Shown here: positions 1-64,000 of the stretch, piece by piece
How positions within the stretch are numbered: position 1 is the first letter of the stretch
Layout: every line of letters begins with the position of its first letter
NCBI GenBank assembly: GCA_030248295.1
Contig: JASANH010001440.1
Span: forward strand, 372,001-436,000
Direction: 5' to 3'
Length of the DNA stretch: 64,000 nt
Source of the DNA: Mesodorylaimus sp. YZB2_4
Taxonomy: Eukaryota; Nematoda; Enoplea; Dorylaimida; Dorylaimidae
Position numbers and translations under genes: made by a program
The notes under the pieces: model-generated
Database searches by the model: none
The model's input: the letters and a program-made list of their open reading frames with translations, nothing else
Told to the model about the DNA's origin: nothing

Positions 1-946
1 CTCACGCAGTACCGTGACCAGACACTTCCGTACCAGCTCACTAACGTCCTCAGGGTATGATCGCCGCTCGTTTGCGTATGGGTAGAACCACATTTGCATG
101 TAGGCGTGGATAGTGATGAAGGCTTTCAAGGTACCAGCTTGCTTTAACACGAAGTCTCGCACTGCTTGTGTTTCAGGCTCGGAGAAAGCTGCTGTTCCTC
201 GATAGGAGTCTTGGCAGCTGTTCCTCGATGTGCCCGCACCTGCATCACGATATCATCAGGTCATTCACTGTGGTTGGCAAGTGAGATTACCCCCAAAACT
301 GTGATCGAAGTTTCGGTTTAGGTCCACGCCTTCGCAACAAGAAAATCGGCATGGCGCTGGACGCCTGTTTTTTGCGCCACATGCGATCCTTGAAAGAAAG
401 GCAAATAGTCGTCTTCTAATGCACTCTAGTTTCAGGTCCTTACTGTTGAGTGGGTGTATTTATATCCGTCGACATTCAACACAGGCACGAAATACCAGTC
501 CGCTTTATCCACATATTGTCTCGCTGTAGGGTCTGTCGAGTAGCCAGTGACCAGCTGCAGTTAGAAAAACAGACTTGCACTTATGACAAATGTGTAGGGC
601 AGTTTCAGAAGTTACTTTATTGAGCATATAAAGCACTGTGGACACTCCGATCCATTCTCTCGCATGGATTCCTAAAAGCGGCTCAACTCGTCTGATCTTC
701 GATGGGATCAGCAAGGCTGCTCACCTCCATCGATCCAAATGCTGGGCTTTCTACGGCTGCTGTCAGAACCAACCTAGGTACAGCATTAAAAAGAGCATGT
801 GAAAGCTCACCAGTAAAAATCCTGGCCTTTGATTACAATTTTACCTTCACGACATATATCGCGCGCTTTTCATAGCTCAAACCCAATTGTTCGACTTTTA
901 CAATGCTAGGATAACTTGACGCGAGGGATTGAATAAAAGAATTTAT
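1..946 (-). CDS. Zinc carboxypeptidase (M14 A/B type), partial, one frameshift
   Basis: Metallopeptidase that removes C-terminal residues, usually secreted as a proenzyme. Exons on the minus strand are 946-845, 773-725, 671-616, 554-444, 388-291 and 239-1. All introns are short GT-AG. In order they encode a 'SSYPSIVKVEQLG' segment, 'PSIWIDGG' plus IHAREW (zinc ligands His and Glu), a 'WYFVPVLNVDGY' strand, 'DRMWRK', 'GVDLNRNFDH' and 'FITIHAY' (third zinc-ligand His). Exon phases match at every junction. The exception is exon 388-291, where a run of six A after MWR(K) is one base too long, so GVDLNRN is in another frame. The C-terminal part, with the catalytic Glu, lies outside the window. The prodomain beyond 946 was not resolved. 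A second copy lies at 4486-5323. The family call is firm; whether this copy still works is open. Confidence 0.8.
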
Positions 947-2630
947 CTAAACACGGAGGGGAAGGAAAATCTGTTAACAAATCTACATCGCTTTGTCTAA
1001 AAGCGATTCTGGAAACATCTTTGCATTTTCAAGATCTCTGTCAATCATCTTGGAGAACCAAGCAGCAGGATAGTCTTATGATCGCGAAAAGAATGGATGG
1101 CTTGCAGAATCCATTACTTTTCTGGCTCAATGCTGATCAGTAGGTGACCGATGATCAATCAAGCTCTCAACTTTGTGTTATACAGATGTTTTAATGGGGG
1201 CTTGAAATGTAGGTGAATTTTTCAGGGGGGAAGCCTGCAGTAGCTGCAGATGTGCAAAAATTGGCCTCACCAACCTCGTCCAGATTCAGATACTTCGTGA
1301 ATGCAGCTGCGTTCGTTAAGCCCGAAAAGGCGCGATTGAGCAGTGAAACTGGCTTTTCTCTTTTTCGATCGATCTACAATAAGCTCAGTGCATACTTCTC
1401 AATAAGCTTTTGCATAACATCTGCTTACTCTTGCAGGCTGTCAATTTTAATTTCATATTGTATTTGCCTGGCGTCTAATGATTCCAAGAAGACCTGCTTT
1501 GACTGCGGGCTTACCAAAATATCGAACGATGAGTTAACCCGTACTTGGTCGAACTTTTGGGTCCACAGACCCAACGCATGTTATAACACAGGGCGAAACG
1601 GTTTTATCTGCATATCTCGACAACCAGCCATTATTTTGCAAAACCGTTTGGTGGTATCATAGGTTGATAGGTAGGACATGCTAGTACCAAAAATTATTGA
1701 AATCGATCTAGCGGTTCTCAAACGGCGGCCCGAAAACCCCCCAAAAAGTGCCCAAAAACAATAATAACTTCAATTGAAACATGAATCGTACAAATGGAAG
1801 AACTATCTTCTAGCACAGGCATCGTACAGTTGCTACTTGATGCTGCAAACAGTGAGACCAACTAGGGGTAAGGCTGCCTGGCCGCCAAACTTGGATCTGC
1901 AAAAAGCACATGTTCAAGGGTTACAACAGGGTTACATCAAAAGGACGCTCATCATTGGCCACGTGGGTGTGTCAACGAGAAAAGCTTACGTTGCGGGCCA
2001 ACCTGCCTCGAGGTCGGTCGGTGCTTTTTCGAGCGAAATCAGATAGTCTAGTTGGAATAAAGTGTGCGGGAGTACTTGGAAAAGCGAGTATCTGCAATGA
2101 CAGCAACTAACACAGCACCCAGTAAAGTCAGTCATCGTGCTTACCCATCGTATGACTTTCCTGAGCACAATCCCGGCAGCACTATTATTAAGACGAGGTA
2201 AAATGCGAGCGGTTCCATGATCACGGCCCTGTCCAACAATTCTGGAGTCGGTACGGTCGAAGCAATGATTGCTGCACGCCTTTTCCGATCATTTTATTTG
2301 TCGTAACACAAAAGGTTGCAGGCAGGTTTCTGACCAGCTGTTGCAATCGAGCAGGTGGAAACACGAGTCATACGCGCCTCTTATTGTCGACGCGATTTCA
2401 AAGCATATTTGCCCACTGCAGACAGCTGTCATGTATTTGATACCCGCCACTTCTTTTTTCCCTACTTGGCTTAGTAGAATAGCGATGTAACATAGGCTGT
2501 GGCGTAAATTTGCTGATGTGTAAATGACGCTTCACAAAAGCAACAACACAAGGTGCACTGCCGATCGAATATCTCCACATTTAAAGCCCAACTCGGAATG
2601 TAGTGTGTTTGGCCTGTGGACAATGTACTG
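947..2630. other. Spacer with no supported gene
   Basis: Only short overlapping open frames without family resemblance. The prodomain and signal exons of the carboxypeptidase should lie in the first few hundred bases; a tryptophan-containing frame near 990-1060 (minus) is a candidate, but its splice phase does not fit. I see nothing else here. Confidence 0.4.
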
Positions 2631-2775
2631 TATCTGGTTGCCTTATACACTGTGCAGTACAGTCGAATCCATTTAATTGTATATATTGCATGGCATATCG
2701 AATCCACTTAATTGCAGGTGTCATGAACCATCGGATAATTGCATATTGAATGAACGCATACATCAGTTTTTTTGC
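2630..2775. repeat. pogo/Tigger-like terminal-repeat fragment
   Basis: Contains two copies of a motif reading roughly 'tcgaatccacttaattg', followed by 'catcggataattgcatattg'. The same words occur at 34140-34352, at the end of a fragment that encodes a CENP-B/pogo-type helix-turn-helix. This is probably an internally deleted relative of that element. It is adjacent to the A-rich break at the 3' end of the LRR gene, so the insertion may have truncated that gene. Confidence 0.45.
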
Positions 2776-2809
2776 AATAAGCACTTTTATTTTTTTTTTT
2801 TTCTTTTTT

Positions 2810-3604
2810 TTTCGAGCTGTCCTCCAACTTGAGATAATTTAAGTCGATCAAGTCGTCGAATGCGCCTTCTTCAATTCTCATCACATTGCTATTAGAAATA
2901 ATAAGAAATTTTAATTTGGCCAAGCCGCGAAGCAATTGCCTGCTGATTGTGGGCATCCAACAATGGTGCAGACCGACTATTTCAAGCATAGATGCTGAAT
3001 TTTGATAAATCGCTTGTGGGAGGGTCTCATTTCCGCATAGGCCAGAGATTTTCAACTTGGTCAAATTAGTAAATTCCGATACAGCTGACAATATTCGGTC
3101 TGCAGGTTCACAGAAGCTCAATCTCAGTTCTTTTGTTCTGTGCTTGACTGATCGAAAGGTTTGAATGGTATCGTCCTCAAGAGAGACACTCTGAGCGATG
3201 AAGAACCTGAGTTTCGGACTTTGCTGAAAGGCAGTTGGCGGTATTTTTCAAAAAACACGTTTTGTTCGATCGAACGTATTGGACTCGATCTTCAAGGTTT
3301 CTAGATATGGAAATGGGAGTGTAGTTTCTTCAAACGTCACATTGCCATCAACAGGGCGAATGAGAATCATTCTGATAAAAGGGGCGATTTGAGAGAGGTT
3401 ATAATAAGTCGACTCATTATCAGGGTACCGAATAAGATTTTGTAGCAGAAACGCTGTCATCGTTGTTTCAGTCAGGTTGACATTTTGACACACTAATAGT
3501 TCGCATTCTCCAGCAGACGGGCAATTGCGTGCTTCACATTTGGAACCAAGCGCTTCGCCAAAATTTGAGACCACGAGAAGAGCGATGCAATAATGGGAAA
3601 TCAT
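2810..3604 (-). pseudogene. Secreted leucine-rich-repeat protein, broken
   Basis: The reading frame starts at an ATG (3604-3602) with a hydrophobic signal peptide, then a Cys cluster (SKCEARNCPSAGECELLVC), and then degenerate leucine-rich repeats ('LTKLKISGLCGN', 'LAKLKFLIISNSNVMRIEEGAFDDL'). This layout resembles extracellular LRR proteins with an N-terminal cysteine cap. The frame runs from 3604 to about 2810 with one in-frame TGA at 3250-3248, between 'FDRTKRVF' and 'KIPPTAFQQSPKL'; both sides are clearly LRR sequence. The repeat region then stops abruptly in an A-rich tract at 2790-2815 next to a transposon fragment, so no C-terminal cap or anchor is present. Probably a decayed, 3'-truncated gene. 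A real function would require a tiny unrecognised intron around the TGA. Confidence 0.55.
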
Positions 3605-4154
3605 CCTAGCGTCCTGCTTTCTTAGTTTTCGATTGTTCAAAATTCTCCAATTATTTTTCTCACTGCAAGCCTTCCGCAAGGAGTTATGCGGAGTCACTTA
3701 CGCTTAGGCAAGCAGCCACACTGTATACAGCAGTTGGGCGCAGAGACGAGTAGAAGACCAAGTCGGACGTGTGAATAAACACAAGCGCTCAGTAACGTTA
3801 GTCTCAGAAACAGCAAAACAAGCCACCAAGCAGTGAACACCAAATTTCAGAAAGGTCCAAAATGACGAAGAGCCATGCCAGCGCGGCACCAAATCACACC
3901 TTAGACCTCGCACCGCCAAGCATTCCTCAACGTTTTGGGGTTGATTGAAGCGCGGGCTGTTGCAATTATTTTCTAAGCTCTTACGTCAATGGCCGACGCA
4001 GCAGGAGAAGCTCAACGACTCTGTAGGAATCAAGGGTCTAAGCGCGAGCAAAAACCCGAAGAAAAATTTTTTTGTTTTGGTGACAATTCAGTGATGCATT
4101 GCAGTGGAGTCTAAGGCTGCGTTATTGCGTTTACCAAGGTCTATCACTATCTGT

Positions 4155-4355
4155 GTATTTCCAAAAAAGTCTGTTATGACAGACTCGAAACTTTTAGACC
4201 AGCCAATGCACACAGTGGAACCAGGGCTCAGGATGGCTGGTCACAAGGAAAAGAAGAGGTGGTCCGACATGCTAGGCACTGCACACAGCGTGTATTGTGC
4301 TGTGCTGTTTCACACAAGCAACCTAAATTTGCTAAAGCTCCAGCGCTTCGAGTAA
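4155..4355. repeat. Truncated copy of the 48.57-49.36 kb MITE
   Basis: Begins with 'tatttccaaaaaagtctgtt' and continues in parallel with 48575-48720, including 'gccaatgcac', 'gtggaaccagggct' and 'actgcacacagc'. Only one terminal repeat is present, so this is a one-ended remnant. Confidence 0.65.
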
Positions 4356-4485
4356 AGTGATATCGCTTATCCTTATATGCCTAAGCCTCGAGAGACGCTA
4401 AATATAAGTATTTTTGTTCTTTTTGTGGACGTAACGCCTTGTTTTAAGTCTCTCAAACTTGGCACTATCGCACGAATTCAATGGT

Positions 4486-5323
4486 CTATGTCGTGAACTG
4501 CCGTATAATTTCATAAGCCACCACACTAATTCCAGCCCAGGTCTCTTCCTCTGCAATGTGCTTTGGCGGCAATACGAGTCCGTTCCCTGCGCTGTTCTGA
4601 CTCGGACGTAGTTCCATGGCAAAGGCATATTTAACCTGAGCTGTCGCTTTCACCCAATCGATCGAACCACCAGCTAACTCGTCTAAAAACTACTTGCCGC
4701 AAAGCAGGGCACTAATGGGTACTGTATGCGTGCTCCATCAGTCCGTTCTTATCACCAGCTGGATGCACTTGTGACACTAAACCATTACACCCCATTAGCG
4801 ATGCACAGACTTACATGAGAGATCTGCTGGTGTGCCGAATTGAAATCTCGATCCATACTTAGACTCGATCGCTATGGCCGCCTTATTTGACACTGCCACC
4901 TGCAATGTAATACGGGTAGGGTGACCTGAATCCAAACTGGATTGATCAGACCTGTGCTTAGTAATTCATTCTTATACTGTGGATACGAGCCCCTTTATTA
5001 CCAAATGGGTAAAACAATGTTTGCAGATAAGAATGAGTCGTAATAAAAGCCTCCGTGCTCGCAGCTTCATTCAGCACGAAATTCTTCGCTGCCAATGACT
5101 AAGGTTCAGAAACAGCTGACTTGCCGCGATAAATTTCATCACAGCTATCGGAAGATGTGCCGGGGCCTGAAAATGTTTTATATGGCGGCCCCATAAGCCT
5201 CTCATAAGTTTCGCTCTCCGAACCTCCGAGGTTATGATCGAAATTTCGGTTCAGGTCGACACCAGCGAAACAGCTGGAATACCCACACGGGGCTGGATGT
5301 CGATTTTTGCGCCACATTCGGTC
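4486..5323 (-). pseudogene. Zinc carboxypeptidase (M14), 5'-truncated broken copy
   Basis: C-terminal half of an M14 carboxypeptidase. Segments on the minus strand begin at 5323 ('DRMWRKNRHPAPCGYSS', 'GVDLNRNFDHN'), continue through 'FITTHSYLQ' (zinc His), then 4890-4815 ('VSNKAAIAIESKYG'), and end with 4673-4486 ('SSGGSIDW', 'YAFAMELRP' with the catalytic Glu, stop). Lesions relative to the copy at 1-946: an in-frame TAG directly after 'AVSEP'; a one-base loss in a G run after 'PFGNKG', beyond which 'SYPQYKNELLST' is in another frame; and Asp at the position where the family has its active-site Tyr before SGGS. No IHAREW exon exists upstream; a truncated MITE begins at 5363, about 40 bp beyond the first exon. 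Unlike the first copy, it has no intron after 'GG'. Confidence 0.75.
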
Positions 5324-5362
5324 CTAATTAGGTGACATCTTAAACACATAAGCAGTTTTTGA

Positions 5363-5915
5363 AGCAGCTATTGCAGAAGGTTGTGCGCCCAAAGCGATTA
5401 GCATGCTGGCTCCACAGAAGTTGAATTTCCTGTTCTAGTGTCACTGTGTAGGTGCTAGACATGGAGTACTCGTGCTGTCATGACAGATGCAACGACTGCA
5501 TCAAGTCCTCACTGTTTCCCAATGAGGTTCAAGGTAACAGAAGGCAATCGCATTCCAAAACTCCAAGCCTCCGAATTTACGCCAAAATACGAATAAGTAT
5601 ATTCATGAGATTAGTAGCCTTTGGTGAAAAAACAGAAAACACAAAACATAAAATTCCGCAGGGAGTCGACCCCATGACTCAACGATGCACCGAGTACCAC
5701 AGAGGCATGCACTATGGGTGAGTGTGGGAGTACGATTGTGAGCCCTCTCTGAACGCAACATAAACGTAGATATATCATATCTAGATACGTATAACCCACT
5801 CAAGCATGTACCGCCGAGGGAGCCCAGCCAACCTCGTCTCACCTTGCATTTGGTTAGAGTGATGGCTGGGCCAACCTTTTCACTGTCTGATAACAAGTTT
5901 TTTTAGAAACACAGT
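5363..5915. mobile_element. Truncated MITE, same family as 34.67-35.41 kb
   Basis: In reverse orientation this stretch follows 34671-35180: 'gccagcatgctaat', 'acaaccttctgcaatag', 'cataacccactcaagcatg' and the terminal block 'ggctgggccaaccttttc'. The terminal repeat near 5815-5915 is kept and the other end is missing. It abuts the truncated 5' edge of the carboxypeptidase pseudogene. Confidence 0.7.
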
Positions 5916-7713
5916 GTACTGTACAATACTCAAAGCTTGGGTCCAAAGTAAAGCTTTTAGTACAGAGTCTGTTGTATTTCGCCATCCGTGAAGCGGTATT
6001 CTTATCAGTTCTCAGTATTTTGTAAATGACTTTTTGTGACATGTCATGCCAATTGTCGCCATAATGTGGTGTCAGGTCTTCTCATCAGAAGAAAAAGGGT
6101 CATTTGCGTAAGTTCAGGCTCTATGCTTATTCCGAAAAAGCCCCCCACCACAATTTCATGGGCAGCAAAAGTAGCAGAACGTTGGCCACAAAGTACATCG
6201 GAAACATATGAGATATGTGAATCTTTGAAGAATTCATGAACGCACCACCAATAATCGCAGTCCGACCCTAACTAAGGCAGCCAATCGTAAGCGCTTACCT
6301 TGGGAATAGAGTGTAAAAAGTATAGGCGAGAGGGGGGTCCGTATGGTTTGTGTGTGAGCCCTGTGGAAAACATAGAGCAGGGAAGGTGTACCGGGCTGGG
6401 TGCGAAGTTGGGCTAACGATAAAACACGCGGGTAGATATACCAACGTGTTGAAGGCGAGGCTGCGGGTGGCAGCGGGCCGATTTTATGATCGGTGTTATC
6501 TCGAAATTGCCAGTGACGACATAGGTGTTTTAGACATGAAGTGTGTAGAGTTTTTTCCGCTCTGTAAAATGAAGCTAATTTTTATAAAATTAGGCTTGAG
6601 GAAGAATTTTGTCGGTGGTGTTAGGTACGTGATTCGGTTAGCCTTGCGGGCTTTTGTTATATGTAGCTGCGCGTGTGGAGGAATTTATAGTGTTTCATCG
6701 ACGAAACCATCGTACTGTAGGCTATGAGTAAGTTGCACCGTGTTGTGCAATTTAGCAAAGGGGCGTACATTTGCTTGGAATATATTTCAATGTGTTGTGC
6801 AATAAGCAAATCGTAGGCATAGTTGTGAGAAAGGGGGCTTTGTGGTGCTACGTGATACGCTTAGCCGTGCGGGTTTTTGCAAGGCAGTTGCGGCGTATTG
6901 TGCAATTTATCGTAAGCGCAATATTTATCTTATCGCTAGACTCATTTGTGGGCATACGTAGCTGCTTGTGGAGCAAGTTTCCGAGAGAATAGAATATATT
7001 GCGGATTATTAATTTATTTCGTAGAATATTTTTCAATTTGAGCGCATTTTTTGCAGTAGTTTATTAGGGAATATGCGGCAGTTTTGATATTTTTTGGCCT
7101 ACTTACCTTCTTGTAAAGCAAGTTTTCGAAGCAGTAGAATTTTTTCAAATTCTAGTAGATTTTCCTGCAGTTTCCTGTAAGGTATTGCGGAATCTAAAAA
7201 ATTGTCGAATTCCGTTTGGGATGCGTATGGATGGGGCTCGTTTATATAGCAATTTGTTGATGGAATAGAATGTATTGAAGGGCATCGAATTATTCTGAGG
7301 AATATTTCGAAATTTAGGCATATTTCGGCAGTTTTCCGTTATTGGAGCATATGAGGGAGTGTTCAGATTTTTTTGGGTGCGTACACAGGTGTGCAGGGCA
7401 ATTTTTCTAAGCTTCTTCTTTATCATTTGGTTAATTAGCTTTTTTGTAATTTTGGAATATTCGGGTGATTTACAAAAAGTTTTCAGAGAAATGGGTCTGT
7501 AGTGATATAGGAAATTCTGCAGAATGTAGGAAATATTTATTGGTGATTTTACTTATGGGTCGGTATATGCTGAAATTTTTAACTCTTTGTCGAAAACCGA
7601 GATGGTTGAAGGACAATTTCAAGCGGGAATGAAATTATGGGTGTTGCGGGTGTAGGCATTTTTGATTTTTGAAATTGGGAAACGTTTTAGTGGAAACCAG
7701 CCAATATAGCAAG
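5916..7713. other. AT-rich spacer with no supported gene
   Basis: T-rich on the plus strand between about 6500 and 7700. Two stretches near 6630-6740 and 6850-6910 share words such as 'acgtgat.cg.ttagcc.tgcggg' and 'ttgtgcaattta', which suggests an old internal duplication. The open frames have no recognisable domain, start context or splice logic. Confidence 0.4.
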
Positions 7714-8331
7714 ACCCCCACAAAAAAAAAGCCGTAAAAAGGACCAAGGCCTAGGGCTTAGTAATAGAGGACACAAAGCTGCCACCAAAAAGCATGCGAA
7801 AAATTCCCCCTCTCCACGAGCTTCTCTATTCCTAAGGCCTGACAAATGGTAGCGTTGTGCGTAGCTGCGGGAATGCTGGAGCTTCGTGGGATGTGGTCGC
7901 TACAGTTAGGTTCTATAACGTGAAATAGCCATAGCACAGGAAGCTCGATGTTTGACGCAATGGCTGTGCGGCATAGTCGTTGGCGCAATTGGCATTATAT
8001 TGATTGACCTACTGTACAGTTTGCAATCCTAACATGTGTAGAGTTGACATAACGGACTGTCCATTCATCGGATGCACAGTTTACTTAAAACACCTAGCAA
8101 AATACTGTGCCTCTACTGGAACAAGCGCATAACGCCGCAATGCAATGACTAGGACCATGCGAGCAATGCAGCAAATGCTTCTATGCATTATTATGCAACG
8201 AATGTCATGGCTTAGGAATAGAGAAGCTCGTGGAGAGGGGAAATTTTTCGCATGGTTTTTCGGTGGCTGCTTTGTGTCCTCTATTCCTAAGCCTAGACCT
8301 TGGTCCTTTTTATGGACCTTTTTTAGTGGGG
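7714..8331. mobile_element. MITE with ~130 bp terminal inverted repeats
   Basis: The left end (7714-7862: 'aaaaaggaccaaggcctag', 'aatagaggacacaaagc', 'ctccacgagcttctctatt') returns as its reverse complement at 8205-8331. The roughly 340 bp interior codes for nothing. The structure is that of a non-autonomous DNA transposon. Confidence 0.75.
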
Positions 8332-8785
8332 TTTTTCAAAGCACTCCACTTCACATCATTCAAAGCAATGACATTCACTAATGCCCTCTCCGACATATAG
8401 TCGTCAAACCCCTCCTGAAATTCCTGCTAACCATTCAATAAGGAAAGAAATCTAATGCTTTGCTAAAAACAAGCAATCACGCAATACAAAATAAAACCGG
8501 TGAAATTCTGCCGAAAGGGTTTCCCCTTGACTGTACAGTGGTTACACAGGCACTAGCAAGCAAACACCCCGGGACAAGAAATCTTACAGGCTGAAAATGG
8601 TTGTTTATTTGGTTTCATTTAGACTTGGTAAACACTGACGTACATCATGCAACCATCTTCTACCAACGCTACCGCCCAGTGAAGGGAGATCATGATTGAC
8701 GTTTTTACAGTCGGGCTCAGAAAGGCTGAATAAACAGCGTGCTTATCGCTTTCGGCTTCAAACCTACAGTTACAGCTTTAGATAG

Positions 8786-8857
8786 ACTTCCATGGTGTAA
8801 TTGGTTAGCACTCTGGACTTTGAATCCAGCAATCCGAGTTCAAATCTCGGTGGAACC
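8786..8857 (+). tRNA. tRNA-Gln (UUG), possibly decaying
   Basis: Cloverleaf by eye: anticodon arm CTGGA-CTTTGAA-TCCAG (anticodon TTG), T arm CCGAG-TTCAAAT-CTCGG, A-box-like 'tggtgtaattggttagca'. Both of these stems pair perfectly. The acceptor arm pairs at positions 3-7, but the first two bases are AC where a tRNA-Gln normally starts GG, giving two mismatches with the 3' CC. It could be a slightly degraded gene or a tRNA pseudogene. No intron. Confidence 0.75.
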
Positions 8858-9582
8858 TGCGGTTTTGACAGCTATACAGCCGTTTTGCAATGATAACCCG
8901 CACCATCATCCACAGGATTTAGAAATGCGCATGGAAAACAAGCTGCAGAAGTTTTCTAATCGACACGACATTTGCCCCCATCAGTGTGTCTTTGCAAACT
9001 TCTATGAGCCTTCGAATACTTTTAATTTTGCAAAAGTCATGACAAAAGTCATTGCTCTTCTGCTTCTTTCCTGCTTCTGCTCATGTTCTTATACAGCAGT
9101 AATCCACCCCTGACGCTCTGCGCGAACATGCGTTTTTTTCTTAGCCGTGAGATAAAACCTGAGATGAAGGTGCAGAGTAAGAATCGCAAACTACTCATCT
9201 ATCCGAGCTGTGCCCTTCATAGTTCGAAAAAAACGTCACTGTACCATCTGATAATAGCTTCACTGCACTAGAAATCCTGCAATCAAAAATTCATACATGG
9301 CTGGTCTCTTTCGTGTTCACCCAGGATCCGGCATGCATATCTGTGCATACAAAGAATGAACGGAGGTTGTTTCTTGCATAAGAAGCAACAAACCCCAACA
9401 AAATAAATTTAACTTTCAGATTATTCCAGTACAGATCCGTAGCTCACCCACCTCTAGAAAAATAATGCTAGCCGACAAAACGCACTGCGTTAGGATTGCA
9501 CGCAGGACACCCAGTACCCCATCTACTACGCCCGTCACGATCTCAATTAGATACAGTTTCTGTAGACTTGTGTCAAGGACCA

Positions 9583-9583
<1 letters not shown>
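8858..9583. other. Spacer 3' of the dioxygenase gene
   Basis: No supported gene. It should hold the 3' UTR of the dioxygenase on the minus strand. The plus-strand frame at 8739-9113 runs across the tRNA and is not considered coding. Confidence 0.4.
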
Positions 9584-13271
<3,688 letters not shown>

Positions 13272-13870
13272 GTCTTAAACTTTTTCAAAAACCAAGTCTT
13301 CGAATTTTCTGCTTGTCAGAGCGGACTGTACCCAGCGATAGAAGACACGAGAATAATAACAGGTTACTGATTCTTGGTTTTTAGTCAACAGAACACGCTT
13401 GGAACACGTGCAAAAATATCGTAGGCGTTTGGAAACTTATCCAAACACTAGTTTGCTGTATCAATTGAAAACTAGCCTTCGCCCAAATAATTTTCAAATA
13501 AAATTCATCAATGTCAGTCGATTTCTATCGCCTTGAAACTGGGTGACTACTATGGATGGTACAGGCGAAAATCGGCTAAGTCGGCCGCACGCACCAACGA
13601 GATGATGTATTGGACGGATACTGTGATTTATTGGCCGACGTCGTCGTCTAGTAATTGGTGCAAACGTCTCCGAGTCGCACCTTTTCAAGATCGCAAATCA
13701 AAAACATGCGACCACTCCTTTATCGTCAGGTGATCAAGCGCATCAGGGCCACACTCGACTCTCTGAATGTAATATTTCTTTTCCGTGCAGAGTCGCAGGA
13801 AGAGTAAGGTCCTTGATGCAAAATCTGCGAGTAAACAGACGGTGTCGAATTGTCCCAAATGGAAAAGAAT
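13272..13870. other. Upstream region of the dioxygenase gene
   Basis: No supported gene. The minus-strand promoter of the dioxygenase should lie at the low-coordinate edge. I see no convincing TATA box. Confidence 0.35.
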
Positions 13871-13873
13871 AAA

Positions 13874-14095
13874 TTATAATTTGTTGTTTATTTCAACTGG
13901 ATAGCAAAATTGGTTAGAAACATACGCGTGATAGCAGCCCTGGCCGACAATGTAAGGCTTACCATCCCACGTTCCTTGACTTAGAAAGGTTAGATCAGAT
14001 GAATGCATTATAGATTCATGACATGAAGTCCCACGTCGGAAGCACTGATTTACATACGGATATGCGCAGTGTCTCCAAAGCTTTGCGCATCTCAA
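13874..14095 (-). CDS. Possible C-terminal exon of a cysteine-rich secreted protein
   Basis: An open frame of about 70 codons contains six Cys residues ('CAKLWRHC', 'NQCFRRGTSC', 'GQGCYH', 'NQFCYP') and ends in TAA, with an AATAAA running through the last codons. The cysteine spacing looks like a small extracellular domain. No upstream exon was found, and the SINE at 14345-14700 lies just beyond. Unrecognised; it may be noise. Confidence 0.25.
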   Translation of the reverse strand: MRCAKLWRHCAYPYVNQCFRRGTSCHESIMHSSDLTFLSQGTWDGKPYIVGQGCYHAYVSNQFCYPVEINNKL

Positions 14096-14344
14096 TGTTG
14101 ATGCATTTTAATTCTAGACAGTTTTGTCAGAAAAAATACAGGAAAATCCCACATGCACAGCCAAGTTAAGCTGCATTGTCGAGTGCACACACGTGCGTCC
14201 CGATGTCTCGCCAATGGTATGCGAATCGTGCAGATCAGACACGATATGCTGTCTGTCTGAGGCAGGAGCCCAAGTATGCAATGACAGGGCTAAGGTTTTT
14301 TAAATTTTTTTGTGCTAGGCGCGGTTTGCAGTCACATCTTCTAA

Positions 14345-14700
14345 GCAGGGCTGTGCGGGGACCGGAACACACAGCAGCTTCCCTTTGCGTGTCTCCACTA
14401 GGAGCACCTGCACATGAGGGCATCCTGGACTGGGCACCGACTTCCTCGGACAATGGCGGGTTGGGTGAACCCTGTCAGTGCTCGACAGCCGAGACTGTCT
14501 ACTCGTTTGGCTTCCGTCTCTTCACCCGGATCACCTATGGTACCGGTTGAGTCACCCACAGCCTGGCGTGCAAGGCCAGCGAGGGTTTATGGTTCGCAAA
14601 CCGACCTGCATCACCGGGGATCGAACCCAGGACGAGTCCAGTGACTCGCTCCCAAGCAATACGGAGAGACGAATGCCGAACCGCTGCACCACCGCGACCT
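14345..14700 (-). mobile_element. tRNA-derived SINE
   Basis: On the minus strand the head carries a pol III A box (TGGTGCAGCGGTTCGG) and a B box (GGTTCGATCCC) about 55 bp apart. A body of about 250 bp follows. The body words 'ctggccttgcac', 'ggtacc' and 'aggatgccctcatgtgcagg' recur at 46018-46195 on the plus strand. The open frames on both strands here are products of the repeat and not genes. Confidence 0.7.
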
Positions 14701-15512
14701 GTGTCGCGTCAAAAAGTGTCCGAATCGTAATGTGTCCGGCGGACGCCCCGTGTCGTAATAAGTCCGGGGTCATCACACGACCCACAACCAAAAACTCGAA
14801 TATTTGGGATAAATGCCAAAATGTTTGTGCCGCTAATGATAGCAAAGTTTCGAAGGGTGTTTACTTCTTACAAGCTGCTTAATCAGAAAAGCCAGTCTTC
14901 ATCCACAAGAGAAGGACTTCATACAACTAAAAATATTAAGCGTGCGTGATCGATTACGTGCTCTTTTGGCCAAACAGCTGCTCGCTAATTCTTGCCTGTA
15001 TGAAATACCGCCTCCAAACAAGTCGGGTTTGCAAAAAATTGCGTTGAAGTTATTTCTTAAAAACATATTCTGCAATGGAATGTGATGGCTTTGGGGTTTT
15101 GAAATAATGTGGTGAAGTTTGGCACTATTTTATAAGCTATAGCATTTGATGTCCGAGTATTCGATCAAATTTGTATCAGCGTGACAGAATGAGGCGGTAC
15201 AAGAAAAAACGAAACCTGCACCAATAACGGATGACATTCGCCTTCCTCAACGAGCGGACACATTTCTAGTGTTCGTCATGCTTACTCGAATTTCCCTCCC
15301 ACGTTCTATCTTCTGCTCGTAATATTTTGCATAAATCCTCGACGAAATTTGAGAAGGTAAATACACTAACCTCTAACGATATGCATTCACAGTAGATTGG
15401 CCTTAATCTTTAAGACGTTTCACGACCCCAGACAAGTTTTTGCTTAATCGCCATTTTCTTGTCTAGACTTTCCAAAAACCTAATTTACTAAATCACGTCA
15501 CCCAAGAACTTT
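14701..15512. other. Spacer between the SINE and DEG/ENaC-1
   Basis: AT-rich. I see nothing beyond the probable 3' UTR of the channel gene. Confidence 0.4.
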
Positions 15513-17210
15513 TTACACTGCGCTCGCGACAGCACTGTTGTCTCCAAGACTCCTTTCTTCTCGAGGCCGTTTTTGCTCTCTGCATTTTCTGAAATAATCA
15601 ATGCAAGTCACAGCTAATGCCAAAAATGATAAGCCACTTATGCCTAAATAAAAACTAGCGACACTCGCTAGCTGTGACATAAACTGCTCAGGGGAATGTT
15701 TCGTGGTCCAGGAAAATTCTGGGAAAGTATTAAAAACTGGCTCCATTCTCAGTATGAATTCAGATGGCTTGAATTCTTCTCTTCGATAACTGTCATAATC
15801 CAATTGCCAATTGTATGTCGTGTATTCACAAGCTACCTTGCATTTCTTCATGCAGGCATTTTTTGCAGATCTCGGTAATTCAGTGATATTGCATCGAGTG
15901 TACAAGCTGAAATTGCAATAGGGCAGTCCACGGGGATAACTGAGCCCAGTTTTTAATGTGAAAGGTACACACTGGCATCGTTTAATGGTCCACTCCTTTG
16001 TGCATTGCGTGAAACAGCTTGTCACACTCCCATTGTTTCGGCAGGTGTCTTGGCTCAAGCGTGTCTCCTTGGCTCTCATCTGCACACTGTACTTGAGAAC
16101 CACTTTCTCATTGAAGTGCCTCATATCGATCGGTGTTTGATAAATGTGCGAGCCAAATATTGGATCGATGGAGGTCACATATTGCATGTCGGTGTCGGGA
16201 AAGAGGAAGATCGACCTGCACTTATTCTTGTCTGATCCCGGCACAGAGCAGGTATTCGTTTGATTCAGGAGAGTGTCTTTAGTGAATACGAATCGATATT
16301 CTTTCCCAGTTGGCTTATCAATGGCAGGCAATGCTGTCCACAATCCGGTCATGCCTAATATGACAGGTTCATTTGCGTTCAACAATAAATCTATACAACT
16401 TGTGTTCACAACCGTCCCACTTCGAAATTCATCCGCGTCAGCGACCTCCTTGTAAATCATTCTGCCGCAAATAGCCTCGATCAATTCAGAATAAAGAATA
16501 TCTAAGATTCGATCACTTTGGTCGCACGCCTGCTCCACATGTAATCCCGGTTCTAAATCCACATGTTGGAGTCGGTAATCTCTCTGTGACACCCAGATCA
16601 TGTAGTTCATCGAAGACTGAAAAATGACTTCATTCCACGAAGAATATTCTTCATCGAGAGCATTCTTCCCATTGCTGTTGAACTCTTTGCAAAGTTTGCT
16701 CACAAATGCAACTGATAAGGACTTGGAAAGTGCCTCGAGGCCATACTTTTTATAACTCATGACACTCGGGTCGGTCCACACGTCCCAAGAGACATTGGCC
16801 AGCGTTTTACACAAATGACAATTTTCTATGTCAGTGCCATTTTCCAAATACCTTGCTAGAACGATTAGTTCATCAATTCCATGATTTCGAAATTTAGTGT
16901 CGGGAATAGTTATAACCATGCGTGGGGGCTTGAATCTTTCATCCATTATGATGACTTGAACTTGAGTAGCAACATTATTTTCTCTATATTCGGCAAAGAG
17001 AGGCAGTAACTCGCTGATAGCTAAGGTTATCAATAATATGAGGCCAATTATCCAAATTATAAGTTTTGTCAACTTCTGCATATTCAGGCCGCAACGCTGG
17101 CCTAAATTATTTTGAATGGAGTGAATACAAGTCGAGTTTTTGTCTGGGGAATTATTCGCGATGGCCATGAGACGCACTTTGGCAGCCTTTATGTTGGATG
17201 GGTATGACAT
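15513..17210 (-). CDS. DEG/ENaC-family sodium channel subunit, intact
   Basis: Single-exon frame of 565 residues, typical for the degenerin/ENaC/ASIC family of trimeric, amiloride-sensitive cation channels. TM1 is about residues 49-68 ('KLIIWIIGLILLITLAI'). A long extracellular loop with more than a dozen Cys follows, including a late cluster ('CFTQCTKEWTIKRCQC', 'CMKKCKVACEY') like the family's cysteine-rich domain. TM2 holds 'YLGISGLSFLAL', whose G-x-S matches the selectivity-filter motif. The tail is short and basic. The usual N-terminal His-Gly gating motif is not evident, so this is a divergent member. The start is the first ATG of the frame. A broken paralogue lies at 23467-25229 in the opposite orientation. 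The gating stimulus cannot be inferred. Confidence 0.9.
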   Translation of the reverse strand: MSYPSNIKAAKVRLMAIANNSPDKNSTCIHSIQNNLGQRCGLNMQKLTKLIIWIIGLILLITLAISELLPLFAEYRENNVATQVQVIIMDERFKPPRMVITIPDTKFRNHGIDELIVLARYLENGTDIENCHLCKTLANVSWDVWTDPSVMSYKKYGLEALSKSLSVAFVSKLCKEFNSNGKNALDEEYSSWNEVIFQSSMNYMIWVSQRDYRLQHVDLEPGLHVEQACDQSDRILDILYSELIEAICGRMIYKEVADADEFRSGTVVNTSCIDLLLNANEPVILGMTGLWTALPAIDKPTGKEYRFVFTKDTLLNQTNTCSVPGSDKNKCRSIFLFPDTDMQYVTSIDPIFGSHIYQTPIDMRHFNEKVVLKYSVQMRAKETRLSQDTCRNNGSVTSCFTQCTKEWTIKRCQCVPFTLKTGLSYPRGLPYCNFSLYTRCNITELPRSAKNACMKKCKVACEYTTYNWQLDYDSYRREEFKPSEFILRMEPVFNTFPEFSWTTKHSPEQFMSQLASVASFYLGISGLSFLALAVTCIDYFRKCREQKRPREERSLGDNSAVASAV

Positions 17211-17284
17211 ATGTTAAGTGAAATGACACTCTCCACCATCGTACTGGTGTTAAATATCACTTTAAATGGGTAGGTGTACCCCAT

Positions 17285-17449
17285 CTAGGTGTGTGACCGT
17301 ACATCGATATGCAAACAGTTTCCTGCGCAGCCCTGCCATGCTCTTTTTGGGGTAAATGCGTCAGTTTCATAAATTCTCTCACGCACTCGTGTATTTTTAT
17401 GAACTAAAATCAACAGAGACCAAATTATGCATGTGAGTAATTTTCGCAT
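17285..17449 (-). CDS. Possible small secreted peptide
   Basis: A 54-codon frame starting at 17449. The N-terminus is hydrophobic and signal-like ('MRKLLTCIIWSLLILV'), and a Lys-Arg pair is followed by 'AWQGCAGNCLHIDV', which could form a two-cysteine loop. This is the plan of a small neuropeptide or secreted-peptide precursor, but I recognise no family. A longer frame in the same phase starts at 17611. No paralogue is seen in the window. Confidence 0.3.
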   Translation of the reverse strand: MRKLLTCIIWSLLILVHKNTRVRERIYETDAFTPKRAWQGCAGNCLHIDVRSHT

Positions 17450-17611
17450 GGAGTTTGTTCTAAAAATTCTCTTTGTTTTAGTGACATTTCTGGATACATG
17501 AGTTGAGGAATAGGAAAATCGAGAAAACTCTGCTCGTCGGGCTTTTTGTAAAATAGTACTGTAAGTGAGAACGCCGCGTGCAATATTTTCCATTTTTAAC
17601 TTTTTTCTCAT

Positions 17612-18677
17612 GATTGTTAAGGCTGCTAATTAAAAAAGTTGGAAAAAAGAAAAAACCTCACGCTTTCTGACACGACTTACTTGCGTGCAAACCTAATGTT
17701 ACCTCAAGCAGCGTCGCAACATACAGTAGACCTGCTCAACATACATCAACTGACGAAATCAACATGGAAAAGGTAACACAAGGAGTCGAATTCTGTTGGC
17801 CAATATTCTGAAATATTGATTCCTGGCTGAAGAAAGCATACTGAAAAGTTTCAAAGGAATGTCTGTTGTGGGTCAGGAGCGACTGGCAGTCAAAATGATC
17901 ACACTGTTACAATGCTACAAGGGACGTGAACCCGTACTCTTATAAAGGGTCAAATTCAAATGTCCGCCTCGTCATCTGACACTTCATAGCTGGCCAATCT
18001 TCACTGGCGTTGACCAATGATCAAAGACGGCAACAGCTCTCAAAAATCCTCTAAGAGAGTCGTCTGCAAACTGGGACAGGGACATAAATATAATTCGTGG
18101 TCACCGTCCACTGTAAGAGCGCATTTCACAAGTACTTTAACTATTAATACAGTAGCTATGATTATTCATTAATCAGACGCTTTTTTGCACCCCTTAAAAA
18201 GGGCATCGCAAGCAGTCGTTTATAATTTATTCAAGTTGTATTAGCAGCTGTTTAGAGGACAAAACCAGGAACAATAAATGCTATCATTCCACCCTGCTTA
18301 TTTTCACTTTCAGACTTGTGCCTGCTATACCTAGATATTCATGCACATAAATCATCCCTATTAAACCAGTTATCATTTAACTATATTTTACTCTGCCAGC
18401 ACACAACTGGCTGGCGAAAACAAATACACTTTTTAAAACGTGCCCCGCGACCAGAGCGAAGCGGTAACTGAAGAAAGAATCCGCCTAGACTAGGCAAATA
18501 CTTTTATCGATCAGGTGTAAAAGCGAGAAAGTTGTGGATAGCGATTCACTTTACCATCAACGCAGGTGGATTCATCGCGTACATTTGCTGCTGGTTCATC
18601 TAATAGTGCTTAGCGCCAGTGTGCTCACTCGTCATTCTCCCAAGTTTTTGGTTCTCAACACTTATTTAGACCGAGGC
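17612..18677. other. Spacer, probable dehydrogenase promoter region
   Basis: No supported gene. The region just upstream of 18678 should hold the Ldh2-type gene's promoter and 5' UTR; no clear TATA box was seen. Confidence 0.35.
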
Positions 18678-20775
18678 ATGGCGAGCAGTAAGACTGAGGA
18701 ACCAGAGGGTGTACCAGTAAGGAAAGAAGAGGTAAGATTGGCAGAAAGCTGCTGTTGTTGAAGTAGGAACTGTTTCTGTCTCTGCAGGTCAAGCGATTTA
18801 TGGTCGATTGCATGATTAAAGCTGGTGCAGAAGAATCGCACGCATCTCAACTAGCTGACACGCTTGTCAGTGGTGATTACAGAGGGCACTACAGTCATGG
18901 CCTGAACAGACTGGGTAGTAGGCGCCTTCCTTCATTCGAGATAGAACAGTCATTTCCACTTGGATTTCCAGACATGTACGTCAAAGAGGTAAAAAGCGGT
19001 TTGTGTCTCGGACGTGGCCAGCCGGAAGTCTTACAAGAAAGGCCAGCAACAGCTTGGGTGAATGGAAAAAATTTACTAGGTCCAGTTGTTGGAAACTTTT
19101 GCATGGATTTGGCTATCAGGAAAGCAAAAGAATTCGGAGTTGGTTGGGTTGTTGCGAAAGGTAAATATAGTCCTTAACTTTGATCTTTGCGAGAAAAGTT
19201 TTCCTTTGTCATTTTTCGTGCAACTGGTCCATAGAACCAAAGAAGAGCAAACCCGACTGATGTTTTAGGGTCTAACCACTTCGGTATCGCTGGATGGTAC
19301 TCGATCAGAGCGGCAGAGCAAGGATTGCTTGTAAACAGTGACGTAAAATTCTTTTATCCTTGCCTTATCTTCACCACTCTTTGTTTAGGGCATGGCGTTT
19401 ACAAACACTTCGCCTCTTATGTTTCCAACGCGCAGTAAAGAGGTACAGCCTTTCTTTTGCCGCAGGTGCAGTTGCGCTGAATGGACGCTTGACTCTTCAC
19501 AGATCGCGCTTGGCACTAATCCTCTAACGTTGGCCGCGCCAGGTCAGAATGGCGATCAGTTTGTGTTGGATATGGCTACAACAGCAGTGGCTTTTGGGAA
19601 AATTGAATTGGCTGATCGCAAAGGGGAGCCAATTCCAAACGGATGGGGTGCCGATGCTAATGGGATGGTAAGGAAAAGTTGTCAGCAGCCTTTCTGCCTC
19701 AAATTTTTGTGCTCTCAGGAGACAAATGACACAAGGGCGTGTTTGACGGATGGCGGCCTATTACCATTGGCTGGATCTGAGATATGCTGTATGTGCGACC
19801 AACAGTCTTGGAGTCTGCTAGGAAGCTGCAACTATTTTGCTTCAGGTGGTTACAAGGGATACGGCCTGGCCGTCCTGGTTGAGATCCTGTGCGGCATATC
19901 AGCAGGCGCCGACTGGGGACCACACGTCCGACGTTGGAAAACAGCAGATAAGGTCGCAAATTTAGTAAGAACGACTTTCCTTGCACTCGCACCACTGTAG
20001 TACCCGAACCTTATTTTCTTCAGGGACAATGTTTTGTTGCCGTTGATCCACAGTCCTTTGCGCCAGGTTTCGAAGGCAGAATGCAAGAATTCATGGAGGA
20101 CCTTCGGCATTTGCAGCCAGTAGGCACAATATCATTTGCACTGCACTTCAACATTACATGGGCAGCATATGAAATCCTTGGCTCGCCCTGGGCTCACTAT
20201 CGTTGATAAGAGGATGACCCAAGCCGCAGAAACAGTCCCACACAGTCCCGACATCTCGCGTGGAGTTCACCGCAGCTAACACACCGCAACGGCCGTACTG
20301 AATCTTAACTCAGGGAGCGGCCCGATGTGTCGGCCGTCGAAGGGGCTCTGACGGACCTGCGGCCTAAGATCAGGAATTGCAGACGTCCCCAGTCCCATTC
20401 CAGCAAGCCAAACCAGTCACTTGACCTCGATCCCGTTTTCGGTATTGCGCATGGCCTTGACATAGGAGAGGCAGACCGGGTCCCTGAACCAATGCACTGA
20501 TAGGTGCAGAGGAGCTCCCACGCCTATTACACGTGTGACTTTTTCAGATTGATCCTCAGAAGCCAGTTTTAGTAGCGGGCGACCCTGAACGTGAGAACAT
20601 GGCTAAATGCGACCAAATAGGCGGTATTCCGTATCATCCGAATCAAATTACCCACGCTGTCAGTTCAAAAATAGAAAATCGAAGACAATATTAACGCTGC
20701 TGTTTTTAGATTGAACTGGCAAAAGAATTGGGAGTTCGTCCAATGGAAACCATTAGGACACCACGTACAAGCTAA
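18678..20775 (+). CDS. Ldh2-family malate/L-lactate (2-hydroxyacid) dehydrogenase
   Basis: NAD(P)-dependent oxidoreductase of the LDH2/MDH2 family, structurally unrelated to ordinary LDH. It oxidises 2-hydroxyacids such as malate or L-lactate; the substrate here is not determinable. Eleven exons: 18678-18731, 18788-18914, 18972-19160, 19269-19330, 19389-19442, 19503-19667, 19719-19788, 19846-19964, 20024-20119, 20548-20658 and 20710-20775. Total 1113 nt (370 aa), with all phases consistent. Landmarks are 'GDYRGHYSHGLNR', 'VGNFCMDLAI', 'GSNHFGIAGWY' (catalytic His segment), 'MAFTNTSP', 'LGTNPLTLAAPG', 'KGEPIPNGW', 'GYKGYGLAVLVEIL' and 'PYHPNQI'. Intron 9 (20120-20547) is unusually long and more GC-rich than its neighbours, perhaps an inserted repeat. 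An AATAAA lies 35 bp after the stop. Confidence 0.95.
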
Positions 20776-20809
20776 TTGCTGGCCGTTTGTAAAAGATATT
20801 GCAGAAAGA

Positions 20810-20815
20810 AATAAA
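20810..20815 (+). promoter_or_regulatory. Poly(A) signal of the dehydrogenase gene
   Basis: A canonical AATAAA 35 bp past the TAA stop at 20773-20775, in the right orientation and at a normal distance. Confidence 0.6.
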
Positions 20816-21626
20816 CAAAGAATGAAGCCGTCTGTAACCACAGAAAACCATTAATCAGATGATGATTTTTAAAAAAATGCTGCAGACGTCACAACTTGCT
20901 TACTTATTCACATGATTAAACCTTTTGCATTTCTTTTGTCCAACTCAGTCTCGCCGTCATGACGCTATTCGCAGCTTCTGCCCACTCCTCTCTCGCATTG
21001 TCCTCGCTCGTGTAAACAGGTGGAGTGCACCAGTTAATTAAGCGGCTGAAAAATCAGGCCTTCTCCAAGCCACAGATAAGCATCGTCAACAGGAGGGCGA
21101 CTTCTAAGTCTCTTGGGAGCAATGGACATCTTTCCCCTGACACCCCTCAGCTTAATCCATTGCTTTTACGCCCGCCCGCACTTTTACCTGTTCGTATATG
21201 TACATATCCTGGAGTTACGCCAGGCAGCTTTCCTGTGCGACCTCCGCCCGGCATTCAGTTTCTCATTAGACCTCGGAACGTTGTCCTGTTTGAAAACTTT
21301 ACACGCTCTTTGATGGGGAAGGTACGTAAACAATACAAAATTGGACCCCGCCGCTCGTTTGTCGTACAGAAATGTCATTTCCTTCATTAACCCTTTTGGT
21401 TGGCCGGTCTGCAAATGCCAGGATGCGATTTGTACAGGGTTGCACTTTTCCGTGTCTAACGTCCTCGAGGTTGTAATCGTTTGTGGCGGGTTTTCAGGGA
21501 CAAGAAAATTTTTTAATATTAATGCTTCTAAGGTGACGAATTACGCAGCCGACGATTTAGTGCGTCATTGCCAACTATATCATCTCAGCACTTTCTTTTA
21601 CCTCTTCTAATGAAAATCTGCTGACC
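20816..21626. other. Spacer upstream of DH44/CRF-like precursor 1
   Basis: Contains open frames at 21025-21390 rich in Pro and Arg with no recognisable domain. No TATA box was found at the expected distance from 21627. Confidence 0.35.
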
Positions 21627-22031
21627 ATGCCCAAGCAGTTGGCTAGCTTACTCATTCTTATTGTGACCGCCCATATTTGTACGGCAGCAAAACATTCTGG
21701 ACATCCAATGGCTTCTGTCATCCACAAACGTTCAACTCGCTCATTGCCCCAACTTATTTTGCAACAATTCGCAAAACTAAATGAGACCGAGAAAAAAGAA
21801 CTTTTGCGTCAACTGGCCTCAACTGCCACCACCAGCTCCCATCAACCCGCTGATGATAATTTGAGTGAATTAAGCGAATATCGCAGACCTGTTGGAAAAT
21901 TGGACGAAATGGCGCAAGAATTCAGCCACTCTCTATTCGTCTTGGAGGCACTGATCAGACATCAACGTGTAAGAGGCAGAAAACAGAAAATTTTATCCAT
22001 AACAAGAAAAATGTTGGAGCAAGTGGGTTAG
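21627..22031 (+). CDS. DH44/CRF-like neuropeptide precursor 1
   Basis: A 134-residue secretory precursor. The signal peptide is 'PKQLASLLILIVTAHICTAA'. An acidic and basic linker follows. After a dibasic site (EYRR) the C-terminal peptide is about 46 residues long, begins PVGKLDE, contains 'HSLFVLEALIRHQRV', and ends 'RKMLEQVG' directly before the stop. A C-terminal Gly at the stop codon is the normal substrate for peptide amidation, giving RKMLEQV-amide. Length, position at the precursor's C-terminus, amphipathic helical character and an ending like (N/R)-R-x-L/M-L-x-x-I/V-amide are features of corticotropin-releasing-factor and insect diuretic-hormone-44 peptides. It aligns along the whole C-terminal part with the gene at 41664. 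The family assignment is inference from pattern; the secreted amidated-peptide reading is stronger. Confidence 0.65.
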   Translation: MPKQLASLLILIVTAHICTAAKHSGHPMASVIHKRSTRSLPQLILQQFAKLNETEKKELLRQLASTATTSSHQPADDNLSELSEYRRPVGKLDEMAQEFSHSLFVLEALIRHQRVRGRKQKILSITRKMLEQVG

Positions 22032-23466
22032 AGGCTAAACCAACCCCGAGCTACCCCGAATACTCGATATTGACAGAATTTATCTTGTGTATTTACAGTA
22101 TGTGCACGTGTTGAGATTTTACTATTTGCTCGTTGATACGCCAGTGTATGCCAGATAAGCATGTTAGAACGGGTAACAGTCATTCAGTAACCTTGTGCAC
22201 TCTTGTCCCACAGTACTCATTATTTTTCGATGGCACGAAAATTACATGTCAGTTGTTTATATTCGAAGAGCAATTCAATGGTCTGCTGCTCGAAAAAGGT
22301 TATATTTTTTGGCTGCTAAACGCAAGGCAAGGTCTAATGAATCTAGGAAAATGAAAACAGTTGTCGTCGACGGTTTTATGGAAGTATCTACAGTAAATCT
22401 GTCTTTGACCTTGCTCTTTGTAAACGGACGATGAGGAAAGCGACCGCTGGCAGAGAGGATTGGTCAAATCACACATATCACAGAGTACAATTCAACTTAT
22501 GCACCTCTAACTCTTACCAACTTTAGTACGGATCTTCACATTTGTAAGCGTTTTTGATAGGAATAAGGTTGTATCAAATGAAGGCGTCCAGGATTAGTGC
22601 GAGATATTCGAACCTCTAAGATATGTCTCAATGTACAAGCACATGCATTGTAGTGCGATCTTTTCAAAGCTGGTCGCGTGACTCTTTCTTATCCCAGCTT
22701 TGCAGATGCCCGCTGAGAACACTGTTGTGGTACAGTGAGACTATATCTCGAGTGAATGCCTAAAATACCTCCTGGTGAGACTTAGTTCAGGCATCCTACG
22801 CCTCACCGGGTTATTGATACCCAATCAGTCTTCACCATTTCTAAAGACGAGCTTAGTGATAGCTCACACGTAGGCTCACAATAATCATGCCGGCTTAGGT
22901 GCATCGCTAAGACTGTTCTAAATCAAGCATCTCATCTATTAGAACTCCTCAGTTCGATTGTGGGAGGATTGTGCTGTTTATATTCCAAGCTAAATATGGT
23001 AGGTAACGTACGAGTATTCTTCAAAGCCAGCACCTGCACATTCTGCTTGTAACCAGAAACTACATCTGCAAAAATCAATAAATGTTAAGAATGGAGAGGA
23101 CTTCGGAAGAAAGCACTTTTTGAAAGGAGATACGTCAGGAACTTGAACCTTGCTCGACAATGTTGGTGACACGCTGGTTTTCATAATGGAGTTTTTGTAG
23201 ATATTTGCGCATACGCTCAACTTAACCAGCTGTCCATGTTTCCATTTCCACGTAGGTTATTTGATCACAGTGAGGTTTCAGTTTCTGATCCGCCTGCTAA
23301 ATTACTTTACGTTGGAGGAGAGACGACTAAATCACGCCCCCACAATTTCTATATTTCGCGACTGCCATGGCTGAAGCGGTGGGTCGAAAAGAATGTTCAG
23401 CTGTTATGGCGAGAACTTTCCATTCAAGTAGAAATAGTTTACATTGGAACACCCACCTGATTACTA
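22032..23466. other. Spacer with no supported gene
   Basis: Only short frames. The frame at 23236-23460 lies upstream of the broken channel but does not resemble its N-terminus. Confidence 0.4.
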
Positions 23467-25229
23467 GATGTTACGAAAATTATAATCTGGTCAGTGGGCT
23501 GCACTTTATTGCTCATATTGACCATTCATGATTTTCTACCTTTATTGTCCGAATATAGAAATAATAATGTTGCTACGCAGGTAGGAGTTGTGTTGGTGGA
23601 TGAAAATTTCAGACCTCCCCATGTGATTATAAATTTCCCACAATGCAAAATAAGAGACAAAGATAACGATGACCTATTGAAGCAGCTCGATATTTATATG
23701 GTAGTGGGAGTGACTGGGAGGAAAATTGTGAAGCGTGTAGAAAATTGGCAAAGGATGTTGGGATGTTTGGAATGATTTGAACATGACTAATTATTGTGAT
23801 TTGGGGTTGGACACAACTTACAACGCCCTATCGTTGACATTCAAAAATCGATTGCTTGCTCCAAACACAACCTACAAAGAAACTGTCCTTGAAAACGAGT
23901 ATTCTTTGTGGAACGAAGCCCTTATCTCCTCTACGATGAACTATTTCATGTGGTTAACCAAACGAGACTATCGCTTGGAAAGTTTAGATTTAGGCCCAGG
24001 CCTGCATCTCGATCAAAGCAGTTCTACAAAGCAGAATGATCGTTATCTAGATTTTTTGTTTTTACAAATGATGAACATAATTCGCAAAAAACTTAGCCTT
24101 CTCGAAATAGATAAATCGACAGAATTTAGACGAGGTACCCCGACAAGTAGGACGTGCATTGATTTGCTTCAGAAGCAGAATGTGCCCGTTGTGTGGCAGA
24201 CGACAGGGCTCTGGATACCTCTACCAACACTGGAAAAACCCGCTGTCAAAGAATATCGATTAGTTGACACTCAACTGAACGAGTCGTGTCGCCTTTCGAG
24301 AAATTCATCAGATCCATAAATCTCCAGTCTAATCACAGTTTTTCCTGATATTGGCGTGCAATACTCGACAAATATCGATCCTTTCTTTGCTTCTCACATT
24401 TATCAAACACCACTCGAATCGATACACTCGAGTCAAAGAGTATTAGCCAAGCACAACGTGCAAATGAGAGCCAAGGAAACACGTTAAAAAAAACACTTGT
24501 AAAAATGGGACCTGCGTAACTGCTAGTTTTGTTCGATTCACAAAGGAGTGGATCATTCAAAAATGCAAATGTGTTCTATTTACATACCGACATGGATTAA
24601 TTTACTCGGCTGATTTGCCCTATTGTAATTCCGCACACTATGCAATTTGCAACATAACATTCTTGCCTGGTTCAACCGGAGATACTTGCATGACCAAGTG
24701 TAAAGAATGCTGTCAAAACACATCCTACGTGTGGCAAATTGATTACGACATTTATCAGTCGCCAAACACAAACAGTACAGAATTCATATTGCGCATGGAA
24801 CCAAATTTTGATGCATTTGCCGAATTTTCATGGACAGTAAAAAATACACCGGAACAATTTTTTAGCCAGTTGGCTGGTATTGTTAACTTTTACCTTGGCA
24901 TTAGCGGGCTCTCCTTCTTAGCATTTTCATCAGCTTGTTTGAACCTAATAAAAAGCTGCTGGCATTTGACGCAAGAAAGAAAAGCGAAGGAAAATTCGAA
25001 AAGGGGACCATCAGGAAAATTGGAAAGCGGGCTAGAAAATGAAGACAGATTGGAAAAATCGATTAAACTGAAGGCATTTGGGACAAAGTTGGACGAAGAA
25101 GAACTCGTTTTGAGGTTGGCTGATGCAATAAAGGAAAAGCTGAAATTAGACATAGAAAGCGCTCTTGACATCAAATTCGCGGCAGCATTTGCGTCAAGGC
25201 TAAATGCCAGCATGAGCGAATCGACCTAG
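23467..25229 (+). pseudogene. DEG/ENaC-family channel paralogue, frame-disrupted
   Basis: Follows the intact channel at 15513-17210 nearly end to end: TM1 'IIIWSVGCTLLLILTI', then 'YRNNNVATQVGVVLVDE', 'EYSLWNEALISSTMNYFMW', 'SHIYQTPLESIHSS', 'VQMRAKETR', 'CMTKCKECCQNTS' and TM2 'YLGISGLSFLAF'. The frame is broken repeatedly: a shift near 23700 after 'QLDIYM' (the next matching words 'WEENCEACRKLA' are in another phase), stops near 23775, a TAA at 24317-24319, a TAA around 24485 followed by shifted fragments, and a return to frame by about 24600. The last 200 codons are clean and include a charged cytoplasmic tail of roughly 85 residues, much longer than in the intact paralogue. Probably a recent pseudogene, though the open C-terminal third is notable. 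Confidence 0.8.
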
Positions 25230-25677
25230 GGAGACCCTCATATGAAACCATATTTTACTTGATGGCAAAGGCATATCGCGATAGTAGTCTATTTTGCATG
25301 CTCTACGGCTTTATTGGGATGCCGCTGAAATCTGGTCATAGCCAATATAGGCCGGTTATTTTATTTTTTTATTTGCTGCTATATCAGCTGAACGCGTGAG
25401 CTTGGCTCTGAGTGTATAGTACATGAAATATGGTTTTAACAGGCATTATCGTACTTAGTTAGCTTCATCCGAAATACAGAGCGGCGCACGTTCGCGTCAG
25501 ATGCTATTGTTTCTCTGGTATCGGAGGAATATGTTTTTGCATGATTAGGCTACTGCATAACCTTATTTTTCCAAAAAAAAGGAAAAATTTATGCTGATAT
25601 TGCACTGTTGTTGCACTATTCAGACGTGATAAATACCAGGAGTTGCACTCTTCGTCACAAACATCGCTAATGTCCGA
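25230..25677. other. Spacer with no supported gene
   Basis: AT-rich. I see no coding or structured element. Confidence 0.4.
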
Positions 25678-26125
25678 TTAGTAGCCTTTCTTCACTTCAT
25701 CGACTCTGGACGTCCCAGTGATTTCGAATTCGAACCAAGGCACATCGACTTCTTCAGCAGACAACTTTCTCGGTCTCAAAGAGCGCACCTTCCAAAAGTA
25801 AAATCCAGGCTGGATGAATGTTTTGTTCCAGTACGTTTCAGTGGTGGCGCTGTGCATAAAATTGTTTTCGTTTGACGAATAAATAATTAGGTCGTATTTG
25901 AAGGCACCAACAACGCCAGTCCAGCTGAAAGTGATTTCTTCACGGACCCCAAGTTTCTGGTGATGTTTCGGATTCAAGCGGGTAGGGGACGGCACATGAC
26001 ACAATGCTATAAATGACACCAATGAGAGGCTATCTGTAAAAAAAGACATCAGTTCTAGACAGCTTAGCATCCTTACTCAGTTGAAAGCAGAAGGCCACTA
26101 AAAATGCAGCAGTGAAACCCGCCAT
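25678..26125 (-). CDS. Small protein with one fibronectin-III-like domain
   Basis: Two exons on the minus strand, 26125-26077 and 26033-25678, joined by a 43 bp intron (gtaagg...tacag) in correct phase, encode 134 residues. The N-terminus is hydrophobic over about 30 residues ('MAGFTAAFLVAFCF', then 'SLSLVSFIALCHV'), fitting a signal peptide or signal anchor. The rest looks like a single beta-sandwich of the fibronectin type III kind: 'EITFSWTGVVGAFKYDLIIY' (B-C strands), a Thr-rich middle, 'PGFYFWKVRSL' (F strand) and a final strand 'WFEFEITG'. No further domain follows, so it is probably a small secreted or membrane-tethered adhesion-like protein. Its partner is unknown. The neighbouring ABCG gene is transcribed in the same direction but shows no functional link. 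Confidence 0.6.
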
Positions 26126-26945
26126 GGTGCTAGAAAATATAGGCGCTACTATAGTGGTGAAGGAGAGGTGTTCTGAAAATGTGGTAGCTGAAGTTAGGCC
26201 AGAAAATACTTTTATATTTTTAAGGTTAGTCATTCGTGACCAAGCGAATTGAACATTCATGAACTCTTGAGCTGCGCGTACGGTCTGTCTGACGATGACT
26301 TGTCTTGCTGGAGCACTGATCTATATCCTAACAAAAGTGCTAAGCACGCAAAACACACGTAAAAATTTCAAAAACAGGTGCTAAATTTTATGTTGGTGAT
26401 ATCATTCGGCGTGCCTGAACTAATCGTGAGTAAATTAACCTATGACTAACGATACCAAAGCATGTACCGTATAAAAGTGCTGTGGACTTTGCCTGCTGTG
26501 GAATTTGTCTTTGTTGTCAAAATGGTCAAGTTTTGTTTGTTGAGAAAATGCTTATCGTAAGAGGAGAACTATGTCTTCACTCGTTGCGGGAGCTAGTGTG
26601 CGGATGTTTTTTGTTTTAGAATTACGCGTTGTACAGAGGTATTCAACTAGCTAGGATGCATGTAGATAGAGCAGCTAAGCTGAGAGGGTGAGATCAAACA
26701 GGAGATAGCAGCACCTAGATCAGTGCCAATTTCATTTCTTTTCGCATATATTGCTTGGTTTATCAAGGTCACGAAGACAAGAAGAAAGATAGACAATCGA
26801 TACAAATTGTGATAAATTGATCAAATTTGAATTTAGCGGGTTTTGTACTTAGAATAAATGCTACTGGAAAAAAAAGATGCAAACTGGACGGGGATCGATA
26901 TAAGTGAAAAACGGGGAAACGATCTTTTTAAATCTTCAGAAAAAT
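26126..26945. other. Spacer between the FN3-like gene and the ABCG gene
   Basis: Contains the promoter side of the FN3-like gene and the 3' UTR of the ABCG gene (both minus). No further gene is supported. Confidence 0.4.
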
Positions 26946-29900
26946 CTACCGATGTCGACGACATTGCCAAAACAAGGCAAGAAAAGCACCTATTCGAAAT
27001 AGAATAAAAAACCCTAACAATATAATCACTTTTTGCCACCAGGGGCCATCTACTTCGTTCGTCACGAACCCTTGATTTTTGAACCTAAAGAAACAATAAA
27101 AAAATCTTCGAGTGTTCGCTTGCGGAATTTCAACTTACACTTCAGTAAAATTTTCATTATAATCGCGATCAAGGCCGTAGATAGCCACAAGAGAACATTC
27201 ATAGGCATATCTGACATAAGAAAAATATGAAATCCATTTCAGGTATGCAGTTATTTTTTGGATTGGTATGAAGAATCCACTGAATAGTAAAATGGGAATG
27301 GCAGATATTGGACCCAGGAAAACGGCTACCTAAGAAACAAGCTGATTCTTTCGACGATCGAATAGGATCTCGACTTACTTGTAGGGAGGAAGCTGCCCCG
27401 ATAAATAAGCCCAACGACTGGGCAGTCAAAGACACCAGAACTGAGGCGGCCAGGAATAAACTGAAACGTGAGAATTCGGCAGGTTGGGACGTCATAAAAT
27501 AAATTATTATAAAATAGAGGAAGGCAAATGTGGCCTGAAAACAAATTGTGTTGCTTAGTGGAGCCAAAGCCTGGACTAAAAATATTTACAAGGCGTTACC
27601 TGAAATGGTGCATCGGCCAATGTCTTTGCAAAGTAGTAGTTGCATAAACTGTACCAGCTATTCAAATGTTCTCGAAGAAACACTTCCCTTTCCAAAGGAA
27701 CTAAGAAAGGTAAATTCAAGGATTTGATGTCAGAGCAGCAAGAGTTTCCGCTCTTTACATGTCATGATGGTGGGCATCAAAGCTGTGAACATAATGAATA
27801 GCATGGATATAAATATGCAGGCTTTGTTAAATAGTTGTTGCTCATTGTCTTTTCCGATGTCAAAGTAAAGTCCCCCGATCAGTAACCCGATCCCGATGTG
27901 GGAAAGAAGACGTAGTAGCGACAGATTCTATAAATAAACCTTTGTAAAAAGTTCTCTTTGAAAATCACTGACGTGCAGGAATTCATAAAGCTTCTGAGAA
28001 AATCGTCTTCGAAAAACTATGTACACTGCGCAAGAATTCTAGCAGCAACAGCATGTGAAGCATGAATTTTCAAATACCCGAAAAACTGATATTGCTTGGC
28101 AGATCCAGCATAAAGTTATTGTTGTAATTGTAATTAAGGGGTATTGCAGCAATGCTAGAAGGAAATCGCTGAATTTGTGATTGATCACTGTTGAAAGCAG
28201 CATTGTAAAATAATAAACAATGGATTACATACAGCTTGTCTCCATAATTTTAATAATATTCCTTCAATGATTTATGAATTTTACAGTTTTCAGAAAAATT
28301 AAACAGGGAAGGATACGCCAGAGTAATTTTGTTTTTTGCACAGGCCTGAAAAAGCTGACGAGTTAGCCAACCAAACCCGCTCCTTCAGAAAATTGGGTCT
28401 GCCAAGAAACCACCAAAACAACAATGGCAACTGTACTTCTCTCCAATAAAAACTCATGTGCTATCCATTTCTAATGAAAAACCATTTACGTACTTAACCT
28501 TGAAGGACGTCCATAGCCTACAACAGCTTATAATCATTATGAGCTGGCGCTCGAAATTTTTTAAAATTTTGGTAAAAATTAGGGCGTAGTTCCAGCCAAA
28601 ACTTTCTAAAAAATCCTTCAAAAAATCCTGTGGCTTTATCCTTCACCAGTACCATTCTTTTTACGCTCAACAAGTAAAGTTCAAATAAAAACCATTAATC
28701 ATTTCAATTTCTGATTGTGACCGAAATTCAGCTGTTTATTGCAATCTGTCATTGCATCGCATTTTGATACAAGCAGCGAATCAAAAGCGGCAATTCAAAT
28801 TTTGCGGGCTTTAACACTTTGACCCAGCCCGACCCGCTCATTTTCAAAACTTGGCCGACCCAATCCCGACCCATTGACGTTCGACCATGTCCTGGTCGGG
28901 TAGGCTTTAGACTACCTGTGTCAAGCCTGAATTTGACCATATTCGTACGTATATAAATATGTTATCGCTGTCCTGTGAAGCGTTTTCTCCGCACACATAT
29001 GTACTTGCTTACTCTCTCTCGCACAATGCATTTGAAGGTGCGTAAGAGTAATATCATGAAGCCCGTAAACGGCAAGGCCGCAAATATTCTCCAGTCCCTG
29101 TTGGATTTCAGAGTCGATTTCTGAAAATTGCTTTTTCACTATGGCTGGGTGAAAAAATTTCATGCCTGTGTTCTCAGCAGCTAGCTCAGCCAGCTCAACG
29201 ACCACTTATCGTCATTTCGCCAGTAGAAAGCAGAATCTTACCTTAAGAGTTTCCTCTGGTTGGCACTCGCAATTATCGACAAAACCGTTGGTCAATTCTT
29301 CAAGCGGAACTGGACTCGAGTTTTTCTGGTCACTTGTAATGATAATGTCACTTTCGGGCGCTTTCTTCCCACTTTCTTTTTTCTCCTGATTTACAATGTT
29401 AGCGCGTGCATTCCCTGTTTGCTTACTCTCAATTGTTCTATGGAACGAATCAACCGTGCTTCGAAGGCCTTGCTGATCATGAGTCAGTCCTGTCGCATTA
29501 TCGCATTCACCGTCTCTGACGCATTGAGCCAATTGCTCTTGCACTTTTCCATAGACGCCCGAAGCCACTTCAATGACTAGATCAGAATTGACAACAGATT
29601 CTGTTTTGCACCATGTCTCTAATCTGCTTACTAAAATCGGCTGGATTATGATAAGCTGGACAGCACAGACTCTTCGAGTTCAAATAAGGCAACAGCGATG
29701 TAACGCTGCCTTTGAAAATGCATTCTCCACTTGCCATGATAAACAGCTGAAAAAAGTATTATGTATAACGTTAGTTCTTATTTTAGTGAAAAAACACGTT
29801 TTACTTTGTCGAAAAGCTCGAAACATTTTGCTGATGGTTGATGTATTGTGCATATGATAGTTCTGTGGTCGTCATCTTTCACTAGGCTTTTCAATAAACT

Positions 29901-30981
29901 GACACACTCGAACGACGCCTGCGAATCTAATCCGGTCGTTGGCTCATCCAAAAACATGACTTGTGGATTATTGACTAGTTCTTGTGCGATACTCAGGCGT
30001 TTCCGTTGGCCACCCGAAAGGTTGCAAGCCTTTGTATTTTTATGATCACCTAGCCCCAAACTGGCCAATATCTCGTCGATCTGCAGCATTGAACCGTGCA
30101 CATGAGGTCCAAGAGTAGAAAGCATTAGCGACTCACCATTTCCATTTTCTTATCAAATGAAGATTTAGCCGGTAATTTCAAATGCACTGCAGCTATCATG
30201 CATTCCGTGACAGTTAAATTTGGTAATAATTCGTCGCGTCGCATAATGTAACAAGATTTATTGCGCAAATCGCTTAAGTCATGGTTTTTATTATTGATTC
30301 TTATCGTGCCTGATGATGAAATTCTAAAATAATTCATCTTCATAAGTATCGCACAATAACATATTTTGCCGTCTGTGTTTTCCTGTTAGCCAGCTCGCAC
30401 ATATTTCGCCGATTTTTTCTCGAAGAAACTGATTAATGGCACACGTCAGGCACCGAAGTTTTCAGCGCTGGGATTTATCCGAGAGAAGAAACTCAGATAT
30501 TCGATATACTTGATGAGAAAAAATCAGGAAAAGGCGCGCTGCTAAAATGGGGTCAACCTACCTGTAGCCAGCGAGAATGTTCATCAGTGTTGTTTTACCA
30601 GCTCCAGACGGTCCCATTATAGCTGTCAACTCCCCACTGTAAAATGTTCCAGAAACTGTTTGCAACAATGTTTTCGGTTCTGTAAAGCGAACATTTTAAA
30701 CAGGGCAGATAATCAAGTAAGATTAACCTCCGTGCACTACTGTCTTGATCAGAATTTCTACTGATATGTCAAAATCAGTCGCTATTCTCACCTGATTTAA
30801 CACCAATCAATCTGGCAAATTTATTCATCGTTACTGTATAGCTAACATTTTCAAAAGATATATCGATCGAATTTTGGCACCGAAGTAGCGTGGATATTCG
30901 GCGTTCCATCTTTACATTGGAGCCGCTACGAGCAGGCATGGTAACGAGCTCGGTGGCGTTTGCAGGCATAGCTCTTTCCAT
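26946..30981 (-). CDS. ABCG-family half-transporter (ABCG1/ABCG4-like)
   Basis: Membrane half-transporter that dimerises and uses ATP to export lipids, sterols or small metabolites. Twelve exons on the minus strand: 30981-30792, 30679-30562, 30323-30137, 30080-29805, 29746-29632, 29576-29242, 28038-27973, 27927-27759, 27700-27600, 27534-27379, 27329-27139 and 27084-26946. Total 2043 nt (680 aa), with all phases agreeing. The nucleotide-binding domain comes first, as in all ABCG proteins: Walker A 'GPSGAGKTT', signature '[12 protein letters not shown]', Walker B '[13 protein letters not shown]', H-loop 'TIHQPS', then '[17 protein letters not shown]'. A long polar linker of about 100 residues follows, then six predicted membrane segments, including '[14 protein letters not shown]', '[18 protein letters not shown]', '[11 protein letters not shown]' and '[13 protein letters not shown]', which point to the ABCG1/4 branch more than White/Scarlet. 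The membrane-domain exon 28038-27973 is the least certain, because a 1.2 kb intron (28039-29241) precedes it. Confidence 0.93.
28039..29241 (-). other. Long ABCG intron with repeat-like material
   Basis: Twenty times longer than the gene's usual introns. Around 28815-28905 it holds repeated 'cccgaccc' words of the kind seen at 58940-59030 and 61150-61215, suggesting an inserted hAT-like fragment. A minus-strand frame near 28990-29165 is open and Leu/Ile-rich, but has no resemblance to ABCG sequence. Confidence 0.45.
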
Positions 30982-31549
30982 TACTCGCGGCTGCTGCCTA
31001 CGATAAAAGTAAATGAGACATTTTCAGCAGACCTTTATATTTACAGTCCACAAAAGTTTTGTTACGAAAGGGCGTTATTCATATTTGCAATAGATTCTCT
31101 ATAGAATCTGGCTGCCAGAACTTGTAAAGATTGTAACAATTGTTGGAATTGACTATGCGCTAGAGTGAATGATTTTGGTGAAATTACGAGGAAGATACTG
31201 TAACCTTTACTCAGTGTGTACATTGAGCGTTGAAGTACCCATTTCTCTTCCCTGCTGTTTTTGGCAATGCTTGAGGTGCGAAGATCCAGTAAAAATCTTT
31301 TTAGTCGCTTTTGCGATGCCGGAAAGGAAGATTTTTGGACTATTCTAAAATTCGATATCTTGTGGACAAAATTCTATTCAGCCAAGTGCTCAGCTGCCCG
31401 CACAGCTCTGTTTAGGCTGGCTAAAATTAGTTGTCTCACCGCCCATTTAATGTGTCTCTCCTGCAACGAAACACTTGTCTTCATGTGAATCTTACGTGGC
31501 TGCATGTAAACTGTTTGCGCTGCTGCACTTCAGAAAAGGTGCATACTAT
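30982..31549. other. ABCG upstream region
   Basis: No supported gene. A perfect 18 bp palindrome 'agattctctatagaatct' lies near 31091; its significance is unknown. Confidence 0.35.
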
Positions 31550-31973
31550 TGTGACGTAGTTAAGCTTTTGAAACTACACCACACTCAAACACGCTTACCC
31601 ATCGAGCGGAAGTAATAGGGCTGGAATCGTGACCCGCCTCGAAGACGAGGGAAGCGAGCCATGACGAAATCAAAAGAAAAAGAAGGAGAACGTATGAGGC
31701 GACTTTACTGTCGAGAATCGAGAATAGGAACTGGCAGGTCCAGGAAATCCTACGCCTTATATACCACTCCTACGACACGTGGCTATACGCACAAACTAGT
31801 TGTCAAACAATATTGGTCAACAGTAGAAACAATCAAAGGTCGATCGGAGAAATACATGTAAACTAGGGTTAGGCCTGTCGATAGATAAATATGCAAAACA
31901 CATGTTAGAGGATTCGCGGAAACCAGTCCGCCTGATGTAGACTGGCAACCTTGATTAAGAACGTTGTCGCACA
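31550..31973 (-). repeat. Probable 3' LTR of the gypsy element
   Basis: Lies directly downstream of the pol-derived frame (minus) and is bounded by TGTGCG...GTCACA in element orientation, giving the standard TG...CA ends. On the minus strand it contains 'gtatataaggcg', a plausible core promoter. No second LTR exists in the window because the element is 5' truncated, so the call rests on position and ends. No obvious polypurine tract. Confidence 0.45.
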
Positions 31974-32006
31974 CGCCCGGCAATCAAGACGAATCGACCT
32001 CGATCG

Positions 32007-33776
32007 TCATGCCTTCGTCCTTGTCCACGGTTCGGGTTGGTATCGTACAGTCTTGGTTGGATTGGCCCGCAGTCCGTGTCCGCGTGTCCGAATAGCTTGA
32101 GCGTTGGTCGTTGTGGATGAGGCCGCCCCTGGAGACTTACTGGCTGCGGGCTGGGTGGGGTTACCTGTAGGCTCTACATCTTCTGCTGGTTCTGGAAGAA
32201 CTGGGGATTGACGAGCAGGCACTCCAGCACTGACGGTTGACGGCACCACTGATTGCTCGGTCGTTGTTCGAATTCTTGGTGACGTTGTAAGAGGAGGCGG
32301 CGGGGAGTGGGTGGCTACCCTGTGGCACTGAGCGGGTTCTTTTGTAGCATACTTGGACGGGCCATGATCGACATTCGTGGGTTCTGGTATCGCTTGCGCC
32401 GACACTCCATGGTTGGTACCAGCGGTAGTTTCCTTTCCTGAAATCATATCTTCATCCTCTTCGTCTTCGTTTGGTGGTAGTTGCCAGGGCGCATGGCACT
32501 TCTTTAGGCGATTGTTATGTACCAGCTTATTCTGCCCTTGGGGCTGGTCCCACAGGCGGATGACGCTGTCTAGCACAGTTGGCTTGGCCAGAACGATGTA
32601 AGGTCCTTCCCATTTTGGTTGCAACTTCGCTCCCAGACCCTTTGGCATAGTTTGTAACCATACGAGAGAGCTGATAGCAAAATCTGGTGGCTGAATGCCT
32701 TTATCGTAATGCTCATTTTGTCGTTCCTGTGCTTCCCGCAGGTTGTCACGTACAATGCCTTTCATTACTTCCAAACCAGCTTCCACGTCACTCGCTTAAT
32801 CTTTTACTTTCTTGTGCTCTCGCGGCTGAACTGAGAATTCGCCTGGTATGCGAGGTTCTCTGCCAAACATGACTTTATACGGCGACATTTTTGTGGAAGA
32901 CTGGATTGACGATCGGTATGCGAACAATAGGAATGATAACGCGGCGTCCCACTCTTTCCCAAACTTCGACAAGTAGATGCCAAGCATCGTTCCCAAAACT
33001 TTATTAAATCTTTCGGTTAGGCCATTGCACATTTGGTGATTTGCTGTGGTGCTTTTCTTGTTGATGTCACATATTTGGTAAACGTCTTGCATCATTTGCG
33101 ATAGGAATTCGGCACCACGATCAGACACAAGCTCATTACAGCTCCCATACCGACAAACGATTTCTTGAATGAAAGCTTTAGCACATACCTTAGACATTTT
33201 ATTTGGGAGCGGTACGGCTTCCACCCAGCGTGTAAAGTAGTCTGTAAAAACGATGATATACGTGTTTCCTTGTGACGTGGGCGGCAGAGGCCCAAACAAG
33301 TCGACTCCTGCGCGTTCCCAAGGGCCTGTGGTGAGAGGCATTGGTTGGAGGGGAGCGGTCAGAGTACGATTTGGCTGTTTGAAACGAGCGCACACTGTGC
33401 ACTGTTTGACGAATCGTTCCACGTCTTGGAAGTAGCCATCCCAATAGTATCGCTGTACTAACTTATCGAAAGTCTTACCAATTCCAAAATGAGCTGCGAA
33501 CGAATTACCATGGCATTGCTGGAGTATTTCGCCCTTTAAGTTATGCGGCACCACCACCTGCAGCACTGGTCCTGCGTTCTTGCTCCAGCGCATCAAATGA
33601 ACCAAAAGGCCATCTTTTAGCAAACATCGTGGCCTTTCCAGCAAGAATCTCTTGGCGAGCTGTTCATCCTGCGGCAGTAGGCCCGTCTCCAGCAATTCAA
33701 TTCTTGCCTTCAATGCACTGTCATGTCGTTGGAGCGATACTAGCTCAGCTAAAGCTAGCTTGGTTTGCTCAAGCAC
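32007..33776 (-). mobile_element. Ty3/gypsy retrotransposon fragment, integrase and C-terminus
   Basis: The frame 33776-32796 encodes the end of pol. It has a zinc-binding HHCC unit (His 89 and 96, Cys 126 and 129) and an integrase core with Asp 159 (GVDLFG), Asp 219 (SDRGAEF) and Glu 255 (TERFNKV); the last pair has 35 residues between, as expected for DD35E. After an in-frame TAA (32798-32796) the frame continues at 32786 with a GPY/F-type module ('PKWEGPYIVL') and a Pro/Thr-rich tail ending at 32007. Protease, reverse transcriptase and RNase H are absent, so the element is 5' truncated exactly where the pogo-like fragment begins. It is not autonomous. Confidence 0.9.
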
Positions 33777-33784
33777 ATAATGCT

Positions 33785-34352
33785 AAATTCAGTATTTCCG
33801 CAAAAACTCTCAGTGACCATTGTTCCAACAAGGTTTGCTTATTGCCAATGCTCCGACTGACTTGGGATTGGGATATTCCAAACTGTTTCGCGATTTCAGC
33901 TTGACTCAATCGTTGTTCAGACTTATCAATAACCTAAAATTTTTTCTTTTAAACTTAAATCCTTGCGTTTTTTTGAACTATGAATTTGACTGGTCGATGC
34001 CGCCATGGCAAACGCAAAGATCGACCTTCCAGAAAAAAACTGAAATTGACAATGAATGTTACCACTAAATGACGGCGTCGATTTTCTAATCTAATCTAAT
34101 CTGAAACTGGAACCGTGGGGAGCTGAGAAGCTCGTTATTCGAATATCCGATGGCGCTATGCAATTATCCGATGGCAGAATGCATATGCAGCATATGCGTC
34201 GTTCTGTTGAAGGCTATGCGTTTATCCGATATTCAATTATGCGAAGATTTTTAACATAGCGGGTATAGGAAAAGAATCGGGACTTAAAAATTTTATGCAA
34301 TAAAGCGATTTATACGATTATCCAATATGCAATTAAGTGGAGTCGACTGTAG
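33785..34352 (-). mobile_element. pogo/Tigger-like DNA transposon, 5' end and broken transposase N-terminus
   Basis: On the minus strand the terminal repeat begins near 34352 ('cagtcgactccacttaatt'). About 330 bp further, an ATG opens a Lys-rich start and then 'KDLSLKEKIL', and after a one-base frame change 'RLSQAEIAKQFGISQSQVSRSI'. This is the helix-turn-helix pattern of CENP-B/pogo transposases. The sequence then runs straight into the gypsy fragment at about 33780, so the DDE catalytic domain is lost. The frame change sits near 33925-33930. Confidence 0.75.
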
Positions 34353-34670
34353 TACTTATAAACACTTGATGAATTGTAAGAGAAAAAAAATGTTTTCTTA
34401 TCTTATCGGAGCAGGTCAAGCGAATTTGTAAATCAGAGCCTGTCACAATAGTTTCATCTGATCCCTGATTAACCTGTAGCAAAAGCGCATCTAATGAGCG
34501 TGAGCACGTATGGTTGACTGAACTGTGAATTATACAAAAGAGCAAGAAAAAAGAACATCTAGTGAATAAACTAAAGGAATAAAATAAAGTACTTTGCTGA
34601 TTTAACGCAAAGGGCAGTGTGACCTTCGGTGCGAAATTCAATGGGTATGAGCAAGCTTTATTTGATTCCG

Positions 34671-35414
34671 AAAAAAATCTGTTATCAGGCAACGAAAAGG
34701 TTAGCCCAGCCACCGTAGCCTAACCGAATGCAAGGCCAGACGAAGTTGGCTGGGCTCCCTCGACGGTGCATGCTTGAGTGGGTTATACTTATCCAGACAT
34801 GATATATCTACGTTTATGTTGCGTTCAGGGTGGGCTAACAATCGTACTTCCACACACACCTACAATGCATGCCTCTGTGATTTACTCGGTGCATCACGGG
34901 GTCATGGGATTTTATGTTTTCTGTTTTTCAACAAAGGCTAGTACCCACATGCATATACTTATTCGTATTTTGGAGTAAGCTCGGAAGCTTGGACCTTTGA
35001 AATACGATTGCCTTTTGTTATCTCGAACTTACTTGGGGAACAATGAGGACCTGCTGCAGTAAGGTTGCATCTGCCGTGACATGTGCAGCATGTGTAGCAC
35101 CTTCCTAGTGACACTAAAACAGGAAGATCAGCTTCTGTGGAGCCAGCATGCTAATAGCTTTAGGCTTACAACCTTCTGCAATAGAACGACTATCGGCCCT
35201 TGTGTTTCCATCTCTCTATTGCCTGAATGAAGTGGCTGAGGTAGGGGACGCACTGTTACACTTTTTATTAATGACAGTGTAGCTATTCTGTTTGATCACA
35301 ATTTTTTCACAAACGCCGCCGAGGGAGCCCAGCCAGCCTCGTCTCGCCTTGCATGTGCATGTGGTTAGGGTGGCTGGGCTAACCTTTTCGTTGTCTGATC
35401 ACAGAATTTTTTAG
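34671..35414. mobile_element. MITE with ~95 bp terminal inverted repeats
   Basis: The left terminus (34671-34768: 'aacgaaaaggttagcccagc', 'ggctgggctccctcgacgg') returns inverted at 35316-35414. The interior of about 550 bp is non-coding. A one-ended copy lies at 5363-5915. At least two copies in 64 kb point to an abundant family. Confidence 0.8.
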
Positions 35415-36579
35415 AAATAATAGTACTTTTTCATACCCACATTTGGTTTAGGAATTCAGAATAGATAAAAGAAGTTTGTCGTCTAGTCCCTCCTGAGCTG
35501 ACGCAAATTTCGTACAAGGAAAGTTCCCACGTTATGCTCAGTCACTGTTGCCTAGTGCGCAAAAGTTCCAGACTGTCTAGGCTAAACAGGCAACTAATGT
35601 GGCTGTTGATAGTCGGGGGGTTTTCGCACTGTTGAAGCACTTCATTGCCGGTTGCCAGCAAAAAATCAACATTCGAGTCATTTTCTGGTGGCATACGGCC
35701 TCAATTTCCGCAACAAATATTCTTTGCTATAGAGAATGTACAGTAGATCGCGAGTAGATTTTTCAAAAACTTTGGGCTTATAAATCAAAAACAATAAAAA
35801 GCAAGCCAACTAATCCACCAAACTAAAGCAAAAAATTCAACCAAACTGAACAGAACAGAACACTCGTCTCGGCCAGTTATTTTAACGGAGGGCGACTTCG
35901 GCCTAGGGCTAGCAGAAACAGCACGGCTAATAAAAAATTCCACCTGCTGGTGGTATGCTTTAAAATTTGGGTCCGGGTTCGATCACAAAAAATTAATTAG
36001 CTTGGATCTAAAAGTCGCAAAAGAATAATTCGCGCTATGAGAGCTTACATAAAAACCAACTCTTTGGTCCGTGGCTTTAGTGGTTGTTGCTGTCGACGTG
36101 TCTTTTTTAAAAGTACGTCGTCCGTCGTCCATCCCCAAAATTTTGTGCATTTTTGTTGATTTGTTGTCGAGTTATGGACGGGCTGGCCTAAACAGGCAAC
36201 CGACTTGCCTGTTGATTTCTCGACAGCTTACGCAGGTTGATTTTTAATAACGCCTTCCAGGCAGAAACTTCGCTTCTAGTTATGTAGACACTGACGCAGA
36301 CTGAAACTAGCATATACTAATCTCCTTTTGTCACCGAACCTTTTGGCCCAGAACATATTTATAATTATGCTGGCACAATGAGGGGGCTTTTTCACCCCCT
36401 CAACGCCTTGCGTTGTGATTTCTAGAAACTATGCACATTAATGAAAGCTCACGCAGACAGGAAACAGCATTCGTTCGCATTTGGCCAATTTCGAAGCCTT
36501 CTTCGTGATCTTACCAAGGCGATATGAAAACTAGCGATAATATTTATATGGACACAGTGTCATTGGCGATATTGACTCG
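35415..36579. other. Spacer with no supported gene
   Basis: No convincing frames. A strong small hairpin (gagggggct...caccccctc) lies at about 36381-36404; see the rejected items. Confidence 0.35.
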
Positions 36580-37440
36580 GCAGGCACCCAACCATTTCTG
36601 TTTGTTACAATGGCTCCAATCGCTCTCATATCAAACCTGCTCACTTTAATCACCATCATCTTTTCGAAACCATTGCATCTAAAGAGTCAATATGTTATTT
36701 TCAGTCATAGTGTAGCAGAAATATTTTCATGCTCGGCTTACAGCATAGTTGGTTTAGTCAAATATTTAGGTTATGTTCATGGACAGCCTGGGACAGCAAA
36801 TCAATTGACGTGCATTGTTAAAGAATTGCCGTTAATTTTGACCAATACCGCACTATCGTGCCTCACCGTAGGACTTGCTATTGATCGATGTTTGTGTGTT
36901 TGCCATCCTGTGTTCTACAAATCCCTGCGAGATTTTATTCACGTAGTCTTTATATTTGCCATCTCATAGGGGGTATTCTTTTTTGAAAACCTTTCTTGCC
37001 TTTCTTGAGTTTGATGTGCATAAAATATTTCCAGTTTTCAGTTCCACTACCAGTTTCTCGTTCGCATTTGCCAGATATTCGGTCATAGGAGGTTTTATTC
37101 TTATCCCGACGACAGTTGTCATCTATTCCGCATCCGCGTGTATATTATACAAACGATACAGGGCCATAAATTTTGCGGGAGATGGTCAAAGGAATAAGCG
37201 GAAGCGGCAGATGGATTTTAGTGAATTTTTAGCTATGACCATTGTCGCTATTATTTTCAAAATTTGTTACGGAATTGTAGGAATCATAAATCGAGTCGCT
37301 GCATAAAAATTTACTGCAGATGCTGCCGTGTATTTTGCTCCGAAAACCTCTCTGATTTTGTTAAGAAATTCGTTCTGTCACTTTCTTGTATTATGCATTA
37401 ACAGATCATTCAGGAAAGAATTTAAGATTATCTGCGGATG
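36580..37440 (+). pseudogene. Rhodopsin-like receptor pseudogene 1
   Basis: Seven-helix receptor related to the intact gene at 38347-39330. TM1 is 'FLFVTMAPIALISNLLTLITIIF'; then 'SQYVIFSHSVAEIF' (TM2), 'LAIDRCLCVCHPVFY' (DRY-like end of TM3), 'GFILIPTTVVIYSASACILY' (TM5), 'FLAMTIVAIIFKICYG' (TM6) and 'SLILLRNSFCHFLV' (TM7). Lesions: an in-frame TAG after 'VFIFAIS' with a shift over a G run at about 36970, and a TAA after 'IINRVAA' at about 37304. The matching copy at 39840-40312 carries the same two stops. The TM4 segment is not recognisable. Confidence 0.75.
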
Positions 37441-38346
37441 AAAAGAAAATGCCGCCTGAGTATTTGTTGCGACAACGTGAAATTACAGTACCAAGCCTAT
37501 GAGTTTTAGTGGCAAAAAATAGCATAACCGTAATATTATTTATCTGTCGTGAGCTGATCCATATCGCCTGAAATTGGGCGCCGAAAAAGGGCTTGTCGAC
37601 AAGAAGGCGTTCGGTTTTTTAATAAACGAAATAGCTTCCAAAAATAGTTTCCGAAATTATTGAAAAAATAGGCAACGCAGAAATTTTTTTTATCCATTTA
37701 AGAAACATACATATGTTTTAGGTTCTCTTGCTGTCCTGTCCTGTGCGGGTTTCTTCGTCCGTTTATTTTTCGCACAGGACATTGAAAAGGGTTAATGCGC
37801 TATAAAGTGCCGTAGCGAAGCCCGCGGGAAATTTAAAGTTCAAAATGCCAAAAAATGCATTCCAGAAGCATGATTTTCAGGAAATATCTTTTGGGAAAGG
37901 GGACTAGAATTTACAGAATGCCAACGCTCAAAAGATCTCCTAATACTGTAGAGGGAGCTGGAAACGAAAAAAATCCTTAAGCTCTCAAATGCTAATCTGA
38001 TGCAACTTTGGGCACGAAAGCACTGCTTCTCGACTATCAAGCTGACATATCACAGTGATTATGATGCTAAGAGCGCGGAGTAGAATGGAACACGGGTGGA
38101 TAACCCACGTCTGCTGGCATTCCTGCGATGTTGGAATAAAAACAATGTCAGTGCCAAAAATGACTACAATAGATAACATCTGTTTTGTATTAAGCACAGC
38201 AACACTACATCTAAAAACATAAAGAGCTTCGGGCTAACCAATACAAATATGAATATAAATTGCATAAGTTCTTATCATTACTTCAAAGCTATTACTTCAT
38301 TACTTATCATTACTTCATTATTCAATTACTTCACAGATATTTCATT
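37441..38346. other. Spacer with no supported gene
   Basis: AT-rich with a simple 'attacttcattacttatc' tract near 38275-38340, just 3' of the intact receptor. Confidence 0.4.
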
Positions 38347-39330
38347 TCATCTTCTAAAAATCCTTTCACAAAGCGCTTTTCTAAATGTCTTACTCATAAT
38401 TAAATAAACGAAGAAATGTGACGCAGAATTAAAAATCAACAGCAATGTTACATAAGGCGAAATAATTCGTTCCAAATCGTGATCTAGCGATTTTAGCAAG
38501 CTATAGGACAAATATGCAGCTCCAACCGACATGGCATAAGTCACTGTGATAATCACAACTGCTTTAAAGACAGCCAGTTCCAAATTTTTCTTTTCAGTTC
38601 TTTGACTCCTCATTGATAACCGTCTCAATTTTTTCACCCGTAGCCAAAGTATAGTCGCGGTGATGAACTGAAACAAAATTGTTGCACAGGCACGAAAATG
38701 GCAGGTCACGTCGTAGGACAGCATATAACCATCATTATAACAAGTAGCAAATGTACAAAGATTTAAAATCTTGTCTTTATGATAATTCAAAAATGAGAGT
38801 AGTCCATGAACCGAAGCAGGAATCCATGAAATAAAATTCACGAAACTAACATAATCCCGAATGTCTAGATTCCTGTAGAAAATTGGAAATGCAATGGAAA
38901 TACATCGATCGATACTTAACAGCAAAATAAGATTTCCAACAGCGCTTGGACAAATATTGATTGGCAGCGATTGCGCGATGCACTCCAATTGACTGACCTG
39001 TTCTGGCCAGGGAATTAAATATATAAGTAGTCTTTTCAGAGCAGTACAAGCATAGAAAAATGATTGAAGTATTTCAGCTACACTCAAACTAATCACGACG
39101 AATTGACTCTTCGTATGTAGAATTTTAGATTTTACGGTGACAATAATTAATAGAGCATTGCAAAAAATAGCAAAGCAAGAAGCGATAAGCCACGAAATGT
39201 GAGCTGGTGCTTGTAATTTGGCCAAAAAGATGGTAAAAGAAGTATTGGACAAATTAAAATCATTTGTATCAATCATTTTTCCAAAAATCGATTTAGACAG
39301 AGATGAAAAATAATTATCGGATATTATCAC
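38347..39330 (-). CDS. Rhodopsin-like G-protein-coupled receptor, intact
   Basis: Single-exon frame of 327 residues with seven hydrophobic segments. TM1 is 'WLIASCFAIFCNALLIIVTV'. The TM2 region has 'SQFVVISLSVAEIL'. TM3 ends in 'LSIDRCISIAFPIFYR', where DRC replaces the usual DRY. TM5-TM6 carry a basic loop ('WLRVKKLRRLSMRSQR'). TM7 reads 'SPYVTLLLIFNSASHFFVYLI', without a classical NPxxY. The SIDR...P.FYR pattern resembles nematode-type serpentine chemoreceptors such as the srsx class, so a chemosensory or peptide-receptor role is possible; no ligand can be named. An N-glycosylation site (NLSN) lies in the extracellular N-terminus. Two related receptor pseudogenes flank it on either side in opposite orientations. 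Confidence 0.85.
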   Translation of the reverse strand: MIISDNYFSSLSKSIFGKMIDTNDFNLSNTSFTIFLAKLQAPAHISWLIASCFAIFCNALLIIVTVKSKILHTKSQFVVISLSVAEILQSFFYACTALKRLLIYLIPWPEQVSQLECIAQSLPINICPSAVGNLILLLSIDRCISIAFPIFYRNLDIRDYVSFVNFISWIPASVHGLLSFLNYHKDKILNLCTFATCYNDGYMLSYDVTCHFRACATILFQFITATILWLRVKKLRRLSMRSQRTEKKNLELAVFKAVVIITVTYAMSVGAAYLSYSLLKSLDHDLERIISPYVTLLLIFNSASHFFVYLIMSKTFRKALCERIFRR

Positions 39331-39360
39331 TTAGTCGTTACACGAATGAAATCAAAAAAC

Positions 39361-39405
39361 ATCGCAATCGCAATCGCAGTCGCAGTCGCAATCGCAGTCG
39401 CAAAA
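39361..39405. repeat. CGCAAT/CGCAGT hexamer microsatellite
   Basis: About seven hexamers alternating cgcaat and cgcagt, just upstream (on the minus strand) of the intact receptor's start codon. Confidence 0.8.
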
Positions 39406-39839
39406 AACATCGAAGCAGACAAACATCCAAAAAGAAAATTCAGGAATCACCCCATCCGTCATTTCGCAATTTGCACACAAACATTGCTGCGCGTAGCCTT
39501 GCCCAACTCTAATGCAATTTTATATTTGTACAGTAAAGTTTGCTCGAATGATCATCGCTTTCTACGCTATTGTGTGAGGCTTTTCATCCACTTCACGTCT
39601 GGTTTCGGTAAACTTGTTTGATCTCTCTGTCAGCATAATTTTGAATGAGACAAACCGCGATGAGGAGTCTACGTTTTACGTCCACGCGTAACGTACAAGT
39701 TTTTTCTTATGTATAGCGCGGAAAAAATTTGAGAGACGTAGGCAGACGCGGAAGCATAGATGGATACCAAAGATAGTCAAACCTTTGCATAGAATTGACT
39801 AGTTGCTCCTTGTTTTCCCATGATGTTCCCTGTAATCTT

Positions 39840-40312
39840 GAAAAATTCTTTCCTGAATGATCTGTTAATGCATATACAAGCAAGTGAGAGAACGAATTTC
39901 CTAACAAAATCAGAGAGGTTTTTTGGAGCACAATACACGGCAGCATCTACAGTAAATTTTTATGCAGCGACTCCATTTATGATTCCTGCAATTCCGTAAC
40001 AAATTTTGAAAATAATAGCGACAATGGTCATAGCTAAAAATTCACTAAAATCCATCTGCCGCTTCCGCTTATTCCTTTGACCATCTCCCACAAAATTTAT
40101 GGCCCTGTATCGTTTGTATAATATACACGCGGATGCGGAATAGATGACAACTGTCGTTGGGATAAGAATAAAACCTTCTATGACCAAATATCTGGCAAAT
40201 GCGAACGAGAAACTGGTAGTGGAACCGCAAACTGGAAATATTTTGTGCTCATCAAACTCAAGAAAGGCAAGAAAGGTTTTCAGAAAAGAATACCCCTATG
40301 AGATGGCAAATA
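39840..40312 (-). pseudogene. Rhodopsin-like receptor pseudogene 2, truncated
   Basis: Covers the end of TM3/TM4 loop to TM7 of the same receptor as 36580-37440, in opposite orientation and about 95% identical by eye. It has the same TAG after 'FAIS' and the same TAA after 'INGVAA', plus an extra A in the run before TM7. The copy stops at 40312, where the outer arm of a palindrome begins, so the rearrangement that formed the palindrome probably cut it. Confidence 0.75.
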
Positions 40313-41244
40313 TAAGACTGTGCATATTATGGCAAAAAGGCTCCGTGGCAAATCTTGGCAAGAGTACCAAGAAACCTTGAGCGCAACAATGGCTAGCTAG
40401 TTTACACAGATGTTTTGCTTTAAGTGTGTGCATGATTATGCTCTCAAAAGCGGAAACCACGAATGACAGAATCCATCGTGCGTCACTGCGAAAAACCTTT
40501 TTGGCAATGCCCTCGAATTCTTTGCTTCGAAACTTCACGAGGAACTCCTTTCCAGGTGTGGGTGCAGTCTAAAACGGAAAGGCCAAGATCCGGTAAATGT
40601 CATGAGCCAGCGCATGAGCAGTGAACGTCATCTGCTCAGGACAAGTCTTCAAATATCCCCACCCATGGAGCCTTTCTTTCGTACATTCCTTAGGCACGAA
40701 CAGGCGATTCAGGATCCTTCACGAAGTTGCTCTTACGCTTCCGTCTGAGATGACATTTGGTGAGTAGGCGAACAACCACGCCTACAGTACAAGATTATAT
40801 AGGTTTCACAGATATTCCAAGCAACTTCTAGGTCTCAGCTGCATGTTTTCACACCAAATATCCAGGAGTGATAATGTCGTGAACAGTGACCGCTGCAAGA
40901 CAATCAAGAATGTCTATTTCCTAGGCATCAAAAATCAAAAATCAATCAAAAATAAACATTTTTGATTGATTTTTGATTGATTGATTGATTGAAAATGTTT
41001 ATTTTTGATTGATTTTTGATTTTTGATGCCTAGGAAATAGACATTCTTGATTGTCTTGCAGCGGTCACTGTTCACGACATTATCGCTCCTGGATATTTGG
41101 AGTGAAAACATGAGAGCAATAATCATGCACACACTTGGAGCAAAACATCTGTCTAAACTAGCTAGCCATTGTTGCGCTCAAGGTTTCTTGGTACTCTTGC
41201 CAAGATTTGTCACAGAGCCTTTTTGCCATAATATGCACAGTCTT
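40313..41244. repeat. Large interrupted palindrome
   Basis: Inner arms 40842-40963 and 40991-41112 are nearly perfect reverse complements of about 122 bp around a 27 bp loop of repeated 'ttgattga'. Outer arms 40313-40445 and 41112-41244 continue the inverted symmetry. On the left side about 395 bp (40446-40841) is inserted between outer and inner arm. In total roughly 255 bp can fold back per arm. Confidence 0.9.
40446..40841 (-). other. Gene-fragment insertion inside the palindrome
   Basis: On the minus strand it has an exon-like layout. A frame with 'AHALAHDIYRILAFPF' ends at a possible acceptor (ttccgttttag), followed by 'PGKEFLVKFRSKEFEGIAKKVF' in part and 'ARWILSFVVSAFE', and this last frame runs on into the outer palindrome arm. 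The pattern faintly recalls the ligand-binding ectodomain of receptor guanylyl cyclases, but I would not assign it. Probably a displaced gene fragment. Confidence 0.35.
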
Positions 41245-41574
41245 ATATCGTCTGTTTGCACCCTACCGAGGATTACATTTTAGACGATCTATCGATCTTC
41301 TGGGGCACGCTACGAGTGTAAGCCTAAACGCTCTGTGAACATCTTTCTTAACCAGAATAAGGAACGTTTCGGGCCGCGTGGGTGTTTCTTTGTGCTCTCC
41401 ATGGGCACGTGAAGCCCACCAGCAGCCAGTGGGGAGGTTAGGTGTATGCGCGTCCTGGATCATTAACAATCGATATGTAGGCTAATTGCTGAGCTAAAAA
41501 CAGAATACCCTCACGTTCGTACTTTTAGAATCATGAATGAACGGGAGTATGCTTATATGAATACATCGGGACCT
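41245..41574. other. Upstream region of DH44/CRF-like precursor 2
   Basis: No gene. Leads into the TATA box below. Confidence 0.4.
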
Positions 41575-41582
41575 TATAAAAG
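41575..41582 (+). promoter_or_regulatory. TATA box (TATAAAAG)
   Basis: TATAAAAG lies 89 bp upstream of the ATG at 41664, leaving room for a 5' UTR of about 55-60 nt. It is the clearest core-promoter motif in the window. Confidence 0.6.
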
Positions 41583-41663
41583 AGACGCAGGTGAGTCTGT
41601 ACTCCCAGTGAGTTCTTTCCGCTCGTCTAGTTCGTCGAGTCGCCGATCTTGGCTCAGTCGCCA

Positions 41664-42065
41664 ATGGCTTCGCTAGTCCAGCATTTTCTATGCTTTCTTA
41701 TAGCGACGGGGACTGTCATGGCCATGCCACAAAGCGTGGTCCAACGGGGAACGCCAGTCGACGTTCCGTCTGTTATACTAACGTTTCCAGATCGAGAGAC
41801 AACTGTTTCACCGCCGTTGCCTTTATCAGTACCACCAAACTTGGCTCCTGCATCTGATTCATTAGTACAGCTGCAACCAGCCAGAGTTCGATCAATTGGA
41901 CGAGCGAGAAGGCACAGAAGACATCGAGAGAAACTGGATGATGTGGCCAAAGGTATAAACCATTCTATCTCTGTGGTCAATGATTTAATGCGCCGCCATA
42001 GACTGAGGAAGCAAAGGCAAAGGGTAGCCGATGAAACGAGACGACTCTTAGACAGTATTGGCTGA
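41664..42065 (+). CDS. DH44/CRF-like neuropeptide precursor 2
   Basis: A 133-residue precursor starting at ATG 41664; the frame also opens upstream, but without ATG. The signal peptide is 'MASLVQHFLCFLIATGTVMA'. A Pro/Ser-rich spacer follows, and then a strongly basic cleavage region (RARRHRRHR). After it the C-terminal peptide of about 44 residues begins EKLDDV, contains 'NHSISVVNDLMRRHRL' and ends 'RRLLDSIG' before the stop, giving an amidated RRLLDSI. 'SISVVN-L--R-RL' is close to the N-terminal 'SLSIVN-L-VLRQRL' pattern of insect DH44, and the amidated end matches CRF-type peptides. It aligns with precursor 1 over about 48 residues: the KLD start, the HS-V---L-R-R core and the Gly-stop end. 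Such peptides act through class B receptors in osmoregulation, feeding and stress. The assignment is inference from motifs. Confidence 0.7.
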   Translation: MASLVQHFLCFLIATGTVMAMPQSVVQRGTPVDVPSVILTFPDRETTVSPPLPLSVPPNLAPASDSLVQLQPARVRSIGRARRHRRHREKLDDVAKGINHSISVVNDLMRRHRLRKQRQRVADETRRLLDSIG

Positions 42066-43285
42066 CGATGTGACATTACATGTGCCTACTGTAAGGGTAT
42101 GGCATGCCCTGTCATTATGTCAGGTACTACGTACTTATTTAAAGTCACTGTGCTACTCTGCTGTACATTAGTAAATAGTGAGTAAAGTGAAAGCGAACGT
42201 TGACCTCCCCGTTGTGAGGTGTCAGCTGATCTCAAGTTCCCCCCCCCCCCCCCCCCCCTACAATTTCTTGTTCCCGTACGCGGAACACAGATCTCTACAG
42301 TATATAAATGACTCGAAAAAACCACGAGAGCATTGATTGTTCTTATTACCTTTTACTGGTATCGTGCTTCTCAGTAGTATACCTGCTCATTTGTGTACGG
42401 TACAAAAGTGCTGAACCTATGGCCGCTGGCCGCGTGGGAAAGAGTCCCTCCTCACTGCCAGCTGAAGCGCACAGAGAATAACAACAACATAATGGTGAGC
42501 TTTCTCTCGCACAGCGTGACTTTAAAGCAAGGCAGTAAACAAGCGAACAAGTGATAGCATGTTTTATTGTCGTTAAAACGCGCGGAGTGCACACAGATGA
42601 CTGATCTTCTTTTGTTTCCGTACAATGACCCAACTATGCACTTACGATTAGCTTTCCCCTTCACGACCTGCTACCTCCTACTAGCTAATGGGCTATGGCT
42701 GGCTGTTATGCGCGGCAAACCTTCAAGCCTTCTGGCCTAACAAATTTTTCAAGCATTAGAATTTCTCGCCACTTGTTGTAACTTTTTTTAAAATTTTATC
42801 AGGCTTTTCTGCATGGGCTCTGCTTCTCTCCAAAATACCGACACTGTATACAACATACAGGAGCACTGTTGCAAGCATGTCGGATGTTGGCAGCCCCATG
42901 GACTTGTGAACAGTAAAGGGTCCGTTCTGTATGCGACGCTGTGCCCATGTTCTTGTTCCATGCAGTCCAAGGTGGATCTGTGTGGAAACCAGGTGAAAGT
43001 CAGAGCTCCGCGTGGCTCCAAGTATTTCCACGTAGAATTGTAGCGTGTCCACAGCACCATAGAATCCACGGGGAAGTGCGTGGCTCCATGCGGTGCCGGT
43101 TCCATGTTAATAGCCGCGATGGATCCATTTTGGTCTTCCCGTTGATCCACGCTAGAATATCATAGATCAAGATGGAATCATTCTGATAGATAAGTCAATT
43201 TCAAACTTCCTACAATATCTTGTCGTCATTTGTAGTTTTTAAAGTATGGATGAGAAACAGAGATGCGCAGACACTCGTTGCCCGA
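42066..43285. other. Spacer; poly-C tract and unassigned open frames
   Basis: Holds a run of about 20 C at 42239-42258. Between about 42790 and 43165 both strands are open in several frames; the sequence is GC-richer, with inverted 'gtggctcca' words. No family is recognised, and it may be an old repeat. Confidence 0.4.
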
Positions 43286-43574
43286 TTACACACTAACCAG
43301 ACTGTGATTAAATAGCAATTTTTGATCACGATCGGATTGAGTAGGAAGCCCCTGCACCTTCACTTCGACAGGTTCCAATTGTATATCGCCGTCCAATGGG
43401 CTATAGACGTTCATTTTTACAGAGACATCACACTTCACGTACGAGTATCCAATTGATCGAACTCTGGCTGGTTGCAGCTGTACTAATGAATCAGATGCAG
43501 GAGCCAAGTTTGGTGGTACTGATAAAGGCAACTGCGGTGAAACAGTTGTCTCTCGATCTGGAAACGCTAGTATA
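43286..43574 (-). pseudogene. Inverted partial copy of precursor 2, fused to a new frame
   Basis: 43448-43574 is the reverse complement of 41776-41902 with about two mismatches in 127 bp. It covers the proregion from 'TFPDRETTVS' to 'ARVRSIG'. Past the breakpoint the same frame stays open for about 53 codons ('YSYVKCDVSVKMNVYSPL', 'GLPTQSDRDQ') to a stop at 43286. It has no signal peptide and no amidated peptide. A transposon-like unit starts immediately beyond the duplicated block. It may be a dead fragment or the first exon of a chimeric gene. Confidence 0.6.
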
Positions 43575-43580
43575 TCGTTA

Positions 43581-44780
43581 CAGGAAAACGATATCGTTAT
43601 CGTGCGTTAACGATATCGCAAAAATATCCTTATCGCTAATCGTTAACGGCTTCTCAAAGGATATCGTAACGGCGTTAAATATCGTTATTTAATGCGTTAA
43701 CAGAACCAGTGTTTTTATATTCGATCATGAAACTTTGGAATGAAATTCCGTGTGAAATTGCCTGAGGAAGTTTTACACAGTTCCGTTCTTATTTGGCAAA
43801 GATGGTTTTTTGATTTCTAGCTGGACATTTTATTCTTATAATTATGTATGTCTCTTACCCGTTTGAGTGCATGTAAGTGCTTGGGTGCGGGTAAAATATG
43901 GTATGGTAGTGGACAGGCCGCCTTCAAGGAGGCCCGCCATCGACTGTTTCCGAAGAAGCACCTCCATTGCTGCCACTTGGTCAGCTCAGCCTTGTCCAGA
44001 CGGTCTGCTCCCGCGTTCAGATTGTGGCCGCACAAACGCACGTGGTCCGCTTCCTTAACCGGATTGCGGCAAGAATTCTTATTCATATCCATGGAATCTG
44101 GCTCGATGGCAAATTTTTCCTAATGGACAATAACCTTGCCCATCATTGTCCACCATTGCACCAGCAACACCGGCACATAGGAGAAGGCCTACCAGATTCA
44201 GGGTCGCTCTCAAACTCCCTTCAATTAATTTGGAGTACCATTTGATTGAGGGGGTGATCTGTACCTCCTATTTATAGGATGGGTTTGTTAATTTCACAAT
44301 GCGAGTGCAAAATCGGACTTCTGCCGTCCAAACACAAGTCTCATCAAAATTCTGTCAACATGCCCCTGCCAATTACAATCAGTTTTTTAAGTTTCTGCTT
44401 TCTTATTCTACAATCTTTTTTGCCATCTTGGACAACACTGTTGACATTCTAGACACTCCAGTAGCGCAGGTGCTTTCTGACGCCGCGTCTGGTACAGTAT
44501 TTGGGTAGGGAAAAAATGTGTGGGTTCTGGGAGACTGGTGCAGCGCTTCATTTACCTACAGTGATATCCTGTGATCATGCTCAATACCGTACTTCAGAGC
44601 GCGTGAAATTGAAAAATTTGGAGCTAAGAACTAATCGTATAATTAACGACATCATATCGTTTTACACGACAAATATCGCTATCGTTACCGTTTTTTCAAA
44701 AAACATCGTTATCGTTTCATTAACGAGGTTGAAAAGATGTCGTTAACGACATAATATCGTTATCGTTATCGTTAACGCTA
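43581..44780. mobile_element. Transposon-like unit with CGTTAACG/ATCGTTATCG ends
   Basis: Both ends are dense in 'atcgttatcg', 'cgttaacg' and 'cgatatcg' words (43581-43695 and 44635-44780) in roughly inverted arrangement, as in hAT-type subterminal repeats. The interior of about 950 bp is open in several short frames, without a recognisable transposase. It adjoins the inverted fragment of the neuropeptide gene. No clear target-site duplication was found. Confidence 0.55.
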
Positions 44781-45869
44781 TACACGCTAATCACACTGTC
44801 ATACAGCATGTTAGCCTACTTTTTTGTTGATTAGAGCCACCAGCCGCGGAAACGGCTACGTATTAGGCATTTCTGTGCCTTGTGTTTAGGAATATCATAT
44901 TTCAAGGTCGCCCATGGGCAAAAAGAAACTTTTTGTTGATTTCATTTCACATTGTCTCTCGCGAACAGTTGACGCCTCTCAAACACCTCCATCCTGATAA
45001 TGAGCCTCTTAATGAGATTAAAATCAAAACAGTCCCACCCTTGTTATTGTGCACTTAAAATGCCTGTTTGACGTGAGCAGTATGTAGTACTCACGTGAGT
45101 CTAGCCTGAGGATCATGACGCACTTGCATTGAAATCACGGCTGAAAGGCGTTTAACAGATGTGTTGTTATCGCCTCCTCGGCCTATTTCACATCTCTTTC
45201 CTGAAGCGTACTTTAGTGCCTCCCACGTGATATGCCTTACTTGCACTCTCAGTAACCCAAAGTTTCGGCGAGAGATGTGAGAGACCAGACTTTCAAGGGC
45301 ATAAAATTCCGACTGAAATTAGGTGTCTCGCGACCATACTGTCGCCAAAACATCAGCCTATGTGGCCGGCAAACGGTGCATCAAACGCGCCTTCACCTGG
45401 CGGATCGGGTTTACCCTGAACCGAACCCCGATGCGATTTTCCCTGGTGCCTCAAGTGGAGGCGACCCCGACCAAAGCCTGGTATGACTCGCACCAGTAGG
45501 AGCCCAGGCCACAGCAAGCTCAAGATGCGCCTGTTTGGCATTCACCACTACCAGTCCCTGACCCAAAATTTTTGGCCGGGCTTGCCAATAGGCTGCTGAA
45601 GTTGCGAGATGAAAACTTTGCACAATTCCTCCAAACATGCGGTGAACTTGGTGGAAAGATGATTGTGTGGAAATATTTTGATGCACCTGTTTTATGCACC
45701 TGAATTTTCATCGCTTGTTATTCCTTAGTAATCCCCACAAAACAGCATTCATTCGTATTTACCGTGGTCAAATAATTAAAAAACCTTAGTCGGTCTAAAA
45801 GCGACTAGGGTCTGTACGCCAGTAATCAGAAAGATTTAACCAGTCCGAACAATATAGGCTATACTCGGA
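44781..45869. other. Spacer with no supported gene
   Basis: Overlapping short frames on both strands around 45280-45710, none recognisable. Confidence 0.4.
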
Positions 45870-46260
45870 GCCGCGATGACTCAGCCGGTTGACGCGTTGG
45901 TCCCTTTTTTCTTGGGTCAGCAACCCTGACCAGGAGGCCGAAGTTCTGTTCCGGCTGAGGATGACAATTTAGTCAGCACATTCAGAGTGGATGCGCAAGG
46001 AGAACGATGGCCATTTAGCTGGCCTTGCACACAAGGCTCTAGGCGACTTACCCAGTACCGTCAAGTGGCGGACGCTGAACAAGTAGAGAGTCAGGAAAGT
46101 TATCCTCGAACACCAGTCGGGAACACCGCCCTTCTCGCCCAGTGTCATCCTGGGATGCTGGTGCTGGCACAGGATGCCCTCGTGTGGAGGTGCTCCTAAT
46201 GGAAGGATGCGGCAGAGGGACAGAGGAGAAATGCGGCACACAGAGGGATGCGGACGTGCA
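45870..46260 (+). mobile_element. tRNA-derived SINE, second copy
   Basis: Body words 'tggccttgcacacaaggct', 'cccagtacc' and 'aggatgccctcgtgtggagg' match the SINE at 14345-14700. The tRNA-like head (from 'ccgcgatgactcagccggtt') is more decayed than in the other copy. Confidence 0.6.
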
Positions 46261-46920
46261 ATCTGGTCACCTCACGGCCTCGCTTATGACTGCTGGTCGG
46301 TTATAGGCAAAACGGGTTGGATGTTCTGTGGGGAACTGGGGCAATTACAAAGTAATAAAACCTGCCCTGACAGTTTAAAGTTGCCCCAGATTTAGGGCAA
46401 TTGCCCGTGCCTGGCAACACTGCTATTAATCCACTCTAGAGGGTCCATCTAGTCTTCACAAATGATGCTGCTTACGAAGTCATATTGTGCTGGAAACTAG
46501 CTCCTGTCAGAACGTTTACCGCTGATGGAGGAGCTGGAGGGTGTGACTTTTAAATACAGTTTTACTGTTTTGCAATGTAACATGAATAATGGTTAAGGGT
46601 AGTGTTGGTGCACAGAAAACATGCTAAACCTTTCCAGCCAAGCACACAAAAACTAACTTTTTCGTATTCAGGAATTTAAATGCGCCTGTGCTCCTAATAA
46701 GACCTGTTAGAAATAATCAAGTCCTACTCAGACAATGCGTAGTCCCACCCATTAATCATAGTTGCAAAGAATATTAATGAGGACTGGCTCAGATATGGAC
46801 CCTTACGAAGACTATTTGGTCATACTCACATCTTACAATTAGCCTAGTGTTCTTGGAAGTTGCGCAGGATGGAAACGACGTGGAAATGTAAGGCTTTATG
46901 CGAGTTCAGCGAAATCCTGA

Positions 46921-47156
46921 GTGTATGGTGATGAAAAAGTCAAAAATATTTTTCACCCCGTCCCAGTGGAAATACACGTAAAGATGTGTTGCTTATGCGA
47001 TATCATAAGGCCGTATCTCTGTTAATCTTTGTCCTTGGACGACCTAGAATATACCAACATGACCGCAAGATGGTTAGGACTTTTAATATTCTCGATTTGT
47101 GAGATATTACCGACCGAAGTCAAAATTCAAACTCCCGCGCATTCTTGTAGGAGTAG
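46921..47156 (+). repeat. 236 bp direct repeat, copy a
   Basis: About 95% identical to 48102-48337 in the same orientation, from 'gtgtatggtgatg' to 'attcttgtaggagtag'. The spacer between copies is 945 bp. Confidence 0.85.
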
Positions 47157-48101
47157 CTCGAAATATAAAGGACAAACCCACCCTGAAATTTTACCACTTC
47201 CTACTAAAAAAATATATATGGGTAGACACTCGATATACTTTTGGTTTACTGTACATCTTACGGCCACAATCGCAAGAAAACCGTGGTTTTGGCTAGAATT
47301 ACGAGCTATGGTTTTATTTCACGATCTCTCGAGTTTATTCACATGTTATTAAGAAACCAAATGCAGCCTAACTTGAAGTGCAGAAAAAGCTACGAAATCA
47401 GACCTGTCTTGTCACATATTCAGCAGTTACAAAGAACCTCGTGCAAGACGGGTATTTGTTAATACCACCCTGGCAAGGGTGGTGCGGCTTGCGACAAGTC
47501 TGCGACTGTTTGCGAGCGCATAAAAAGCTTGTGCGCAGTTCTGCACCTGGTTTTTTGTGATTCTGAACGTAGAAAGAGCACTTATTTTGTGGCATATTTC
47601 TGCTCTGAATTCGACAGTAAAGTTGGGATTTCTAGGCCGCGAACGATGGATAATAAAGCTTACTTATGGAGATTAATTGTCGTGTCAGCCTAGGAATCTC
47701 GGATTCCCCGTCGACCTTCCTTACGAATGTGGTTCGTCTTGCCTTCTCTACATGGTGCTGGGATATTTCTAAAACACAGAACCTTCATTTGTACAGAAAT
47801 CAGCTTGAAAACTTGCCAAAAGCCACGTGCGCTTGCGGTTGCCTCGCCACGCCACTCATGGGCACTTTATTTTTAGGAAAGGCCACAGGATGCGACTGGA
47901 CTTGAAGTATGGCCCCTCATACAAATAGCAATGGAAATATCAGAAGCAAAGGCATACCAAAAAATTATAGAATAGAATTAATAGGCGGCCAAAAAACGTT
48001 TCCTGGTTGGACAGTACTGCCTTGTTTCTCTCCCCTTATCACCATTTCTGTTTCCACGCCCTTAAAGAATCCAACCCCATGAGTACCCTAGTAACCAATC
48101 A
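47157..48101. other. Sequence between the direct repeats
   Basis: No supported coding frame. If the repeats are LTR-like, this would be the interior of a small non-autonomous element; no primer-binding site or polypurine tract is evident. Confidence 0.35.
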
Positions 48102-48337
48102 GTGTAAGGTGATGTAGAAGTCAAAAATATTTTTCACCCCTTCCCTGTGGAAATACACGTAAAGGTGTGTTGCTTATGCGATATCATAAGGCCGTATCTC
48201 TGTTAATCTTTGTCCTTGGAGGACCTAGAATATACCAATATGACCGCAAGATGGTTAGGACTTTCAATATTTTCGATTTGTGAGATATTACCGACCGAAG
48301 TCAAAATTCAAACTCCCGCGCATTCTTGTAGGAGTAG
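48102..48337 (+). repeat. 236 bp direct repeat, copy b
   Basis: Partner of 46921-47156, with scattered substitutions. The ends are equally abrupt on both sides. Confidence 0.85.
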
Positions 48338-48572
48338 ATATGCAAAAAATGCGCATTTCATGAGCAGGCACGGTAGTGCGGGTAAGAGTTTCCGACTATG
48401 AAATGGTCGATCTGTAGGCGGTCTATACGAGTCATTTCATAGGCGCGGGTTTATGTTTTTTTGTCCTTTTAAGAGGTTTGGAAGAAGGTGTTGGGTAGTC
48501 ACTCAATTCTCTCAGTTTTAGGAACAAGTGTTTCGGCCGAACTAGTTGCTAGCAAAAACGAAAAACGGTTTT

Positions 48573-49362
48573 ATTATTTCCAAAAAAGTCTGTTATCACA
48601 GACTCGAAACTTCTAGACAAGCCAATGCACCCAGTGGAACCAGGGCTAAGGATGGCTGGTCTACTCGGCCACAAGAAAAAGGAGAGGTGGCCAACATGTT
48701 AGGAACTGCACACAGCTTGTAATTGCTCGCACACATACTGTATGTATGCATTGATATGTCAGCATCCAAGCCACAAAGCTTGTGTTCTGTGTATGTACTG
48801 CTGCTGTTTAGACAGGCTTCCCAAAGGCAGCTGTGCTGTTCCACACAAGCAACCTGCATACTGCATGCTAAAGTTGTAGCATTGCAAGTAAAGTGGTATG
48901 GCTTATCGTGGCATGCCTGTCTCGATAACACTCAAAAAACCTTTCCCCCCCCCCTTCCAGCTCTATGTTCATGCTCATGGTTTATCATATCAGTGATGAC
49001 ACACTCAAGAATGAAGGGGCACATGACACAAAATGATTTACCTGGCCGCGAGTCGAACACTCACCAGTAACAATAGGAGCTAGCGCTACTACGCCTAGCC
49101 CCAGGGGTTAGACACCCCTAGCCCACTATGTGTGGACCACAAGCACAGGATTGATGCACATGACCCTCGGCTTCGCGTTGCCACGATTAGTCACTGTTAA
49201 TATTCATGCAGAGAAAGCAGCTCCCGCTCACGACAGACATTTTTCCTCCAGTTGCGCTAAGCAGTGGCCGAGTAGACCAGCCATCCTAAGCCCTGGTACC
49301 ACTGTGTGCATTGGCTGGTCTAAAAGTTTCGAATCTGTCATAACAGACTTTTTTGGAAATAA
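48573..49362. mobile_element. MITE with ~110 bp terminal inverted repeats
   Basis: The left end 'tatttccaaaaaagtctgtt' plus 'gccaatgcac', 'gtggaaccagggct' and 'ggatggctggtctactcggcc' returns inverted at 49258-49362. The interior includes a tRNA-like stretch near 49040-49110 with a B-box-like 'gttcgactc' on the minus strand. A one-ended copy lies at 4155-4355. Confidence 0.8.
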
Positions 49363-50091
49363 TTTACTACAGTACAAAGCAGGTAAAGGCCTTTAAGGGA
49401 CATTTTTTGAATACGGCTCACTTTGTCATAAGATAAATTGTGATAAGTTGCAAAGAAAGCATTCACGGTTTAGGGACATCCCATCCGCACTCACCAACAA
49501 GCACACAAAAAGAACGTTGGACCAAAGTGAAGAGGCGAGAAACTGTTCAGCAGAATATAGAGGTAGCAAGATTAAACTCTATCGGAGATGGTGCTGTCAG
49601 TGGAATAACCAAAGAACTCCATCCAGAATTCTTTTAACGGAGTCTCATCGAAAATACCCGACTATAAACTTAATTTAGACGTTTTATTGACAAATCAAAT
49701 CGCGTATTCATAGGCTGGATGTCCTGTACATTCAGAGCGCATCATGTCTGGAAACCTTTAAAAATAACACATCCGATCTTTCCCAAGTCGTATAATTTTT
49801 TAGCTTGACCGTTTGTCAGTTATACCGGCTGTTCAGCACGGAACGAAATAAGTGTAAAATTTAAACCCTGGCGACTTAAAGCATTTCGAGTGGCTACTGG
49901 TCAAAGCACCCTCTAAAAAATCTTTCCAATTATCTTTTTTCGCTGTCCCAAGGGAAAGGCGGCAAAAAAAAAGTAGTTTAAACTAAATTAATGAGAAACA
50001 AACGGAGCATAAAGTCGGTGTGAATGAGTTCATTTTTCAATTGACCGTGAGATGGCCAGTTGCTAAGCGATTACTTGTTTCTTGACCGAGT
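49363..50091. other. Spacer with no supported gene
   Basis: Short frames only. Confidence 0.4.
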
Positions 50092-50740
50092 TTATTTGAC
50101 GGCTTTTCCGCCCTTCTTTCCGTCTATGATTTTGGTAAAGTGGGCTAGGCGGTATCGATCCTTGGCCTTATCACACCCTCGACACACATCTGACTCTGTC
50201 CAATCCACCAGGACGAGGGCCTGGATGTGGACTCTATCGTCAATCAAGGACAAGCGAAGAAACAAGAAAGAAACGGAAGTGGGCGAAGCGGTTGCCATTT
50301 CAGAGAGGAGACGAAAAAGAATCGAATCATGGCTGTCATTTAGACACTCGTTTGTCCGCCATGCACTGCACAGGAAAGAAGCCAAAATGCACTATCTTAT
50401 ATTACGCTACCTCCAACGGCGGGGTCCGTTCGTGTACACTTAAAGGTGGTCCTTGTATTGCCATCGTGGGTACCTCATTTCGTCGGTCAGATCTGATTTC
50501 CGCGGCAAGTGCATCTGTTAGCGTGCTATGGGGCAATTTTACGTGTTCGGGCTGTGGACACGGAGAAGAGGAGTGTCGGTAGCTAATGGCTGCAACTGTT
50601 TTGAGCTCGTCAAATTTCATCATCATCGTAAAAATTGAAGGTAAAATGGAGGTGGAAAGGCGATCCACCTTTCCCAACAATGTCGTGTACGTACACAGTT
50701 GACGAACGAGTTTCGCCTGCTTCGACTCGTCCCTCATTCG
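50092..50740 (-). CDS. Possible uncharacterised gene, two exon-like frames
   Basis: Two consecutive minus-strand frames look coding: one beginning at an ATG near 50735 ('MRDESKQAKLVRQLCTYTTL', 'KFDELKTVAAISYRH') and running to a possible donor (GAG|GTAGCG) at 50405, and one ending at 50092 ('LVLVDWTESDVCRGC', 'KDRYRLAHFTKIIDGKKGG'). A candidate acceptor (CTGTGCAG) lies at about 50371, but the phases do not match simply. The plus strand is also open over part of this interval. No domain recognised. Confidence 0.35.
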
Positions 50741-50767
50741 CTGTCTCCTTATCGAGCTAGTGTGCAA

Positions 50768-51592
50768 TAAGATAGGACGGGGCGTAGACGGGATGAAAAC
50801 TTTACTTCTCCGCTGTTGGAAAACATTTCAGTTCTTGCTGGGCGTTTCATTCGATGAGACCTAATTAAAAGCGAGGGTCTATGAGAAAAAGCCGCACCTT
50901 TGAGTCTTTCCTAAAAAAGACTTGGCCCACGAATTTTTTTCTCACTGCATCCAACTAATTGAGAATAATGGCTGGTGTTCCTGACGGCCATGTACGCAGG
51001 AGGAGAGAGCAGAAAATGAAGAAAATTGTCTAACCTAAGGGCAATTACGATGAGCCTTGCTTTTGAAAGGTTTGAAAAAATTCATTCGCCTGGCGTCAAA
51101 TGCTTGCTATAGTTTTGCTGGAAGTCCAAGTTTTTTATAACGGTTCTGCTACTAGGGCTTACACCACGGGTCCAAGGGTGGTGGCGATGGCTTGCTCCAT
51201 GTGGTCTAGTGCACAACTTGACATTGCAACGTGACTAATAACCTCGTTATGCTTCCCGTTTTCTAGTCTGCAAGTCTTCTATTCCGAGCCTATTCTGAAC
51301 CCCGTCATCTCAGCAGCCACTTTCCCCGCACTTATAAACTTCGGTTAGGCTGAACTTTTTCGATAACTTTGTAGATTGCTACGTTTTTTTCTTTTGCAAC
51401 AGCCGCGTCTTCTGGCGTAATTGTTCATCTCTTTCGCGAATGGCTGCAATAAAGAATTTCCGACTAACGTTAGCCTAGACTGGCATTGTCTGCGGGCGTT
51501 GGCGGCTTACTTTCCTAAGGATCAACATCAGGAAGCGAAAGATAAGCTTACGCAAATCTTTGTACTTTTTAGTGAACAAATAATTTTCAAAA
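50768..51592. other. Upstream region of the four-repeat gene
   Basis: No supported gene; a non-coding first exon or promoter is expected here. Confidence 0.35.
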
Positions 51593-53444
51593 ATGAAACC
51601 AGCTAATTCGCAAAGAAGGTCTGTACTCGATGACAACATGAAGACGTTCCCGAATGAGAGTTCGCTGCGCTCATTTTGCATTGCTTTTCGTCCTTACGAT
51701 AAAATCCTCTTGTTCCCACCATCTCGCGAGAATGCCAGTTTATTGAAGCAAGCAGTGGATGAGCATTGGACAGCGGATGCTGAAACACAAGACGACGACT
51801 GTTACACAATCAAACTAAGTGGCACTCCTTTTCTGAAGCACACTGGTCGCGAGCACGCTATTCTTCTCAAATGTTTGTGTTCAGTGGTTTTGGAACGACT
51901 GAAGGCGTATGGTTGGGAATTGGTCCTGTGCACTGACCTGTCTTGCAAAACCGATCTCACCGCCTGGTATTTTCGACGTCCAAGTGCACCCGAAGTTAAC
52001 GATGCGGCAGTATCAGCGTCACCAAAAAAGAACGATAGCAACAATTCGACGGCGAAACGTCCAGCGCCGTCAGTAATTGCAAAAACTTGGTCATTCGTGT
52101 GTTTGAGTTTGAGCAAGAATCGTCAAGTCCAATTAATTAATGCCCCTGGTATGCTTCACCACGCGTTGAAACAAGCTGTGCAAACAAATTATCGACCTGG
52201 TATCGACAAGGAGATCGATCATGGTGGTGATTACGAGATCAAATTGAATGGCAGTCCATGGGATACAAAAAATCGAGAGCAAATAGTTTTTGCACTAAAA
52301 ACCTTGTTGGCCGTGTTTCGAAAATTTGCTGCTAATGGATTTCATTTGTATGGATTAGTGAACTTAAAGGTAAGCCTGTATGTACGTATGTTTAGTTTAG
52401 CTCACACATTCTAAGCCAGGAAAGTTTTTAGACCGTTGAGTTTTTGAGAACTAATTGTAAGTTTTGAGTTAGCTGGTCCGCCTATGATTGGTTTGGTAGT
52501 GAACGAGCTAAGGTGAGCTTTTCCGACTGCAGGAAACAGCGGATTCACTTTTCTTCGAATATGATCGGAGCCAAACGTCAGCAAACGACCAGTATTTTAT
52601 GGTCACAATGGACGACGTCCACTTACTCCGCCTGGTCGGCGCCCCGTCTGAAATCGCTGACGTTATTGAAGCAGTCCTACGCCAATATTGGCCACTCGGT
52701 TTTCTCGGCCCCAAGGAATTGATCGATTCAGATCCTGGTTCTCAGCCACCCTCGCGTTCCCAGACCAGTTCAACCATGGCCGTTGGCTCTGATGCCACTG
52801 TGTCATTTGAATATAAAATGAAAGGCACGCCGTGGCGCGCCGAAGCTGGCGAAATCGGGGAATCTAGACGATTGATCACAACAATCCTGGACTCCCTTTT
52901 GGCCCATGGATGGACAGCGGTGACAGGAATCGATGTGTCGAGGGCACTGAATAGTAAGAGCGCCCTTCTATTCCAGTCGTGTCCCCCGGTGACTGGTGGC
53001 GGACTCAAACACGTTTGTTTGAGTCCACTGAGCAAGCGGAATTTACAGTTAACCAATGGACCTGAAAGTCTGCGCCGATTGGTCAAAGAGGAATTCCAAG
53101 ATATCATGATCGAAGAGAAGCTGAATGATGATGAGTCGCAGTACGAGATCGGATTGAACGGTTTCAACTGGGATCCGGACCCGAACAGCGCAAGTGACAG
53201 CTACACATTCGTTCGTCGTAGGATGGGTTCACTGTTGCAGCGTTTAATGGACACGAGATGGATGGTAATTGCTTCGGCCGATGTGGCTCACCAACAAGAA
53301 GCTGTGGGCGTCGGTGAAGGAATTCATAGTTGGTTCCTTCTCTACTGCGGTGAAGATGGTGAGGTGGGCAATTGCGTAGGAAATGCAGTGCATAATGTGC
53401 TGCGCGTGGGAGCTAGAATAGGCAGTGCCAGAGCGAGTACCTGA
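51593..53444 (+). CDS. Uncharacterised protein of four tandem repeats
   Basis: Two exons, 51593-52369 and 52533-53444, in phase 0 across a 163 bp GT-AG intron, encode 562 residues. The protein is four diverged repeats of 100-125 residues, at roughly 28-130, 165-272, 282-405 and 410-545. Each repeat has a beta-like opening ('FVCLSLSKNRQVQLINAP', 'KHVCLSPLSKRNLQLTNGP'), a helix ending near an aromatic, a YEIKLxGxPW core ('YTIKLSGTPF', 'YEIKLNGSPW', 'FEYKMKGTPW', 'YEIGLNGFNW'), a long Leu-rich helix, a 'GW-----DLS' turn and a closing strand ('AWYFRRP', 'SLFFEYD', 'ALLFQSC', 'SWFLLYC'). No signal peptide or membrane segment, so probably cytosolic or nuclear. The repeat layout is familiar to me from unnamed invertebrate proteins, but I know no function. 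Confidence 0.85.
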
Positions 53445-54147
53445 GAATCACCATGCAGCTGTGTTTGCAGGCTTCCTGTTTTTTCTATGACCATGTTTTG
53501 GTATGGTGGTGATGACGATAGCACAGTGTTTTAGATACTTAGATCGCTAAGCGTGTTTTTGTGCTGAAGTCTTAGTTCTTCAAGTGGCATAATCTGTTGT
53601 GATCGTGAAATCCAGTATTTTTACTGCAAAATTGCTTATTTTGTTATTTCTGATGTCCACACCATGAAAAGTATGCTCTTATTCACTCTCCATGCATTAG
53701 CAATTGCAGTGGTGCTCCTGTTTTTCTGCTTTCCCGCACAAACATCTTTTATCAGTCTGGCGACATTTTCTATCTCAAATAATGCACGTCCTATCCTCCC
53801 GCGCACTATGCAAGAAGGTGGCATCCTGCCCACTGGCATCTTTGCAGTCTGCGAAGCTTAAGGATGATATTTCCTATAATTTCCTATATCCTATTTCTTC
53901 TTTGTAGCCTCTTGTGGAACTTTTGCAGATCTTTTTGCAAAGCTTACATCAGTCGTCTTCTCAGCTCATTGCTGCCCAGATTGAAAAGAATTGCGTTGAT
54001 TCATGTCTGACGGAGGGCAAGCATTCACTCCTGACACACAAGTTCAGCGCGAACATTTGAGTAAGAAGCTGGAAACAGTTTTTTTGTGCCAAAGTATAGT
54101 ATGTCGTATAATGCGCTCTTGCGCTTTATATCGCTAGTGTAGCTTGG
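53445..54147. other. Spacer; one possible secreted micro-ORF
   Basis: Contains the 3' UTR of the four-repeat gene. A 65-codon frame at 53664-53861 starts with ATG and a very hydrophobic signal-like stretch ('LFTLHALAIAVVLLFFCF'), but it is uncorroborated and both strands are open there. Confidence 0.3.
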
Positions 54148-55187
54148 TTTTACTGGCTGACGATGGAGAGAATAGACAAACCTCGCCTCAAGAGGAAGTA
54201 ATAAGCCTGCAGGCAGTTTTTAACGCCACTTTCGAAATTCGAAAAGGCTTTGTCTGACATGATTTGCAGACAGGATTCAATTCCAGACATAAGAAAAAAT
54301 TGCTGTCAAAGCAGTGATTTCGAAAAGACGTTGTCTGACAGGGAATACGGACAGGATCTAAATTCCAGACATGAAACCAGACGCTTCCAGGCATATTGCG
54401 ACAAAAAAAAAATAAAATTTATTGTAAAATTATTGCATCAACAGAATGCACAGCTAAAACTAAAAGATTAAAAGCATAAGTCGCGAATGATTTCTTAACC
54501 AGACCAATCATCGAATAAAACCGTTTTATTCGTGCATCCTTTTTGATATGATATGTGAAAGCTGAAGGAGACGAAAAAATCTTTTGTTTTCCTAGCTTTT
54601 AATTTAAATAGCGTTCGCTGCAGAAAGCATATATTGCAAAAAACGTTTTTAAAAATCTTCAAACATTTTTACTATCGAGGGACCAGAAAGCCTGCCGTTA
54701 TGCCAGAATAAAAAAAAGTACATGTTAGGCTAAACCACAGGAGTACCGAATTGCTGATGCGAATCATGGTTTTCTCGATTGTAAGTCTGTCGACGCAGTG
54801 ACGACTGTCAGTAGCGTTAGAGAGTCGACATCGTGCGATGATCGATATACAATATTCGACGTCGCGGTAGGTGCTGAAATTGTGCTCGCGGTAGGAACTC
54901 GTGACACGATTGGTTACTCACTTCACTTCCAAATGATGGGAACTTTCTTCGAAGGTGCAGCAGCCATCACTTTTAAAGATGTCAGAAAAATCGTTATTTT
55001 AACAGCCATTTTTCTTATGCCTGGAATAAGATCCTGTCTGAAAATCCTGTCAGACAAGATCCTGTCTGAAAATCCTGTCAGACGAAACCTTTTCGAATTT
55101 CGAAGTTGGCGTCAAAAATTGCCTGTTGGCTAATTACTTTCTTCTAAGGCAATATTTGTCTATTCTCTCCATCATCAGCCAGTAAAA
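54148..55187. mobile_element. 1.04 kb MITE with ~110 bp terminal inverted repeats
   Basis: The left end 'ttttactggctgacgatgg', 'gagaatagacaaa' and 'ttcgaaattcgaaaagg' returns inverted at 55083-55187. Next to each end are repeated 'cctgtctgaaaatcctgtc' type words that can also fold back. No transposase. Confidence 0.8.
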
Positions 55188-55293
55188 GTGCAGGGAGTTG
55201 ATTACAGACCGGCGATATAAAGAGCAAGAGCACATAACAGAAACTGTTTGTCCGTCAAACGTGGGGTACTGTAACGGCTTATTTTCGTCGCAA

Positions 55294-55667
55294 ATGTTCG
55301 GCGTAATGTTCGTCATAAAATTGTGCGCATTTTTTATGATTGTGCTGATGCCCGATGTGGATGGTTGTCCTTCATCGGACATGGATCAACGCATTTCCTG
55401 TCGACCTGGCCAGACTTTAGACAATTTGGAATGGGATGAGACGACGACTGCATGCAAGCGTTACAAAATTTTCTGCAAGAACTTCACAAGCAGCTGCAAA
55501 GAAGTGAGTGCCAGGCGTGGGAGCTAGTAGGTTTCAGTATACCTCTCTGACAACCGTCGCAGAGATGCCAATACCGAACTCATTGCCTCGCCAACGATAA
55601 GGACTTCAAAGACTACGTCCGTGGTATTCGCGTGTTATTTGACCACTTTCGGAATAAGCAGCAGTAA
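55294..55667 (+). CDS. Small cysteine-rich secreted protein A
   Basis: Two exons, 55294-55503 and 55563-55667, joined in phase 0 by a 59 bp GT-AG intron, encode 104 residues. The signal peptide is 'MFGVMFVIKLCAFFMIVLM'. The mature part has seven Cys ('DGCPSS', 'RISCRPG', 'TACKRYKIFCKN', 'SSCKERCQYRTHC') and an acidic/basic helical end ('KDFKDYVRGIRVLFDHF'). The TAA stop is supplied by the first unit of a 26 bp tandem repeat starting at 55662. Function unknown. The cysteine pattern does not match a family I recognise, and it only loosely resembles the cysteine-rich gene at 58.3-61.8 kb. Confidence 0.5.
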
Positions 55668-55791
55668 GTTGACAGTTGCAGATCATTCAGTAAGTTGACA
55701 GTTGCAGATCATTCAGTAAGTTGACAGTTGCAGATCATTCAGTAAGTTGACAGTTGCAGATCATTCGGTAAGTTGACAGTTGCAGATCATT
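55662..55791 (+). repeat. 26 bp minisatellite, five units, carrying splice motifs
   Basis: Five head-to-tail copies of a unit beginning cagtaagttgacag and ending with cagatcatt; the fifth starts cgg. Every unit carries a donor-like GTAAGT and an acceptor-like TTGCAG. It overlaps the last codon and stop of secreted protein A. Confidence 0.95.
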
Positions 55792-58340
55792 CAATTGTAT
55801 AATGATAAAAAAGGTTTGGTGGATTCCCTTCGCTAAAAATTTCCAAAAATGAGGTAGTCTGCTTGCCTTCCCCCTGAACTGCGTCATACTGTATGCATGC
55901 TGTACAGTATGTCAAAGTTTTGTTTTCTGTGTTCATTAGCTCTCAATGAACTACAGTAGAAACTCTGGATTTAATGACGGTTGGGGTTCGAGCACAAGTT
56001 TGAATGAAAACTGTCCACTGAAGAATTTGAGGTTCTTAGCTCTTTGAAATTGCTTGCTCGACAGCTATCTTCATGACATCGCAGTAATAGGGGTGCAATG
56101 CAAGTGTTGTGACGCCGCTTAGTGACCCCTAGGATTCTTAGGGGTGTATCTTGGGCAGTTGGCTCTGTAAGGAGGAGCCAGAGAAGAACAGGCTGCCGGG
56201 AGAGATTAGGGCTGTCCTTGCTTGTTCGCACTCGATTTGTTTTCATCTGTTGTTCTGAACTTGCGGGGAGCCACCCTTCGTATTTGTCCACTCCATTGGC
56301 GGAACTGTGGTGTGCGAACCAGGCGCCAGCCAGGGACTTCGCTTAGCAAACTCTCAAAGGGCATCTGCGGTCGTTGTTTCCTTTGCTTCGAACTGGATAA
56401 AACCAGTAGTTGACTCCAGGGTAGTAAAATAGTTTGTCTGCGGTAAGATCTACAGTAGAACTGCTGAGACATGGTCGTGCATTGTTGTGCTTCGTAAATG
56501 ATCCTCTGGTGTTGACTGAGTCTTTACTGCGCCATCGACAGTGGAACTGTTCGTCAGCGTAGGCATCTTAGGACTTGGTGCATCCGACCAGCAGCCAGGC
56601 TAGAGTATCTGCACAGAGCAGTTGCGGGCACCCTTGGGAGGCGCGGCAAACACGCCTGAGGGGTTTGTTGAGGAATCGGGGTCCAAGTGATCCATACTCA
56701 GCAGGAATAAGCCTTTCTACCAGACTTGGGCTATTGAAGACCTTGGACCGCTCGCTCAGAAGATCAGCCCGAACCCGCCGGTACGAGAGCGAGGAAGCAT
56801 TGTCACGCTTGCTCAAACTACAAACCTGCTGTATATACAGTATAACACAAGAATTCGGGTACTGTACAGGGAAATAACCTCCATTGCGGGTACAGGACCT
56901 TGATGCGAAATGGCTGACAGCTGTGGTTTTATACAGTATTGACGTATTAGGGTCCAACCACATTTACCTGAGCTTACGATTGGTTTTTTTATGACCTAAA
57001 TTTTCAATAAGTTACTCCTGAGATAAAGATAATAGTGTTATCGCTTGCGGCGAATCCGTTCGAGGGTCCACATCGGCTTCTATACTTCTGCTGTCTCGGA
57101 CCTGAGCTTGATGGGAGATGATGGGTGATTATAGTGCTTGGTGTCGTAGCTTAATCGAGATTAGGCTGCTGGTATGATGTCGCCATTAGAATTTAAAAGA
57201 CTAAAGGTTTTTCACCTCTGACCTGACCATGACTTTGAAAACGAATTATAAATTTTTCTGACTTGAACTTCGACCTTGATCAGCCAAAGATTTTGCCTGT
57301 AATCGGCACCAACAACTGTCTTGCCGCTCGCTAAGGAATTTTGGCTAAAGCTGACAGTTTCCTGCGACGCATTACGTGAAAGTTCACAAAAAGTTCTGCA
57401 TGACAAATGGCGGCTTGACAAATCCGCACTGCTGATACCGCCTACCTTTTTCAGTTAACCTTTATTGGCTGAATGAGAAAGGGCTTCACGTTTTACAGAG
57501 TAACAGAAATTTGTGTGTGCACGCTGGAACGGGTTGTCAAAGGAGCCAATGGAGAGGTCGAGGGAGCAGCTGGTAGAGGGACAGGTATAGGGAGATGTCT
57601 AGACTTTTGAGCTTATAAACAAGTCAAATAGAACATGTGGTTTTAATTTAGTCCGATATTTTGGCTGTTGCAACGGGTAATACTTCGTCCATGGTCATTT
57701 CCATGCTTCGATTTGTTCCTTCCGCAGTGTTTTTATACGAATGAGCCTTTCCTATGACGTGCAAACCGCTAGTACAATAACAAACCGCAATCATCATCAC
57801 GTCACTGATGAGCCAAACAAATACGTGCACTTTACTAATATAGAAACATTGGCCTTAACATCTCATGGCTTATACCAGGTCGCTCGAATCAATCGGATTA
57901 TTAAGTAATATGTATCATACCTTGACTTTATTGAAAAGCTCAGCCTTCAAAGATATTCCTGAATTCAGAAATACTTACGACATATAGTACCGCCGCAGTC
58001 CTATTTTGACCTACAACAAGCTATGCCTTATCAGCAAGCACCTACGATGAGTGCAGCGAGATTGTGAGGCGCAGACCACTGAGCAGTAGTTTCCGATGCA
58101 GCACTTCCGCCCAATGGCATTCTGGACCAGCTCCACCCCTCCAATAACAGCAGACAAGAACGAAGCCCCTTCCATGTTGTTTTTGGTTCTGTATGGAGCT
58201 GTAACTTAGCAGTCCTGTAAACGTTAAACGTTTTTGACAGTCCCTCAGACATATCAGCAGCCGACTTGCAAAATCAGCATAGAAGATCTGCTTTTGCTGC
58301 TTCCATGCAGTGGATGTTGCACCAGTGGAACACAGTCTCT
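55792..58340. other. Long spacer; pogo-like end near 55952
   Basis: 'actacagtagaaactctgga' followed by 'tttaatgacgg' at 55952-55985 looks like the terminus of a pogo/Tc1-type element; no partner end was found. Overlapping frames on both strands at 55970-56960 are unrecognised. Otherwise I see nothing. Confidence 0.4.
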
Positions 58341-61300
58341 GCAGCTAAAGACGTTTCTTTTAAGTCTCCTGTTTCTTTGCTGCCGCGCCGACATTAAAAA
58401 AGATGAAGAGCCTGAATGTAATCGAGAGTGGAAAATCCTGCGCGGAAATTCGAGTTCGTCTAAATCCTCCAGCGAGATTATTCGACATATTCGGACCGAG
58501 CATAATGATGGGTAAGAATTGTTTTTTGTGCTTTTTTTGTGCCTCCTTTTGCAGCCCAACGTCACAGAAAACGCTTGCAGTACGAAATGGCATCTATACT
58601 TTAGATACGGCGCGATATCTGCCGAGATATGTGAGCAGCATGGTAATGTCACAGCGTGTCCGCTGGCCGCAATGAACACCGCGATCGTTCGCCCAGAATT
58701 GGCAGGTCTCGCAGGTCTCGCAGGTCTCGCAGGTCTTGCAGGTCTTGCCTTGATCAAGAAAAAGAATCCCCCTGCCGAGGAACCATGCTGCTGCAAAGGT
58801 GAGTGCTCGCAGTTGACCTTTTACTGTAGCTAACAAGGCAGTTTTTTCCGAGTGCAGTCTGCTCGAGCGCAAAGTCTACAGGTAAAATAACGGACAACAA
58901 TGGCTTTTTCTGTGTTCGGTCCCATTGCAATTAGATCCTGGATTGGGTGGGGTGGGTCAGGTCAGCTTAATTTCGGGTCTGCCCGGGTCAAAATGGGTCG
59001 GGTCACTTCTCGGGAAGATCGGGTCGAACAGGTAAACTGCAGTTTTGCAAGTTATGCTTTTAGAAGTTAAGAAAAGCTTTTCGTAAATGTCCAACTCCAA
59101 GATTTGCAGAATTCGCTTTATGCATGCATATTGCAAATGTTCTGAGTCATTTCTGCGAAAGGGTCCATCGAGCATGGATGGGACCAGACATAGTCTGAAT
59201 AGGACTTGATAATTTCTAACAAGTCGTCTTATTGGGAATACAGTCACATTTGATTCCTGAACATGGAGATGTAAGTTATTGTGTGTAGCTGGCAGTAAAA
59301 CCCTGGCACGTATATTCTGAGCACCAATAACTCCCTTGACCTGGTTTGTGTTGTAATCAGTGTCCTGCACGGGTATGAAAATTGTACCCTACCCGTACCC
59401 GCTGGACGATCTCTGTACCCGTACCCAAACCCGAACCCGGCGACATTGCTGTCCTAATCTGAGAGACCGCCGTGCCTAAGAGTGGAAGTGAATTCGATCC
59501 TGCAAAGGGTCAAGGTCGCTGCATTGGCGCATAGTTATTTGTCATATAAAAGTATCGGACCTTTTTTCCTCGGCACCCTCTTAGAAGCTCAGAAATTCTC
59601 GTTCATCTTTTCTTCTACCTTGTTTCAAAGTTTTCTTTTTTTGAAGATGCTCTGCAGTGCAGTTTTAGTTCCCAGGTAACTTTTCTTTTAAATCCAGATT
59701 TTATAGCATCGTTTTATCCAAGTTTCATAAATTTTTCTTGTCGCCACTTTGATAGGAGCTAAGTCAGAGAAACAAGAAGCCAGTCAGTCAGTCGTGTCAT
59801 GTGACACCCACCACTTGTCTTGCCGTCTTCCACGGATGGCATCGTGGCGGCTTTGTGACAGAAACCAGGTTCTTTTTTGCGGTAAGCAACCATTTTCGAA
59901 TCTTAAAAACGCTTATATATCCATATCTTTTTATCAGTATATCTTGGTTGTGAAAAGATATAATATATAACCTGTTTTCTTCGAGGATTACACGCCCTTC
60001 CCGTGCCGTTTATACACCCTAAAAGAAAACAGATTGTAGATATGGTTTTAAAAAAGATATGAATATGATTTCGATATCGATAGCGATTAGATGTAGATGT
60101 GGATATGGATATGGATATCAACAGTAGTCACAACTAGCCTTGAAATAGCGGACATCAGAACAGCTTTGCTGAAATCAGTCTCAAAAGGCGTAAGACTTAA
60201 ATTTACAGCGCTGTCATAAATAGGAATTTAAAAAAATTAAACAAGAACGAATACCCTCGAATGCCTCTTACCCAAATCCGTACCCATACCCGCCGAATAA
60301 GGGTGGGTACGGGAACCCATGCAGGACTGTGTTACATTGCAAACCAATTTACCGTGATCAAAAGACATCGGTGCCCTTACATTCCTCTTTTAGTAGCAAA
60401 GGTCCTGACGGGGCTAGTCTCTAGCTAGAGAGTAGATGGATACTCTAGCGTGGGTTAAAAATTATGACTCTTGACTCCAAAAGTTATGAAGGTGCAAGTA
60501 GTTTGTCGAGTCTTGTAAAGGTTAGCGTGAAAAGGTTTTCGCGATTCGGGTCTTAACGCTAAAAGCTAAACACTAAATGCTTAGCTACTTGAAATATTTT
60601 CCACATCTACCCCAAAGTCACAATATGATGGGAGGAATTTATAGAATATTTCATCTCAAGGAGCTTCAGCTGCCGCTAACAAATTCAAGTCAACTTGCGA
60701 CATTTCCAAAGGAAAAAGAAGACCAATAAGTTACTCAAATACGACATTATTTATTATGTTCTAATTTTCGACGTTTCGTCTTATCTTAAGACATCATCAG
60801 GAACTGATAAAAACACATCGCAAGGCGAGCAACGCATCAATGAGCTGGAAACCTACTTGAAATCAGCAGAAGGACTTTGAAACACTCACGCTCTTGCAAT
60901 AGGTTGTCGCTACCTGAGAATTAACATTGTGTGCTCTACCATAGGTTTCCAGCTCATTGATGCGTTGCTCGCCTTGCGATGTGTTTTTATCAGTTCCTGA
61001 TGATGTCTTAAGATAAGACGAAACGTCGAAAATTAAAATATAATAAATAATGTCGTATTTGAGTAATTTATTGGTCTTCTTGTTCCTTTGGAAATGTCGC
61101 TATAAAGACGTCTCAATTTCTACTTCAAGTCAACTTGCCTCGAAATTTCAGGTCAGGGACTCTCAGTTCGGGTCCCCGACCCGTCGTGTTCAAGCCGACC
61201 TGATCCGGTGTCTAAATTGCAATTGCACGGTAGCTGGAATACCGTATATCAACATCATTTTTAATGTAAATTCACTATTCACCAGGGTTGACGGAAAGTT

Positions 61301-61771
61301 ATCGATAAAACTTTTTTATCCAAATCATTCGAACTGTACGATAGCCTTTTGCGCACTTATCTGTGCAGGCACATCATTTTAATAATTAATGTCAGCTTCC
61401 TATGATACCACGAGTATGATATGCTCCCTGTATAGCTACAGCAAGTGATCTACCACCTTGCATTTCCCATAGTCTAGCATTTAGAACTTACTTACTTCTA
61501 GCAGGGTTTTGCTACTTACTGCATCAAACATGACAACCTATTCATTGCCAACAACCCTCAACATGACCAATGTTTCTTCCCATCTATAATCGAATGTTCA
61601 CTTATTCTAGATCTTTCCGTGCTAAACATCCCAGGTGCCTGCAAGGCGGGCTGCAAGGGATGCAAAATGAACGATGGCGAAGATTTCTGCCAGCTAGCAT
61701 TTGCATCACCTTACAACTGTGGAACCGACGATGGAATCACCTACCACTGCGGGTGTTACTTCGACCCATAA
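58341..61771 (+). CDS. Cysteine-rich secreted protein B, 5 exons visible
   Basis: Exons: about 58341-58511, 58555-58798, 58858-58881, 59756-59881 and 61635-61771 (stop TAA). The first visible exon follows an acceptor (ctctgcag) and begins with a signal-like 'LKTFLLSLLFLCC'; its ATG must be upstream. The middle exon has a repeated LAG tract ('VRPELAGLAGLAG') from a 9 bp repeat, then 'EEPCCCK'. The 59756 exon gives 'VVSCDTHHLSC', and the last exon 'ACKAGCKGCKMNDGEDFC' and 'YHCGCYFDP'. Phases agree from exon 2 to the end. Exon 1 to exon 2 does not fit (GG|GTAAG to CAG|CCC leaves the frame off), perhaps a homopolymer change or a missed small exon. Likely extracellular; family unknown. The 1.75 kb last intron is full of repeats. 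Confidence 0.5.
58702..58746 (+). repeat. 9 bp coding repeat (gcaggtctc), five units
   Basis: Five in-frame copies in exon 2 of gene B encode repeated Ala-Gly-Leu. Each unit contains CAGGT, the core of a splice donor. Confidence 0.95.
59358..60329. mobile_element. hAT-like non-autonomous element
   Basis: Begins cagtgtcctgcacgggta and ends in the inverted form (ccatgcaggactg), the usual hAT terminal pattern. Both ends carry 'gtaccc' and 'cccgtaccc' subterminal words. The flanks tgttgtaat and tgttacatt could be a decayed 8 bp target duplication. The exon 59756-59881 of gene B lies inside. Confidence 0.6.
60060..60121. repeat. GATATG/GATGTA microsatellite
   Basis: Irregular runs of 'gatatc', 'gatgtag' and 'gatatg' words. 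Confidence 0.7.
60697..61100. repeat. Foldback element, two 158 bp arms
   Basis: 60697-60854 and 60943-61100 are near-perfect reverse complements around an 88 bp spacer. The arms contain 'cgaaacgtcgaaaatt' and a small hairpin (gtctta-aga-taagac). No coding content. Confidence 0.9.
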
Positions 61772-62044
61772 ATGCCTCTGGTTCCTGAGCGAAGTTCCGA
61801 GCCCGTAATAATTAGCAGCGATCATTATACCATGATCTTGGTTTTAACGATAATCATTTAACCTTTGGACCTATTGGATATGCAATCCATCACGCGATGT
61901 TTTTCTATTCATTTCTTGCCGAAACACATTACTGTGCACTCTGAGACAGCAAGCCACATGAGGGATGACGTAAAGCATAAAACAAAATCAAGAGCGAAAC
62001 TATTAAAAAGTCGTCAAAGAAAACAAAAGACATCATCGATAAAC
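61772..62044. other. Region between gene B and the reverse transcriptase
   Basis: Should hold the 3' UTR of gene B and the 3' end of the retroelement. Nothing else is seen. Confidence 0.35.
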
Positions 62045-63505
62045 TTATGAAATTATGAACTTCGACAAAGCTTTTTGAAACATTAGTCTACCTGTAATCG
62101 AGGCAACTTCATATGGCAACGACTTACATGCATTCATAGAGCTGTACAAAAAACTTTGCTTAAAACGTTCATAGTTTGGGATTGGAACAATCAAATGACG
62201 AGGTTCAGTCAAGCGGGCGCTAAAACGTAAACCTGAATCCGTTTTGTGAATAAAAAGAGAATTCGGAAGATCGTGTGTACCATTGTAATATTTGTGGAAC
62301 TGGCATAGTTTAAGACATTTTCTACGATCATGAAGTGAAGACCAACCCATCAGACTAAGTCCAGTCTCATACGACAAGTTCCAATCTTTCAAAATCATAC
62401 GCAGCGCAAAAAATTGAGATCGTTCAAGCTCCTGAATATCTTTTTTCAAAACGGGGTCCCAAGATACAGATGCGTATTCAAGAACTGAGCTTACACACGC
62501 ATTATAAACAGCAATTAAAATTTGGGAAGAAACCGAACGACCAAACTTGCGATTAATGGCACCAATCATAGAATTTGCCCGTCTGGTAACTTCAGAAATA
62601 TGATCAGAAAACTTCAGATCGTGATCAAAAAGAACTCCTAGGTATCTGACAGAATTCAAAACATGCAAAGATGCATTATTCAGGAAAAGGGAGCTCCTTC
62701 TAAAGTCGGGGCTAGGACCATAACAAAAAATCAAGACTTGCGTTTTAGTCGGGTTGAGATTCAGTCCGGCCAGCGAAATCCATTTTACAATAAAGTCCAA
62801 GGCAGGTTGTGCCGATCGATTAACATCGTCGAGAGATTTTGAAGGAACCATTAGGAGAAGGTCGACCGCATAAGCTTGCAACCGAACTTCCGGAAATCGA
62901 CTTTCAAAATCACGTAGCAATTCATCGAAGTACGCAATAAAGAGTGTTGGTCCTAGAATACTGCCCTGTGGGACGCCGCTAGGAATGGATACTGAGTTGG
63001 AAGCACAACCATTGATCGAGACATATTGTGAACGACCATTCAAATACGATGCAATCCATCGAATAATCTTAGGTTGTAATAGATGCTTTTCGGACAGCGA
63101 ATGTGGCACCTTATCGAAGGCTATCTGGACGTCGAGAAAGATTCCAGCTACGTATCGAGATTTCTTGGAATGGATCGATGAGCGGACGAATTCCGTTGCA
63201 CCAATTAAAGCGCTGTTGGTACCACGTCGTCCGCAGAAACCGTGCTGATGGGCTGAGAATCTTATTTTTGATCTTATCAAGGAATCGAAATGCTTTTCCA
63301 AAATTTTCGATGATAGCGATAGCAGCGGAATCGGTCGATAATTTCCACAATCGGAGCGATCGCCAGACTTCGGGATAGCAATAACTTTTGCATTTTTCCA
63401 CAATCGGGGAAAGGTTTTCTCGGCTATCGATCGATTAAAAATGATCGTGATGGATGGCAAGATAGAATCAACGATATTCAATCGGGACGGTGAGACCATC
63501 TTCAC
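62045..63505 (-). mobile_element. Non-LTR retrotransposon reverse transcriptase, 5' truncated, inactive
   Basis: Uninterrupted frame of 486 codons covering most of a LINE-type reverse transcriptase. Motifs: 'KVIAIPKSGDRSDCGNYRPI', 'FLDVQIAFDKVPH' (palm Asp), 'PSGVPQGSILGPTLF', 'LQAYAVDLLLMVPS', 'LNPTKTQVLIF' and 'VRYLGVLFDHDL', then the thumb and C-terminal region typical of Jockey/CR1-type elements. The catalytic YxDD reads YAVD, so one of the two essential Asp residues is replaced by Val. The endonuclease domain is absent; the frame starts at 63505 within the fingers, as expected from incomplete reverse transcription at insertion. Confidence 0.9.
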
Positions 63506-64000
63506 CAGCTGATATGTTTCACAACTCCGACGCGCCGCGCGCTCGCACCTGTCTTAAGGCTCCTACATACTTCGTCTGGCTCGAGCCGTCCGGCATGCAC
63601 GCACTGCTTGGAATGGTTCATGATGCTCAGGCAGGCTGTTTACTGTAATTGGTTCAGGCTCGAGCCGGGAGCTGGATGCCGGATGGCAGTATAAAGGCAA
63701 CAAAAACGCGAAAACGGCGCTTGCTGGTGGAGGCTTCCGGCTCTTTCTGTTCCGGCATTTCTGCACAAGTTCGCACTTTTAGTGCAGAAATGCCGGACGC
63801 CAAGAATCGAGTTCGGAAAAATCGAGGATGACTGATAAAATTTCTCACTGGATGTTATCACATGCAGTTTTTATCGTAGATTCTAAATTTCTTATCGAAA
63901 ATCCTGTTTCATCAGATGGATTTTGAGTTTTTAGCCAATTTTCGGACCCCACTTTCGCATGCGGCCTTCCGGCTCGGCACCCCTGCCCCTAGTCGAAGTG
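63506..64000. other. Window end; strong hairpin, no gene supported
   Basis: A perfect 16 bp stem (tccggcatttctgcac / gtgcagaaatgccgga) at 63751-63766 and 63782-63797 with a 15 nt loop. The overlapping frames on both strands here are generated by this symmetry and are not considered coding. Confidence 0.5.

What the first reader, a model, noticed from the sequence alone, without database searches (positions are those of the whole stretch)
21627..42065. Two DH44/CRF-like amidated-peptide precursors 20 kb apart
Frames at 21627-22031 and 41664-42065 have nearly the same length (134 and 133 aa), a signal peptide, a dibasic cleavage site and a C-terminal peptide of 44-46 residues ending in Gly just before the stop. 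The two peptides align end to end. The 'SISVVN' start and 'RRLLDSIG' end of the second match the DH44/CRF plan, while the first is more diverged. This suggests a duplicated, diversifying hormone system on one chromosome arm.
Basis: partly seen in the sequence, partly recalled or inferred. Interest (0 to 1): 0.75.

Follow-up and report, generated by a model that had tools for sequence, protein, structure and literature searches.

The report
Large family of CRF/DH44-like hormone genes
Two small genes in this animal DNA encode secreted-looking peptides that resemble, distantly, the stress and water-balance hormones CRF and DH44, and they belong to a scattered family of many such genes, where invertebrates are usually described as having one.

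Summary
Both frames are single-exon precursors (134 and 133 aa) with a hydrophobic N-terminus, basic cleavage sites and a C-terminal peptide ending in Gly-stop; the peptides align ungapped over 44 residues. They are not an isolated pair: searches of the window's own 145-Mb genome gave 17 intact members on 12 contigs and 7 broken or partial ones. The seven B-gene pairs tested have dN/dS below 1. In focused comparisons the shared core resembles CRF/DH44: profile-profile probability 90.7%, against 0.2% (PTH) and 1.3% (secretin); best of 100 shuffled profiles 10.6%. Gene 2 matches alone (z 7.7), gene 1 marginally. Database searches do not show it: no Pfam family passes its cut-off for the 8 of 17 members scanned, Pfam CRF finds nothing in the genome, and family profiles do not find CRF in the PDB. 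A CRF-receptor-like gene and a second one 75% alike exist. Best reading: an expanded, very divergent CRF/DH44/ELH-type hormone family. Species, expression and receptor activation are untested.

The parts
21627..22031 (+). Gene 1 (A1): single-exon precursor, 134 aa, ending Gly-stop
21627..21686 (+). Gene 1 presumed signal peptide (about 20 aa, hydropathy only)
   Evidence: cleavage point judged by eye
21888..22028 (+). Gene 1 predicted hormone region after RR (47 codons including the amidation Gly)
   Evidence: similarity to CRF/DH44 marginal on its own
41575..41580 (+). TATAAA box 89 nt upstream of the gene 2 ATG
   Evidence: 6 of 17 family genes have TATAWA at -150..-30; 6.4% expected from base shuffles; gene 1 has none
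41664..42065 (+). Gene 2 (A2): single-exon precursor, 133 aa, ending Gly-stop
41664..41723 (+). Gene 2 presumed signal peptide (about 20 aa, hydropathy only)
   Evidence: cleavage point judged by eye
41928..42062 (+). Gene 2 predicted hormone region after RRHRRHR (45 codons including the amidation Gly), CRF/DH44/ELH-like
43448..43574 (-). Inverted 127-nt copy (98%) of the gene 2 pro-region; lacks signal peptide and hormone region

Best explanation
Genes 1 and 2 are members of an expanded, very divergent family of CRF/DH44/ELH-type peptide hormone genes. Shown: single-exon coding frames, hydrophobic N-termini, basic sites, a C-terminal peptide ending in Gly-stop, dN/dS below 1 in the B pairs tested, and a likeness to CRF/DH44 in focused comparisons. 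Inferred: the precursor enters the secretory pathway, prohormone convertases cut at the basic sites, the terminal Gly is turned into a C-terminal amide, and the roughly 35-46-residue peptide acts as an extracellular ligand. By analogy its N-terminal half (HSLxVTNxxMR) would enter the receptor core and its C-terminal half ((N/T)(R/K)xL(L/M)xx(L/V)-amide) would bind the receptor ectodomain, on the two CRFR/DH44R-like receptors of the same genome. In subfamily B an upstream helix-like segment is equally conserved, so the mature product there may be a longer two-part peptide.
For: Family: 17 intact ORFs on 12 contigs; 16 of 17 end in Gly. Selection: 7 of 55 possible B pairs tested, dN/dS 0.14-0.62 for the whole precursor; core 0.07-0.29 in the 5 of 7 where it could be computed. 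CRF/DH44 likeness: hhalign of A+B 90.7%, A alone 83.0%, B alone 69.8%; PTH at most 4.9%, secretin at most 5.1%; 100 column shuffles of A+B gave at most 10.6%. With ELH added to the reference profile A+B gives 94.6%. Smith-Waterman z 6.4-10.5 for all 11 B genes, 7.7 for gene 2 and 5.8 for A3, 0 of 400 plain shuffles as good; 12 other class B hormones against the same references gave z -1.1 to 1.6. Spacing from the Arg to the Asn of the C-terminal motif is 15 and to the last residue 23 in B9 and in Tenebrio DH37, 18 and 26 in CRF. Receptors: two genes, C133 and C13, 75% alike in the exons compared; the C133 exons match CRFR1/2 best in the PDB (E 1.8e-5 against 0.064 for the next receptor type; 9.6e-8 against 4.6e-5). 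Yardsticks: Tenebrio DH37, an accepted member, does not find CRF in the PDB either, recalled Manduca DH30 misses Pfam CRF, and ELH against CRF/DH44 gives only 6.6% in hhalign.
Against: Pfam CRF (PF00473) and ELH (PF02323) do not appear at E up to 10 for the 8 of 17 members scanned in whole or part, and PF00473 finds nothing in the genome, whereas Tenebrio DH37 passes PF00473 clearly (2.3e-12). Profiles of 6 and 13 family peptides do not find CRF or urocortin in the PDB at E up to 10; gene 2 alone finds nothing. Split references weaken the result: A+B gives 67.2% against vertebrate, 58.9% against insect and 14.9% against ELH peptides; A alone 27.0, 12.6 and 41.8; B alone 37.1, 45.5 and 0.2. A4, C1 and C2 are not significant against CRF/DH44 (45, 32 and 86 of 400); in an earlier test C1 scored higher against a mixed set of other hormones (z 2.5) than against CRF/DH44 (z 1.0). 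Gene 1 is marginal. With four residue classes kept in place 6 of 400 shuffles of gene 2 do as well; B4 scores z 3.8 against the secretin family. Asp9 of CRF is kept in 0 of 17, Ser7 is Pro in 7 of 17, C2 ends in Pro. The PDB receptor hits are, as far as seen, vertebrate, so receptor type is approximate. No transcripts or peptides were available.
Confidence: 0.63

Rival explanations
1. A lineage-specific family of secreted amphipathic peptides (for example defence peptides) whose likeness to CRF comes from helix composition and an amidated end.
For: Large, scattered, partly broken gene family; arginine-rich peptides in subfamily A; likeness weakens when residue classes are kept in place; no CRF match in Pfam or the PDB.
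Against: The 11 B genes still beat two-class shuffles (0-3 of 400 as good) and four-class shuffles (0-6 of 400). Twelve other class B hormones do not match the CRF set. B9 has the same spacing as Tenebrio DH37.
Confidence: 0.18
2. An exocrine or allohormone use of a CRF/ELH-type peptide (gland secretion, mating fluid or saliva) that acts on other individuals or another species, which would explain the many copies.
For: Many genes but only two clear CRF-type receptor genes. [quoted passage not shown]
Against: No tissue data, and the species and its habits are unknown. The B pairs tested have dN/dS below 1 over the whole precursor (one helix-1 value is 1.4).
Confidence: 0.1
3. A new ligand family for one of the other class B receptors in this genome, and not for the CRF-type receptors.
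For: 26 HRM matches, 15 over the cut-off, so several class B receptors exist. A4 and the C genes do not resemble CRF/DH44 significantly.
Against: Profile comparison with PTH and secretin families gives at most 5.1%; calcitonin-type z at most 0.5.
Confidence: 0.09

Closest known systems
Insect CRF-like diuretic hormones (DH44; Tenebrio DH37 the best single match for 5 of the 13 members tested)
   Same: Helical-type peptide with S-x-[IV]-[TV] start, conserved Arg and (N)(R/K)xxLxx[ILV] end; B9 has the 15-residue Arg-to-Asn spacing of Tenebrio DH37.
   Different: Not found by the Pfam CRF profile, which finds DH37. At least 17 single-exon genes, whereas PMC9353778 states a single related gene in invertebrate genomes (passage).
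Vertebrate CRF, urocortins, urotensin I, sauvagine
   Same: Ungapped N-terminal register SLxVTNxxMR / SLDLTFHLLR; position 11 Thr in 10 of 17 and position 16 Arg in 13 of 17; hormone at the C-terminal end of the precursor (recalled for CRF).
   Different: Three residues shorter in the middle (B9); Asp9 absent in all 17; precursor ends directly in Gly in 16 of 17.
Molluscan/annelid egg-laying hormone (ELH/CDCH), grouped with DH44 (PMC8557429) or with DH44 and CRH (PMC4200219) (passages)
   Same: A2, A3, A4 match recalled ELH peptides (z 5.9, 5.7, 5.4); a multigene family with members expressed in non-neural tissues is known in a snail.
   Different: B1-B9 do not match ELH (z at most 0.9); no Pfam ELH match in the members scanned. 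[quoted passage not shown]

Membership tests
CRF/DH44 hormone family | Match to the curated profile PF00473 over its cut-off | tested here: not met
   No match at E up to 10 for genes 1 and 2, six core peptides, four precursors: 8 of 17 members in all; none in the six-frame genome. HMMER filters drop weak hits. Yardsticks: DH37 passes, recalled Manduca DH30 does not.
CRF/DH44 hormone family | Profile similarity to CRF/DH44 and not to other class B hormones | tested here: met
   hhalign 90.7% against 0.2% PTH and 1.3% secretin; 100 null profiles at most 10.6%. Weaker with split references (12.6-67.2% against vertebrate or insect peptides); no CRF found in the PDB by profile. References mostly recalled.
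CRF/DH44 hormone family | Secreted precursor with basic cleavage site and C-terminal amidation Gly | tested here: met
   Hydrophobic N-terminus in 17 of 17 (KD11 2.2-4.0; the start Met was chosen for the best run); terminal Gly in 16 of 17. In B, Arg stands before N/K-A-(G/A) in 10 of 11 and RxRG before the core in 8 of 11 (alignment). Processing itself not shown.
CRF/DH44 hormone family | Receptor-contact residues S7, D9, T11, R16 (named in PMC9353778) | tested here: inconclusive
   S 10 of 17, D 0 of 17, T 10 of 17, R 13 of 17. Several insect DH44 references typed here lack D9 too.
CRF/DH44 hormone family | CRFR/DH44R-type receptor in the genome | tested here: met
   C133 exons match CRFR1/CRFR2 best in the PDB; C13 is 75% alike to C133. 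Invertebrate receptor types could not be compared.
CRF/DH44 hormone family | Activation of such a receptor by the amidated peptide | not testable with these tools
   Needs synthetic peptide and receptor assay.
Egg-laying hormone (ELH) | Sequence similarity to ELH peptides | tested here: inconclusive
   A2, A3, A4 z 5.4-5.9; gene 1 2.3; B1-B9 at most 0.9, B10-B11 3.1 and 2.7; C1 3.2, C2 1.5. No Pfam ELH match in the 8 of 17 members scanned. References recalled; Aplysia ELH passes Pfam ELH, but no string was found in papers.
PTH, secretin/glucagon, calcitonin-type hormones | Sequence or profile similarity | tested here: not met
   PTH and secretin at most 5.1% in hhalign; z -1.9 to 2.2 except B4 against secretin, 3.8.

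The most novel reading that the evidence does not exclude
In this animal lineage the usual single DH44/CRF gene has been replaced by a radiation of at least 17 single-exon, strongly diverged CRF/ELH-like hormone genes, some with a second conserved helical part, signalling through only two CRF-type receptors: many ligands and few receptors, possibly used beyond the body in gland secretions.
Probability: 0.35. Interest if true: 0.75.

Novelty: new variant of a known kind. Interest (0 to 1): 0.6.

Why it matters
The CRF/DH44 system is an old stress, water-balance and reproduction hormone system, and invertebrates are described as having one gene for it (PMC9353778, passage). A genome with at least 17 diverged ligand genes and two clear receptor genes would be a natural test of how ligands diverge against few receptors. 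The family shares sequence features with insect DH44, vertebrate CRF and (subfamily A) molluscan ELH. If confirmed, it would also show that curated profiles can miss a whole branch of a well-known hormone family.

Tried and rejected
Parathyroid-hormone, secretin/VIP and calcitonin readings were considered (the HS...RLRKQ stretch of gene 2 looks VIP-like by eye) and rejected.

With the six-peptide profile, 11 of 12 PDB matches were coronavirus spike helices (best E 0.002 for the whole chain, 0.014 for the stretch) and one a transcription factor. With a 13-peptide profile they vanish and only two MYB chains remain (E about 4), so they are taken as chance helix matches. The Pfam names seen (LicP_NPro, OxRdtase_C, Androgen_recep, FliX, GAPT, Dishevelled, GSCFA) are weak; those whose cut-off was printed fall below it.

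Tardigrade origin was suspected, because of nematode-type Srsx receptors in the window, and tested with a recalled tardigrade CAHS fragment: no match at E 0.001. There was no positive control, so this shows little. The species remains unidentified.

A canonical DH44 precursor was sought with PF00473 and a recalled cockroach DH46; the only hit (E 2.04) is a bromodomain-like frame as judged by eye. A DH44 split by introns could be missed. Literature searches touching on CRF/DH44/ELH gene sets (open-licence papers only; 15 of 382 papers listed and 12 of 32) showed no report of such an expansion in the listings and passages I saw. Subscription papers, including a tardigrade neuropeptide survey that I only recall, were not available.

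They showed no CRF match in the PDB for a 13-peptide profile, and I had left out that and the split-reference results.
Full report
WHAT IS THERE. Both frames exist as described. Gene 1 (21627-22031) encodes 134 aa and gene 2 (41664-42065) 133 aa. Each begins with a hydrophobic stretch, carries basic sites and ends in Gly-stop. The C-terminal regions align without gaps over 44 residues with 16 identities; BLASTP gives E = 3e-11 for the pair. Gene 2 has TATAAA 89 nt before its ATG; gene 1 has no such box within 300 nt. A 127-nt piece of gene 2's pro-region lies inverted at 43448-43574, 98% alike; it has neither signal peptide nor hormone region.

IT IS A FAMILY. The window is C15:372001-436000 of a 145-Mb assembly of 1067 contigs. 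tblastn with gene 2 finds gene 1 (E 1.4e-4) and four further loci. Queries with those members, and with a hand-made consensus of the largest subfamily, extend the set. I extracted 17 intact single-exon frames on 12 contigs. Subfamily A: genes 1 and 2 on C15, one on C18, one on C105. Subfamily B: 11 genes on C10 (2), C27, C266, C198, C102 (2), C84, C158 and C89 (2). Subfamily C: C84 and C106. Seven further places are broken or partial: C127, C90 (2), C15:512.6k, C247 (2) and C84:142.5k. By the tool's own note the counts are lower bounds. In 16 of 17 intact genes the last codon is Gly; C2 ends in Pro. In 6 of 17 a TATAWA box lies at -150 to -30, against 6.4% expected from base shuffles.

CODING STATUS. 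In seven chosen B pairs of 55 possible, dN/dS of the whole precursor is 0.14-0.62. For the C-terminal core it is 0.07-0.29 in the five pairs where it could be computed. One helix-1 value is 1.4, three whole-precursor dS values exceed 1.5 (near saturation), and no significance test was made. Subfamilies A and C, and so genes 1 and 2, were not tested for selection. In B, an upstream segment (NAGDD...RAxAML) is as conserved as the core (mean pairwise identity 0.59 for both; signal region 0.29; linker 0.42). In the same alignment Arg stands before N/K-A-(G/A) in 10 of 11 B genes and RxRG precedes the core in 8 of 11, so in some the mature product may include both parts. Gene 2 lacks that segment.

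WHAT IT RESEMBLES. Database searches are negative. For the 8 of 17 members scanned in whole or part no Pfam family is matched over its cut-off as far as cut-offs were printed, and neither CRF (PF00473) nor ELH (PF02323) appears at E up to 10. PF00473 finds nothing in the genome. Gene 2 finds nothing in the PDB, and profiles of 6 and 13 family peptides do not find CRF or urocortin there. Yardsticks are mixed: Tenebrio DH37 passes PF00473 (2.3e-12) but does not find CRF in the PDB either, and recalled Manduca DH30 misses PF00473.

Focused tests do show a likeness. Against 14 CRF/DH44 peptides, Smith-Waterman z is 6.4-10.5 for all 11 B genes, 7.7 for gene 2, 5.8 for A3 and 3.5 for gene 1, with 0 of 400 plain shuffles as good. 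A4, C1 and C2 are not significant (45, 32 and 86 of 400). With residue classes kept in place the signal weakens: under four-class shuffles 6 of 400 do as well for gene 2, 5 for A3, 91 for gene 1, and 0-6 for the B genes. Twelve other class B hormones against the same references give z -1.1 to 1.6; known members left out in turn give 10.5-32.6. B4 also scores z 3.8 against the secretin family. Profile-profile comparison of A+B with CRF/DH44 gives 90.7%, score 29.6; 100 column-shuffled profiles reach at most 10.6% and 16.2; PTH gives 0.2% and secretin 1.3%. A alone gives 83.0%, B alone 69.8%, A+B+C 86.8%. With split references A+B gives 67.2% against vertebrate, 58.9% against insect and 14.9% against ELH peptides, and 94.6% against all together; ELH itself against CRF/DH44 gives 6.6%. 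In Smith-Waterman against four recalled ELH peptides A2, A3 and A4 score z 5.4-5.9, B1-B9 at most 0.9. References were recalled; urocortin 1, CRF, Tenebrio DH37 and locust DH46 were checked, most others were not.

ANATOMY AGAINST KNOWN CONTACTS. PMC9353778 (passages) names, among others, L8, L10, L14, L15 and S7, D9, T11, R16 of CRF as receptor contacts. In the ungapped register HSLxVTNxxMR the family has S7 in 10 of 17 (Pro in 7), L, V, I or A at 8 and 10 in 17 of 17, T11 in 10 of 17, R16 in 13 of 17 and D9 in none. From this Arg to the Asn of the C-terminal motif is 15 residues in B9 and Tenebrio DH37, 18 in CRF.

RECEPTORS. The HRM ectodomain profile matches 26 places, 15 over its cut-off; the 7tm_2 profile matches 64 at E up to 0.01. 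Two genes, C133 and C13:447.9-448.5k, share closely related TM exons (75%); the next exons are much weaker (E 0.0016 and worse). The C133 exons match CRFR1/CRFR2 best in the PDB: E 1.8e-5 against 0.064 for the next receptor type, and 9.6e-8 against 4.6e-5. According to PMC3961327 (passages) DH44 receptors were not retrieved in nematodes and are two in most arthropod genomes studied.

HOW IT MOST LIKELY WORKS. Shown: coding frames, family, dN/dS below 1 in the B pairs tested, likeness in focused comparisons, receptors in the genome. Inferred: secretion, convertase cleavage, amidation of the terminal Gly, and action on the CRF-type receptors. Not shown: expression, processing, receptor activation, species.

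NOVELTY. [quoted passage not shown] A family of at least 17 diverged single-exon genes is therefore unusual. My literature searches cover open-licence papers only and cannot show that it is unpublished. I file it as a divergent CRF/DH44/ELH-like family, not as DH44 or ELH itself, because the curated profiles are not met and orthology was not tested. The tree of 17 cores leaves genes 1 and 2 in one weakly supported group (67/46) with A4 and the C genes, so a local duplication of one into the other is not shown.

Noticed in passing
window 36945-37430 / 39833-40319, 40310-40446 / 41111-41248, 40842-40962 / 40992-41112, 41774-41900 / 43448-43574, 48573-48672 / 49264-49363, 60697-60855 / 60942-61100: Several local inverted duplications (arms 93-98% alike, under 3 kb apart) against one local direct one (46920 / 48101). 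Two more inverted pairs are less alike. In about 100 kb of other loci, each about 3 kb, only one inverted and no direct were found. Recent inverted duplication or an assembly effect.
   Followed up: partly
window 36541-37303 (+), 38350-39330 (-), 39963-40295 (-): Srsx/7tm_1-type chemoreceptor-like GPCR frames (36541-36966 and 38350-39330 scanned), part of which is inverted-duplicated between genes 1 and 2.
   Followed up: no
window 15516-17213 (-) and 23461-25226 (+): DEG/ENaC (ASC) channel frame; a second, similar copy in opposite orientation in several frames (seen by eye), 71% alike over one 143-nt stretch.
   Followed up: no
window 51584-53441 (+): Long frames with a repeated domain (KLSGTPF... 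/ KMKGTPW...) seen by eye; the first frame (51584-52411) has no Pfam match at E 0.01.
   Followed up: no
window 18767-19997 (+), 29781-30149 (-), 32799-33782 (-), 62048-63553 (-): Malate/lactate dehydrogenase (Ldh_2) exons, an ABC transporter exon, and integrase and reverse transcriptase frames of mobile elements. Described only.
   Followed up: no
L082 (C106:280819-281199): Family member C2 ends in Pro-stop instead of Gly-stop, so it should not be amidated.
   Followed up: no
L060-L062, L064-L069, L073, L074 (intact subfamily B loci): A second conserved helix-like segment (NAGDD...RAxAML) upstream of the core, as conserved as the core itself and absent from gene 2.
   Followed up: partly
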